This document shows positions 1 through 64,000 of a stretch of DNA of 64,000 nucleotides, piece after piece. The translations under genes were made by a program, and so were the position numbers. Where the stretch lies: NCBI GenBank assembly GCA_030522415.1, contig CM060114.1, positions 26,249,304-26,313,303 on the forward strand, given 5' to 3'. How positions within the stretch are numbered: position 1 is the first letter of the stretch; each line of letters starts with the position of its first letter. The DNA comes from Channallabes apus. Lineage: Eukaryota > Chordata > Actinopteri > Siluriformes > Clariidae. A model generated the notes under the pieces. That model worked only from the letters and a program-made list of their open reading frames with translations, was not told the origin of the DNA and searched no databases.

Positions 1-579
1 TTTTTTAAATCCAAACCTTTCACATCCTACTGTAGAACCATGAAATTCATTATCTAAAAAAAAATTGAAAGAATTTGCCACAACTGTGACTCTGTCTATG
101 TGAAAGGAGCATTATGGAGACACTGGACTACACCTACCAATCACCATTGCCCTTGATAACATATCCTAATGTATTTTGTTTGCCTAATGATATTTATTTA
201 TGAGACTGCGCTTGCATCCACGCCTTCTGCTTTGTGACAGATTGCTCGCCCTCCAAATAAATGCAGCAGGAAGGCACAAAGAACCATGGGTTCTGCTACA
301 AGGTTTCTTAAATAAACATCAAAGTGCTAGGATATACTGTACGTGCCAGCGTTTTGCATGATACAGATTTTCCCTAGTGCTGGTTCCCTTTTTAAAAGAA
401 GGGTTTTCCCCATGATCCAGTATGAGCCTTCGTTTCACAAATTTGGGGGAAGGCTATAGCCAGTGTGTCAGCCCAGAGCTGCACAGCACAAGTGTGAGGG
501 TCAACAGAAAGGCCCTACCAAGAAGGTTACACCAGGGTCCTGAGGAGCCTCCACTGCAAAGCTTAGGTAGAGGTCAGAG
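1..579. other. Unassigned upstream DNA
   Basis: AT-rich flank with no ORF of recognisable family and no clear repeat family. Positions 422-610 are less AT-rich but have no motif I can place. One TACTGTA heptamer sits at 28-34 and another near 334. Confidence 0.5.
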
Positions 580-825
580 AGGCGACCTCTGTAGCCCAAC
601 TAAGTGGAGGTTAATGAGATCAGGCACTGATGTTGGTTGAGGAGGCATGGTATGTGATCTATTGTCCAGTTAATTCCAAAGATAAATGGGCTGAAATTAG
701 GGTCCTGTGCAGGATACTCAAGTTCTTCTACAGCAACCTTGGTAGGCCATGTCTTCATGGATATGGTTTTGCACACAGGGGTATTGCTATACAGGTTTAG
801 TCCTCTTCGTTTCAATGAAAGGAAA
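580..825 (-). mobile_element. Tc1-like transposase remnant (DDE part)
   Basis: Read on the minus strand this translates to a degraded DDE transposase segment: a stretch resembling NLFQHDNAPVHKA, then SMKTWPTKVAVEELEYPAQ, then a decayed PDLNPIEHLW region, ending in HQCLISL. It matches a fish Tc1/mariner family whose ends begin ACTATATGGCCAAA. Another piece of that family with its terminal sequence is at 30958-31330. The second Asp and the Glu are lost here, so it is a fossil. The family is recognised from memory of fish repeats. Confidence 0.7.
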
Positions 826-1427
826 TTGTAATACTACAACATAAAAATATATTTTATAAGGAATAGAGATTGGGGGGTGGGGGGGGGGTGGAATCCATTT
901 AGATATGTATCTTCATGATTTTGTGTGGTGCCACAGTGACTCAGCATACAAATCAGCATACAGGAGCAAATTATTTGCTGAGGTTGTTTACAATTGTAAC
1001 AATATAAAAAAAACAATACTTACAGAATCACAATAAAAATTTAATTGCAACAATGTCGTATCGGCCCTCACTGTTATATATTTAATATATGTTACATTTT
1101 TATTTATATTTTAATAGAGCAGATGAGACAAGTTAATTCCTGTTAATGTTTATGTTGCTTCATCAGCAGTCTCTTTAAAAAATATTTCCTTTGTTAAAAA
1201 AAAGCCATCTTGTCATTTTATTGAGAAAACAGACTCCTGAATGACCTGTGAAGATTTACAAGGAACTGTCCCTGTACCAAAGTGCTGACATCAGTGCAAC
1301 TTTCTAAAACTACAATAACAACTAAAACAACTTAAAAAAAAAAAAAAAAAGAGACCACAAAAACTATTATATGGTGTTTTATATTATTCAGAGCATACAA
1401 CATACACACAAATCCCTGTGTATGATT
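826..1427. other. Unassigned AT-rich DNA
   Basis: No gene seen. It contains a short G tract (about 871-890) and an A tract (about 1333-1350). Confidence 0.45.
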
Positions 1428-1700
1428 ACTCACTCACTTATCACTTACTTGATCTGTATACAGGGTCGCTGAGGCCCGGAGCCAGGAGACGCAGGGCATG
1501 AGGGGGGTACACCCTGAACGGGGTGCCAATTCATCACAGGGCACACACACGATGCAATCAGCCTAACCTGCATGTCTTTGGGAGGAAACCCACCAAGGAC
1601 GGGAACAACATACCAACTCCTTGCACACAGACCTGAGGCGGGAATCGAACTCGGAACCTGGAAACACAAGGCGACAATGCCAATGCCTACTCCTTCCATA
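1428..1700 (-). mobile_element. HE1/DANA-like tRNA SINE, degraded
   Basis: The order of blocks is that of the HE1/DANA-like SINE in reverse: 'ACAGGGTCGC', 'GGGGTACACCCTG', 'GTGCCAATTCATC', 'AACCTGCATGTCTTTGG', 'GGAGGAAACCCACCAA', 'GGGAATCGAACTCGG', then the tRNA-like head at the right. Several small deletions separate it from the fresher copies at 19315 and 62784. Confidence 0.8.
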
Positions 1701-1805
1701 CCTGTAACTTAAAATGTCTCATCACAACAACTTCTTGAAATAAAAAAATAAACAACCACAAAAACTATTGTACAGTATGTCTTAGACTATTCAGAGCATC
1801 CAACC

Positions 1806-1842
1806 TAAGAATGTATGAGTTAAATAAATAAATAAATAAATG
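1806..1842. repeat. (AAAT)n microsatellite
   Basis: Tandem TAAA units, about eight. Confidence 0.85.
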
Positions 1843-1924
1843 GAAACAATGTTAGAATGAGTGCATGAATTAAAACTGCTGTTATATAAAATTAACACAC
1901 CTTCTGACCAATCGTGCTCGAGGA

Positions 1925-1990
1925 TTGAACACACACACACACACATGGAACGTGTGAACAAGTGTGTTTGCATCTGTCAGTAGAGGAAAT

Positions 1991-2026
<36 letters not shown>

Positions 2027-2077
2027 GGAGGAGTGAAAAAGTGATAGAGACAGAACGAGAGAGACAGAGAGTGAGGA

Positions 2078-2138
<61 letters not shown>

Positions 2139-2251
2139 ACACTGTGTTTGTGCGCAGCAGTGGGGAAAGTCTGAGCGATAGAGACTCAGAGAGAGAGACG
2201 CAGATGAAGCCGATGATCTGGTGAGTGTGTGCGTGTGTGTGTGTGTGTGTG
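1925..2251. repeat. Compound CA / GA / GT / GA / GT microsatellite cluster
   Basis: Successive tracts: CA (1930-1945), GA (about 1996-2030), GT (about 2080-2102), GA (2102-2137) and GT (about 2226-2251). They lie directly upstream of the CpG-rich putative first exon of trhde. Purine-rich GA tracts near promoters can be structurally unusual, but a regulatory role here is only inference. The long Ser/Leu/His/Thr reading frames across this block come from the repeats and are not genes. Confidence 0.9.
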
Positions 2252-2488
2252 CAGCGGGATGCAGCATCGCGTGCGCTGATGCGGAATCCAGTCGTGAGCG
2301 GGGGCGCGCGCTGATCACAGAAACGCACGGTGCCGTTTATTATTTTTTTATTATTTGTTTTTTTTTGTTGTTGTTATTTTCCCGCCCCGCGAATGTGAGC
2401 GGTACAGAGCGCGCGCCGGGGACGAGGATTCCGGAGCTACAGCAGAGAGCGCGAGCTGGAAGCGATGCTGCGTTAAGTTAAAGCGCTG
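2252..2488 (+). promoter_or_regulatory. trhde: Putative CpG-rich promoter / non-coding first exon of trhde
   Basis: GC and CpG content rise sharply (CGCG and GCGCGC words at 2268-2312 and 2384-2420) in an otherwise AT-rich region. The block ends in a perfect 5' splice site, CGCTG|GTAAGA, with GT at 2489-2490. A matching acceptor (CTTCTTTGCAG) ends at 6506, 15 bases before the trhde ATG. I infer a spliced 5' UTR with the transcription start in or just upstream of this block; the exact start cannot be read. A second CpG-rich patch with a TATA-like CTATAAGG near 2690 is an alternative promoter. Confidence 0.5.
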
Positions 2489-2567
2489 GTAAGAATCTCA
2501 ATCAGACTGCGGTCTTACTGTATCGATGACTTTATCAGCCAAGTGTATGTGTGTGTGGTTTCTTTTC

Positions 2568-2593
2568 ATAATAATAATAATAATAATAATAAT
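2568..2593. repeat. (TAA)n microsatellite
   Basis: About eight ATA units just inside the inferred first intron. Confidence 0.85.
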
Positions 2594-3332
2594 GATAAAA
2601 CTTTGCTAAGCAGATCTAATTCCCCGGGTCGATATACTGTAAGGCATAATCTCTGGTAAGGCAACTTGGTTCAAGCGCGCAACCTCCTGCTATAAGGCGC
2701 GATCCGTCCTCCCTCCTCACACACTGTCGCTCACTGTAGTCCTGTGCACGGTACACTTCACCCCAGGCAGACTGGAACAGAAATGCGCACGCCGGCTAAA
2801 AATAGACACGTGTAACAAAATCTAAAGAGCCTGTTTGATGTTGCGCTTTGAGACGCTTTTTGATATTCATGTTAAAAAAATTTTTTTAATTCGAACTTGT
2901 AACAGAAATCGTTACAAAGTTATTCTATAGTACGTAACGGATCACCCTGATCCTATAATAAAACACTTCTGTCCTGATGGGAGTGGTGAGTGGTACTGTA
3001 TGATAGAATGTGGATCGTCATCCCCAAGACACGGGGACTAAACCGTTTTACGAATATAAAAATAACAGACTAGATATACTGTAAATCATACAGTATGTTA
3101 TGGCTTAGAGACTCACAGGATCTCATGCGCGTGGGACTGATGTGTTTAAGCTTTCCATTAGGCTCATCATAAAAACACCGATCCGTTTAGGATATACAGT
3201 AGATGGCTCATCCTTCTACTTCCAGAGACTTGTAGGATCTGTGCCAAGGCTGTTAGAAGCTGTTCAGTCGGCTTTCAGATTCGAGGAAAATTCAGTGCGA
3301 GCCATGCACAACAGTCACAAAGCTAATAAACT

Positions 3333-3335
3333 ATT

Positions 3336-3374
<39 letters not shown>
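3333..3374. repeat. (ATA)n microsatellite
   Basis: More than ten ATA units ending in ATTAAT. Confidence 0.85.
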
Positions 3375-3427
3375 TAATATGTTTCCTATGTAAGTATACA
3401 GTATGCAACCGGCTGGAATTAAGATTT

Positions 3428-3668
3428 TATTTTTTGTCACATGTACCTTAAAGTAAAGTGAAATATTTTTTTCCACATAACCCAGTTAGGAAACTTGGGT
3501 CAGAGCTCAGGGTCAGCCAGGATACAGCATCCCTGGAGCAGATAGGGTTAACAGCCTTGCTCATCGGGCTCAACAGTGGCAACTTGGCGGTGCTGGGACT
3601 CAAGCTCCTGATCAGTAAACCAGTAATCCACAGCCTAAATAGATTGAGCCACCATTACCTTTATTTAT
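3428..3668 (-). mobile_element. tRNA-derived SINE, family B
   Basis: The reverse complement reads GGTGGCTCA (A box), a degenerate B box with AGCACCGCCAAGTTGCCACT, then TTGAGCCC..GAGCAAGGC, TTAACCCTATCTGCTCCAGG, CTGGCTGACCCTG and TTTCCTAACTGGG. This is the same block order as the better copy at 44608-44883. It is an inactive old copy. Confidence 0.8.
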
Positions 3669-3835
3669 GACTGATTACCAAGCAGAAAATAATTCAAAAA
3701 TAAAAAGATTGGAAACTTTTAAAAAATATATTTTTACGGCATCTGGCAGACCTCCAGTTTGTTTTGTACTGTATGTGTTGGGAATGAGGACTCTTGACTG
3801 CAAATCAATTTTACCTTTGGTGCAAATAAAGGAAC

Positions 3836-3962
3836 TTGAACTTGAACTTATCCAGGGCGACTTGCTCAGGCACCCAACACAACTTTGTGGTGCTGGGGTT
3901 TGAACCTGGGATCTTCCAGTTAGTAGTACAATGCCTGAACCATTGAGCTACACCTGTCCATT
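3836..3962 (-). mobile_element. tRNA-derived SINE, family C fragment
   Basis: The reverse complement begins GGTGTAGCTCAATGGTTCAG (A box) and contains CCCAGGTTCAAACCCC (B box), a short linker, GAGCAAGTCGCCCTGGATAAG, and then ends. The tRNA head plus a CGCTCTGGATAAG tail is typical of fish SINEs that borrow a LINE 3' end. A relative is at 22485-22665. Confidence 0.75.
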
Positions 3963-3992
3963 GTTTTATTAAACATGCTTGTTGTTATATAA

Positions 3993-4310
3993 ACTTGCAT
4001 GGTGGCACAGTGGCGTAGTGGTTAGCACTGTTGCCTTGTCCGTGTGCATGGAGTTTGCATGCTCTCCCTGTGCTTGGTGGGTTTACTCCGGGTATTTAGG
4101 TTTCTTCCCACAGCCCAAAGGCTAATTGGCATTCTCAAATTGCCCATAGTGTGTGAATGAGCATGTGTATGTGCGTGTGTGTGTGTGTGTATGTGTGTGC
4201 CCTGTGATGGATTGGCACCCTGTCCAGTCTGTACCACGCCAGATGCCCAAAGTCTCCTGGGATAGGCTCCAGGCTCCCGCATGCTGTATATAGGATAAAA
4301 CGTTATAGAT
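3993..4310 (+). mobile_element. HE1/DANA-like SINE
   Basis: Starts GGTGGCACAGTGGCGTAGTGG (tRNA-like A box). It continues through GCATGGAGTTTGCATGCTCTC, TTGGTGGGTTTACTCCGGG, a GT tract, GATGGATTGGCACCCTGTCC and GGATAGGCTCCAGG, and ends GATAAAACGTTATAGATGATG. The B-box half of the head is deleted. Confidence 0.85.
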
Positions 4311-4388
4311 GATGAGATGATCTATTTATAACTAATTACAAGACAGACATTAATTACACGAAAACAGCCAACGACATTGGGGGAGAGG

Positions 4389-4394
<6 letters not shown>

Positions 4395-4454
<60 letters not shown>
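4395..4454. repeat. (TA)n microsatellite
   Basis: About 30 uninterrupted TA units. Confidence 0.95.
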
Positions 4455-4458
<4 letters not shown>

Positions 4459-5029
4459 ATATATTATTAAATATTGATACACTTTTTTTTTGTTATTTTA
4501 ATATATTTGCATTGCATATGCTGACTTCATGTTTGCATGCATAATGAATCATATAAAGGTAACTGACATGCAAAAGTATTTAGGCACTATATTAAAAAAT
4601 GCCATAAAAAAATCATACTTCCAGATATATATGCTGTAAATATTACATCTTGTGCCATTTAAAAAGGCATGATAAAGCAGAAGGAACTTCCTTATGAGTT
4701 TAGGCAGAAGGATATTAAATAACATTTAAATAATAATAAAAACCCTACAGAGCCAAAGCAAAGACTTTAAACATCCCTGTCAGGACAATTGTTTAGATAT
4801 AGAAAGTACCTGGAACCATGACTTATTGTCTCCAAACAAGTGCACCATGGACATTTTTACCATAGGCTCTCAGACTAAATATGTACTGTATCAGGTAAGA
4901 GAGCAGTGAACACAAAGAGTTGCAGAACGATCTGAAAGCAGCAGAAATGACAGCTATGCAGGAAACAGCAGGTGTTTGTCTAGACAAAACAAAATAATAA
5001 CAGTTATTCAGTTTTAGGTTTCCAAACAT

Positions 5030-5460
5030 ACAGTACTGTGCAAAAGTCTTGAGCCACCCCTAATTTCTTTTCATTTAATTAATTTACTATCAAATAGTAT
5101 TGTAATAAAGTAAAGAAACAGGAACAAATGTTTTACTGTTAAAGGCTTTAAAGTGCCTAAAGATTCAATAAAATTTTTTACATGTAACAACCTCAGCAGC
5201 AACCTTATTTCCCCTCTTGTCTGTTCTAACCACTCAGCATTCAGCATTGCCAGCCTGATAATCTGCATCTTTTTCTCACCGGTTTATGCCTTAAATTAGA
5301 TGTTTTTATGCATGAATGATTTATACCTTAGGTCACAAAACCTTCCTCTGAAACTGGTGAGGTACAGGGACTGAACTCAGAATAATAAACTAAACCAAAA
5401 AGTCCTCCACGAAGGCTGGAAAAATCTTACTATTAGTGGCTCTTTAAAAGCTATATATTA
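5030..5460 (+). repeat. Dispersed repeat (copy 1 of a pair with 63190-63605)
   Basis: Shares a long colinear block with 63190-63605, including GTAACAACCTCAGCAGCAAC, TTTCCCCTCTTGTCTGTTC, AACCACTCAGCATTCAGCAT and GAGGTACAGGGACTG. The left edge carries CAGTACTGTGCAAAAGTCTT, which reappears reverse-complemented near 11820-11840. That suggests a DNA-transposon end. No ORF. The family is not identified; I suspect a non-autonomous DNA element. Confidence 0.65.
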
Positions 5461-5474
5461 TATTAAAAATACTT

Positions 5475-5690
5475 GGGGCAGTGGTAGCTCAGAGGGCTAA
5501 GGCACTGAGTTACTGATCGGAAGATCAGCGGTTCAATCCCCAGCTCCACCAGGTTGGGCTCTTGAGCGAGGCCCCTAACCCTATATGCTCCAGAGGTGCT
5601 GTATCATGGCTGACCCCAGTTATACTGGAATATGCAAAGAAGGAATTGCACTGTGCTGTGATGAAAAAAGGCTTAACTTAACTTAAAAAA
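5475..5690 (+). mobile_element. tRNA-derived SINE, family B
   Basis: GGCAGTGGTAGCTCAGAGGG (A box), CGGTTCAATCCCC (B box), then GCTCTTGAGCGAGGCCCCTA, GCTCCAGAGGTGCTGTATCA, TGGCTGACCCCAG and ATTGCACTGTGCTGTGATG. Its short tail differs from the copy at 44608. Confidence 0.85.
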
Positions 5691-6171
5691 TAGTAAGAAA
5701 GCACTTTTTTCCCTCTCATGTAATAGTGACATAATTTTTAAAGAAAGCAGCAGGCTGAAAATCAGCAACATTTAAAATGTCATCCAGATAAACTATTTAG
5801 CCCAACTCTATGGGTTGTTAACATAATGTAATAATTAAACAAAGAACTCATAAAATCTGCCAAAAATGTATGTTATATTTTTGTGTAATTCATTATGTTT
5901 ATATACGTAACCTTAAAGATGAATGTAAATGAATAAAAAGTTAAAAATGTATAAATGATAAGAAATGCAAGAACACATAAAAAGTAAGATGTAAATTGCA
6001 TTTTACTGTCTTTTAAGATTATTTATCTTAGTTATTCATAATAAATTTTTTTTTTATGAATTTGGAAAATTGAAGTAAAAATACAGCTTAGGACAAAATC
6101 TTAATATGTAGCACATCTTACATAGTCTACTTCCATTCTTTGTTCATTACATAGAAAACTGATTATCCTTA

Positions 6172-6173
6172 TA

Positions 6174-6238
<65 letters not shown>

Positions 6239-6240
6239 TT
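6172..6240. repeat. Compound (TTA)n-(GTA)n microsatellite
   Basis: About ten TTA/TTAT units switch to about ten AGT units. It lies about 270 bp upstream of coding exon 1. Confidence 0.9.
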
Positions 6241-6521
6241 ATATGTTAGTGGATTTGATTAAGTTTTTAATTTTATTTTAATAGTGTTATTGAAATTTTA
6301 TTCATGTCTTGAATAAGTATGCAACAATGATTTTTGAAAATGTGTCATTGCAGATAAAAGTAAGGCAATTAATGTTGTCCCAAAGTACCAAACCTGCCAT
6401 CATAATTTATCAAACATTTCATTAAAAATGTTTTTTAGTCAGTCCTCTCACATGATGTTTCCCATGAGCTGGTGCAGACAAACAGTTGTCCTCCACTTCT
6501 TTGCAGTGACTTCAAGTGTCA

Positions 6522-7192
6522 ATGGGGATTGAGGACCTGAGCATGAGGAATGGCCGGGCATTGTCTGACCAGTGGGCTGACGATGTGGTGGTGCGCCCCC
6601 GAACCACTGAACAGCACATCACTGTGCACAAGAGACTTGTGCTTGCCTTTGCCATCTCCATTCTCACCCTCATTGTGGTGACAGCCATTGCTGTGATGCT
6701 GGGTGTCCGCTTTGAGAAATGCAACAGTGGCAGTGAGAGAGTTGTTCTACCTGGTCCGGCATCGAATCAGTCGCGGGAAGGAAATTCTGAGCACAAAGGG
6801 GAAGATTTGCAGCCATGGCGGCATTCACGCTTGCCAACCACTCTACGCCCACGCCACTATGACCTACAGCTCTCTGTGTACATGGACAATTATACCTTCG
6901 CTGGCAAGGTAAGCATCGAGTTTGAGTGTGTGAACGCCACCAAGTTCATCGTGCTACACGCGGACAAGCTGGACGTGGATAAGGTGGCTGTGTACTCAGA
7001 TAGTAAGAAGCCTGGAGCGATGAGGATCCACCGGCACTTCCATTACGCTGCCAACCAGGTCTATGTCATCACTCTGCATCGAGAAATGAAGCCTCTCAGA
7101 ACATACAAGATCAACATCACATTTGAAGCTCAAATAGAAAACGAACTGTTGGGCTTTTTCCGCAGCTCGTACATGCTGCACGGAGAGAAAAG
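6522..7192 (+). CDS. trhde: trhde coding exon 1: cytoplasmic tail, membrane anchor, start of ectodomain
   Basis: The start is ATG at 6522 (GTGTCAATGG); an in-frame GTG six bases earlier is not a eukaryotic start. Residues 1-38 are cytoplasmic, with the family-typical WADDVVVRPRTTEQHITVHK at about 18-37. Residues about 39-62 (RLVLAFAISILTLIVVTAIA onward) are a single signal-anchor helix. After it come a low-complexity stalk and the first beta-rich M1 domain (LRPRHYDLQLSVYMDNYTF). Potential N-glycosylation sites are NQS, NYT, NAT and NIT. The exon ends ..FFRSSYMLHGEK plus AG, with donor GTAATA at 7193. The short stalk relative to mammals is a visible difference. A 15-base 5' UTR precedes the ATG after the TTTGCAG acceptor. 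Confidence 0.95.
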
Positions 7193-7624
7193 GTAATAAG
7201 ACAAGTACAGTTTTATCCATAGTACAGTATGTGTCCAGCTAGGCTTGCATATAGTGTTAAAAATGTTCCAGAATATAATTTGGAATATAATCAGAATTTT
7301 AGTGGTTGTAAGATGATGAGAGTATACATTATATTACTGTAACTTGTGTTGAATTAATACAGCTTTGAACAATCACAGGCTGAACAGGTTCAATTTAATG
7401 TAAAGTATTTTAAATGAGCTCTTACAGAATCTTACACTGTATATACAGAGTAAGCCAAAAAAATTGTATACACAGTTCAACATGAAAAATATACACCCTT
7501 CTTCTGACGATCACATGACAGCATCAATGAAGGTGCGACTACTGACATCTTCACAGGAAACATAATACTACACATTGCTGCCATAATTGAATTTGAGGTT
7601 TATAAAAGGGCACATATACATATA

Positions 7625-7935
7625 TATTGGTCAGGGTGGGTGGCTCGCCAACAGCATTGGTGGGTTTGAATATCTGGTTGATGTGCATGGAGTGTGCATG
7701 TTCTCCTGTACATTGTTAGTTTCTTCCAGGTACTCTTGTTTCCCACAGACTTCCCCAGACATTTTAAGATGAGTTGGAGGATGATTGTTCCCATATGGCG
7801 TGAAGTGTATGATTTGGTGTGGGAATGTATTTGAGCTTGTCTTGGCACATTATCCAGGGTGTACCCAGATTACACTGGGATAGACTCCAGGTTTCCTGTG
7901 ACCCTACACTGAATAAGTGGTATGAAGAATGAATG
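7625..7935 (+). mobile_element. HE1/DANA-like SINE, heavily degraded
   Basis: Recognisable blocks: GCATGGAGTGTGCATGTTCTC, CAGGTACTC, TTTCCCACAGAC, ATTATCCAGGGTGTACCCAG, GGGATAGACTCCAGGTTTCC and a terminal GTGGTATGAAGAATGAATGG. The head is eroded. This is an old copy. Confidence 0.7.
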
Positions 7936-8366
7936 GATAAAAGTCTTTATTTCCAAAGTAAAATATATTAAAACTAAAACAAAAACAAAAAAAAAACTGA
8001 AATATTAGAATCACTATTGGAAAAGCAGAATCAAGGATCAAATGACTCAATTCTGGTTTGATTGGATGCTGACAAATCTCTGTTATTTCCTAATTTTAAC
8101 CTACAGTATTTGCTATAATTCTACTGTAATCAAAGTATTAAAACTCAATGGAAGCTTCTATACAGTAAGTATACAGTATGTGATAAAACCTTTAACTGGT
8201 TAAACTGGTTTATGTTGAAAATATGCACAATACTTGGTAATGTAGTTTAATACTGTGAAATGTAATCAATCACCAAGGCCCAGAATCGCAGAATATTTTG
8301 CTTACAAAAATATGTACAGTAAATTATTTACAGGGTCTATGCAGAATTCTATGCAGAATGTTTTTG

Positions 8367-8369
<3 letters not shown>

Positions 8370-8428
<59 letters not shown>
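8370..8428. repeat. (TA)n microsatellite
   Basis: About 29 TA units abutting the left end of a Tc1/mariner-type element. The insertion may have used this TA-rich target, or the tract may have grown from it. Confidence 0.95.
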
Positions 8429-8430
<2 letters not shown>

Positions 8431-8432
<2 letters not shown>

Positions 8433-9795
8433 CAATGTGTTCCAAATTATTACTCAAATGATATCTTTCTCTGATTTTCATAATTAGTACATGCAAATGA
8501 CAATCAGTATAATTTTCTAGTCATCAACTAGCCTCCTAATGATAACAATATATATGTAAAAAAAAAAAAACTGAAAACACACTGTTCCAAATTATTATGC
8601 ACAACAGAGTTAAAAAATTTTATAGGTTGTAAAGAACTGAAAATAGGCTTTTGTTGAATTTGCAGCTTTAGGAGGTCATGTTTACTGAAATCAAAAACTA
8701 TGTCAATCAAAAACATCCTATCAGGGCATGTTACATCTTAACATAGGACCCCTTCTTTGATATCACCTTCACAATTCTTGCATCCATTGAACTTTTTTGG
8801 ACAGTTTCTGCTTGAATTTCTTTGCAGGATGTCAGAATAGCCTCCCAGAGCTTCTGTTTTGAATCAAACTGCCTCCCACCCTCATAGACCTTTTGAGGAT
8901 TCTCCAAAGGTTCTCAATGGGGTTGAGGTCAGGGGAGGATGGTGGCCACACCATGAGTTTCTCATCTTTTATGCCCATAGCAGCCAGTGACACAGAGGTA
9001 TTCTTTGAAGCATGAGATGGTGCATTGTCGTGCATGAAGATGATTTTGCTATGGAAGGCACAGTTCTTCTTTTTGTATCATGGAAGAAAGTGGTCAGTCA
9101 ATATACTTTGCAGAGGTCATTTTCACACATTCAGGGACCCTACAGGGGCCTACCAGCTCTCTCCCAATGATTCTGGACCAAAACATGACTCCAGCACTTC
9201 TTTGTTGACGTCGCAGCCTTGTTGGGACATGGTGGCCATCCACCAACCATCCACTACTTCATCCATCTGGACCATCCAGGATTGCACGACACACATCACT
9301 AAACAAGACTGTTTGAGAATTAGTCTTCATGTATGCCTGGGCCCACTGCACCCGTTTCTGCTTGTGATCATTGGTTAGGGGTGGCTGAATAGTAGGTTTA
9401 TGCACAACTGCAAGCCTCTAAAGGGTCCTACACTTTGAGGTTCACGGGACTCCAGAGGAACCAGCAGCTTCAAATACCTGTTTGCTGCTTTGTAATGACA
9501 TTTCAGCAGCTGCTCTCTTAATCCGATGAATTTGTCTTGTACTGGAGAAACCTTCTTCATTCTGCCTTTATCTGCACGAACCTGTCTGTGCGCTGAATCA
9601 GCCATGAATGTCTTCACAGTACGATGAGTTTTTCGTGAAATATCTAATGTTTTCATACCTTGTCCAATTTGACACTTTTCGGCAGCAGAGAGATCAATTT
9701 TCTTTCCCATAAACTGTGGCCTGCTTAATAATGTGGAACAACCTTCTTCAGTACTTTTCCTTTAATTGGGCTAATCATCTGCGTTAATTTTAGGG
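8431..9795 (-). mobile_element. Tc1/mariner-type element, 5' end truncated
   Basis: The 3' terminal repeat is at left with two copies of the motif GTTCCAAATTATTA (8434 and 8584), the IR/DR-type arrangement. The opposite end shows only the inner copy (GTGGAACAACC near 9732 on the + strand), and recognisable sequence stops near 9795. The outer repeat at that end is therefore missing and the copy could not be mobilised. The encoded transposase is described separately. Confidence 0.85.
8832..9710 (-). pseudogene. Broken DDE transposase of the 8431-9795 element
   Basis: Starts with MGKKIDLSAAEKCQIGQG, a helix-turn-helix DNA-binding head, and continues through DISRKTHRTVKTFMADS. Frameshifts break the middle. 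The end is clear: FMHDNAPSHASKNT (second catalytic Asp in HDNA), [16 protein letters not shown] (Glu) and ILKRSMRVGG. The function would be cut-and-paste transposition at TA sites. Stops and frameshifts make it a pseudogene. Confidence 0.85.
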
Positions 9796-10204
9796 CTGAA
9801 CAATATATCGAAAATGAATCAAAACCATGTTCAGAACTGCTATTCAATGATCTTGCGCATTAATTAATTGATTAATTGATTGATTGATTTACATTCTGTT
9901 AATTCTTTTCCCACTCTATGTATATATGTACTGTCCCATTAAAAACATACTACTATGTTTCCAATCCACAACATACAGTAGAATTTTAATAGTTAAGTGT
10001 ATTTATAGCACAAACCTTGCAAGCGGACAGTAAGGGCAAAAAAAAAAAGAAAACCAAAAATGAATTTGGTTATTAATTCATTCATTAATTATAATCTCAT
10101 TCATTAATTATAATTGAAACCAAAATGGTCAGTTTATTTTTATTTGATGTCATATCACCCAGCACTAGTTAATTGATTACTTTTGCATGAAAGTAGTAGT
10201 TGCA

Positions 10205-10552
10205 TAGCTATCTTAACTAAATAGAATTATAAGACATAAAGGTTTGCTGTTCTGGATCAGTACTTGCAAGAACAGCTTTGTAAAGTGTATTTGCAAAACC
10301 TATCAAGCACCATAATAAAAATGGTTTTCATGAAGACCATGTCAGGAAAGCAAGACCAAAACTTTTGAGTTACCAGCCTCATTTACAAATAATTTAACAA
10401 ATCAATCAATTAACAAACAGCACCACAGATTACAGCCATTATGGAGGCTTTACAGAGCATACTGTAAGTAGCAGACATATAAAAATCAAGAAAGACCATG
10501 GAATTAGAAGGTGTGCAAAATCTTTTGACTGGTAGTGTACTTCTGAATGATT
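10205..10552 (-). mobile_element. Fragment of CAGTCAAAAGTTTGGACACACC Tc1-like family
   Basis: The right edge reads CTTTTGACTGGTAGTGTA, the reverse complement of the family's terminal repeat. The internal GGTTTTCATGAAGACCATGT and AACCTATCAAGCACCATAAT correspond, reversed, to 28980-29035. It is part of the non-autonomous or deleted family also seen at 28467, 33241 and 35485. Confidence 0.75.
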
Positions 10553-11134
10553 CTGCACTTCTGAACGATTCTATCACCTAATATGTGATATTCGAAAACA
10601 TAACACAAGTCGGCTTGTGGGATGTAATGGAATTATCATCCGTACATGATATTAGGTCACTAAACATTAAATTATACAGAGAAATCAAAAGTACTCTCAT
10701 AACTGTGTTCTGTCATTTGGCACAATCAAAAGTCCCGGTTTCACTTGAACGCCCCTCGTACATAACTCAAATTCCAATGATATCTAAAGAGAACCTGTCA
10801 TAAAGTTTTTTATTATAAACAAAAAGCAAACTGATTCCCACTGTCTTTTATTCTGCATAGTTATTAAGGGTTATATACTGTATGTAATACTTTTTGTCGA
10901 CATTTCTTGCTGCCTTGAATTGACAGTTTTATACCTGGCAAGTTTCAGTTTTCTTTCAGGATCTCTTTGAAATCCAAGTTCATCACAACTGGAGGGCAAT
11001 TAGTATGCAAAAAAAAAAAAAAATCCAATATTGTATTTCTCCTCCTGTCAACAAAGTGTTGTAGGGATGACAGTCTTTACATAAGCTACTGTATATAGTG
11101 CACATTTGATGCTCACATTTGGAGAGGAAAAAAA

Positions 11135-11425
11135 TTATAAAGTGTAGAATCTGGGTTTGTGGAAATCGGGCATGCCACTATAGTAAGCTGAATAGGGACA
11201 GTGAAGGCCAGTGGTGATTACCAGTGTATTTATTCTAATTTTATGACCACAGTAGGATCTCCGATCAACATTCACACACGTATTCATACACTGTGGAAAT
11301 GCCACCAAGACTAAAAAGCATGTCTTTGGGAGGAAACCGGAATACCTGGAGGAAACCCACCAAGCATGGGGAGAATATGCAAACTGCATGCACACAGATA
11401 AACATTTGTACAAAAATGTACATGA
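11135..11425 (-). mobile_element. SINE A' (HE1-like head, different 3' tail)
   Basis: The reverse complement shares the SINE A middle (GCATGCAGTTTGCATATTCTC, TTGGTGGGTTTCCTCCAGG). After GTGTGAATGTTGATC it switches to a different tail, GGAGATCCTACTGTGGTC and CACTGGCCTTCACTGTCCCT, which also appears at 28850, 57220 and 61340. The tail is not the 'GGATTGGCACCCTG' tail of family A. Confidence 0.75.
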
Positions 11426-11845
11426 CATAAACTTCCATGATATAAATTAAGTAAGTTTATATACTCATACAGGAGAATATATATGCATCGCTGTAAAGAA
11501 TTTTTTTTTTATACAAGACAGACCAGTTTTCAGAAATAAAAGACCTAATGTACGCTCCTGGGATTTGCATAAAAATAGAAAGGAGCGAGTGTTACCAGAA
11601 GTTACCCGAAGAACTCATATTCTCCAGCATGCTCAGTAAAACATAACGTTGTACTATACATTTTTTTCTTTACAGCTATGCATATATTCCCCTGTAATGT
11701 TATTTATTTATTACTTTTAAAGTAATACAGTATATGGAAATACAGAATGATTTTGTACATAATTATGCAGACATGATAAACATATATAACAAAACTGGTG
11801 CAGCATATAATATGGTGCCTAAGACTTTTGCTCAGTACTGTATAT

Positions 11846-11958
11846 ACATTCATTCATTCATCTTCTATACCACTTTATCCTTATATACAGGGTCGCGGGG
11901 GGCCTGGAGCCTATCCCAGGAGGCTTAGGGCACAATGCGGGGTACACCCTGGACAGGG
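11846..11958 (-). mobile_element. HE1/DANA-like SINE, 3' fragment
   Basis: Starts with the reversed tail ATTCATTCATCTTCTATACC, then CTTTATCCTTATATACAGGG, GGAGCCTATCCCAGGAGGC and GGGGTACACCCTGGACAGGG. It stops 11 bp before the Tc1 element at 11970. The rest of the SINE is not found on the far side of that element, so it was already 5'-truncated or was lost. Confidence 0.85.
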
Positions 11959-12055
11959 TACTGTATATACAGTGAGATCAATATGTATTTGATCACCCTC
12001 TGATTTTGCTCGTTCTCTTACTTAGAAATCATGGAGGGGTCTACAATTTTCAGCA

Positions 12056-12062
12056 TACAGTA
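12056..12062. repeat. TACAGTA excision-type scar in a Tc1 terminal repeat
   Basis: The left repeat reads TTTTCAGCATACAGTAGGTGC. The same element's right repeat reads, reversed, TTTTCAGCACAGGTGC. Removing CAGTA restores the alignment with one substitution. It looks like a TA site that gained 5 bp. Confidence 0.7.
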
Positions 12063-12340
12063 GGTGCATTTCCACTGTGAGAGACAGAATCTAAAAAGAA
12101 AAATCTGGAAATCACATTGTATGATTTTTTAACAATTTATTTGTGAATTACTGTGTCACATAAATATTTGATCGCTTGCTTATCAGCCAGATTTCTGCCC
12201 CACAAATACCTGTAATTTTGCTTTTAAATAGTCCAGCTACACTCTGCTTATGATTCTAAATTAGTAGCACCTGTTTGAAGTCGTTAGCTGTCATAAAGAC
12301 ACCTGTGCACCCCACAATCAGCCAAAGTCTAAGTAGCAAC

Positions 12341-13264
12341 ATGGGCATAACCAAAGAGCTGTCAAAAGACACAAGAGACAAAATTTGTGATTTTTGCGAG
12401 ACCTTCACAAAGCTGGAAAGGGCTACAGGGCAATTGCCAAGCAGCTTGGTGAAAAAAGAACAACTGTTGAAGCAATTGTCAGAAAATGGAAGAGGCTAAC
12501 GATTACTGTCAATGTCCCTTGGACTGGGGCCCCACAGAAGATCTCTCATTGTGGGGTATCAATGATGCTAAGAATGGTGAAGAATCAGTCCAGAACTACA
12601 CGGGAGGAGCTGGTCAATGCCTTGAAGAGAGCTGGGACCATCGTTTCCAAGGCTACTATCAGTAATATACTAAGACGTCATGGTTTAAAATCTTGCATCG
12701 CACAGAAGTTTCCCCTACTTAAGTCAGCCCATGTCCAGGCCCGTCTGAAGTTTGCTAGGGACCATCTGGATGATCCAGAGGGATAAAAAATGGGAGAAAG
12801 TCAACTCCATTCGACGTGTTTGGAGGAAGAAAAATGATGAGTATCATCCCAATAATACCATACCTACAGTGAAGCATGGGGCTGGAAGCATCATGCTCTG
12901 GGGGTGTTTTTCTGCACAGGGGACAGGACGACTTCTCTGTATTAAGGAGAGGATGAACAGGGCCATGTATTGTGACATATTGGGCAAAAACCTCCTACCC
13001 TCAGTAAGAGCATTAAAGATGGGTCGTGGCTGGGTCTTCCAACATGACAATGGCCCAAAGCACACAGCCAGGAAAACCAAGGAGTGGCTGTGTAAGAAGC
13101 ATATCAAGGTTCTGGAGTGGCCTAGCCAGTCTCCAGACCTAAATCCAATAGAAAATCTTTGGAGAGAGCTGAAACTCCCTGTTGCTCAGCGACAGCCCCG
13201 AAACCTGACAAAGAAGATCTGTATGGAGGAGTGGGCCAAAATACAGTGTGTGCAAACCTGGTGA
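12341..13264 (+). pseudogene. Broken Tc1-like transposase lacking first catalytic Asp
   Basis: ATG at 12341 ([18 protein letters not shown]) opens the paired-like DNA-binding domain; the frame shifts near 12400. The second helix-turn-helix follows ([20 protein letters not shown]). The frame ends [13 protein letters not shown] at 12786. Where a WSDETK-type motif is expected, the sequence jumps to [17 protein letters not shown], so the segment with the first Asp is deleted. The rest is good: [18 protein letters not shown] and [20 protein letters not shown]. It cannot make an active enzyme. Confidence 0.9.
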
Positions 13265-13549
13265 AGAACTACAGGAACCGTTTGTCCTCTGTAATTGTTA
13301 AACGCTTCTATACCAAATATTAAAAATTTTTGACTCAAGTGATCAAATACTTTTGACACAGTAGTTCACAAATAAATTGTTAAAAAAAATCATACAATGT
13401 GATTTTCTGGATTTTTCTTTTTAGATTCTGTCTCTCACAGTCGAAATGCACCTGTGCTGAAAATTGTAGAAACCTGTCCCTTCCATGATTCTAAGTAAGA
13501 GAACTTGCAAAATCACAGGGTGATCAAATACTTATTGACCTCACTGTAT

Positions 13550-14659
13550 ATATATATACACATGTATATATACTGTATATGCATGCTTTTTTTAAAAACC
13601 ATGTCTACATGGAACTGTTCCAGAATTTATTTTCATCTCCATGAATTCCCTGTTCTTATACACTGCATATACTTCAGCCCTGGCATATTGCTTTAATACA
13701 TCAATATGGAGTCTGTAGACCCTTCACCCATGCAGCAGCTGACCCTAGTGACCATTTGTGCTTCAGGCAGTCCCTTTTATATCAATACACACATAGCACA
13801 TTGTCTAGGATGCAGTGTAGAACAAAAAATAGCTATAAATTTAGGGTTTGAAAAACCCCAGTTTAACACAAGGGGTCTGGGCTGTGGGAAGCCCCAGGCA
13901 CACTCTGTTTCACGAGAGGATGTTGGCAAATGATTTGACAAAGGGCAACTCCTAGAGGCTACAGTACCCTCAAATCCCAGAGTCCTTTTTCCCCATTCTG
14001 GCCAAAAACATTGCGATTCTCATATCATTGCCAGTGACATCCTATATGCAAGTCTGCAGAAGCCAGCTGAGTTTATCTACACCATTTCAAACTGTTTGAT
14101 CGAGTCTGTCCAGACATTCAAATCATACTTTGCTAATCAAACTAGTTTTACAAGTACGATGACTCTCGAATCACAGTTAAGATAAATTTCATTAATTAAT
14201 TCATGAATCTTCAGTTCTTTAACCTGGTCAGGGTCAATGTAGTACAGTAGCCTACACTAGGTACACTAAGTGGATGGTAGAATTACACCATGGGTGGGAT
14301 GTCAATCTCATAAGCTAAACATCCAATATTCTGACATACATAGTGTTAGTCAGAAGCTCTGCCAGTCAATGTTAGTTTCTTCCACCAGTCGCAGAAGGAT
14401 ACCTGCCCATGACCACATTACAACTGTACTGTACTGATATTCAGCACAACAGCATTTGCTCTTGTGTGATATTGCGTAAGCATCAGCTCACGGCAGGCAA
14501 AGCTAGCGGGTTTTACTGTAAAGATCCTATAGTATAATCTGTCCAATGTACTATCTGTTCAAACTGGTAGAAACCCATAAAATGAAAAAACAAATGTTTT
14601 TATAACATAATCAAGTCAAAAGATGGAACCTTTCAGTTTTACTTCAATTATACAATAAA
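13550..14659 (+). other. Unassigned intron 1 DNA
   Basis: No gene, SINE or transposon recognised. Several TACAGTA/TACTGTA heptamers occur (for example near 13570, 13962, 14243, 14434 and 14514). Confidence 0.5.
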
Positions 14660-14670
14660 ATATTATATTG

Positions 14671-15003
14671 GGCGGTGCGGTGGTGTAGTGGTTAGCACTG
14701 TCGCCTTGCACCTCCAGGGTCCGGGTTCGATTCCCCGGCCAGGCTCGATTCCCGTCTCCGGGTACTCCGGTTTCCTCCCACAGTCCAAAGATATGCAGGT
14801 TAGGCTAATTGGCGCTCCCAAATTACCCGTAGTGTGTGAATTGGTGTGTGAATGTGCGTATGTGTGTGTGCCCTGCGATGGATTGGCACCCTGTCCAGGG
14901 TGTACCCCGCCTAGTGCCCGAAGTCTCCTGGGATAGGCTCCAGGTCCCCCGCGACCCTGAACACAGGATTAAGCGGTATAGAAGATGAATGAATGAATGA
15001 ATG
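14671..15003 (+). mobile_element. HE1/DANA-like SINE with 11-bp target duplication
   Basis: Starts GGCGGTGCGGTGGTGTAGTG, has an intact A box and B box (GGGTTCGATTCC), and ends GAAGATGAATGAATGAATG. It is flanked by ATATTATATTG at 14660-14670 (overlapping the first base by convention) and 15004-15014. The block GTGTGCATGGAGTTTGCATG to TTTCCTCC is deleted. This is a young copy that ends 21 bp from the Tc1 element at 15025. Confidence 0.92.
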
Positions 15004-15024
15004 ATATTATATTGTACACTCTTA

Positions 15025-16643
15025 CAGTGGTGTGAAAAACTATTTGCCCCCCTTCTGATTTCTTATTCTTTTGCATGTTTGTCACACAAAATGTTTCTGA
15101 TCATCAAACACATTTAACTATTAGTCAAAGATAACACAAGTAAACACAAAATGCAGTTTTTAAATGAGGGGTTTTATTATTTAGGGAGAAAAAAAATCCA
15201 AACCTACATGGCCCTGTGTGAAAAAGTAATTGCCCCTGAACCTAATAACTGGTTGGGCCACCCTTAGCAGCAATAACTGCAATCAAGCGTTTGCGATAAC
15301 TTGCAACGAGTCTTTTACAGCGCTCTGGAGGAATTTTGGCCCACTCATCTTTGCAGAATTGTTGTAATTCAGCTTTATTTGAGGGTTTTCTAGCATGAAC
15401 CGCCTTTTTAAGGTCATGCCACAACATCTCAATAGGATTCATGTCAGGACTTTGACTAGGCCACTCCAAAGTCTTCATTTTGTTTTTCTTCAGCCATTCG
15501 AGGTGGATTTGCTGGTGTGTTTTGGGTCATTGTCCTGCTGCAGCACCCAAGATCGCTTCAGCTTGAGTTGACGAACAGATGGCCGGACATTCTCCTTCAG
15601 GATTTTTTGGTAGACAGTAGAATTCATGGTTCCATCTATCACAGCAAGCCTTCCAGGTCCTGAAGCAGCAAAACAACCCCAGACCATCACACTACCACCA
15701 CCATATTTTACTGTTGGTATGATGTTATTTTTCTGAAATGCTGTGTTACTTTTACGCCAGATGTAACGGGACACGCACCTTCCAAAAAGTTCAACTTTTG
15801 TCTCGTCGGTCCACAAGGTATTTTCCCAAAAGTCTTGTCAATCATTGAGATGTTTTTTTAGCAAAGTTGAGACGAGCCTTAATGTTCTTTTTGATTAAAA
15901 GTGGTTTGCACCTTGGAAATCTGCCATGCAGGCCGTTTTTGCCCAGTCTCTTTCTTATGGTGGAGTCGTGAACACTGACCTTAATTGAGGCAAGTGAGGC
16001 CTGCAGTTCTTTAGATGTTGTCCTGGGGTCTTTTGTGGCCTCTCGGATGAGTTGTCTCTGCGCTCTTGGGGTAATTTTGGTCGGCCGGCCACTCCTGGGA
16101 AGGTTCACCACTGTTCCATGTTTTTGCCATTTGTGGATAATGGCTCTCACTGTGGTTCGCTGGAGTCCCAAAGCTTTAGAAATGGCTTTATAACCTTTAC
16201 CAGACTGATAGTTCTCAATTACTTTTGTTCTCATTTGTTCCTGAATTTCTTTGGATCTTGGCATGATGTCTAGCTTTTGAGGTGCTTTTGGTCTACTTCT
16301 CTGTGTCAGGTAGCTCCTATTTAAGTGATTTCTTGATTGAAACAGGTGTGGCAGTAATCAGGCCTGGGGGTGACTACAGAAATTGAACTCAGGTGTGATA
16401 AACCACAGTTAAGTTATTTTTTAACAAGGGGGGCAATCACTTTTTCACACAGGGTCATGTAGATTTGGAGTTTTTTTTCTCCCTTAATAACGTAAACCTT
16501 CATTTAAAAACTACATTTTGTGTTCAATTATGTTATCTTTGACTAATAGTTAACGGTTTTTGATGAGCAGAAACATTTAAGTGTGACAAACATGCAAAAG
16601 AATAAGAAATCAGGAAGGGGGCAAATAGTTTTTCACACCACTG
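15025..16643 (-). mobile_element. Near-complete Tc1-like element, minus strand
   Basis: Ends CAGTGGTGTGAAAAACTATT (left) and AATAGTTTTTCACACCACTG (right), flanked by TA at 15023-24 and 16644-45. Inverted repeats of about 200 bp are highly similar and carry inner repeats, GAAAAAGTAATTGCCCC (15220) and GGGGCAATCACTTTTTC (16428). The family is common in teleosts. It carries no TACAGTA scar, consistent with being recent. Confidence 0.95.
15242..16264 (-). pseudogene. Tc1-like transposase, all DDE residues present, two frame breaks
   Basis: Reads from MPRSKEIQEQMRTKVIENYQ at 16264. Two helix-turn-helix units follow, with the GRPTKITPRAQRQLIREA linker containing a GRP hook. The frame breaks at KKTSQ* (15842) and resumes with LWTDETKVELFG (first Asp), then VMVWGCFAASGPGRLAVIDG and VLQQDNDPKHTS (second Asp). 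A second break follows at 15490, then [20 protein letters not shown] (Glu) and the end AAKGGPTSY. Length, about 340 residues, is normal. Only small indels separate it from an open frame. Confidence 0.92.
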
Positions 16644-16974
16644 TATATGTATATGTAATAAGAACAATAATACAATATAGAATAACAGCAAACATAATTC
16701 TACATAACAGACAGAACAAAGACTTGATAAAAGCTGCCTTATTTAATGTGGTTTCTATGGTAACAGTGATTGTTAGCCTAGAGAAATGGCTTGCTTCTCT
16801 CTATATATGGCAAAGCATAATGTAGTATATGGCCTAGAGGAGCCACTTTGGGATTTGTCCTGTGGCTTAACAGCTCATTACCCTGAAGTGTACCTTTTTG
16901 TGGTTCGCAAATATTTAGGTAATTTGGGATCTAAGCAAAAGTGAAAAGAAAAAAAAAAAAAAAAAAACATATTT

Positions 16975-17102
16975 GTAATGCAAGAGAACCTGCTGGAAGG
17001 ACAGCGTGTCTGCAGCACTCCACTAAGCAGGGCCTTCTGCTAGAATGGCCAGAAGGAAACTAATCTTCAGTAAAAGACATATTACATCTTGCTTGGCCAA
17101 AA
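16975..17102 (+). mobile_element. Tc1-like transposase scrap (second HTH region)
   Basis: About 130 bp of nucleotide-level similarity to the Sleeping Beauty-type transposase region between the helix-turn-helix and the first Asp: CTGCAGCACTCCACTAAGCA, GGGCCTTCTGCTAGAATGGCC, AGTAAAAGACATATTACAT, CTTGCTTGGCCAAAAGCAA. No terminal repeats nearby. Confidence 0.7.
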
Positions 17103-17937
17103 GCAACCTAAATATTATGCAATAGGGCTCTCGTGTGTAGGCACTGTAGTGTAAAAAAATCGCTTATGTAGCTAATCCAGAATAAACCATATTTTCTCTT
17201 CATTCTCTTTATTATATCGAAAGCTACTGAATAGCTATGAAGTCTGGTTGCCGCTTTTAGGCATAGGACAGAGACAGAGACTATACCTGAACATGCATCA
17301 GAATAAGAATATGAAATAACTGACAATTCTTCGCTAACAAAGTGATTGAATGTGGCTTACATTTTTTCTTTGCCATTTTTTTATTTGATCAACACTACTG
17401 TATGTTTGCCATATATTTTTATTCTAATTGTAAGAGTATGAATAATACAATTCAGAGGAATCTGTGCGATTACATCCCTCAGTTTAGCATAAGGCACATA
17501 AAACAAAACAGGTTTGGCTGTGAGTCCTTGGTCACACTGTACATCCTCTATCTTTCACTTCTGCTCAACATTCCTTGGTTTGGTGTTGGCTGGAGATGTA
17601 GTGACAGAGAAGATGCAAGACGATGATCCAAATCTCCTGGGTGGGAAAACCACATTTCCTTCACTTACTCCTACGCTAGCTCTTAACTTTTATTTTGAAA
17701 AGCTCTAATGGGAATCTCCATCAAGCTGTCAGTTGCTGAGCTGGTACGACCAGAATTGGAGAACTGGAGAATTATCTGATGCTTCTTACTTATGGTTTGT
17801 AAAACATTTTTTATTAAATACACTTCTCCTCTATGCAGTGAAAATGTCCAAAAGGACAATATTTCATACTGTAGATTATTATTAAAATAATATTAACATT
17901 CTGAATACGAGGAAGACAAGAACAGAAAGGTTACACG

Positions 17938-18130
17938 CACGCACCGGACACTTCATTAGGTATAAATGTTCAATGCTCTTTAATGCAAATGTCTAATCAG
18001 CCAATCACATAGCAGCAGACAAGCAAACCAGGTGACACTCCTGTCAGCTAAGACCAAAAAAATGAGGCTCACCAAAATTGGACAATAGAAGATTGGAAAA
18101 ATGTTGCATGGACTGACGAGTCCATAAACG
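17938..18130 (+). mobile_element. Internally deleted Tc1/mariner-type fragment
   Basis: Begins CACCGGACACTTCATTAGG with AATCAGCCAATCACATAGCAG, the end of a widespread fish DNA transposon. It then jumps to transposase sequence GCTCACCAAAATTGGACAA, TAGAAGATTGGAAAAATGTT and GCATGGACTGACGAGTCC, the first-Asp region (WTDES). Most of the element is missing. Confidence 0.7.
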
Positions 18131-18237
18131 ATCTCCATAGTCATCAGATCCATCTTTGGGATGTGGTGGAACAGGAGATCGGGATCATGTGTATGCAGCT
18201 GACAAATCTGCAGGAACAGAATGAAGGCAGCTTAATT

Positions 18238-18445
18238 AACACAAAATATATAAAGTAAAAATAAAACAAATTAACCTGCACTTTACCTTAAAAAAAAGTA
18301 AAAAATAAATCCCAACACATAAGTGTTTCCATTTAGAAAGAGAGAGAGAACCGGCACGGTGTCAAATTACACGCGCGCACACACATAACACACACACTCT
18401 GCAGCGCAAGAGAAAGAAAAACACACACACACATAACACATTGAT
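18238..18445 (-). mobile_element. Internal fragment related to the pogo-like element at 49678
   Basis: AAAATAAAACAAATTAACCT and GCACTTTACCTT are the reverse complement of 50192-50232 in the pogo-like element. The following ATAAGTGTTTCCATTTA and CACACACG blocks match its 50360-50400 segment reversed. Neither terminal repeat is present. Confidence 0.65.
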
Positions 18446-18449
18446 CTTC

Positions 18450-19030
18450 TGCAGGAAGTATGGTGAATGCCCCAGTCCTCAGCAGTCCAAAGTCATATTC
18501 TCCGATGATGCCCCTTACGATTGTTTGGGGCATCTGGAAAAAGGCTTGTCCGAGAAGAAAAAGTGAGCGCTACCATCAGTCCTGTGTCATGCCAACAGTA
18601 AAGCATCCTGAGACCATTCATGTATGGGGTTGCTTCTCATCCAAGGGAGTGGGCTCACTCACAATTTTGCCCAAAAACACAGCCATGAATAAATAATGGT
18701 ACCAAAACACCCTCCAACAGCAACTTCTTACAACAATCCAACAACAGTTTGGTGAAGAACAATGCATTTTTCAGCATGATGGAGATGCAAAAGGAATAAC
18801 TAAGTGGCTCGGTGACCAAAACGTTGAAATTTTGGGTCCATGGCCCGGAAACCCCAGATCTTAATCCCATTGAGAACTTGTGGTCAATCCTCAAGAGGTG
18901 GGTGGACAAACAAAAACCCACTAATTCTGACAAACTGCATGAAGTGATTATGAAAGAATGGGTTGCTACCAGTCAGGATTTGGCCCAGAAGTTGATTGAC
19001 AGCCCAGTCGAATTGCAGAGGTCCTGAAAA
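18450..19030 (+). pseudogene. Tc1-like transposase remnant, catalytic half
   Basis: Frame-interrupted translation shows VMPTVKHPETIHVWGCFSSK, GVGSLTILPKNTAMNK with stops, QQQFGEEQCIFQHDGDAK (second Asp), then [20 protein letters not shown] (Glu) and DSPVELQRS. It belongs to a different Tc1 lineage from those at 11970 and 15025. Terminal repeats are not recognised. It is adjacent to the fragments at 17938 and 18238, so this 1 kb is a mosaic of remnants. Confidence 0.85.
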
Positions 19031-19204
19031 AGAAGAGCCAACACTGCAAATACTGACTCTTTGCATAAATGTCATGTAATTGTCGATAAAAGCCATTGAA
19101 ATGTATGAAGTGCTTGTAATTATATTTCAGTACATCACAGAAACAACTGAAACAAAGATCTAAAAGCAGTTTAGCAGCAAACTCTGTGCAAACTGTAGGG
19201 GTCT

Positions 19205-19253
19205 TCATTCATTCATTTTCTAGACAGGACAGGGTGCCAATCCATCGCAGGGC
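19205..19253 (-). mobile_element. 49-bp SINE retrocopy with 14-bp target duplication
   Basis: Between perfect copies of AACTGTAGGGGTCT (19191-19204 and 19254-19267) lies only the SINE tail (TCATTCATTCATTTTCTA) fused to AGGGTGCCAATCCATCGCAG and GGC. It is 5'-truncated and internally deleted, and its flanking duplication shows that it inserted as a unit. Confidence 0.85.
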
Positions 19254-19314
19254 AACTGTAGGGGTCTGTTTATTGAAAATTTAACATTTTATTTTATTTC
19301 TGATCAAAAGAACA

Positions 19315-19661
19315 TTCATTCATTCATTTTCTATACCGCTTAATCCTGTGTTCAGGGTCGCGGGGGACCTGGAGCCTATCCCAGGAGACTTCGGGCACTA
19401 GGCGGGGTACACCCTGGACAGGGTGCCAATCCATCGCAGGGCACACACACATACACACACTCTCACACCTACGGGCAATTTAGGAACGCCAATTAGCCTA
19501 ACCTGCATATCTTTGGACTGTGGGAGGAAACGGGAGTACCCGGAGGAAACCCACCAAGCACGGAGAGAACATGCAAACTCCATGAACACAGAGAGGGGAA
19601 TCGAACCCTGGACCCTGGAGGTGCAAGGCGACAGTGCTAACCACTACACCACCGCGCCGCC
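19315..19661 (-). mobile_element. HE1/DANA-like SINE, near-intact, 12-bp target duplication
   Basis: Flanked by ATCAAAAGAACA (19303-19314 and 19662-19673). The reverse complement gives the A box (GGCGGCGCGGTGGTGTAGTG), B box (GGGTTCGATTCC), conserved middle and ATG AATG tail. It contains GCACACACACATACACACAC, which serves as the unscarred reference for 62920. Confidence 0.95.
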
Positions 19662-19673
19662 ATCAAAAGAACA

Positions 19674-20760
19674 AAAAGAACAAAATGAACTAAATGACTC
19701 AAAAAAGATTTGTTAATTTTGATGAATGACATTCATAGAACTGAGTCTAAAATAATTCAAACTTCCCATAACTAAACCGCATAGATGAGATAGGGGTATA
19801 ACAGCAGGAATAACAGAGAGGGGGCTGTTTATAGGGGTGGGGCTTGTAGGACAACTTTCATACACACACACACTCTCAGTGTATGACACCCTTATATCAT
19901 AAAAAGATTTTGCAATCTTACATAAAATCTTAGATTTCACAAAGACTTTGAAAAAATCATTAGTTTAAAAATTTTTACAGATGTCGCTGTGCATTTTTTA
20001 ACATGTGCTGAGTGTGCAATTTAAATTTACTTAATAAACACAATCTCACACCTACGTACATTCCGTGCCCTTGACTATAACACATCAAAATTTGAGTTAA
20101 TTCCAAGATGGCATACATTTTTAAAAACCTGCTTATGAGGCAATTAAATTCTATGCGAACGAAATTGAGGGCACAGCAGGTACAGTAGGTATTAAATTAT
20201 TGGCACATTTTTAATGCTTCTTAACACATTTAATCTCATGTTTATGGCTATATGAAAATTTCTCAATGGAAAAACTGGGTCATACTGCCATCTCTAGAAG
20301 CCCATGTTGTATGCTGTTCAACTTCATGCAGTATTTCTTTCCTGAATACAAAAAACACGGCATAATTTGATTCTTTGTAAGAATGTCTCAGGGTACATCA
20401 AATGGGCCTGTCATCAGTAAAAAAAAAAATCACAACTATTTGAACCTTTAAAATTCACAGTTAAACTTTTTAAAAGCGCTGGGAGATGGTGAAATTACTT
20501 TTTCACTCATGATTGATTGTTCACTTAAATGTGTTTTTTGACATATTCAAGGTCTCCTGTTACTTATTTCTATTCACTCGTATTTTCTCTTCTTTCATAT
20601 TGTCACTCATTTTCTTTCTCCATACTCCTGGTTCATCTTGTATTATCTCTTATCTCTCTGATATCCTCTATTTTTTTTCTTGTACGTCTTTGAATTTCTT
20701 CTCTTGAAATTTTATCTTTGTGTCACTCTCTGCCTTCTCCATCCTTGATTTTTTTTAAAC
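19674..20760 (+). other. Unassigned intron 1 DNA
   Basis: No recognisable repeat or gene. The last 250 bp before exon 2 are strongly pyrimidine-rich on the + strand (many TCTC/TTTT words), which extends the polypyrimidine tract. Confidence 0.5.
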
Positions 20761-20794
20761 ACCCCCTTTCTCTCACTCTCTCACCACTTTATAG

Positions 20795-21068
20795 GTATCT
20801 TGCTGTGACCCAGTTCTCACCGACTCATGCAAGGAAGGCTTTCCCGTGTTTTGATGAGCCAATCTACAAAGCCACCTTCATTGTGAGACTGAGGCATGAT
20901 GCCTCCTACCAGTCCCTCTCTAACATGCCCATTGAGTCATCCAACCTGGATGAGGACGGCTGGGTAACCAATCACTTTTACAGGACACCTCGCATGTCTA
21001 CTTACTATCTGGCCTGGGCGGTGTGCAACTTCACGTACCGCGAGGCGATCACAGATAGTGGAGTTGTG
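20795..21068 (+). CDS. trhde: trhde coding exon 2: M1 N-terminal domain
   Basis: 274 bp. The first base completes the split Arg codon, then [20 protein letters not shown]. The TQ..P..AR..FPC.DEP..KA.F pattern is the hallmark strand of M1 aminopeptidases. The exon continues [20 protein letters not shown] and [20 protein letters not shown], and ends SGVV with donor GTAAGT at 21069. An N-glycosylation site is NFT. The sequence is closely similar to mammalian TRHDE as I know it. There are no frame breaks. Confidence 0.97.
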
Positions 21069-22484
21069 GTAAGTCTTACATAATGGTTTAAAATCCATCA
21101 TGATTTAACATGCACACTTTCTAATAGTAATTTATATACTGTAGTTAATACATGAACAATATGATGTGCCAGACTTAAAAGTTTTTTTTTCTTTATTTGG
21201 ATCCGAGTCACTTTTTGTATGTTGCTAGAGCCGATGTATACAGTATATCCGACATGCGGTCATGTGACATGAGTGAAAATGGTCAGATCAGAAATGTGAC
21301 TTTTTGCCTCTGCACATCAGGGTTTGACATTGGCAACCCGCCAAATGCGGGTAAAATTCGGCATTTAATAACTTTAGTCTCACTAGCCACTTTGGCGGGT
21401 AGTTTATTCTTTGGAATGACAATATATTTTTGTTGTAATTTTCTCTAAAGTCATCCGATATAATAAACGCACTGCAATGTAATATTATGGGCATAAAACA
21501 CGCATGAATGTAATGAGGACATTTAATACCTCTCTCTACACATGCTCACACATGCACACACACACTTTTACTTCCTGTTTGGTGTGTGTGTATCATTTCC
21601 TTAAAGGGCTATTGCTTCTCAACAGGATGAGAATGTTTGCCCCTTTCGCAGGTTATTTACTGATTATATAAAAAAGTAATCAATATTAAAATCTATTTAG
21701 ATTTCATGTTGAATGATAGAAAATTCATCAATTGATTGAATTACCTCACACTATAAAGAGTCAACACAACAAGATAGACCAGAGTCCATTGTCCTAACTC
21801 AGAATTCTGATATAATAATACATAATGAATAATAATACCTGATAATAGTACACAACACATTAAAATGATAAATGTTCTGAGTTGTATTTTTTATATCAGA
21901 ATGAGTTCAGTTGTACTGAATCTGTTATTTTTCAATTTCATGTGGTAAGAGGCTTGAATTTAAGTTCAATAAGCAGAATATACTGTTCATGTTTGCATGT
22001 TTATATATTATCTTAACAGTACTGAATACTTGACTACTACTATAGTGATACAGTGTATGCTGTCATTTATAAGTAAATCTAGATCTAACAAACATTAACG
22101 TATCATGGTGAAGAAAAAACAGCGATTTTCTGGTAACAAAATTGTGGCTAGTAATGGTGAGTGACTCCGGAAATCCACTAGCCACATTAGCCAGTGAGCA
22201 AAAAAGTTAATGTCAAACCCTGCTGTACATGTGTGGGGCACTCACTGATTTCATAAGTCAGTGCTGGCAATAGCTGCTAAAACAGCTAAGGAAAGGCTGC
22301 TGGCTTTATTCCTTTTTCTGGATCTCAAAAAAATACACCTTACTTACTGCAAAACCACTATCACATGTGCTTTAACCCAGATGTTGGGGCGCATGCTGTT
22401 TCAGACAACATGTCACTTGAAATTATGAATGTATACCATAATGACATGCAAATCTAGTCTGACTAAAAAAATTGAAATTGAACA

Positions 22485-22665
22485 ATGTCAGGAGTAGCTC
22501 AGTGGTTAAGATATCGGATTGCGGCTCTGACGGTCCCAGGTTCAAACCCTAAGACCACCAAGATGCTCCTGTTGGGCCCTCGAGCAAGATTCTTAACCCT
22601 CAGATGTATAATGAGATAAAAAACAAAATGTAAATCGCTCTGGGTCAAATGCTGTAAATGTTTGT
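22485..22665 (+). mobile_element. tRNA-derived SINE, family C
   Basis: GGAGTAGCTCAGTGGTTAAG (A box) and CCCAGGTTCAAACCC (B box), then CCTGTTGGGCCCTCGAGCAA, ATAATGAGATAAAAA and GTAAATCGCTCTGGGTCAAA TGCTGTAAATG, the LINE-type tail shared by many fish SINEs. Confidence 0.85.
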
Positions 22666-23439
22666 AAAAACAGCCTTGGTCACCTACTGTATTAATCAGT
22701 GAGGATGAGCTAGATGAGGTTTTCAAAATGTAATAGGTGAAAGACCAACAGATGATATTTACTGTACAACAAATCATCACGAAACAGTGAGCATCTGGAT
22801 ATCATTACAAAGAAAAACAGGTTATCAAATTAGTCTCGGCAGGTTATGGAGGAAGCTGCAGGGTCATTACTCAACAATATATTGCAATAATATACAAGAC
22901 TTATGAGGAATATTCCAGAAAGGAACATGTTAGAGTTTGAAAGATCAGATGGCAGATTTTTTTGAGTGCAACCTACAGTATGTTTGGCATGAATGCTAGA
23001 TACACATGAAGAGAGAATTATTTGACACAAATATTGTACATATACTGTACTTATTGTATATGCATATAGCAAACATTTATAGAAAGGAATTATTCATAGT
23101 CATGCTATTCTATATCACCCGATTGAGAGTGGGCTTCCTGTTGAGTCTGGTTCCTGTAAAGGTTTATTATTGTCATTACAGCAGGATTCTCTTTGTCATC
23201 AACACATCTACAGTACCTTGCTCATTAGGGACAGATGAAGCTAAATATAATTGCCTTTAACAGCAGTTACATGTACTGAAATTTTGGTTGAACAACAGGA
23301 AATCAAAAGCAATCCAGGTGTGACACATTTCAGTAGTATATCTAATATTGTTTGCAGTGGCTGCGAAGTGATGGGGGAAAAAATCTATTCAGTTACATGT
23401 ACATATTGTAATTGTTTTGCAATTTATGTATCACCAAAA

Positions 23440-24195
23440 TGTATTTTTTAAAATAAATATTGATATGTCAATATTAATGCATGTAATTAATCTAGAAATT
23501 TTAATGTGTTACTATTTTTTAAAACAAAATTTAACATATGACCAGGCTTATGACCTTATGACATATGACCCTAATGGCTTTCCATAATATCAATGCATTT
23601 ACTCGGCTGTGTGTGATAACGGGACGTTTAACGCGGATGATATTAAGATGACTGAGGAAACATCACCAGCTGTGCTGAACTGCAAGTTTCATTATAAAAA
23701 GCATCTAGATGGAAGTTTGGATAAAACCAAAGTTCGTGTGTAAGTGTGCTGTGAGTAAGTGTGCTGGAGCTCCCTTTAAGGGAAACTCTTTTTACAAGAA
23801 TACATTAAATGTAAGCTGTGGTAGTGGTGGCTCAGGTGACTAAAAAGGCTCTACTGTAGGTTGCTGATTCTTGGCTCTGATGATCTGGGTTTGAGCCCTG
23901 CTTTCAGTGGTTTTGCCACACCCAATACTACCCAACGACTACATGCAGTTCTGGTCCCATTAGAGAGAGTTTAATTTAATATTTGTTAAATGTCAATGTT
24001 TGAGACATTATAAAACTGCTGTTATGATGCTGTTATGCATTTCTTTATTCCAACATTGCACATTTATAATACAAGGAAATCTGTACAGTATATTAGTAAA
24101 TCAGAGTATTTTGAAATTGTGATTAATTGTGATTAATCGCAGAATATGACTGTGATTAACTACAGTAGATTATATTTTTTAATCGATTGAAAGAA
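23440..24195 (+). mobile_element. Probable hAT/ZBED-type remnant with nested SINE
   Basis: A short frame from ATG 23648 reads MTEETSPAVLNCKFHYKKHL then DGSLDKTKVRV and stops at 23741. It resembles the start of BED-zinc-finger hAT transposases. The right part (24117-24190) has TTGTGATTAATCGCAGAATA and TTTTTAATCGATTGA, typical of one hAT family's ends. A degraded SINE B (23820-23950, GGTGGCTCAGG...GGGTTTGAGCCC) lies inside. The family assignment rests on memory of similar sequences and is tentative. Confidence 0.5.
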
Positions 24196-24528
24196 CCTTT
24201 CATCTTTTTCATCTTGCATCTTTTTAAGAGCTATAGCATTCACATCCACTTAGTTTAGGTTTAGTCTAGAAGTAAAAATTACACATCACTTAACACTGTC
24301 AGAGATTTCCCCTAATAAACACTTAGATTGCGTTTAGCAGAGGTGGAAAGAGTAATAAAATTTTGTACTCAAGTACAAGTACTGTTACTTCAGTGAAATT
24401 TTACTTAAGTACAAGTAAAGTTACCATTATAAAAATCTACTCAAATAAAAGTAAAAAGTAGCTCATTAAAAAATTTACTCAGAGTAAAAGTTACCGAGTT
24501 ACTTTTTTATTTAAATTTTTTTAACAGC

Positions 24529-24552
24529 GGGGGGGGGGGGGGGGGGGGGGGG
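24529..24552 (+). repeat. Poly-G tract (24 nt)
   Basis: Uninterrupted G run inside hAT copy 1. It is replaced in copy 2 by a short C-rich segment (CCCACCCCCGC near 49217). Confidence 0.95.
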
Positions 24553-24771
24553 ATATAAATCTCAAACTAGTTGTTTTTAACTGAAGGAACACCTTTGCAT
24601 AATAAAGCTGTTGTTTTTCTTGTGCTTAAAAATCAAAGTGGTCACTTAAATATGGTGTTACGTCCCAGTCTAGGGTCATACAGCAAAATAATGGTTCAGG
24701 GTTCTATTTTAAACTGTATGGAAATGGTGGTATATGGCGGAAAGAACTAGATCCAATCATTATATATATAT

Positions 24772-25016
24772 TGTAGCATTTTTCGACGCTAGCAGGGATC
24801 TTGGAGTACGAGTGAGCTTACTTGCTCCCCAATGCAAATGGCTGGGGAGTAGTTTATTACCACAGCACAAGCACACATACACAGGTCAAGCACACACACA
24901 TACCCAACTTGGCCGAAGCCACTAACCCAAACACCCTTCTCTCTCATGGTAGACACAGAGAAAAACCCCGCAAAACATGACGGTCGTCAGCCGCTGGCTG
25001 GCCCGCCCACGCCACA
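24772..25016 (-). repeat. 3' LTR of the gypsy element
   Basis: 245 bp, beginning TG and ending CA in both orientations. It differs from the other LTR by a CTGG duplication near 24995-25000 and a few substitutions (for example GCATTTTTC versus GCGTTTTTC). Confidence 0.93.
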
Positions 25017-25955
25017 CTGCCCCCACCCGAGCTGTGACCGTCCCCGGTCACCATGACGCTCAGTCTTGGAGGCGTGAAGGCGATCAGCACCGGGGTCCTT
25101 TTGTGGAGAAGCACATTGTCCCGGAGGCGGTCCGGCCTCCGCAGAATTCGCTGTCTCGCCGGCATGCGGCTGGAAAGGCGCAAGACGGTCTCGGTGGAGC
25201 AACACTCGCGCCCGCCCCGCCAACCGCACCCGGTAGATGAACTCGGCGAGCTGAGCTAGTACCGTACAGGGGCCCACCCAGTGAGACGTGAGCTTGGGTG
25301 AACGTCCTCTCTTCCTTCCGGAACACACCCACACCTGCTCACCAGCAGCAAAGCCTCGCCCCTGGCTGTGAGTGTCCACGCCCACTCGCTCCACAGGTGC
25401 CCCCACCCGAAAGTCCTGCAGCGGTGCCCGCGAGCGCTGGGTGGGGCCCTTCTTTGCCGTGTAGCGGACAAAACGTTCACTGACCAGCGGCAGCGCAGGT
25501 GAAACGACTGCGGGCGATGCTCTCGGCGAGGGAGTAACTCGGCACACGCACTCTTTACCTCGCTCGCAGTACCGATGACGTACTTTGCTGCCCGGATGTT
25601 CACCTGGCGCTCGTCCGACGGCTGCTGGGGTACGCTGTCCCTCAAACCCAGGAACGTTGCATCGCCGCGAAACCCCAGAGACTATTCTGTTGTCTAGCCG
25701 TGACGGGTAGCCCTGTCCTCGGCTAGATTCACCTACCGAGTGCCCCCGAGCTGCGGGCGATCGCTCGGCTCTTTCGCCGTGATGCACCGCAGTTATGGGT
25801 TCAGCGCGTTTTGCTGCGCGTAGCGCCTCGGTGAGGGAAGCTGGTGCTGCTAACCTGATGTGCTCCCCGAGCGGCGGCGGTCGAAGCCCACGAAGAAAAG
25901 CGCGATACGCTACACTCTGGATAGCCCCGGCTCGCGGACTGCCAGCTCCTCGCAC
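25017..25955 (-). pseudogene. Gag tail fused to integrase fragments (gypsy)
   Basis: One long minus-strand frame starts in gag (AFLRGLRPPPLGEHIRLAAP, SLTEALRAAKRAE) and runs through degenerate sequence. It then picks up an integrase-like segment, AKKGPTQRSRAPLQDFRVGA followed by ERVGVD, and jumps to the integrase C-terminal module (GEQVWV..GR.PKLTSHWVGP, YRVRL, HRDRLAPFQP). The gag CCHC knuckle, protease, RT/RH and the DDE core are absent. A frame change near 25910-25955 separates this from the gag start. It is a product of deletions, not a designed fusion. Confidence 0.85.
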
Positions 25956-26437
25956 GCTGCTTCTTGACGATCACCAGCGCCGAACCGGAGGTGAAGCGAC
26001 TCGCGAAGCTTGGCCCAGTCCTTCCGCTCATCGGCCCGGAGGTCTTCCAGTGCCCGGAGCGCGGCGCCCTTCAGCGAGAGAGCAACCCTTACGGCCGTTT
26101 CCGCCGGAGACCAGCATGCGAAGTCGGCGGCTAGCTCCACTTGGGCGAAGAACGCGTAGGGCTCGACGGCGCCGTTGTAGGAAGGAAGGCGCAGCTGCAG
26201 CGCACATCGCCGGCACGGAGCTGTAGCTTGCTCCGACATTTGCGCAGCGTCACCGTTGGGCTCCGTTCCGAGATCCAGTGCCGGGATCCTCATCTCGCCG
26301 CTCCATTTTTGTCGTGCCGTTTTGCTGGCACTTGCTCCACCCGGGAGATACTTCTTCCGGAGTCGTGCTGCAACTCGGCGGCCCTCTTGAATCTTTCGCA
26401 GGTCCTCCGCCGTTCGCTCAAACTCAAAAATCTCCAT
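25910..26437 (-). pseudogene. Gypsy gag, N-terminal part
   Basis: Begins MEIFEFERTAEDLRKIQEGR 17 bases inside the 5' LTR border, overlapping the primer-binding site. It includes the capsid-like LRLPSYNGAVEPYAFFAQVE, ADFACWSPAETAVRVALSLK and GAALRALEDL block typical of Ty3/gypsy gag (YNG..EPYAFFAQ, then W and LKG.A). The frame closes after LAVREPGLSRV, and gag continues in another frame. In a complete element it would form the cytoplasmic particle that packages the RNA. Confidence 0.88.
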
Positions 26438-26453
26438 CCCACTTCTGACACCA
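26436..26453 (-). other. Primer-binding site matching tRNA-Leu
   Basis: On the minus strand TGGTGTCAGAAGTGGGAT starts one base after the 5' LTR. It is complementary to the 3' end (with CCA) of vertebrate tRNA-Leu of the CAA/TAA type, whose acceptor arm ends ATCCCACTTCTGACA. This fixes the element's orientation. Confidence 0.88.
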
Positions 26454-26454
26454 A

Positions 26455-26695
26455 TGTAGCGTTTTTCGACGCTAGCAGGGATCTTGGAGTACGAGTGAGC
26501 TTACTTGCTCCCCAATGCAAATGGCTGGGGAGTAGTTTATTATCACAGCACAAGCACATATACACAGGTCAAGCACACACACATACCCAACTTGGCCGAA
26601 GCCACTAACCCAAACACCCTTCTCTCTCATGGTAGACACAGAGAAAAACCCCGCAAAGCATGACGGTCGTCAGCCGCTGGCCCGCCCACGCCACA
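26455..26695 (-). repeat. 5' LTR of the gypsy element
   Basis: 241 bp, TGTAGC at left and CCACA at right on the + strand, nearly identical to 24772-25016. High LTR identity means a fairly recent insertion. Confidence 0.93.
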
Positions 26696-27410
26696 ATATA
26701 TATATATATACACACACACCAGTAGGAGGATCAGATTCAGGATGGACCCAGGCCAAAATAATAAACAAAATGGTATTTATATTTAGTAGCTAGATTACCT
26801 GCAAAAAAAAAAAAAAACACAAACAAAAATACAGGTACCTTCCCGGACTCCCTAAACCAAAAACAGTGAAATTATCTACAAATATATACAAAGACCAACC
26901 AAACCAAAGGGACAAAGCAATAATCAAAGTCAATGGGAGGCAAAAAGTCAAACCGGAATACACAACCAAACATCAAAACGCCAAAATCACAACCTCTTTC
27001 ATCTTTCCCGCGTCTCTCTCCGGTTTATATATGGTTGTGCTAGTCGATGACGTCACTCAGGGCGGAAGCGACCGTGTGGAAGGTCAGGTGGCTGCTGATG
27101 TCAAAAAACCTGGAGTGGAGTCTGCAGCGGCGCGTGACCAGGACATGATACACACACGCGGCACAACGGAGCATTTATACAAAGCATAATATTTTTATTA
27201 TTTTATCATTTTCATTCATTTATTTTTTACTCAGTAGAGAATATGATTTACAATTTAGCGAATTACAATACTTCAAACAAAACGTACTTAAGTAAAAGTA
27301 AAATTACAGATTTTTAAAACTACTTAAAAAAGTAGAAATACACAAAAAAGCTACTCAATTACAGTAACGCGAGTAAATGTAATTCGTTACTTTCCACCTC
27401 TGGCGTTTAG

Positions 27411-27885
27411 ACATGTCATTCTTAGGTTTAACAGGATTACGAACAAGAAGAAACAGTGTGCACTTTTCACATTCATTCCTTCATTTATGCTACCACACTT
27501 TATTTAATATCTAAATTAATCAGATCCGTTGACTCCAACGGTACAGTTATGTTTGAGTTAAATGAGGTAAAACATTTTTAATTTGTCTTAAATTCAGACT
27601 ATAAGCTTCCTCAAAGTCTTTAGTGAATCTGCTCACAGCTGTTACAGTACTTAATAAAAGAAGATAATTATGATTAGAGTGGAATCTGATTGGTAATAAC
27701 TAGCACGATCATCTGTTTAATAATGCTCAATTGCGTAACTCCTCCGGCTGTAATCAGCATGCACGAATGTTCAAGAAGAATTCAGCAAGATAAAATAAGG
27801 TGAAGAAAGAAAAAAAAACCCTCACATCTGTTATTTATTTTTAGGGTGTGCTTTTAGGGTTTGTGCATTTCAAACAATTCAAAAC

Positions 27886-27920
<35 letters not shown>

Positions 27921-28460
27921 GAAATCTAAGTCTCATTCTCGTTTTTCAAGGCAGCTAATCTAGCTGCTACTGTCACCTTGGAGTTGATGCTATCTCTCTC
28001 ATTTCACACATCATGAGCCAGGAGCTCCCCATGCAGAAAGTATAAAGCTTCCAACTATGTGCGTAGAATATGCAGCATATTTGCTCTTGTTAGATTTTTG
28101 CTCGTGTTTCTCCATTTCTATAGAATAGGATGGTCATGGTCTCGTTCTATCTATTGAAGAATTTGAAAAACGTTTACATTCAATATGAATGAAATTTATA
28201 GCCACAAAAGTAAAACTGTACCTCTGGTCTATTGTGCATAATAGATGCTTCATCATCTACCTTAAATGGGCTGCTCAAGCTGCTAGATGACTATAATTTT
28301 TAATCTAAAGTGTCATTTTGAAGACAATAAAGAAGAAATGCTCTTCAATGTCAATCAATTAGTAAGAATTAAAAGATTTCTTTTTATGAAGACTACAGTA
28401 TGTGCTTCTTGGAGGGGTAGAGAACACCAAACTTACATACAGTATATACAAGTTTTTATT
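27411..28460 (+). other. Unassigned intron 2 DNA with a (CT)n tract
   Basis: No gene recognised. A CT/TC repeat spans about 27889-27917. Confidence 0.5.
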
Positions 28461-28616
28461 TAAAGAGTCAAAAGTTTGGACACACCTTCTAATTCAATGG
28501 TTTTTCCTGATCTCCTTCCACTGTGAAACAATACTGAATGCATCCAAAATATACAATAATCTCCTCTGAACGGTTGATATTAAGATATGTCTTAAGAGTT
28601 TGGTAACCTTAAATGA

Positions 28617-28905
28617 ATGGCACGGTGGCATAGTGGTTACCCTTATCTCCTCGCACCTCAAGGATCTGGGTTTGATTCCTGCATCAAGGTCTGTGGGCAT
28701 GAAGTTTGCATGTTCTCCCCATGCTTGGTGCGTTTCCTCCGCATACTCTGTTTTCCTCCCACATTCCAAAGACAGATTGCAGATTACACTAAAAACAACA
28801 ATTTGTTGTCCCCATATTGCCCGTAGTGTGTGAATGTTGATCAGAGGTCCTACCACAGTTGTGAAAATGGGAAAAAACACAATGGTCTTCATTGGCTTAC
28901 ACAGT
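28617..28905 (+). mobile_element. SINE A' nested in a Tc1-like element
   Basis: GGCACGGTGGCATAGTGGTT (A box), GGTTTGATTCC (B box), GAAGTTTGCATGTTCTCCCC, TTTTCCTCCCACATTCCAAA, then the alternative tail TGTGAATGTTGATCAGAGGT, CCTACCACAGTTGTG and ACACAGTCCCTGGCAG. Confidence 0.82.
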
Positions 28906-28952
28906 CCCTGGCAGTATGGAACTCTAAATGAACTTCTCCTCTGCAGCAGAGG

Positions 28953-28959
28953 TACTGTA
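28953..28959. repeat. TACTGTA excision-type scar
   Basis: CAGAGGTACTGTAAGTTTTGG here, versus CAGAGGTAACGTTTTGA in the sister copy at 35522-35538. The difference is CTGTA added after a TA, plus one or two substitutions. Confidence 0.75.
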
Positions 28960-29106
28960 AGTTTTGGTCTTGTTTTTCTGGGATGGTCTTCATGAGAGCC
29001 AGTTTCATTATGGTGCTTGATGGGTTTTGCAAATGCACTTGACAATACTGTTCTTGAAGGAGCTTTCAGATCTGTTGGCCTTTGTGTTTTAAAATAACAC
29101 CAGGCT

Positions 29107-29108
29107 GC

Positions 29109-29141
<33 letters not shown>
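29107..29141. repeat. (GTT)n microsatellite
   Basis: About eleven TTG units. Confidence 0.9.
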
Positions 29142-29734
29142 CACTTAATTACCTAATGCTATAATGTGTTATTTCATAGTTTTGAAATCTCTGGTGTTGT
29201 TCTGGAATGCAGAAAACAAATAACTACACACAAAAAAAACATTGATTTAGACGGCATGTCCACACTTTTAACTAGTACAGTAATCAGTAGCAGATAATCT
29301 CCATCAGCAATAAAGATGCATACACATAGCACCACTGCTTAGTTTTGATCTCACCTAGTCTTCACTCTGCCCTCAAGCACCTTAATGAAAACTTAATCAC
29401 TGTTCTTGGCCAGCATCCTACTTATATTAGTGTAATTACTCTCATCACCATCTTGGTAATTTCTTTCATCAATGACTACGCTCAGTAAGCTTTACATTTA
29501 CTTTCAATATCATGGCCTGTAGCAGTTAGCCATGCACTACCTCTCTCCATCAATCACATTAGACGGGCAACTCATCTGGGTAGCCTGTCATCTGTCAAAA
29601 TGGCAAAGAGGTGTATGAAGAATCAGAAAAATGAAGGAATTATCCTGGTGTTAAGACCTGTTTAGAGTGTACAGTACTGCTATACACATCACCAGGTACA
29701 TTGACTCTGTGAAACCATTAACATTAATGCCACC

Positions 29735-30132
29735 TACTGTAGGTTTTGGGTTCCCCTTTGCGTGACATTTGGGTGTATCTGGTCCCTTGGTGATTGGCTC
29801 TGAGGATGTTCTGTGGCGTCTGTCACTAGGATGTTGTCAGTACATCCTTTGTGTGATGTGGGTTGTGGGGTGAGACCTCCATGGCTGTGGTGCACTGGGG
29901 GTTCTGATTCCTTTTTGTCATGGCATTGACTTTTCAGTGATTTGTGCTGAATTGGCTTGTCTGTAGGCTTTCGACCTAACGAGCTTGCCTTTGGTCCCTG
30001 TGGGCATAAGTGGGTCTTGGGCGCCAATGATCCTGTCACCGGATTGTAGGTGTATAGTTGGCGATCAATGTTTTTCAGTTTACCTGGTAGTGGTGTTAAT
30101 GTTATGGCTGATGAGTGTGTATATACAGTACA
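29735..30132 (-). mobile_element. Tc1-like element remnant (ATCAGCCATAACATTAA family)
   Basis: The right end GTTAATGTTATGGCTGATGA GTGTGTATA is the reversed terminal repeat of a well-known fish Tc1-like family. Internal GTGGCGTCTGTCACTAGGAT GTTGTCAGTACATCCTTT and GGTGAGACCTCCATGG are the reversed, decayed end of its transposase gene. A second remnant with the same blocks is at 47105-47535. Confidence 0.75.
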
Positions 30133-30134
30133 GG

Positions 30135-30850
30135 TGCTCAGAAAGTATTTCACTCTTAAAACTTTCATTTAAAAAAATTATTTTTTATTTAATTAGCAAA
30201 AAAATATCTACAAGCTCTACACATTTTTTAATTAATGTTAAAGCCTAGGAGCATTAAAACCTTTTGAATAAAATAACACTATTCTTTATGTACCCGGGCA
30301 GCCACCTAAAGCCGAGAAAAATAATGGAAAAATCTTTTAGGTGACCATAAATTGGTGGTCAAAGAAATGAGAGAATTTGCCAGAAGAAGACCAATAACTG
30401 CCATCCACCAATCGGGTGTTAATATTGAAGTGTCTTTTCTGACTTGTACATAAATCAATACACCTGAATGAAGCTAAGACCTTTTCATCACCTGGGAAGC
30501 TCCACTGCTACACTGAATCTGAGGAGCAGCACAATCCTGTGGCAATGTTTTTTAAAAGCTAGGATAGTAGGACTGGGAGGATTGCCAAAATATAATGTCA
30601 TCCCTGTGGAAAACATACTCTACAGCATTTAGGATCTCAGATTGGCGAAAGTGTAACCTTCCAACACATCAGTGACTTCAAGTCCTAAAATGCTAAAGCA
30701 GAGACTGGACTTGAACCCAAAAGGAAATCCCTAGTGTGCCATGAAATAGAGCAAAAGCAACCGTCTCGAGCCACCTGAGAGATCCTATGAGGTTTTGAAT
30801 GATGTTAGCTTGTAGCATCATGCCCTGAATGGGTATGTAAGTATGTGTCA
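30135..30850 (+). mobile_element. Possible decayed Tc1-like sequence
   Basis: Phrases such as GTGCTCAGAAAGTATTTCAC (end-like), GCCATCCACCAATCGGGTGT, GACTGGACTTGAACCCAA (as in PDLNP) and TTAGCTTGTAGCATCATGC resemble scattered pieces of a Sleeping Beauty-type transposase. The frame is destroyed. Confidence 0.4.
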
Positions 30851-30957
30851 GTAAATGCATCTACTGTGCAGATGCTTGTTTAGTACCCTTTTAAAAAAAA
30901 AAAAGTCTTTTTGAAAGGTAAAATACAGTGAGCTTTTTGTTTTGAACAAAAAAAAGC

Positions 30958-31330
30958 CCAACTACACTATATGGCCAAATGGATGTGGACACCTGAAGAG
31001 CACAGCCTTATATGTGGGCCTTCTCCAAACCGTTTTCGCAAAGTCGAAGATCAGAATGGTCTACAAGATCTATGTACGCTGTAGAAATAGAAATTCCATT
31101 TGCCAGAACTACAGTAAGAAGCCTCTCCCAAACCTGCGTCAGCAGGACAGTGTCTGCATGTACAAACCAAGGTCCACGAATGGACACAAAACCACAAAGC
31201 CACATTCCAAAATCTAGTATAAAGACTTGCCAGGGACGTGAAGGTTATTATAACAGAAAAGGAGAGAATACATTTGTTTTGGGATGTTCCCCAAGCACAT
31301 ATGGTTGTGTTAGCCAAAAAGTGTAGTCCT
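30958..31330 (+). mobile_element. ACTATATGGCCAAA Tc1-like deletion derivative
   Basis: Left end ACACTATATGGCCAAATGGA TGTGGACACC is the family terminal repeat. Internal TATGTGGGCCTTCTCCAAAC, CATTCCAAAATCTAGT, GTTATTATAACAG and GGGATGTTCCCCAAGCACAT are conserved blocks. A TACAGTA at 31110-31116 interrupts GAACTA|AGAAGCC, which in the family reads GAACTAAGGGGCC. The right terminal repeat is lost. Confidence 0.8.
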
Positions 31331-31639
31331 GGTGAACACAGGAGTTCAGTGTGGTGTTGCTAAAGGTGAATCTAATAGACACTCAGTCAAAAGATCCACG
31401 ATCAGGTTTTAAACCTCACTATGCAAATAGAGTATTTTCAAAGATTTGATGTGCCTGATGGTAGCGCATACTGAACTAAGGTCTGTAATAATACTCATGT
31501 ACTGTAATAGCGCTTTTTTTTTGTCTGGGTGGATCAATGATAGATGAAGGCAGAAGATGGTTATATGGTGGGAAGCTGCTGATTTTTGTGCTTTATAACT
31601 AGCTGCTAATACAATTTAGGGTAATTGTGGTTTAAACTG

Positions 31640-31835
31640 TTAAGATTGTGAGTTACTGATCTGAAGGGTGGGGGTTGGAACCCTAGCACCACCAAGTTGT
31701 CACTATTGAGCCCTTGAACAGGACACTTAACACTATCTGGACCAGGGGTGGTTTATCCTGGCTGACCCTGCGGTCTGACCCCAGCTTCCTAACTGGGATA
31801 TGTGAAAAAAATCAGTGTGACAAAAAATGTAATAT
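31640..31835 (+). mobile_element. tRNA-derived SINE, family B, head eroded
   Basis: GTGAGTTACTGATCTGAAGG, GGGGGTTGGAACCC (B box), CACTATTGAGCCCTTGAACA, CTGGCTGACCCTGCGGTCTG and CCCCAGCTTCCTAACTGGGA match the 44608 copy. Confidence 0.82.
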
Positions 31836-33235
31836 TGTTATTAAATTCATGATGATTTATGTTGAATGCTACAGAACAGTAGTGATCGTGAGCCAGGCAT
31901 AATTTAATGGGCACATAAAAGATAGTAGTCATAACGAAGGCCAAATTACAGCAAATGCTTACAGTACCTGACTTCATATCCTCTTATTTATACAGTAACG
32001 TTGAATATTTTCATAATGTCAGAACTGATGTTTTATGCAGAGATGATTTCCTCATTTAGTTTTGTGCTCTACACTGATTGCTATTTAGACTACTGATTTC
32101 AGATGACCTCAACTAAAAAGCTAAGCTAAGTCCCAGTCTGATAAGATTTGATTTTCCTATCTTGGGACTGAAATAAAAAGAAAAATAGTTACATAGACGG
32201 AAAAATGTATATCCAGACTTTTGGGTCACTTTTCATATCACTTGTCGTTGTTGTCTGTTGGTATACTTGGTGTATGGCTTTTCTAAAACCCTGGAACAGA
32301 CAGGTCCTGGCTACAGTATGTGGAAGTGCAGGCTTACATGAGTTAAAGTCAGTGTGTTGGGTTTTCAGTATTGCACACGCTTCTGCAGTTACCTACACAT
32401 TCCGCCCTTTCAGACCAGGTTCCTTGCTCATCACCCAACTCTTTTCCTGTTACCAACTGTCTGTATTTTAGTTCAGCTAAACTCCGAGTCCTGCACTTGC
32501 ATCCATCGAGTATGTGGATATGTCGTAGAAGATTGTGCGAAAAAATTGAATGCAGCGAGTAACAGTGAGCTTGTCAAGCCGTCACCATTCAAGCGTGTGT
32601 TGTTGGAGAGCAACAACAGTAATTCACAGCTATCCGTGGCACATTAGGGGAACTCAACTCTAACAACTAGTGTTTTCCCCTGTACTTCCTCCTATTATGG
32701 TGTCTCGCAGCTGCCCTACCACTGCTCAGCTCAATAGGTATAATAAAAACCCTTCGAAATGTCTAGGATTCCTGGTGCAGTAATTGTTATAATATAGAGT
32801 AAGCACTTTTTTGTTAGAGTCAATGTCAGACAATATCAAGATACCTTTCTTTAGTTGCAGTAGTGGACTACTGGCATCTGGTCTAACAAGGAGAAATCAG
32901 ATTGTTATAAAATTTCTTTGCTGAGCTTTTTATTAAAAATCAGCATCAATCATTTCCTTGAGGGAAAATAAACTGGTGAATGCTTGATCATGTCTAAACA
33001 ATGGCAACATCCTACAGCAGAGTACTGTACAGTATGTCTTATACTGCCACTTCACACTATAACTTAAGGTCATGGATGGAATGAATCAGACCTCAAAAAA
33101 ATGCCATCACTGAAAATTTAGATGACTTAATGATCTTGGGTTTTGACAGTTGTCTCAAAAGAATAATTCGGCACAAGCTGCTGTAGCCACAGTGAGAGAG
33201 GATACTCTAGTTCACAAAATGTCAGAAATGCTCCA
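31836..33235 (+). other. Unassigned intron 2 DNA
   Basis: No gene or repeat family recognised. A tandem scar-like TACTGTACAGTA is at 33023-33034. Confidence 0.5.
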
Positions 33236-33240
33236 GATAC

Positions 33241-33430
33241 TCTACCAGTCAAAAGTTTGGACACACCTTCTAATAATTTCATGGCCTTTTCTGATTTCTT
33301 CAAAACTGAAGGCGTCCAAAATATACAATAATTACAATATACAACAGTTGATATTTAGATGTGTCTACGACTTATTCTCTGTTAAGCCTTCTTAACAGCT
33401 CTAGTCTGAGGTACTGTTTGCAGGGCTGAT
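33241..33430 (+). mobile_element. CAGTCAAAAGTTTGG Tc1-like end fragment
   Basis: CTACCAGTCAAAAGTTTGGA CACACCTTCTAAT is the terminal repeat. GTCCAAAATATACAATAAT and ACAGTTGATATTTAGATGTG follow as in the 28467 copy. Confidence 0.8.
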
Positions 33431-33522
33431 AGTGGAAAAAATTCCTGAGCTTGTACTTTTTTTACTTGAGGTGAGTAGGGTATGCGACGCACATAACTTG
33501 TTGGCCCCTGGGCCCAAATATA

Positions 33523-34110
33523 CAGTGGTGTCTAAAGTATTCACATTCATTACTTGAGTAGAAGTATAGATACTAGGGTTTAAAAAGACTTCTTTAGAAG
33601 TTGAAGTATCAACTCAAGCTTTTTACTCTAGTAAAAGAGTAAAAGTACTGGTTTCAAAACTACTTAAAGAATAAAAGTAAAAGTAACGTGAGGGGGAGCT
33701 TAGGCTTAGGTTAGGAGCAAAGCTTAGGCTGTGCCATGGGCCTATATACTGCACTAACACCTCATAAAAAAAGAAAAAAGGAAAATGTGTTGTTTTTACG
33801 GCCATAGTGATTTCGGATACTGTATATGGCAATTGATAAAGAATGCATTTTAGTATAATGCATACACATTAAAGAACCATATATGTGTACTACTGAGCAT
33901 TAACATGTTTTATGGAGAAGAAGATATGATAACTAGTTGCCTATAAGTATTTTAATGGTGCAAAAAGTCAAACTTCAGAGGCACGTCATCAGTAACCTTT
34001 ATTGGAATGGTTGTCTACAATAAACATTAGTGCTGTCAGAATGAATGATTCATCCAAGTGGTTAATCAAAAAAAAATAAAAATAAATAAATATATATATA
34101 CATATGTGTA

Positions 34111-34205
<95 letters not shown>

Positions 34206-34925
34206 TTCCTGTTACCGTACTGGTGCTGTTACCTTCCTCGCTGGTGCTTGGTTGTGACATTTCGCTCGAATCTTGAGTCTCTATCACGGACATCTTCGTC
34301 TACTTATCACAACATTATCAACCGAAAATGCTAATTTATTCAAACGTCCTTGCTGGAGTGTGTGACGTAACGTGATGTGCAGGTGCGATGGATCGCGTAC
34401 CAACCAACAGGGTGTCGGACTGGTATGTTTATACTTCTCATCTGTAACGTCCTTCGGTATAGAAGAAAATAAAGATCACATAGACAAACGAGTTGTTAGC
34501 GAATGTGCCGTTTACTTTTTTGTTCTCTCATGCGTATACCCAGTGACAGATTACACACGCTTAGTTACCTCGCCCCGCTCGACGTGCTTACGTGCTTACG
34601 TCAGAGTCAGCATGCTGAACAGAAAACTTGGAACAGAACTACATGCAAACATTACATCATCCAACCACAATCAAATTCGCTCCATCCAGATGGCGCAATT
34701 TATCCGGATGTTTTTGTTTGTTTGTTTGTTTGAATGACAAGCTGAAATGAAATAGGAGTAACGAGGCTATTTTTAAAATGTAAGGAGAAGAAAATTGTGT
34801 GAAAATGTAAAGAGTAGAAGTAAAAAGTCGACTGAAAAATAATTACTCCAGTAAAGTATAGATACACAAAATTTCTACTTAAGTAAGGTAACGAAGTATT
34901 TGTACTTCATTACTTGACACCTCTG
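33523..34925 (+). mobile_element. Second hAT-like non-autonomous element
   Basis: Left terminus CAGTGGTGTCTAAAGTATTC, right terminus (reversed) CAGAGGTGTCAAGTAATGAA. The flanks CAAATATA (33515-33522) and CAAATACA (34926-34933) match 7 of 8, a decayed 8-bp target duplication. Both sides are packed with AAGTA/TACTT words in ACTTGAGTA-type contexts. This resembles hAT copy 1 in style, but the sequence differs. No transposase. It contains a GT tract (34106-34127) and a long TA tract. Confidence 0.8.
34127..34203. repeat. (TA)n microsatellite
   Basis: About 38 TA units after a GT tract, the longest TA run in the window. Confidence 0.95.
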
Positions 34926-35159
34926 CAAATACAGTATACTGTATAAACAGCCTATGTATAACCCTGACCATCTTTATTTTCAAGTGTCTCTTTTTAGATA
35001 TTTTCATATTTACATTATGCCCCCAGTATTATTCAAGAAAATACAGCAATTTCTTCTCAATATGTTCAGCGCCTAGATTGACAATATTAGCCCATCTTAG
35101 TACAATCACTGGAAGTAAATGCTACAGATGCTACAGCCATATCAAGACAGGTCAGTAAA

Positions 35160-35300
35160 ACCCCTTTCCCACTGCTCTGGTTCCCGTGCCGGTTCAAAAT
35201 TTTGGAACCAGTGCCGCGCTTTTCCACAGAAAAAAATTGGTGCCGGTGCCCTAAAATAAGCACCAAACTGGTGTTTATTTTGTGGCATATTTTTCAGGGC
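35160..35300 (+). repeat. Possible DNA-transposon end
   Basis: CCCTTTCCCACTGCTCTGGT TCC, GTGCCGGTTC, CCAGTGCCGCGCTTTTCCAC and GGTGCCGGTGCC are unusual, internally echoing blocks that resemble a fish hAT/Harbinger-type end I recall only loosely. The partner end is not found. Confidence 0.35.
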
Positions 35301-35484
35301 TTGGTCATAAATATGTAAATAAATAAATAAATGTGTTGTTTATGATGAAAAATTTGACGAAACTAATTTTATTATAAAATTAACAATATAATAGTATATA
35401 AAATAAATTTTTTCATATACAACATTTATTTTAATATTGCTTATTTTATTTTATAAACACCGCTGTATTTGTTGATTAGTGATT

Positions 35485-35665
35485 TCTGAGTCTGGTAACT
35501 CCAAATGAACTTGGACTCTGCAACAGAGGTAACGTTTTGATCTTGCTTTCCTGGGATGGTCTTCATGAGAGCCAGTTTCATCATGGTGTTTCATGGGTTT
35601 TGCAAATGCACTCAACAATACTGTACTTGCAAGAACTATTCCAGATCAGCTGACCTTCAAGGCAA
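35485..35665 (+). mobile_element. Internal fragment of the CAGTCAAAAGTTTGG family
   Basis: Matches 28920-29075: CTCTGCAACAGAGGTAACG, CTGGGATGGTCTTCATGAGA, GCCAGTTTCATCATGGTG and GGGTTTTGCAAATGCACTC. Serves as the unscarred control for 28953. A further piece (GAAATCTCTGGTATTGTTCT, 36508-36580) matches 29186-29225. Confidence 0.8.
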
Positions 35666-36004
35666 AAAAAAAAATGTGATTGGCATGCCGTCGACCGCTA
35701 AGGGTTAGGGGAGCCAATCACTTTTTTTTTCTCCTTGCAAGTGTTTTAGTAAATAAAACTATATTGCAGCAACCCAGGAAAAAAAGGTTTTCTTTCCAAA
35801 AAGTTTATTGCTTTATATCTTAAAAATAAAAAAATAGACGTATATCAGATTCTTGTCTCCATGCGGATTGGAGACCCGTCCCCATGCTTAGCGCTCCATT
35901 CACATGCAAGATTTATGTTAATTTAGTTGTTTTTCTATTGGCACACAACCAAGACTTTCATGAACTCAGGTCAATCTGCAATCTGCCAGGCTTGTTTATT
36001 CTCT

Positions 36005-36275
36005 GCATATGTGCTAGAGTTAGAAATTGTGCTCGCCCTATCATCCAGAGATCGCAAGTTCGATTCCCGGGTGATGCTGTAACCTCTGATGTTGTCCTCC
36101 GCTGCCACCAACAATGGTGCGTGAGTGAGCAGTTCGTGTTGATGAACTGCAAGATGAGGTCGGCTGGCATCACGTGGTTCGGAGGAAACACATGATAGTC
36201 TTCGGCCCTCCCGACTGAGCGGTAGTAGTAGCCTTAATGTGAGGAATTGGATACGACTAAATTAGGGAGAAAAGC
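36005..36275 (+). mobile_element. tRNA-derived SINE, family D
   Basis: TGTGCTCGCCCTATCATCCA, GAGATCGCAAGTTCGATTCC (B box), then GGTGATGCTGTAACCTCTG, GGCTGGCATCACGTGGTTCG, TCTTCGGCCCTCCCGACTGA and the tail GGAATTGGATACGACTAAAT TAGGGAGAAAAG. Relatives are at 52327-52450 and, reversed, 53762-54135. Confidence 0.7.
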
Positions 36276-37013
36276 AGGGAAACAAAAAAAGTCGCAGAAG
36301 CCACATTACTGTGTGAAAGCTCAGTTTGTGCTCTACATAAATAAGGGAAATTTATCAGCTATTACATACATTAGTAAATATTTGAAATGTACACAAATTT
36401 ACAGTATAGAGCGCTGAATCACTGCAGGTCTTAAGAAAGGCCTCAGACCCCTAAGCTTACTTTTGTTGTTCTTACTCTATTCCTAATTCCATATGAGATT
36501 AGAAATCTCTGGTATTGTTCTAGAATGTAGAAAATAAATCCAAACTGGTGTATTCATACCTTTGAATGATACTGTTTATCTCTTAGTATGGTCATAATTT
36601 ATGTACTGAATGCTGGGGTCTAAATCAAATTACTGTAAGGTACAATATTATATCAACATTGCTTCATTTAAGTCTTGTCTGATTGAATTTTTCATGAATG
36701 AAGGTGTAAAGCTGATTGACATTTACAGGAGAATTCAAGCGAGCTGATGAGCCTCTGAGCCGCAGTAAACCATTTGAATGGTTCAGTCATTTTTAAAGAA
36801 GGCTAAACTTCCTTGACTAATGATCCTGGCCGAGGTGGCTCAGCATCCACTGCAGTCATTCCCGTAAACATTCAGCGACTGTACTGCCTGATCTTTGAAA
36901 ATCAACAGATAACTTGTCACCAACTTGCATCTGTATTTAGTTGTCTACACTGACCACAGAAACCTAAAATGACTCTCGTCACCACATTATAAAGTATTAC
37001 AGAGGATCCAAGA

Positions 37014-37025
37014 GCACAAAAGCCT
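37014..37025 (+). repeat. Target-site duplication, left copy
   Basis: GCACAAAAGCCT, identical to 37387-37398; it brackets the SINE at 37026-37386. Confidence 0.95.
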
Positions 37026-37386
37026 TTCATTCATCTTCTATACCGCTTTATCCTGTATTTAGGGTCGCGGGGACCTGGAGCCTATCCCAGGACACTCTGG
37101 GCACGAGGCAGGGTACACCCTGGACAGCGTGCCAATCCATCGCAGAGCACACACACACACACGCTCATTCACACACTATGGTCAATTTGGGAACGCCAAT
37201 TAGAGCCTAATCTGCATGTCTTTGGACTGTGGTAGGAAACCGGAGTACCCGGAGGAAACCCACCAAGCATGGGGAGAACATGCAAACCCCATGCACACAG
37301 AGACGGGAATCGAGCCTGGCTGGGAATCGAACCCGGACCCTGGAGGTGCAAGGCGACAGTGTTAATCACTACACCACCGCGCCGCC
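37026..37386 (-). mobile_element. HE1/DANA-like SINE, near-intact, 12-bp target duplication
   Basis: Reads in reverse GGCGGCGCGGTGGTGTAGTG, an intact A box and B box, a duplicated GGGAATCGA block and all conserved middle blocks, ending at TTCATTCATCTTCTATACC. This is a young copy. Confidence 0.95.
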
Positions 37387-37398
37387 GCACAAAAGCCT

Positions 37399-38420
37399 AT
37401 TTCCTTTTATTGTCAAATTCCACAAGTACATTTAAATTCTTACACCTAATCCTAAATAGAGGCATGATGAATAGCGTTTTTGTCACAGTTCCAGAGGGAT
37501 TGAGCGTTGAGCTTGGGTTACTCTCTGTATGAAGTTCCTGTTCATATTCCAGTCATGAGAGCATGTCTTTTCTTTTCTTCTACTGTACATGTACATGTAG
37601 GTACAGTAAGTAGATTGACTAATCTGGCAAAGTGAATACTCCTAAACCGCTTCCAGTGTAAGGGCTCTGGATCTTTCATGACCCTGATCAGGTTGAAGTG
37701 AAAGAATGAATAACTAAAGGTGAAATCAAATTTTTCTAATTGAAAAACATGTCAATATTGTACTGTATGTCAATGTTGATTCTCATTCCTATGCCTAATC
37801 TTCTCTATTTAATGACATTTCAATGAAATAAAATTTATTTCCAAAGCACAATCCTGACCGAAGTGCGTGTATAGTTTATCTATAATCTGACATACAGTCA
37901 GGTGCTACTGTAGGAAGAAGAGATTTGCCAGTAGTTTATGCAGGTGGCATCTAAAAGCAGCTCCTGTGGGCGTATGGTCTTTCTTTTTCTTTAATCATAA
38001 ACATGTGATGGTTAGGAGTAATTTATTAGAAGGTCGAAGTGGCCTACCTGAAGTGTAAGGACTAATTACATCACTAATTGGCTCTAGAGCCAGGTCATGT
38101 AGTACCTCAATAACAAACAGCAAAAATGTACGGTATAACTGATTCCATACTTGACCAAAAGCTATTTTGACATCGTTGTGGGCAAAGGCTGATGTAAAGG
38201 AATTGAACTAATTGAGCTATGATGTAAAAAGCATAAAAGCATGAAAAATTTAATCCGAGTCCTTATACTTGAGGATAGCTTTCAATTTTGCAATAAGTCT
38301 CAGCTGATAAAAGCTCCTCGTTCCTTATTTGTAAAGAGTTTATTTGTGAGGTGAATTTGAAAGTCAAACATCACCCAAGGTGTTTTGTGAAATTAGATAG
38401 TTTAGAGAGAAAAAAAAGGC
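37399..38420 (+). other. Unassigned intron 2 DNA
   Basis: No gene or repeat family recognised. Several heptamer scars occur (about 37581, 37601, 37760 and 37906). Confidence 0.5.
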
Positions 38421-38421
38421 G

Positions 38422-38515
38422 AAGTTCATTCGTTCATCTTCTACAGTATACCTTTTATCCTATACAGTGACAGCGACAGTGCTAACCATTTAACCACTGT
38501 GCCACCAGACCCCAA
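38422..38515 (-). mobile_element. HE1/DANA-like SINE, large internal deletion, scarred
   Basis: The tail TTCATTCGTTCATCTTCTA is followed, after CTTTTATCCTATACAG, directly by the head GACAGTGCTAACCATTTAAC CACTGTGCCACC. TACAGTA at 38441-38447 splits the conserved TCTATACC block. Confidence 0.8.
38441..38447. repeat. TACAGTA excision-type scar in SINE tail
   Basis: CATCTTCTACAGTATACC here, versus CATCTTCTATACC in the copy at 37026. Exactly CAGTA is added at a TA. Confidence 0.85.
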
Positions 38516-39283
38516 GTTGTCACCAATGATGTCTCCAGAAGGACTACAATGAACCTATTCTCAGCTTATGCTTCTTTTTTTGCAGGAGAAGTGTTTTGTT
38601 AGTCATGACTTGATATCATAAAGCACGTCTGATTCATGGAGACCTTACAACTTAAACCAACTTAGACCTTACAACCAGAGTTAAAATGTTTACTGACAAT
38701 GTTGTAATCATCAGACCAGGCCACATCGTTCTACTGCTCCATGGTCCGGTTTTGATGCTGATGCTTTCTGATGCCCTATTTAAGTAATTTCAGTGGTGGA
38801 TGGGGGTCAGCATGGGCACTCTGACTGGCTATGTATATGCATATGCAGCAAAGTGCAATTGACTATACTGTACAGTATGTTCTGACACCTTTCTATCAAA
38901 TACAGTATTACATCGCTCTTTAATTTGTGCTGGAGTGGCTTTTTTGTAGGATCAAGACAAGGCAAGGGACTCCTCACATGCATCTATCAACCTTCGGCAT
39001 CCATTACCATGTTCATAGGATGGATTTCAAAGCACAGACTAAAAGACATCTAACAGATAGTGGCAATAACTGGTTATTTCAAGATCAAGTTTACTTAGAG
39101 AGACTTTATTCACAGATTATTCACTGACTTTGGCCCAATTGTGAGCTTAAGCTGACAGGCACTAGGTAGGTCTGGCCTGGATCCTTTAACAAAATCACAC
39201 ACCTGCGTTTCATGAACTAGTACAAACTTTTTTTGAGGTTATGATGTTATTTCAAATCATACTGAACTTAGTTTAATTAAATT

Positions 39284-39287
39284 TCTT

Positions 39288-39318
<31 letters not shown>

Positions 39319-39319
39319 G
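39284..39319 (+). repeat. T-run followed by 22-nt G-run
   Basis: Poly-T (about 39285-39297) joins poly-G (39298-39319). Not part of any recognised element. Confidence 0.9.
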
Positions 39320-39958
39320 ATTTGTATATCATGTGGGTTCACATTCATAATTACTAGGGACGTTTATCGGACTCCAATGGAGACGCTGCTGTCCTTTGAA
39401 ACAGCGCACATCGAAACGCCTTTGCTCTCTCCATCTGGGTTAAAACACATCATGAGTTTGCACGACCACTCATTCAACCACTCTGCAAGCAGTTAGTGTG
39501 TTGTATTTGTTGATTTCCAGAAGAAAAACAAAAGCCAGATGCATTGCCTTAGGTGTATTAGCAGCTATTGCTATCAGTGCTATGACGTTGCTGACTGATA
39601 CGTTATTGCTCGTAGGCCAAACATTGCATACTGTAAATTCCGATTGGCCCATTCTCATTCAAGTCACACGCAAAACTCTTAGACACCCTTAAGAACTGCA
39701 AGTGGTTTTGCAGGATGCTTAGTAAAAATGTATTATTAATTTCCTTATAAAACTGCGCATTTGTACCTAAGACTAAAGGGTACTCAAAGCATCATCACAC
39801 CAAATACTGTGACTTGGTTACTTATTTTTTAAAATCATATTTATTTGCATATGCTTTAGAATTTTGCACAATACTATAATCTGATCCAGGACCGCATATG
39901 AACATGACTTAAGTCCAATCTGAAGAGCATTAGATCACTCACTCACTCACTCACCTTT

Positions 39959-39965
39959 TACAGTA
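39959..39965. repeat. TACAGTA excision-type scar in SINE
   Basis: TTTTACAGTATACCGCTTTA here, versus TTCTATACCGCTTTA at 37026. Removing CAGTA restores the block. Confidence 0.85.
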
Positions 39966-40021
39966 TACCGCTTTATCCTGTATTCAGGGTCGCGGGGACC
40001 TGGAGCCTATCCACAGAGACT

Positions 40022-40028
40022 TACAGTA
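40022..40028. repeat. TACAGTA excision-type scar in SINE (second in the same copy)
   Basis: GAGACTTACAGTATGACATGA here, versus GAGACATAGGGCATGA at 58473. Removing CAGTA gives GAGACTTATGACATGA, which aligns with a few substitutions. Confidence 0.65.
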
Positions 40029-40205
40029 TGACATGAGGCGGGGTACACCCTAGACAGGGTGCCAACCCATTGCAGGGCACAAACACACTCACACACTCAT
40101 TCACACACTTCAGGCAATTTTTGAGAATGCCAATTAGCCTAACCTGCATATCTTTGGACTGTGGGAGGAAACCCGGAGCCAAGCCGGGGAGAACATGCAA
40201 ACTCC

Positions 40206-41585
40206 AGCATCAGATCAGTCAGTCCTAAAAGTCAGATTTGTGTCACATTAGGGTATAAAAAAATATTATTTTAGGCTGGTATTTTAGGCTGGTAACATGA
40301 ATGTATACTTGTCAAGTTATAAACTGTTCATATAAACCTATTTAATGGCAGTAATTTCAGTACAAACTAAGGACTAATGACATGGGACAATCATTTTATC
40401 CATGTATTTTTATTGCATTTTACAGTAAGTCATTTAAGACTTCAGTCTTAATAAAATAATTTTTCTGCATCTGATTACTTCTATGAACATTTATTTATCG
40501 TGATCTATTAAATTTTTTGGACACCTGCACTAATTAGGGTTTATTTCATAAAATATATGAAGTATATGAACGTCCATGTCCATGTCCATGCAACAGTTGT
40601 TTCTAGAAACAGATGGAGAAATGTTTCTTACTCTACATAATTACATGGGGTAACATTACATACGCAACTCTGATAAATACAGGATAATGTAGGAGTAGTG
40701 TTGAATGAATATTTCTATAGCATGATGTCTCCAATTATACAGTAGGTGCATATAAATTGATGGCATTACCAGCCCTGCTGTAAACAGGTTAACTCATATT
40801 TCTGCTTCTTTCTTCTCCTCTCTTTGCTCTTTCCTCAGCACATGAAAATAGTTTTTCATGTTTTCCTAGTTTCTTATAATTTAGTCATGCACAAGCGTGA
40901 CTGATAGAGCGCCACATTATCTCAAAACCCCCACCACCGGCTCTTTTCCGCCGTGAAAATTCCAGAGTTTCTGGATCAGTGTGTCCTGCATATGAAAGAG
41001 CCTTTTTTTTTTTTTTTTTCCGAGAGGAGTGCCACCTGTTTTTGTGATGTGCAATACGAAGCATGTAAATATGTAATACCATTATTCCCATCTTTTGTGT
41101 TCTGCATCTATCTGATTAGGATATGTACAGTATGCATAAGCAGGCATATAAAACATAAATAAACATGCATATTTTATGCTAAATCATGGCATCAATAAAT
41201 TAATTAGACCTAACAGATTCTAAGTCTCCCCATGAGTTTTAGAAGCTTGATCTGACATCTGTTATTGTCTTTAATGTGTCCTGTTTTATGTGTAATGCTG
41301 CAGCTGGCCATGCTCATTCAGACTGGTGTCAGCACCCTGCGTCCTGTCACGATTGTATCGAACACTCTGCTCTCTGTGGACGCTGCTACATACAGTATGG
41401 TTTCCTCCCACCAGTTTGGCCTCCAGGCTCCTTCACAATCATTAATTTTGCAACACAAATACCACTGTTACTGTGGGATGTCAGGCTGTTAAGCTTTATT
41501 TTCGGGTCTAGTAGAAGAGACATCAGTATGGGATTAGAATGAAAGAATCAGACAGAAATATATACTGAAAATAACTGAAGTATTT
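40206..41585 (+). other. Unassigned intron 2 DNA
   Basis: No gene recognised. A cysteine-rich frame at 41276-41542 has no supporting signal. Confidence 0.45.
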
Positions 41586-41589
41586 TTTA

Positions 41590-41960
41590 ATTATACTATA
41601 GGTCAAAAGTAATTTTTTTGAGAAATATAATCCGAGTAATCCAAAACTACAAAACTATTAATGTACTGTGTATGTTTGCAAATGCTCTTACTTTCATAAT
41701 TAAACATAATTCAATAAGCATTTGGAATCACAATTTTTACACTTTATTTTTAAACACTTTCCTTGTGTGAAGTTGAGCACTATCCTTTCAGGTTTTAATA
41801 AAACGTTGGGTAGTTCTTAACCTAAATTTAGTCCTTTCAAATCTCCCTAGTTGTTTTCTTTGCTTAATGCAGGCCAATAATTGGAACCTTATTAATTTAC
41901 TTTTTTTTTTGGCTAGTCATTGTATACGGTATCTCAGGTATGTTTGTGGTAAAAAGAAAA
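41590..41960 (+). mobile_element. Possible DNA-transposon remnant
   Basis: TTCAGGTTTTAATAAAACGTTGG, CCTTTCAAATCTCCCTAGTT GTTTTCTTTGC and TGCAGGCCAATAATTGGA are blocks of a non-coding repeat I recall from other fish. The ends GGTCAAAAGTAATTT and GGCTAGTCATTG hint at terminal repeats. Confidence 0.4.
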
Positions 41961-42054
41961 AATTACAGACGAATACTCATTAAGCCTCTGTGGATTTTTA
42001 CTTACGAGCCACCATTCTAAGTGTCCAGGCATTTGCTTTATAAGCGCTAGTTAC

Positions 42055-42540
42055 AAGTATCTCACAAAAGTGAGTACACCCCTCACATTTTACCAACCAC
42101 TTTATCATATGATCTCAAGGGTCAATTTGACGTAAATGAAAATTGGATATAGTTAATGTGCAGTTTGGATAGCAGTACAGATTTACTGTCCTCTAAAAAT
42201 AACTCAACATGCAGACTTGTCAATATTTTGTCTGAGTGCCATTGTTATCTACAGTAGCACAGCCTTAATCCTCCTGGGCATGGAATCCACCAGAGCTGCA
42301 CATGTTGTTGCTGGGATCCTCTTCCACTCCTCCATAATGATTTCACGGAGCTGTTGGATGTTAAACACATGGCGCTTCATTATATTCCGCTTGAGGACGC
42401 CCCACAGGTCTGGTCTGGAGACATACTGTACTTGGCCATTGGACATTGGGCTTTGCAGGGTTAAAAATGTACAGCTGTTATCACTTATGGTGTAATCACT
42501 TTTGTTGGCAGCTATTTTGACAATATTGGCTATATGTTGA
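42055..42540 (-). mobile_element. GTGAGTACACCCC Tc1/mariner-type deletion derivative
   Basis: Left end CACAAAAGTGAGTACACCCC with an inner ATAACTCAACATGCAGAC, right end ATCACTTTTGTTGGCAGC. In between, the minus strand encodes the last part of a DDE transposase (PDLWGVLKRNIMKRHVFN then a frame to IMEEWKRIPATTCAALVDSM). The first two catalytic blocks are deleted. A TACTGTA at 42424-42430 interrupts the GAGACATACTTGGCC block. Confidence 0.8.
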
Positions 42541-42544
42541 GTTA

Positions 42545-43970
42545 AATCTAATCAGAAAATCTATACTGTTATATAAGCTGCACATTGACTACTCTAAAAT
42601 ATGAGTGTCTGTATGATCAGATAACCATCGCGGTGATCAGAATCACCTGGATAGGTTAGGTTCTTGTGCACCCTGCTGTTGTATGGAGGACCATTCCTTA
42701 TTAAGACACAGTTTTTGGCAGGTTATCCAGGATTTATAGAACATACAAAAAAAAAGGGTCCCCTCTTGTAATTGCCATGGGTGGTAAGCTGGATGATATA
42801 CGCACACTTTCCAGTTTTGTCTCTGCAGGACTCTGATTGTGGCTTGTGATTGAGAGCACGTCCCAAGAGAAGTGCCACACGGAGGTTGGCACAGTGTTTC
42901 ACAGCGATGAAACCCTTCATGTATAAATTATATAAATATTTCTTTTAAAAATAGTCAACTTCTGTTTATAAAAGAGATAATTTCCTTTTCGAAATATCTG
43001 TCCGAAAGCCAGATAAACACAGCTGTGACCTCATTGGAATTGCATGTTTATACTGTATGTGCCAGGTTTTAAGCCATTGTTCTGCCTATAGAATACCCAA
43101 ATCTTTATGCTGCTTAGCAACCGAAGATTATTGATTTACAGACTAAATTGTGTGGTGGAACATTGTAGAAAATGTTATCTTTCCCAGCTTAAACAAGCAG
43201 ACAAGCTCTTTGCTTGAAAAAGCTAGTAAGCAGATAGCTCCATTTTGTGTAAATTTTGTGTAGTCCAGCGCATACTAATCGAAAGGAAGATGTGGGAAGG
43301 AACCATATATTATGTGTGTGTTTTTTATTTGTTTCAATGTCACGAAACAATTCTGTGATAAGTTTTGCCACAAACTCACAGGTGTTCAGGAGAAGCTCAC
43401 CCATCTTGGCAGTTAGGAGAGATGCTACAGAGCATAATCTTTCTTTACATGTCAATTCAAGTGCTTGGTTCTGTAATGTAGCATTTTTCATTTTTGATCC
43501 TCGAGTTCTAGTGTTGCATTTATTATTTTATCTGCATTTTTGCTTATTTAGTCCCCCCCCCCCTTCAAATAAACTCAGCCTATGATTAAAATGAAATAGG
43601 TCTCACTTGAATAATAGATTTAACACCCAGTAAAATATGCAGCACAGATTTGCGATTCCAGGCGAAACATTTGGATTTTTTTTTTTTCACTACAGACAAG
43701 GATAGCTCAGGAGTCAGTTTCAGAGGATGACATGCACATTCAATTCTCTTTGTGCTCTTAGTTAATTTTCAGAGTGCTTTTCTCTAGCTCTTAAGTGCAC
43801 TGCTCTTCCTCTGCTGAGATCTGATAGAACAAGAGGCGTATCACAAGCAGGAAGTGAGCCACTTTGTCATGGCAATCCTGATACACAGATTGTGTGCGAC
43901 ACCACATATTATATCTGATCATTTACCTAGGTCATGAAGACAAATACGCACAAAGTGTACAGTATACATG
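42545..43970 (+). other. Unassigned intron 2 DNA
   Basis: No gene or recognised repeat. A short C run (43552-43563) is the only simple-sequence feature. Confidence 0.5.
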
Positions 43971-43974
43971 GCCT

Positions 43975-44851
43975 TTACAGTGCCTCACACCCCTTGAATT
44001 TTCCCACATTTTGTCCACGTTACAGCCACAAACTTAATTTTTTTTTTTTGCCATTTTCTTGTGATAGACCAACACAAAGTGACAAATTATTGTGAAGTTA
44101 AAGACAAATGATGAATGGTTTTCAAAACGTTTTAGAAATTCATATCTGAATAGTGCGTCATGCATTTGAATTCAGCTCCACCGAGTAAATCCTTTGTAGA
44201 ATCACCTTTCATTGCAATTACAGGTGCAAGTCTTTTGGCGTGCTCCGAGAGTGAAATCTTCGTCGATTCTTCTTTGCAAAATAGCTCAAGCTCAGTCAGA
44301 TTGGATGGAACCAATCTGTGAACCGTCCGTGAACTGGAATTGTCAAGTCTTGCCACAGATTGTCAATTGGATTTAGGTCTGGACTTTGACTGGGCCTTTC
44401 TAACACATGAATATGCTTTGATGCTTTGATCTTAACCACTCTGCTGTAACTCTGGCTGTATGTTTAGGGTTGTTCTCCTGCTTGAAGGTAAACCTCCGCC
44501 CAGTCTCGAGTCTTTTGTCGACTCGAACAGGTTTTCTCGTAAGATTGCCCTGTATTTGGCTCCATCCATGTTCCCATCAACTCATCAACTGTCTCTGCTG
44601 AAGAAAAGGCAGAGGTGGCAGTGGTGGCTCAGTTGGTTAAGGCTGTGGGTTACTGGGTTACTGATCGGAAGGTCGGGGGTTCGAACCCCAGCATCGCCAA
44701 GTTGCCACTGTTGAGCCCTTGAGCAAGGCCCTTAACCCTATCTGCTCCAGGGGCGCTGCTCCGTAAGCTGGCTGACCCTGCACTCTGACCCCAGTTTCCT
44801 AATTGGGATATGTGAAAATCGAGCAATTTCCCTCTGGGATTAATAAAGTTC

Positions 44852-44885
<34 letters not shown>

Positions 44886-45548
44886 CATCCTCACAACATG
44901 ATGCTGCCACCACCATGCACAGGGTTAGTTTTCTTCTACAAATAGTGTTTTGCATTCTGGCCAACACGTCCTTGTTTCAATAATGGCTTTGTTCTTGCCA
45001 CTCTTTCATAAAGGCCTTATTTCTGGAGTGCATGACTAACCGTTGTCCTGTTGACATATTCTCCCACCTGAACTGTGGATCTTTACAGCTCCTCGAGAGT
45101 TACCATGGGCCTCTTGGCTGCTTCTCTGATTAATGCTCTCCTTGCTCGTTGTCAGTTTAGGTTTGCACTTGTGCCATACTCTTTCCATTTTCAGATGATG
45201 GAGTGAACAGCGCTCTGTGAGATGTTCAAAGCTTGGTATAACTTAACCCCACTTTATCCCTGACCTACCTAGTGTGTTCCTTGAGCTTCACGATACTGTT
45301 TGTTCACTAATGTTCTCTAAGAAACCTCTTCAATGTTCTGTGAGGGCTTCACAGAACAGCTGCATTTATACAGCTTAAATTACACACAGCTAGACTCTAT
45401 TTACTAATTAGGTCACTTCTGAAGACAGCTGGTTTCATTAGGGGTATCAGAGTGAAAGGGGCTGAATACAAATGCAAACCACACTTTTCAGATTTTTATT
45501 TGTGTGAAAAAGTTCTAGGAGTGTGAATACTTTTGCAAGGCTTCCACA
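43975..45548 (-). mobile_element. Tc1-like element with a nested SINE B
   Basis: Left end CACACCCCTTGAATTTTCCC ACATTTTGTCC, right end GTGTGAATACTTTTGCAAGG C. The inner repeat blocks GACCAACACAAAGTGACA and CCACACTTTTCAGATTTTTA are degraded. Between them lies a minus-strand transposase in pieces: two HTH regions (near 45100-45290), a GGG-type VWGCF region (44880-44930), and the end (FCKEESTKISLSEHAKRLAP near 44230). Frames are broken throughout. Confidence 0.88.
44608..44883 (+). mobile_element. tRNA-derived SINE B nested in a Tc1-like transposase
   Basis: Best copy of family B: GGTGGCAGTGGTGGCTCAGT (A box), GGGGGTTCGAACCCC (B box), TTGAGCAAGGCCCTTAACCC, GCTGACCCTGCACTCTGACC, then TTTCCCTCTGGGATTAATAA AGTTCTATT and about 33 A. 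The transposase sequence GAAGAAAAG|CATCC resumes after the poly-A, so the site duplicated is AAAAG. Confidence 0.92.
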
Positions 45549-46400
45549 TCTCGCCACATCATCTCAGACCATCATAGATGGTTTAGTTTTCTGAATCACT
45601 TCTGGACTCAAAAAACAGAGTAGACACTAGACTAATATGAAAATGACCTAGGCATCGGAAATTAAATAAGAGTTTCCATTAAGTAAGGGTTTCCAGATCT
45701 CCGTTTCTATTTACAAATAAAATAACATATGGAGCCAGTGGGTAGACGGTTGTGCCCATGCTCTAGACATATACCTGTGGTGTCTAATTTTGTCGTAACT
45801 GCTCAACTATTTAAAGGCATGTGGGCTTTTGCTGTTTCGTTCCATTCTATGTCAGTGCAGGTTGTGTGACTCAGGCAGGACACTTAAGAATTCTCTCTTC
45901 CTGTGTGTGGGTTGTGTGTGGGTTGTGTTCTGTCTTGGTGATTTTAACACACTACATTCTGTTCCACTTGTCCAAGAACTCTGAGATGCTAAAAGCTTTG
46001 TTTAGTGTCATTAGCCTCCAGTCAACAATAGACAGCCATCTGGTCCACATAGAAACTATTTTAGACCAATTAACCCCTTTAGTCCCATGCCAAGCTTTCT
46101 TTTTTTGCAAAAAAAACAAACAAAGTATGCTGTATGTAAATCATATCCATGCAAAATACCATGTTTTATTATATAAGAAAAAATTAATCACGAAAATAAA
46201 TGAATCACTACAATCTGGCCATGTCAAGTGAGAACATATTTTATAACTTATAGACTGCTGTAAAACAGTATTCTTTACTGGTAACTGTGTTAGTGTGTGA
46301 GTGCCAGGCTCATGAGGCCATTTTATCCATCTGGGTGAAAGGCTGTGCAGAAAAAGACACAGTGTATAAATTTTAACCACTATATAAATTTAGTCTTTAG
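45549..46400 (+). other. Unassigned intron 2 DNA
   Basis: Nothing recognised. Confidence 0.45.
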
Positions 46401-46404
46401 GCTA

Positions 46405-46850
46405 AGGGCGACATGGTGGTGTAGTGGTTAGCACTGTCGCCTTGCACCTCCATGGTCCGTGTTCTATTCCCGGCCAGGTCCAATTTCCATCTCCGTGTGC
46501 ATGGAGTTTGCATGTTCTCCTTGGTTTCCTTCAGGTACTCCGGTTTCCTCCCACAGTCCTGCAGATTAGGCTAATTGGCACTCCCAAATTGCCCATACAG
46601 TGTGAGTGTATGTGTGTGTGTCCTGTGGTGGATTGGCACCCTGTCCAGGGTGTACCCTGGCTCATGCCTCCTGGGATAGGCTCCAGGAACCCCGCGACCC
46701 TGTACAGGATTAAGCGACAGTGAGTGAGTAGGTTAGGTTAATTGGCATCCCCAAATTGGCCCTGCGATGGATTGGCTTACACCGCTTTGTTCTGAGAGGC
46801 TCCAGGCCCCCCCATGACCTTGTATACAGGATAAAGCAGTGTAGATGATG
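46405..46850 (+). mobile_element. HE1/DANA-like SINE followed by a second partial copy
   Basis: The first copy (46405-46725) runs from GGCGACATGGTGGTGTAGTG to GTACAGGATTAAGCGACAG. A second piece (46730-46850) restarts in mid-element (GGTTAGGTTAATTGGCATCC), omits much, and ends CAGGATAAAGCAGTGTAGAT GATG. Tandem partial duplication or two insertions are both possible. Confidence 0.82.
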
Positions 46851-47104
46851 ATGAGAACATCTCAAACAAATTGTTGTATTCTCAAATTCGTTCACCCTTT
46901 ACCCCTTTCTATCTCTCTTGTATGTACTGTATACAGTAACTTGGACACGTTGATTTTGTGCTCTGTTTAGTTCAATTTCTATAGCAACTGCTTCGAAACA
47001 TAAATGCACATACAGTATACAGTACAGTGCATGTTTGGTCATAACAGTAAAATCTTAAAACGTTAAGCCCAATATTCTACAGTTCCAACGTCAAAATAGC
47101 ACTG

Positions 47105-47535
47105 ACACCTTAGTGCATGACTCCACAAAACCTCCAAAGGTGTGCTTTGTCGTCTGGCACCAGGATGTTAGCAGCAGATCCTTTAAGTGCTGTAGGTTGC
47201 AAGGTGAGGCCTCTGTGGATCAAACTGGTTTGTTCAGCACATCCTGTGGATGCTCGATCGGAGAGAGATCTGAGGAATTTGGACGCCAAAGCAATAATCT
47301 TAACACCCAGTGATACTCTAGGTGTTATGATACCTTTCCGTCATTAACTTTTTTTTCCATCATTTCTGCTACATTGGCTTGTCTGTGGGATTGGATCAGA
47401 TAGTTTACACAAACATTGATGGCACTTTGGTTCACACAGACATAAATAAGCCTTGGATGTCAATGATTCTGTCACCAGTTTACTGGTATATAATTGATAA
47501 TCAATGTTAAATGTTATGGATGTTCAGTGTATACA
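47105..47535 (-). mobile_element. Tc1-like element remnant (second copy of the 29735 family)
   Basis: CATGACTCCACAAAACCTCC, GTCGTCTGGCACCAGGATGT TAGCAGCAGATCCTTTAAG and GGTGAGGCCTCTGTGGATC, reversed, are the end of the transposase gene; GATAATCAATGTTAAATGTT ATGGATG at right is the decayed terminal repeat. Confidence 0.78.
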
Positions 47536-47913
47536 GTATGTGGTCTTGTCTCACAATACCATTATGCGATTTGGACAAGGTGAGATAAACAGCTTGCAGC
47601 ATCTAAATGCAATGTCCATCAGCCAGCCTATATAAACACACCTGTGAATATAAAACGCCCCAGCCAGCAACAAGCCGTACACACAGACACGGGTTTATAC
47701 GCATTTCAGCCTCGAATTAGATATCACAGACCCGTGCTGCCCGTACCCAATACCTCAACCAATAAATCAACTCTATTCTGTCCCATAAACCTCCGCTTTC
47801 CATTAGCCATCTTCAACTAAATATTTTTTATTGTTTAGAGGGTGGGTATTCCAAATGGACTCTTTTTGTTCTAACAGAATGAAATCAAGTTTAAAACAGA
47901 CTTCGCTTAGTAG

Positions 47914-49416
47914 CAGAGGTGGAAAGTAACGAATTACATTTACTCGCGTTACTGTAATTGAGTAGCTTTTTTGTGTATTTCTACTTTTTAAAGTAGTTTT
48001 AAAAATCTGTAATTTTACTTTTACTTAAGTACGTTTTGTTTGAAGTATTGTAATTCGCTACATTTTAAATCATATTCGCTACTGAGTAAAAAATAAATGA
48101 ATGAAAATGATAAAACAATAAAAAATATTATGCTGTGTATAAATGCTCCGTTGCGCCGCGTGTGTTTGTATCATGTCCTGGTCGCGCGCCGCTCCAGACT
48201 CCACTCCAGGTTTTCTGACATCGGCATCTTCCTGACCTTCCACACGGTCGCTTCCGCCCTGAGTGACGTCATCGACTAACGCGACTGGAGAGAGACGCGC
48301 GAAAGATGAAAGAGGTTGTGATTTTGGCGTTTTGACATTTGGCTGTGTATTTTGGTTTGACTTTTTGCCTCCAATTGACTTTGATTATTGCTTTGTCCCT
48401 TTGGTTTGGTTGGTCTTTGTATATATTTATAGATAATTTCACTGTATGTCTGTGCACTCACTAGTAGCAGGGGCGTGGCTGCCATTTATTTTTGGAAGAG
48501 GGAGTTTATTTGGGAATTTATTTGCTCAGGAATAAAATGAAGATAGCTGACTACCTTATTGTACGGAATGATGGGGGGGGGGGGGGATAAAATTATATAT
48601 ACATAATATATATAAGGTTATCAAAGCAGTCCCACAGCTTAATCATAGCTAAAACAATCCAGTGAAATATTAGACTGTGAGACTTTTTTGAGCCAGGTAT
48701 TTTATATAGTTTAGCTTAGGTTTATATTTTATATAGTTTATATAGGTTTAGGGAGTCCGGGAAGGTACCTGTATTTTTGTTTGTGTTTTTTTTTTTTTTG
48801 CAGGTAATCTAGGTACCAAATATAAATACCATTTTGTTTATTATTTTGGCCTGGGTCCATCCTGAATCTGATCCTCCTCCTCGTGTGTGTGTGTGTGTGT
48901 GTGTGTGTCTGTGTGTGTGTGTGTCTGTGTGTGTGTGTATGTATAAAAACCTCATTATTTCATCAGTTAATGATTGGATCTAGTTCTTTCTGCCATATAC
49001 CACCATTTCCATACAGTTTAAAATAGAACCCTGAACCATTCCTTTGCTGTATGACCCTAGACTGGGACGTAACACCATATTTAAGTGACCACTTTGATTT
49101 TCAAGCACAAGAAAGACAACAGCTTTATTATGCAAAGGTGTTCCTTCAGTTAAAAAACAACTAGTTTGAGATTTTATATCTGCTCATCTTTTTTGAACTA
49201 CGCTAGAATGCCTCATCCCACCCCCGCTGTTAAAAAAATAAAAATAAAAAAGTAACTCGGTAACTTTTACTCTGAGTACATTTTTTAATGAGCTACTTTT
49301 TACTTTTAGTTGAGTAGATTTTTATAATGGTAACTTTACTTGTACTTAAGTAAAATTTCACTGAAGTAACAGTTCTTTTACTTGAGTACAAATTTTTATT
49401 ACTCTTTCCACCTCTG
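47914..49416 (-). mobile_element. hAT-type element (copy 2), uninterrupted, inverted relative to copy 1
   Basis: Termini CAGAGGTGGAAAG and CTTTCCACCTCTG, flanked by CTTAGTAG at 47906-47913 and 49417-49424, a perfect 8-bp duplication. It matches copy 1 reversed: AGGTACCTGTATTTTTGTTT GTG, CCTGGGTCCATCCTGAATCT GATCC, TTTGGTTTGGTTGGTCTTTG. It lacks the gypsy insertion, which confirms the nesting. It contains a GT tract (48883-48938) and a short G run (48570-48586). No transposase. Confidence 0.95.
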
Positions 49417-49677
49417 CTTAGTAGTATAAACACTGCGCCTGTATTACAATCATGAAGCGTATGCTTTTTGGCGCGTCATTATCTTTATTTCAATTCTTTG
49501 TGAAAATATCTTGAATAAAAGTATCAAGAAAATAACGTCTTATAAAACAAAGATATGATTTTTCAGTCTAGACCATATTATCCAGTCAAGCTATTTTATT
49601 GACAGTGAATTGGTGTGAAATTGCTCACTTCTTGAATTTCTGTGTATGAAACCTTCACACTTCAGTCATCATTATTA

Positions 49678-50624
49678 CAGTGGAACCTCGGATTGCGAGT
49701 AACACGGTTTGCGAGTGTTCCGCAGGGCAAGCAAAGATTTTTAATAAATTTTGACTTGGAAAGATGAACAAGTCATGGTTTACGAGTACCGAGTATCATG
49801 TATCATGCATGCGCTTCTTGTTTTGTCACCGAGCGTCACATGATCACAACTGAGCCAATGGTTTCTTGCTCTCTTGCGCTGCGGAATTGTGGGTAATCGT
49901 CTCCCCTGCTGGGTCTTAGTGCGCATCTCTTACTGGTATAATTAACATCCGTGCACTGTTTACTACAACACTGTGACCACGTGTGTGCACGTAAAACACA
50001 TTTTATTTTGTGTCTGTATGCGTGTGTGTACAGCACACGTGTTTAGCAAAAGCAAGTCTTGTTAGAGAGGTTAAAGATCCTTTTTCTCTCGCTGTATCAG
50101 CCTCCTACTTTCGTCTTCACAGACACACACAGACACACATACACTCTTTCTCTCTGCTCTTCACAGAAACACTGCTCTGTGGCGATTATGTTCAAAGGTA
50201 AAGTGCAGGTTAATTTGTTTTATTTTTACTTTACATCAGTGATTCCATTAGTGTGTCGCACAATCAAGTGTCATTAGAGAGATTTCTTGTTTATTTTTCT
50301 GATAAAACAGTGTTTCCGTTGTGTGTGCGCGCGCGTGTGTGAAAAAAACGCTCCTTACTTTTGATTCACACACGCACACGCATAAATGGAAACACTTATC
50401 TATCTGGATTTATTTCTACTTCTTTTAATGTAGGTTAATTTGTTTTATTTTTACTTTATATTTTTCGTTAATAATTTTTTTGTATTAATTTTTTTTTGGC
50501 TGTGGAATGAATAATTTGAGTTTCCATTTCTTTCTCAGAACCAAAATTCTATTTGGTTTACGAGTGTTTTGAAATACGAGCCCACTTCCGGAACGAATTA
50601 TGCTCGTAATCCGAGGTTCCACTG
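49678..50624 (+). mobile_element. pogo/Tigger-like non-autonomous element
   Basis: Left end CAGTGGAACCTCGGATTGCG AGTAAC, right end reversed CAGTGGAACCTCGGATTACG AGCATAATTC, flanked by TA on both sides (49676-77 and 50625-26). Internal echoes GTGCAGGTTAATTTGTTTTA TTTTTACTTTA (50206) and GTAGGTTAATTTGTTTTATT (50431) show a partial internal duplication. No transposase. A reversed internal fragment lies at 18238-18445. Confidence 0.9.
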
Positions 50625-50679
50625 TACTAGTAACAATAATTACTAAGGAGCGGTCATAAAAGTGTTATTATTGCCAAGA

Positions 50680-50940
50680 TAAAATAATGTAATGAAAACA
50701 AACATTGGTCATGAACTTAGTCTTTCTCTACGTATCCTCCACCTAAAGCGACATATACTTCCTCAAACGCTGGATGAGGTTTTGGAGACCTTTTTGGCTT
50801 TTGAGGAAAAGTTCCACCTTGGTTACCTTGACATGGTCTTTGACACGCCTGCTGCGAAATGGTTTCTTCAAATGATGGAAAAGGAAGCAATCACTGGGTG
50901 CTAGAAATTTTGTACAAGTCACCAGCAAGTTTCAACATTT
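50680..50940 (-). mobile_element. mariner-type transposase remnant
   Basis: The minus-strand translation includes LAPSDCFLFHHLKKPFRSRR and VKDHVKVTKVELFLKSQKG, resembling the end of mariner (DD34D) transposases, where a final Asp lies in a DLAPSDY-type motif. The upstream catalytic part and terminal repeats are not seen. Confidence 0.7.
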
Positions 50941-51164
50941 CTCTGGCGCATTGCAGAAATCTTCTGTGGGTTTTTAAACAAGAGGGAATGTTTATGAATG
51001 TATTCATTTCCGGGAACATAATTTGGGTAAATATTTTCCTTTTTTTTTTTTTAACAAGATAATACGAATTTTATGACTGTCCCTCATATGTATTAGACTA
51101 CATTGTAGCCTAATTGCTTTCTCTCCTAATTATTTTCATGTGTTTTATTGTGCTTTTGGGACAG

Positions 51165-51291
51165 ATCCGGCTGTATGCTCGACCTGACGCCATTCAGAGC
51201 GGATCAGGAGATTACGCCCTGCAGATCACCAAAAGGCTTCTCAACTTCTACCAGAATTATTTTAAAGTAAAATACTCCCTGCCCAAACTAG
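51165..51291 (+). CDS. trhde: trhde coding exon 3
   Basis: 127 bp. Frame IRLYARPDAIQSGSGDYALQ, ITKRLLNFYQNYFKVKYSLP, KL plus the first base of the next codon; donor GTAAGC at 51292. It matches the M1 segment just before the substrate-binding GAMEN-type motif, which must be in the next exon outside the window. A long TG repeat starts about 17 bases after the donor. Confidence 0.96.
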
Positions 51292-51303
51292 GTAAGCCTG
51301 AAT

Positions 51304-51304
<1 letters not shown>

Positions 51305-51374
<70 letters not shown>
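51305..51374 (+). repeat. (TG)n microsatellite at the exon 3 donor
   Basis: More than 30 TG units begin about 13-17 bases downstream of the 5' splice site. In RNA this is a UG repeat, known to bind TDP-43 and CELF-type splicing factors. An effect on exon 3 inclusion is inference. Confidence 0.95.
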
Positions 51375-51375
<1 letters not shown>

Positions 51376-52326
51376 TGTCGGCTCTAGGCTCCATACAGTA
51401 CTGTGTAATCTGTGATCCCTGGGTGTTGAGTGGTGTCCATGTGTATCATACTTAGGTTTAGTCATCCCTATGTGTAAGGTTGTGAGTGTTTTTGTGTGTA
51501 AGTAGTAGCCACCATCGTACTGCATTTCAGTTCACACAAGAAGGATTGAAACAATTTCATGTGGCAGTTTTAGCCATCAGTTTCTGGTCTGTAGTGGGTT
51601 CTCTTCTGACTCCTTTCTACAATACAATATATTGTCTTTGCACCCCTAAACCAACTGACTTCTTGTTTAACCTCACAGAACTAAAAAGACTAAGTTGAGT
51701 CAGATGTTGGATGTTAATCATTTAATTTAAGTTGTTCCCTCTCAGACACAATGCTGTTGGTTTTCATGCCTCTGAACACTGGTGGTACCAGGGTGAAGCT
51801 AATGTAGGTGGGGTTGGAATTGCAATAGCTCTACAATGAAATTATTAGATCATCAGCTAGAAAAAAAAAACAATCTGGACAACCAGAACTTGGTGAAAAT
51901 TAAGAAATCAAGGACAAAAAAGTGAGAGAGAATAAGAAGACAATAAGCCACTAAATGTTCAACAGGGTAAGACCACCAACTGAACCAGATCCTAGGGGGC
52001 TTTTTAGCCGTATCAGATACCATAGTGTTCAGCACTGAAAAAGTACTTATTACATGAATGTCATAACCAAGAAAGGAGCTTCATTTACACTTGGAATAAT
52101 CAGTACTTCTGGCTGGAATTCGGTCTGCAAATCTTTGCTTTGCGTATTGAAAATTCAATACATGGTGAAGGACATTTTGAATCTTCATCAACTGCTTCCT
52201 TCAAATGATGCAAATTTACAACAGGTCCCAGAGTGTAATTCCGGCTTATATTTTGGTATGAGGGCATGGATTAAGTTTAAACTGAAAAACAAAGATGGGC
52301 TAAAGGTGGTAAATAGCCAGCATGCT

Positions 52327-52450
52327 TCTGAGTAGGGCAGCGTTCACCCTATTATCCGGAGATTGCGAGTTCAATTTCCCGGGTGATGCTACAGTTATCC
52401 GTAGCTGGGATCTTAGAGAGCAGATAAGCCATGGTCTAATCATGGTCTAT
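52327..52450 (+). mobile_element. tRNA-derived SINE, family D fragment
   Basis: GTAGGGCAGCGTTCACCCTA TTATCCGGAGATTGCGAGTT CAATTTCCCGGGTGATGCT matches 36020-36080, followed by GTAGCTGGGATCTTAGAGAG. Confidence 0.72.
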
Positions 52451-52870
52451 CATGGCCATACTCTTACATAAATGATGGGCATCTGTGAGCTCATGCAAGT
52501 GGAAGTGGCAGTTAGTGCTGTCCTCCACTGTCTTGAGTGTTGCGTGAGCAGCAGTACAAAAAGAAATGGAATTGGTTACAATTATATTAGGGATAAAGGA
52601 ACAGATTATTTTGTATTTTAATTTGGAAATATTCTTTACATGATGTAGTCCCACCAGTAACTAAACACAGTGAAGCCCTTCTCTAGGTCTAGCAATAAAG
52701 GCAACAGCTATATTGACAGAAAGAAATGGTTCACTCTGACATTATCTATTGAACATTAGTATCCACTTTTTGTAGGAAAAACATCTATAAAGATAGAGTT
52801 TTGGCAAATGGCTCAGTGATGAGTTGATGTTTGCCAGTGGCCCTTGTTGCATCCCTCCACATCCCTCCCT

Positions 52871-52974
52871 GCGCAATTCAGTGCACTCTAAGTACCAATA
52901 CAGTACCAAGCTCAGATAAATACATTTATCTGAGCTTGGTACTGTATTGGTACTTAGAGTGCACTGGATTGCGC
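52871..52974. repeat. Near-perfect 51-bp-arm palindrome
   Basis: The left arm 52871-52921 and right arm 52924-52974 are reverse complements with one mismatch, separated by 2 bases (AC). Arms begin GCGCAATTCAGTGCACTCTA. No recognised transposon ends and no flanking duplication. The outer flanks differ immediately (one further pair only). Confidence 0.95.
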
Positions 52975-53720
52975 AACCCCCAGTGGTTGTGGTTGGTTCC
53001 CTGACTGGTTATCAAACCCTGGCCACAACAGTGTGAAAACAACTAAAGATATCCACTATAGTTCCCCAGGGAACCTAGCTCCCCTGTCTCAATGTACAGC
53101 ATTAAAAAAGGACGGAATTGGGATGGTTATAATGTTCTTTACCTCCACCTCATTTGTTTCAATATACTCAATGATGATGGACTTTTAAGAACTGTTTTTA
53201 ACCAAATTATTTGATAATAGTAAGCAAAATTTCAACAATGAGGCTTAAATAAAATAGAATGGGTGGGAAGAGCTTAGCTGAAGAAAGAAATAGCCACAGG
53301 CATCCTGCCAATTAATCTAAACACATCCGTAGGCAGATCTCATGAGAAGCAAATGGAGAATTAAAGAGAATCTATAATCCATCAAAGACAGAGCAACAAT
53401 TTTTAAATTATTAACAAGGACAAGGAGAGCTCTTGTTAAACTTGTGGATGTTTAATAGCAGTGTAAAAGAGAATTTTAAAACAACTGACAGGATTTCTTT
53501 TACAAGGAAACATTCTATAAATAAGTAAAAGTTCGGTTGAGCATGCATGTCTTCTCCTTAATTCCTTAGAGGTTTATAGAACCGAAATAAAAGTTCTATA
53601 GTGCATATATGTGTAATATTTCAATTCTATAAAGGTTTATACTACTACTAACTAATACCTCTTGATGCTGGGATAAGTGCATGCATGTAATATGGGATTA
53701 TGCAGAGAAATGGAGTTTAT

Positions 53721-53723
<3 letters not shown>

Positions 53724-53752
<29 letters not shown>
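53724..53752. repeat. (AT)n microsatellite
   Basis: About 14 AT units next to a family D SINE end. Confidence 0.9.
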
Positions 53753-53753
<1 letters not shown>

Positions 53754-53761
53754 CTTTTTCC

Positions 53762-54135
53762 TGGAATTTTTTCTCATTTTCTCCTTAATTTATTCATATC
53801 CAATTCCCATCATCATTAGGGCACTATCACATCGTGTCTCCTCTGAATCATGTGACGTTAGCCAACCGCATCTCTCTTAAAATGCTCGCTCATGGACTGT
53901 TGTCAGCGGCATAACGTGCTCAGAAGACAATGCTGTGTTCATTTTTCTTGCATGAGCTCTCAGTTGCCAGTGACTAGCTGTAGAGTCGCAATAGCATCCC
54001 TCCCTTCTGACAGAGCTCGGCCAATCAGCTCTCTCCATGCCCCCGATGGCAAGGGGCTACAGCATAACCTGGGATTCAAACTTGTGATCTCCAGATGACA
54101 GGGTGAGCTCGGTACTGCTGTGCAACTCAGGAGAC
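53762..54135 (-). mobile_element. tRNA-derived SINE-like repeat, family D, reversed
   Basis: TTTTCTCCTTAATTTATTCA TATCCAATTCCC mirrors the tail of the 36005 copy. GAATCATGTGACGTTAGCCA then matches its GGCTGGCATCACGTGGTTCG block reversed. The right end CTGGGATTCAAACTTGTGAT CTCCAGATGACAGGGTGAG is a reversed tRNA-like head. It is longer than the 36005 copy (extra 150 bp in the middle). Confidence 0.7.
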
Positions 54136-56010
54136 CAAATAAAGAGAGTTTCTAATCTCATAACTGTGTTCTATTCTTCTGAAATCAAAAGTCCCAGTTC
54201 GACTTGAACTGCCCTTGTTGAATAAAAGGCAGTATGGACAATAGATATGAATAGGTGAACCAAAACAGGCAGGTCCTAAGCATCAAGAAAGTAGCTACTA
54301 CTACTTCTGCACAATCGTTCACCAACTCCACTTGCATGTTAAAGGAACCCGGGTGTAAATTATTGGGCCTGATCTCGCTCCAAGCCATTTCCCTTTGCTT
54401 GGACCATTAAAGGAGTTCTTGGGAGGCCAGCATTCCGGTTGTGAAGCAGAAAGTCTGATCATGGCAATGGTGAGAAAACTTTCTACCTTGGTGGTATCCA
54501 AGCACTAGTGAAACATTAGGATAAGTACTGTACATTAGTGTAGCAGGGGATTATATAGGGAGAACTAAAGGGAGTTTTTACTCTCATAACTGTTCTGTTA
54601 CTCTGGAATCAAAACCTCTGTTTGACTTGAACGCCCCTTGTGGAATAAACTACTGTACAGAATAAAGACGCGATAAGATTAGATCAACCTAGACAGACAC
54701 ATCAGTGAATAGAAATCAAATTTCTATAGAAAACCTTTTTTTTTTCTTTTTTTTTACAGGGTTTGCTATGAGGATTGCTGTAGCAAAGGGTTAAAGTCTT
54801 TCTATTTACAACTCACACACATGTTGCAAAGCAGTAATCACTGACCTAAGTGGTTACACAATGATTTCTAGTGTGATTGCATCCTGTCTGACACCATTGG
54901 TTTGCAGGATGCTCCTCGGTTGTCATTTACCTTTCGTCCATGTCTCTAACAAGACTATTTCATTAAGGTTACACTATTGATTTATTGCCTAAAGGCTTGT
55001 CTTTTTCAGTCTTGTCAAAAAGGACAAAGCCTCTTAACCAGCCGATTGCGTTTTTTATCTTTGATTTGTAAGCGGGTAATTTTTAGGTCAACATTTTCAC
55101 AAAAGTCAAGTATAAAGTTAAACCTGACACGTTACTTTACATGACACGTTGACATGTTGCTTTATGTTTTCATCAAGCAGATATTCCATTTTATCTCTGT
55201 AGGTAATTATTTTGCTATTTCTTCAAGTGGATACACACCACTTTCGCATTCTTCTGCATCAACATTCAAGATTAACACCTTTCATTTACTATGAAAGACC
55301 AACAGTGGCAGTGGAATCTAAATGCATGCTTCACCAACCATTACATTATCGAAATGAAAAGATAAGCCAAATGAACCAATGTGTACTGTATAAGCTCGCA
55401 TTTATTGGCCATGTATGTTAACACACACAAGGAATTTGATTGTAAAGACTTGATTCAATTGCAGACAAGTTCAACACATAAGCCAAACATTTGGCTTTTT
55501 AAAGGGTCTATGGCATTTTTTTTTTGTTTTTTTCCTAATCATAGTTCAATAATAGGACTTGTTCAACCACAAGAGAAGTAAAAGCCATCATATGTTGATT
55601 GTGTTTAAATGGCTCTTCAGAGTAAGACTGCTTTTGTAATATGATCATTTTGCATGTTGGATGAATTCAGGAGTGAGAGTTTTGTTCTTGTGTGAATTGA
55701 GTCCTTGAAAGGGAAATGATGTGGATGTAATGCTTGCCTCACTTATGTAAAGGCACCATCTGTGTACCGGGGAAGGCAGCAGTTGCAGGGCCTAAGGTCT
55801 CTGATGGCAGGACGCTGTCTTTCTGCTCATCCACAAATAAGTTGGATAAAAAAGTGACAAGGAATAAAATCAAATTATTGAATTGTTTCCATTATAGCAT
55901 GCAACCAAAGTCTTTACAAGGCACAAGTAGGTTATGATTGATAAAATATATAAATGCACAGTATCGTCCTTTTGCCTGGATGTCACTGTAGTGTATAAAA
56001 CATTGAGTTT
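54136..56010 (+). other. Unassigned intron 3 DNA
   Basis: No gene or repeat family recognised. The phrases GTCCCAGTTCGACTTGAACTG (54190) and CTCTGTTTGACTTGAACGCCC (54610) also occur near 10730 (AAAGTCCCGGTTTCACTTGAACGCCCC), so a low-copy dispersed repeat passes through here. Confidence 0.5.
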
Positions 56011-56012
56011 TC

Positions 56013-56215
56013 TCAGTATGCCGGGGCCGTGATCAGGACTGCTTCATGTCTGAAACACTGGCCTCTCAGGAACTCCTTTAATAACCCAATCATGGGGAAA
56101 TGGCTTGGAGTGAGGTCCAGACTGTTTAGGGGATGTAGCAATGATGTTGGTGAATGATTGTGTGTACAGTTCCCACGGACTGATGTGTCTCCTGGATCAG
56201 GCGTTCCACTCACTG
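56013..56215 (-). mobile_element. mariner-type transposase remnant
   Basis: The frame includes HSPTSLLHPLNSLDLTPSHF PMIGLLKEFLRGQCF, which aligns with the HPPYSPDLAPSDFHLF..LKEFLRGQRF end of mariner transposases. Key Asp positions are partly altered. Confidence 0.75.
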
Positions 56216-57044
56216 AATGTTAACGGAAACGACTGCAGTGGGATCTGAGCCCCCTCAGGCAGGATCGTCATTCTCACATACGGCTTACTTTACAACGTCT
56301 GGCCCATTCGAATGTTTTACTGCAGCTCAGAGTCTCATCACCGCACTCTGCTTAAAGGATTCTGTAAATGTCAATCAGTTTTATGCCTCCATTCACCAGT
56401 AATTCCATCACAAGTCCTGGGTTGACTTGAATACCTTTTTTACATTTGCGGTCCATTTGATTCATACCGGAGCTCAGAAACATAGGAACGGGATGTTGCG
56501 GACATACAGTAACCACACAAAGCAAGCACGACAGCTTCCAGGGCCACAGTCCATAACAAAAGCACTTGTGAACAAATGACAGCTTGTGCTGAATGAACTG
56601 TCATATATTCAGGAGCATTTAGCGAGTGCTCTCGTTATTGACAGCAGCCTCGTTTTTTGTACACGAAGTGATTGCACATCTCTTGAGTTGAATTTCAAAA
56701 ATATTATATGAAGTGCACCTAACCCTGTTTTTAACTCTTTTTTTTGCTTTTTAATTGTTTGGTACAGTATGTTGCGGGTGTTTAGTATTTGTTCATTTTT
56801 ATTGACTTGGAGGACTATTGTATAAAAGTGTTTCTTGACAAAACACTTTTAGTAGTACTGTAGGTAGTGAGTAGTATTTTGCCTGATAGGAGGGTTACTA
56901 GCATTCGACACTTTAACCTCTATGGTGTGGGTTTGATTCCCAGTCAGGAACAACCTAGCATTGGCAGTAAGAGTGTATAAGGACATATTTCACAGTTTCA
57001 GTTGAGAACTGTAAATAAAATGTTGTTTTGAAGTAGTATTGGCA

Positions 57045-57325
57045 ATATTATGGCGGCACGGTGGCGTTGCAGTCCAGGGTCCCGGTTTAATTCCCGCCTT
57101 AGAGTCTGTGTACGTGAAGTTTGCTGTGCTTGGGTGGGCTTTCTCCATGTACTCTGGTTTCCTCCCACAGTTCAAAGACGTGCATTCCCAAATTGCCTGC
57201 AGTGTGTGAATGTTTACCAGAGGTCCTACTACGGCTGTAAAAAATGGGAATAGATACAATGGTCACCATTGACCTCCATAGTCCCGAGTTGGACTACAGA
57301 GGTTCCCAGATGAATAGATGGATGG
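57045..57325 (+). mobile_element. SINE A' (alternative tail)
   Basis: TGGCGGCACGGTGGCGTTGCAG (A box), GGTTTAATTCCCGCC (B box), TGAAGTTTGCTGTGCTTGGG, TTTCCTCCCACAGTTCAAAG, GAATGTTTACCAGAGGTCCT ACTACGG, GGGAATAGATACAATGG and a terminal GATGAATAGATGGATGGAT. It ends in GGAT units rather than GAAT units. Confidence 0.82.
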
Positions 57326-58407
57326 ATTGGCGGTAGTGTGTTGGAGTCATTTGTTCAGTGTTATCCCAAGGTCATAAAGTCAGCGTTGGTCCAACATCAT
57401 TTTATTAAAGTAATTTTCACACCAACAGTGTCATGACATCTGTGACATTGCCACTTCATCATTGTCAGAATGATTTGACAATGAAGAATTACAGCTGGGG
57501 TTGTTTATGGTCGCCCGTAGATAATGAAAAGGTAGCTACCTCATTGGCTACATTATAATTTGAACCCATTGATTTACATTCATTTACGGTATCAATAACT
57601 GAAGAGAAATCTAGTATCTGTGTTTTTATTTAATGAGAGATTTCTATAGCTCACATTTTTCATACTCATAGCCCCAGCACTGACATGGTGGTGTGACCCA
57701 TCATTTTGAACGATAGAGTGGAAGTGCTGTTTGATGCTCTTTAGACACCTCTCCTGATCTACAGATGGCAGAACATAACATGCCATTAAAGGAAAGATGA
57801 AAAGCCAGAACGAATCAAAAGAGTTCAGGACTTTTATTCTTCTCACCTGTCAGCTATGACTGGTTTGACACCTTATGTTAACACTTGGCTCATACCCTCT
57901 GAGAGCAGCAGGGTGTCTCTCTCACTGTCTGATGTGCAAATGTCAGTTAGCCATCTAAAACCCAATTAGGCATTTAATTACTGCCAATTTGTCAAATGAA
58001 AGCTCAATGAAGAAACTGACACTCTGGGGAGTAATGATGCTAAAACTAGCAAATGAGCAATATACATTACGGTGGTTGCCCTTAAATCCCAAAGCCTTTT
58101 TAGCCATTTTTCTTTTGCAGTACTAAGTTTCAATAAATACTTATATAGGGATCAGGATTTTGCAATATATAGAATGCAATCCTAGTATATGCATTCAAGG
58201 CGATGTGCTGAAATGAATTTTAATTCATTTTAACCAACTACACAACCATGACTTATCAAAAATTTTAAATGGGTTACGTAGGCAAAGAAAGAGCACAAAT
58301 ACATATGATCACTTGTTTTATGGTTGTTTTCAGTTGTTTTTATGTGCAAAAATTATTTGGTAAATCTGACATTTTTGCAACGTCATAGCCATATTCCAGT
58401 CTCACTC

Positions 58408-58772
58408 ACTGATCGTCTATACCGCTTTATCCTTTATTCAGGGTCGTGGGGGGGCTGAAATCTATCCCAGGAGACATAGGGCATGAGGCGGGTACACCCT
58501 GGACGGGGTGCCAATCCATCGCAGGGCACACACACACACACACACTCACACACACACACACACACACACCCTCACATACTCATTCACACACTCATTCACA
58601 CACTATAGGCAATTTGGGAATGGCAATTACGGCCAACTTGGATGTTAGAGGAAACCAGGGTACCTGGAGGAAACCCACCAAGCACGTGAGGAACATGCAA
58701 CACAGAGGCAGGAATCGGACCCAGACCCTGGAGGTGCAAGGCGACATTGCTATACACCACTGTGCTGCCTAC
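58408..58772 (-). mobile_element. HE1/DANA-like SINE
   Basis: CACTCACTGATCGTCTATACC GCTTTATCC, GGGCATGAGGCGGGTACACC, a CA tract (58526-58570), GAGGAAACCCACCAAGCACG, GGAATCGGACCCAGACCCTG and a reversed head ACCACTGTGCTGCC. Confidence 0.88.
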
Positions 58773-60475
58773 CCAGTAAAATCTAATACTTTTTTTCTTG
58801 GTTAATTATCAATCCTGTGTTGCTGGCATGTATCTGTGCCACTTGTGTTTTAAGGATTTAAATAATCTTACACTTTCCTTGCATCTGGCTGCATTGGGCA
58901 GCTTTTTTGTAGTGTGCCCAAGGTCTTGTGGTATCCCAGCCAAGATCCCAGAGCAAGGCTTGGCTACTTAGAAATATCTAAATAATCTCAGTTGAAATTT
59001 TAAAATAACATCAAATAGTGGAATAAAAACTTTCCAAAAGTGAATTCCAGGCCATAACTATACTGCTAATAGTTAACATCACATAGTGCCAACAAGATTC
59101 CAGACACTGTTAAAGAGAAAATGAATGAAATGAAATGCCCATGCAGAACAAGCCAAGTCCACTACAGTGCATAAACACATCGGAGACAGAACCTGATGTA
59201 CTGTATATCGTCATGTTAATCCATTTGTCAGTAACCCGCCAACCAGTCTACACAAAACTGAGTTTGATTAAGTCAGCCACACAGGAAGACAGCCAGTTAC
59301 AGCTGGTTTGACTGATCATAAAGCAAGGCTTGCCAGCCTGTCAAGCTAATTGACTTTTTCCCTGTAGAAAGCCTTTCTTTCAAACTGTGAGGGACTGATC
59401 ACATTAGTAAACGGAGTCTTTGTACTCAATACCGGGAGGACAGATGTCCTTGTGTGTCCACAACAAGGCTCAATGCTTAGTAAATTATAGGCACCAGACT
59501 TTATAGTAAATCTAACCCATGTGCTGAAGCCATGCAAGTTCTTCCTAGTGAAGAAACAGAAATCTACAGTACTAATGCATAGGCACCAATTACCTTGTAA
59601 TATCTCATATAACTCATGTTACCTAAAAATGCTCCTTGCCATCTTTTAAACCAAAGCAGGCCACTGACAATCCGAAGGCACCATTTGTGAGATAATGTAG
59701 CATAACCCATTTAGATCATTGGAGTTGCACTTACAAAAACAGCACAGTCCACTCCTTGTGTCTTTGTTCTACTGTGCTGTAAGATCAGTCTAGCAGAACA
59801 ACTGAATGGAATATCTGCAACACGTCACAAATGCTGAGAAATTCTCAAGTCTAAAATGACCAAAAAGGACATTTGTCAAAAAAATATACAAGGCAGCTAA
59901 ACAGCAAAAAGCATTCAAGATCCTGGTCAAATTGGATGGGGAGAAATTATGGCATGCTCCCGCATCAGTTATGAGTGGGCGTATGCAGTAATTGACCTCA
60001 AGCTGACCATTTCAGGACACAGGGAAAGAGGCGATATTATATCCCATTCCGCTGCCACTGAAGCATGGACTCATGAGTACTCAAAATATACCAAAAGATT
60101 ACACTGCACCTAAAGCAATTCCACTAACACACCAAACCTTCAAAAGAATTCAAAGGCACCAGGGGTAGTAAATTGTGCAGGCCTACAATAAAATTTAACA
60201 TATTGTTATTATGCATCAATCAGGCATAACAATAACACCACTGCCAGGTAGATTGAAAAATATTGATCATCAATGCACACCACACCACCCAGAGGCCCTG
60301 CAGAGCCACGCCCCGATGGAACCTATAGTTAAGTTAAAATATAAAACAAAATGAATATACATTTTCCCCCATTGTTTTATGTTATTGTTTCTAGCTCTTT
60401 AAATTTGCTGGATTAAAAGATGGAAAGCAGAGGAATGGAGGTTAGCTGCAGCATGATTTAATACATCCACCTCTG
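58773..60475 (+). other. Unassigned intron 3 DNA
   Basis: No gene or repeat family recognised. Confidence 0.45.
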
Positions 60476-60477
60476 GA

Positions 60478-61110
60478 TCAAAGTAGAACAGTGAGGCTAC
60501 AGGGAGCCGAGGTAAAGTAGGTGCAGGATTTTAAGTACTTAGGGTCAATGGTCCAGAGCAATGGAGAGTGTGGAAAGGAGGTAAAGCGGCGTGTACAGGA
60601 AGGTTGGAACGGGTGGAGAAAAGTATCAGGTGTGTTGTATGATAAAAGGGTATCAATGAAAATGAAAAGAAAGGAGCTCAAGACAGTGGTGAGACCAGAA
60701 ATGCTCTATGGCTTAAAGACGGTGTGGCACTGAAGAAAAGACAGAAGGCAGAGCTAGAGGTAGCAGAACAGAAGATGGAGGTTCTCTTTGGGAGTGACCG
60801 GAATGAATAGGATCAAGAATGAGTCCATCAGAGGGATAACGCATATTAGATGTTTTGGAGATAAAGGCCAGATTGAGGTGGTTTGGAGAGATTGAGAGTA
60901 TATTGGCAGAAGTGCTGAGGTTGGAACTGCCAGGCAGGAGGTCTAGAGGAAGACCAAAGAGGAGATTTATGGATGTAGTGAAAGAGGACATGAAGTTAGT
61001 TGGTGTGAGAGAAAAGCATGCAGAGGATTGCGTTAGATGGAGGTAGATGATTTGCTCTGGTGACCCCTGAAAGGGAACAGCCGAAAGCCAAAAAGAAAGT
61101 AGAGATTTAA
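60478..61110 (+). mobile_element. LINE 3' end (RTE-like reverse transcriptase C-terminus)
   Basis: In two frames the + strand reads VQDFKYLGSMVQSNGECGKE, VKRRVQEGWNGWRKVSGVLY and LKTVVRPEMLYGLKTVW, then after breaks IKARLRWFGEIESI, GRRSRGRPKRRFMDVVKEDM and EDCVRWR. This is the conserved region after the catalytic palm of non-LTR reverse transcriptases, near the RTE-type. It ends TGACCCCTGAAAGGGAACAG CCGAAAGCC, the typical 3' tail. It is 5'-truncated and frame-broken, therefore dead. Confidence 0.85.
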
Positions 61111-61303
61111 ATGCTGTCAAAGCCAAATATATTAATTTTTGTTCCAATATTAAGCCACAGTGTTCAATGTACAGTGTCTGATAAATGCCATTTTATGTTA
61201 TATTGTGTGGTGTAGTAGGCCCCATGAGCCTATGAGAGGTATTATGATATTAAGTAACTGCTTGAAAGTGTAATGCCCAATGATCAGAAAGCATTTGCAT
61301 ATC

Positions 61304-61450
61304 TCCATCCATCCATCCATCCATCCATCCATCTAGGAAACTCTATACTCCAACTAGGGACCATGGAGCCCAGTGGTGACTACCATTGTATCTATCCCCA
61401 TTCTGTGATTGTGGCAGGACCTCCAGTTACTTGCAACTCTGTCCGATGTT
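61304..61450 (-). mobile_element. SINE A' tail fragment with (CATC)n end
   Basis: The reverse complement GGAGGTCCTGCCACAATCAC, ATAGATACAATGGTAGTCAC, CATGGTCCCTAGTTGGAG and CTAGATGGATGGATGGATGG matches the 3' part of 57045-57325. The head is lost. Confidence 0.8.
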
Positions 61451-61748
61451 ACTCAGGTTGAACCATGTTAGACTTGTAGCAAATAACTGAGCCTGAGAAT
61501 GTATTTGCTCTAGTGCTAGGAGTCAGTGTTAGTGTCTGATGAATTAGGCATATCTTTCATAAAAGAAGTGGTCTATACTGGTACATTAACTTACAGAAAG
61601 TGATTTTAAAACGACTAAGAAAGGTATGCATGTTCACATAAGCATGTACTGTAGAAAAGGGGGAAATCAATGGACAGTTAACACTGGGTGACCTCTGGGG
61701 TGCCTTTCCTTATAAAATGGTTTGCTGGAGTATATGGTCTGATGATGG

Positions 61749-61749
61749 T

Positions 61750-61781
<32 letters not shown>
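61749..61781. repeat. (GT)n microsatellite
   Basis: About 16 GT units followed by TTTG units. Confidence 0.9.
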
Positions 61782-61783
<2 letters not shown>

Positions 61784-62062
61784 TTTGTTTGTGTGCGCAC
61801 GCTGCTTCTGATGATTTTGTGTGTAAAATGGGAACTAATTAACACGTTGTCAAAAGTTGATAGTGACAAGCAATAGGCCAAATCATTTCTGATTAGATTT
61901 GGAATGAATGACTTAAATATTTACGGTTTGTATTCTTTTTTTATTCTTTTTTGTTACTTGTGACTCTAATGTGAACTGTTTATTCCAATATTCACCAACG
62001 CTACTACTTCTTGTCGTTTTTTGTCAATACACCCTATTTTTGTTATAACCTGATTTCTGTAG

Positions 62063-62415
62063 GCGGCACGGTGGTGTAGTGGTTAGCACTGTCGCCTTGC
62101 ACCTCCAGGGTCCGGGTTCGATTCCCGGCCAGGCTCGATTCCCGTCTCTGTGTGCATGGAGTTTGCATGTTCTCCCCGTGCTTGGTGGGTTTCCTCCGGG
62201 TACTCCGGTTTCCTCCCACAGTCCAAAGACATGCAGATTAGGCTAATTGGCGTTCCTAAATTGACCATAGTGTGTGAATGTGTGTGTGTGTGTGTGCTCT
62301 GCGATGGATTGGCACGCTGTCCAGGATGTACCCTGCCTCATGCCCTGAGTCTCCTGGGATAGGCTCCAGGTCCCCGCGACCCTAAGTAAAGTGGTATAGA
62401 AAATTAATGAATGAA
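62063..62415 (+). mobile_element. HE1/DANA-like SINE, near-intact, 12-bp target duplication
   Basis: Flanked by TGATTTCTGTAG (62051-62062 and 62416-62427). Intact A box (GGCGGCACGGTGGTGTAGTG), B box (GGGTTCGATTCC) and every middle block; tail AGAAAATTAATGAATGAA. The best reference copy for the family in this window. Confidence 0.95.
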
Positions 62416-62737
62416 TGATTTCTGTAGTTTTATTCTTCTCTGGCAGAATGGGTCAAAACAAGCAATCTAATAGTAAAAGCAATGGACAGTAGACAATGGC
62501 ATGTTCAGTCTTTATCAGTCCATGATACAAAAGGCACTTGCACAAAGTGGAAAGAGATTAATTGCAGTATAAAAGCACCATGGGCCAGTATCTGTCTGAT
62601 AATGGTTAACACCATGCCAGCCTGTGAACCTCTGAGACACTTTATGCATCACACAAGTAAATTGTAGAGCAAATTTCAGACATCTTTCATATAAAGTTTT
62701 GATGCTTAAGAGATCCCCCCCAAAGATGATTAACCTT

Positions 62738-62745
62738 TCCATTAA

Positions 62746-62776
<31 letters not shown>

Positions 62777-62777
62777 A
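62738..62777. repeat. (AAAT)n microsatellite
   Basis: About nine AAAT units immediately left of a SINE; part of it is in the SINE's target duplication. Confidence 0.9.
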
Positions 62778-62783
62778 ATTCAT

Positions 62784-63162
62784 TCATTCATTCATTTTCT
62801 ATACCGCTTAATCCTGTGTTCAGGGTCACGGGGGACCTGGAGCCTATCCCAGGAGACTTCGGGCACTAGGCGGGGTACACCCTGGACAGGGTGCCAATCC
62901 ATCGCAGGGCACACACACATACAGTACACACACTCACACACCCAACCACACACTACGGGCAATTTAGGAATGCCAATTAGCCTAACCTGCATATCTTTGG
63001 ACTGTGGGAGGAAACCGGAGTACCCGGAGGAAACCCACCAAGCACGGGGAGAACATGCAAACTCCATGCACACAGAGATGGGAATCGAGCCTGGCCGGGG
63101 AATCGAACCCAGACCCTGGAGGTGCAAGGCGACAGTGCTAACCACTACACCACCGCGCCGCC
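62784..63162 (-). mobile_element. HE1/DANA-like SINE, near-intact, 12-bp target duplication, one scar
   Basis: Flanked by AATAAAATTCAT (62772-62783 and 63163-63174). Complete head, middle and tail in reverse. Its CA tract contains TACAGTA at 62920-62926. Confidence 0.95.
62920..62926. repeat. TACAGTA excision-type scar in SINE CA tract
   Basis: GGGCACACACACATACAGTA CACACAC here, versus GGGCACACACACATACACAC at 19439. The two copies are identical around it except for the added CAGTA. The cleanest single example. Confidence 0.9.
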
Positions 63163-63189
63163 AATAAAATTCATATTAGCTTAAATTAA

Positions 63190-63605
63190 ACTGTGTAGAT
63201 TAAAGTAAAGAAATGCAACAGATGTTTTACTGTGACAGGCTCCAAAGTGCGTAAAGATACAGTTTAAAAATTGCTTGATTATGTAACAACCTCAGCAGCA
63301 ACCTCATTTCCCCTCTCGTCTGTTCCAACCACTCAGCATTCAGCATCACGGGTATAATAATCACTGGCCTGATCATCTGTCTTCATCTGCACCTGTTTCT
63401 CACTGCTTCATGCCTTAAGTTAGATGATTTTTATGCTTGAATGATTCATAAGTCACTGAAACTGCTCAGGTACAGGGACTGGACAGGAATTGAGGGCAAT
63501 AGAGACCTTCAGGAAGCCTGGAAAACTCTTTCCCAAGACTATAAGAAGGTCTGAAAATAAAAATCTAAGAAAGTCTACCTCTTTAAAAGCAAAATATGAA
63601 GAAAT
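63190..63605 (+). repeat. Dispersed repeat (copy 2 of a pair with 5030-5460)
   Basis: Colinear with the first copy: AAAGTAAAGAAATGCAACAG, GTAACAACCTCAGCAGCAAC, CCCCTCTCGTCTGTTCCAAC, CACTCAGCATTCAGCAT and CAGGTACAGGGACTGGACAG, with different indels. Not assigned to a family. Confidence 0.7.
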
Positions 63606-64000
63606 GAGGAAATTCAAACACTGTCTTTACTGTTCTGCTTTTAGCTGTTATTTCTCATTATCATCCAACTTATTCATATGTTTTATATCATATTGTATAT
63701 CCTTCGCTTCTATTTACACCTACTTATTCTTTGCAACGAGCTTCTAAAAATATTGAAATTTTCCAATACATCTATTTTTATTTGCTCAAATCTGGAAACT
63801 ACTGACAGTCCAGCCCTTGAGATGTCTGAATTGTTTGTCTCTTAGAATCTAACCCATTTTTCAAGGTTTTGAATGTTTTTTTTCTTTCCTCATCCATTTG
63901 CAGCTGTGACAAAGAGGAGATCTAATTCAAGCCCAACCTAAGAGCTGTACCATTGTACCAGCCGTGCAAATTCACCCACTCATTTAGAATCTGCTAATGG
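63606..64000 (+). other. Unassigned intron 3 DNA
   Basis: Nothing recognised up to the window edge. Confidence 0.45.

What the first reader, a model, noticed from the sequence alone, without database searches (positions are those of the whole stretch)
1..64000. TACAGTA/TACTGTA heptamers are strongly over-represented and behave like Tc1/mariner excision scars
Reading through the window I count about 100 copies of TACAGTA or its complement TACTGTA, spread over upstream and intronic DNA. From a rough 62% AT composition I would expect about 13. Tc1/mariner elements insert at TA. When elements whose ends are CAG/CTG leave, the established repair product is TA-CAG-TA or TA-CTG-TA. All complete Tc1 and pogo-like elements here begin CAGTG. 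I infer that most of these heptamers are healed excision sites, about one per 0.6-0.7 kb, far more than the resident elements. A few are native sequence (hAT ends at 27361 and 47950; 35615).
Basis: partly seen in the sequence, partly recalled or inferred. Interest (0 to 1): 0.88.

Follow-up and report, generated by a model that had tools for sequence, protein, structure and literature searches.

The report
Genome littered with transposon excision scars
A seven-letter DNA word that is far too common in this animal genome is mostly the healed cut left where jumping genes once sat and then left, so the genome keeps a countable record of how often such elements moved.

Summary
The window holds 57 TACAGTA and 49 TACTGTA (106) against 10.3 (sd 3.2) in dinucleotide shuffles. 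No other of the 32 TA-NNN-TA classes exceeds 2.3-fold. The window's own assembly (1.16 Gb) holds 979,603 copies, against 260,532 for the word read backwards and 82,780 for TAGACTA. Three tests favour excision scars. (1) Where a repeat sibling exists, 20 of 32 heptamers fit better as a 5-bp insertion at a TA (10 native, 2 ties), against 18 of 223 other TA-NNN-TA words; under stricter filters 11 of 17 against 10 of 139. (2) Flanks carry the symmetric AYA/TRT preference of Tc1 insertion over three bases per side, replicated in a separate 200-kb sample. (3) Thousands of overlapping mixed-orientation double scars exist. Only the 3-base C(A/T)G product, published for Sleeping Beauty and Frog Prince, stands out. 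Not every heptamer is a scar: some are chance, element ends, inherited repeat sequence or satellite. Related species could not be compared. The footprint is known; its bulk accumulation was not seen in the listings of eight paper searches.

The parts
28..62926 (.). The whole set: 106 TACAGTA/TACTGTA heptamers, first at 28, last at 62920; most read as excision scars
   Evidence: Positions; enrichment; flanks
10460..10466 (-). Scar; sibling at 33420-33348 lacks the five bases
   Evidence: dropped by the stricter thresholds
11726..11732 (+). Scar; sibling L026:7809-7957 has the uninterrupted site
12056..12062 (+). Scar inside the left inverted repeat of a Tc1-type element; the element's own right inverted repeat lacks the five bases (it reads CA where the scar side has TA)
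28953..28959 (-). Scar; sibling at 35489-35591 is shorter at this point (net 4 bases, with one further 1-base difference beside it)
38442..38448 (+). Scar in a dispersed repeat; same TA as 39959, so inherited or hit twice; six siblings read TA
   Evidence: dropped by the stricter thresholds
39959..39965 (+). Scar in the same repeat family; siblings at 11849, 14997, 19315, 37023, 58398 and 62783 read TA
40022..40028 (+). Second scar in the same repeat copy; siblings at 11912 and 58466 read TA, others have lost the TA but lack the five bases
54526..54532 (-). Scar; sibling L023:3223-3279 has the plain site
62920..62926 (+). Scar; a 98.8% identical sibling (L022:8998-9159) has the plain TA
33023..33034 (.). 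Double scar TACTGTACAGTA: two scars sharing one TA
   Evidence: genome-wide count of this word
38866..38877 (.). Double scar TACTGTACAGTA
11968..13548 (+). Resident Tc1-type element, TA-CAGTG ends, interrupted transposase frames
   Evidence: Pfam HTH_SB, HTH_Tnp_Tc3_2, DDE_3; frames; ends
15023..16645 (-). Resident Tc1-type element, TA-CAGTGGTGTG ends, interrupted transposase frames; 97.2-98.3% identical to four sampled copies; no heptamer inside
49676..50626 (.).
27360..27366 (+). NOT a scar: native sequence shared with 47950 in two 99% identical repeat copies
35619..35625 (-). NOT a scar: point variant of sequence native to the repeat
42250..42256 (+). Probably native: a sampled sibling fits better uncollapsed
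5029..5035 (+). NOT a scar: start of an element end CAGTACTGTGCAAAAG, shared with 11836, L019:6019 and L026:9460
52899..52946 (.). Two heptamers that are mirror copies in a near-perfect inverted repeat; count as one

Best explanation
Most TACAGTA/TACTGTA heptamers in this genome are healed excision sites of Tc1-type cut-and-paste transposons whose ends are CAG...CTG. The element inserts at a TA and duplicates it. When it leaves, three terminal bases stay behind as 3' overhangs; host end joining pairs the two overhangs around a mismatched centre that is settled either way, giving TA-CAG-TA or TA-CTG-TA about equally. Each round adds 5 bp and leaves two TAs, so the same place can be hit again. 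Shown here: the excess, its restriction to C(A/T)G, the 5-bp insertion state against repeat siblings, the target-site flanks, the double scars, the scarcity in resident element bodies. Inferred: the overhang chemistry (from published Sleeping Beauty-type work), which families did it, and the time span.
For: Enrichment in window, sample and assembly. Empty-site test: 20 insertion, 10 native, 2 ties against 18, 188, 17 for other TA-NNN-TA words; with low-complexity filter and at least 80% sibling identity 11, 6, 0 against 10, 120, 9; alignments. Among 5-bp gaps between repeat copies of the window 4 of 14 places carry the heptamer, against 3 of 139 for gaps of 1-4 and 6-8 bp. Flanks AYA/TRT over exactly three bases per side, score 3.18 against 2.34 in the window and 2.99 against 2.27 in the sample, highest of 31 word classes; AYATATRT is the Tc1 consensus (PMC9635669, passages). 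AYA-TACAGTA-TRT 25,096 against TRT-TACAGTA-AYA 838 in the assembly. Double scars 6,478 and 4,564 against 146 and 169 for the reversed words. CAG:CTG 57:49 in the window. C(A/T)GTA is the tabulated footprint of Sleeping Beauty and Frog Prince (PMC3878927, passages). Resident elements have Sleeping Beauty/Tc3-type HTH domains. Complete elements hold 1 heptamer in 12,034 bp where 12.5 would be expected at outside density.
Against: 10 of 32 testable heptamers are native to their repeat (6 of 17), though a scar older than the repeat's spread would also look native. Several of the 20 insertions rest on weak siblings: L015:7285 and L023:1776 lie in microsatellites, and L014:7427, L019:9310, L023:7250, L028:5673 and window 54651 have siblings under 78% identical. 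Some siblings have lost the TA. Under the reversed-word control the assembly excess is 3.8-fold, not 12-fold, and TAGACTA is itself rarer than its reversed word (226,651). The assembly count includes satellites that contain the word. Part of the AYA/TRT contrast in the assembly comes from TA-rich surroundings. Decayed one-mismatch words do not clearly show the flank signature (p = 0.14). Uniform re-use of TAs predicts about 1,960 doubles of each type, fewer than found. No species comparison was possible.
Confidence: 0.93

Rival explanations
1. The heptamers are the termini of many short inverted-repeat elements (MITEs) whose ends read CAGTA...TACTG.
For: One such end family exists: 5029, 11836, L019:6019, L026:9460 share CAGTACTG-GCAAAAGTC.
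Against: Only 12 of 262 heptamers share flanks with another one. Of 1,044 window pairs one has matching inner flanks, the foldback at 52899/52940. Base preference stops three bases out on both sides. Siblings show a 5-bp insertion, not a longer one.
Confidence: 0.03
2. The excess is made by microsatellite slippage or satellites that contain CAGTA.
For: TACAGTACAGTACAGTA has 973 matches against 75 for the reversed word, and the place lists show some 25- to 29-bp-period arrays with the word.
Against: Masking simple repeats leaves 258 of 262 heptamers in 264 kb. Mixed-orientation doubles, which slippage cannot make, number 6,478 and 4,564. Eight inspected three-unit arrays have eight different flanks.
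Confidence: 0.02
3. The word is a functional motif, such as a protein-binding or microRNA site, kept or spread by selection.
For: TACTGTA pairs with bases 2-7 of miR-101 and miR-144 plus A opposite base 1; the two RNA sequences are in PMC2644714 (passages), the site rule is recalled.
Against: Both orientations are equal (57:49); the copies lie in introns and dispersed repeats; they differ from siblings by a 5-bp insertion, which selection on point changes does not make.
Confidence: 0.02

Closest known systems
Sleeping Beauty and Frog Prince excision footprint C(A/T)GTA (PMC3878927, passages; TACAGTA/TACTGTA also in PMC4378557 and PMC3432063, passages)
   Same: Same letters, both orientations, 5 bp added at a TA, TA target
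   Different: Described there for engineered elements in cells and tumours; here natural, inherited and accumulated to hundreds of thousands of copies
Tc1 of Caenorhabditis elegans (insertion consensus CAYATATRTG / AYATATRT, PMC9635669, passages)
   Same: Same TA target and same AYA/TRT flank preference
   Different: The worm footprint has two bases between the TAs (recalled); TACATA/TATGTA is hardly enriched here (178 against 155)
Passer, a pogo-superfamily element from a fish genome (PMC9976928, passages)
   Same: Fish cut-and-paste element; a pogo-like element with CAGTG ends lies at 49676-50626 (family by recall)
   Different: Its footprints range from 0 to 4 bp, whereas only the 3-base C(A/T)G product stands out here

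Membership tests
Tc1/Sleeping Beauty-type excision footprint | TA-C(A/T)G-TA in both orientations at about equal frequency | tested here: met
   57:49 in the window; 83:73 in the sample. Assembly counts cannot split the two, because the two strands are counted together
Tc1/Sleeping Beauty-type excision footprint | Net gain of 5 bp at a TA relative to the unoccupied site | tested here: met
   20 of 32 testable heptamers, 11 of 17 under stricter filters; alignments. Empty sites are repeat siblings, not orthologues
Tc1/Sleeping Beauty-type excision footprint | Flanks show the Tc1-type target preference | tested here: met
   AYA/TRT
Tc1/Sleeping Beauty-type excision footprint | CAG-ended Tc1-type elements are present in the same genome | tested here: met
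   Window 11968 and 15023 with Pfam HTH_SB and HTH_Tnp_Tc3_2; nine convincing complete CAG-ended elements in 264 kb
Tc1/Sleeping Beauty-type excision footprint | The orthologous site in relatives is a bare TA | not testable with these tools
   No relatives of this genome are held
Tc1/Sleeping Beauty-type excision footprint | The resident transposase leaves this product | not testable with these tools
   Needs an excision assay; both transposase frames in the window are interrupted
C. elegans Tc1-type (2-base) footprint | Excess of TACATA/TATGTA (recalled product) | tested here: not met
   178 against 154.9 in 264 kb, ratio 1.15
MITE termini | Paired inverted ends with shared inner flanks | tested here: not met
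   1 of 1,044 pairs; 12 of 262 share flanks

The most novel reading that the evidence does not exclude
This genome keeps a bulk, countable log of cut-and-paste transposition: roughly 0.7-0.9 million excision scars, at least ten per surviving CAG-ended element, sometimes stacked at one TA. Most transposon activity here would then be invisible to repeat annotation, which sees only elements that are still present. The scars would also be a large source of 5-bp indels and, in transcripts, of ready-made miR-101/miR-144 7-mer sites.
Probability: 0.65. Interest if true: 0.85.

Novelty: new variant of a known kind. Interest (0 to 1): 0.76.

Why it matters
Past transposition rates of cut-and-paste elements are hard to measure in nature, because an element that moved on leaves little behind. 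A scar that can be counted with one seven-letter word, and weighed by its flanks, makes past hop numbers testable in any genome invaded by CAG-ended Tc1 elements. In the 264 kb studied, the excess of about 224 heptamers (262 found, 38 expected) compares with nine convincing complete elements, so element copy number may understate activity by an order of magnitude. The equal CAG/CTG split also reports on how the germline repairs these breaks. The 5-bp scars are possible lineage markers, with the caution that re-use of the same TA does occur.

Tried and rejected
Element-end (MITE) reading: rejected as main cause by flank sharing and pairing. Satellite or slippage reading: rejected as main cause. 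Functional motif: rejected as the cause of the excess. Dating by one-mismatch neighbours: an excess exists (904 against 741.8), but the baseline is rough and the flank test of decayed words was inconclusive, so no age is claimed. Other spacings between two TAs (1, 2, 4-7 bases): in the masked 264 kb the other top-ranked words are AT-rich words, words that contain the heptamer, and a few words not followed up, some with strong ratios on few copies (TAACCACTA 16 against 2.4, TACTTAAGTA 9 against 0.4, TAAGCGGTATA 6 against 0.1). Looking for other fish DNA in viral contigs and genome contigs: no match in viral contigs for two patterns, two matches in bacterial MAG records for one pattern in genome contigs, not followed. 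The count of TACAGTACAGTA in the assembly was wanted, but the machine was busy. Rows dropped: L003-L010 were fetched for a triple scar and served only as database; L001-L002 were left out. Sites with TATATATA nearby were left out, sites with TATATA nearby. The thresholds removed 10460, 13571 and 38442 from the nine window insertions; the larger database added 11726 and 54526 as insertions and 42250 as native. reran with a low-complexity filter. Of 11 structural elements, L020:9275 and window 3523 are unconvincing and were left out of the count of nine.
Full report
Observation. The window holds 57 TACAGTA and 49 TACTGTA, 106 in all. Base composition predicts 12.6, a first-order Markov model 10.2, and 300 dinucleotide-preserving shuffles give 10.3 with sd 3.2 and maximum 20. 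Among heptamer classes with at least 15 copies only three dinucleotide-repeat words have a higher z-score. Among the 32 strand-symmetric classes TA-NNN-TA the next most enriched, TAAAATA, is at 2.2-fold. Among 360 CpG-free classes of the same composition the other 359 average 10.7, and the next four are shifted copies of the same word. The two orientations are balanced (57:49, p = 0.50).

Not local. The window's own assembly became searchable (1,164,683,209 bases in 93 contigs; window at C11:26249304-26313303). The word and its complement occur 979,603 times; the word read backwards 260,532 times; the same-composition word TAGACTA 82,780 times, although the latter is itself rarer than its own reversed form, 226,651. 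Scaling the Markov expectation of a 200-kb sample to the assembly gives about 161,000. The excess is therefore 0.7-0.9 million, depending on the control. The sample itself (20 stretches of 10 kb at places I chose) has 156 against 27.7 expected. The assembly count includes some satellites that carry the word.

Empty-site test. For each heptamer I compared its flanks with repeat siblings, once as they stand and once with the seven bases collapsed to TA. Within the window 13 heptamers could be tested: 9 fit better as an insertion, 3 as native, 1 tie; other TA-NNN-TA words gave 6, 35 and 4 (Fisher p = 2e-4). With the sample and the eight triple-scar loci added to the database, at stricter thresholds, 32 heptamers were testable: 20 insertion, 10 native, 2 ties; other words 18, 188 and 17 (Fisher p = 8e-12). 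With a low-complexity filter and at least 80% sibling identity: 11, 6, 0 against 10, 120, 9 (p = 2e-7). In one dispersed repeat two copies (38442, 39959) carry the scar at one TA while six siblings read TA. A Tc1-type element carries a scar in its left inverted repeat (12056) while its own right repeat lacks those five bases. A 98.8% identical sibling of 62920 has a bare TA. At 40022 some siblings have lost the TA but still lack the five bases. Among 5-bp gaps between repeat copies of the window, 4 of 14 places carry the heptamer, against 3 of 139 for gaps of 1-4 and 6-8 bp (p = 0.001).

Flanks. Oriented on TACAGTA, the three bases on either side prefer A-Y-A before and T-R-T after, symmetric, with chi-square above 11 at each of these six positions and below 9 at the 44 positions further out (counts). 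This is the Tc1 target consensus AYATATRT (PMC9635669, passages). The match score is 3.18 against 2.34 for other TA-NNN-TA words in the window (p = 8e-10) and 2.99 against 2.27 in the separate sample (p = 4e-11); it is the highest of 31 classes with at least ten sites. In the assembly AYA-TACAGTA-TRT occurs 25,096 times and TRT-TACAGTA-AYA 838 times; part of that contrast comes from TA-rich surroundings. An element end would show a long conserved stretch on one side. Only 12 of 262 heptamers share flanks with another, and 1 of 1,044 window pairs looks like two element ends.

Re-use of sites. Each scar offers two TAs. The window has two overlapping pairs TACTGTACAGTA (33023, 38866). The assembly has 6,478 of these and 4,564 TACAGTACTGTA, against 146 and 169 for the reversed words. 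Mixed orientation excludes slippage. Uniform re-use of TAs predicts about 1,960 of each, so re-use is two to three times more frequent, as expected if some TAs are preferred (inference). Three-unit runs give 973 matches against 75 for the reversed word; the eight inspected have different flanks.

Who did it. Two resident Tc1-type elements in the window match Pfam HTH_SB and HTH_Tnp_Tc3_2, one also DDE_3; their transposase frames are interrupted. Nine convincing complete elements with TA-CAG...CTG-TA ends were found in 264 kb, against about 224 heptamers above expectation: about 25 scars per complete element. In the assembly the excess of TACAGTG over its reversed word is about 140,000; if all of that were ends of CAGTG elements it would make at most about 70,000 two-ended elements, or at least ten scars each, a rough bound. 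One family (CAGTGGTGTG ends, about 1.6 kb) has five copies in the 264 kb that are 96.4-98.3% identical. The nine complete elements contain 1 heptamer in 12,034 bp where 12.5 would be expected at outside density (p = 5e-5), so the word is not part of element bodies, and DNA inserted recently has not yet collected scars (inference).

Mechanism. Published work tabulates C(A/T)GTA as the footprint of Sleeping Beauty and Frog Prince and describes 2- or 3-base 3' overhangs repaired by the host (PMC3878927, passages). TACAGTA and TACTGTA primers are used to detect Sleeping Beauty remobilisation (PMC4378557; PMC3432063; passages). The equal split follows if the two CAG overhangs pair around an A:A mismatch settled either way (recalled and inferred). 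The two-base product TACATA/TATGTA is hardly enriched (178 against 155), which argues against worm-type Tc1 cutting (recalled product), and the narrow product argues against the 0-4 bp range of Passer (PMC9976928, passages) as the main source.

Limits. No relatives are held, so the cross-species test is open. Single sites cannot be called with certainty: about 10 of the 106 are expected by chance, and at least 27360, 47950, 35619 and probably 42250 (native), 5029 and 11836 (element ends) and one of 52899/52940 (mirror copy) should be set aside. Neither coding stretch tested (6510-7196, 20694-21083) holds a heptamer, but about one kilobase is too little to show depletion. No age is claimed.

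Novelty. Ten paper searches were made, of which eight concerned scars or footprints. In the titles and abstract starts listed, natural C(A/T)GTA scars counted across a genome did not appear; some searches listed 20 of 104, 20 of 43, 20 of 133 and 15 of 31 papers. The channel catfish repeat paper speaks loosely of transposon footprints and does not contain the heptamers in its main text (PMC5953449, passages); the four-teleost survey contains neither 'footprint' nor 'excision' (PMC4746887). The library lacks most subscription journals, so this is not proof of absence. The footprint is known; as a bulk, countable component of a natural genome I rate it a new variant of a known kind.

Noticed in passing
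6510-7196 and 20694-21083: Two exons of an M1-family aminopeptidase (Peptidase_M1_N), by recall like TRHDE; much of the window would be its introns. No heptamer lies in these two stretches.
   Followed up: partly
52870-52975: Near-perfect inverted repeat: 52-nt arms, 98% complementary, 2 nt apart, with a heptamer in each arm.
   Followed up: no
19640, 37365, 62079, 63141: A second recurrent 5-bp difference between repeat copies (ATCAC/ACCAC, or GTGGT on the other strand) beside TA; TAACCACTA is 16 against 2.4 expected in 264 kb. Not explained.
   Followed up: no
62065-62136: tRNA-like match just above the Rfam gathering score (31.4 against 29), in repeat sequence; perhaps a tRNA-derived SINE.
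   Followed up: no
24987-26500: GC-richer stretch with long open frames; the two frames tested have no Pfam match. No heptamer lies between 24161 and 27360; perhaps a younger insertion.
   Followed up: no
L029: CG-rich satellite-like sequence: 105 matches of CGAGCGC/GCGCTCG in this one 10-kb stretch.
   Followed up: no
G000:C1:247718-251841 and C1:1314003-1314131: Arrays with the heptamer at about 25-bp and 29-bp spacing in the place lists: satellites or minisatellites that carry the word.
   Followed up: no
window plus L011-L030: The palindrome TACTTAAGTA occurs 9 times against 0.4 expected.
   Followed up: no
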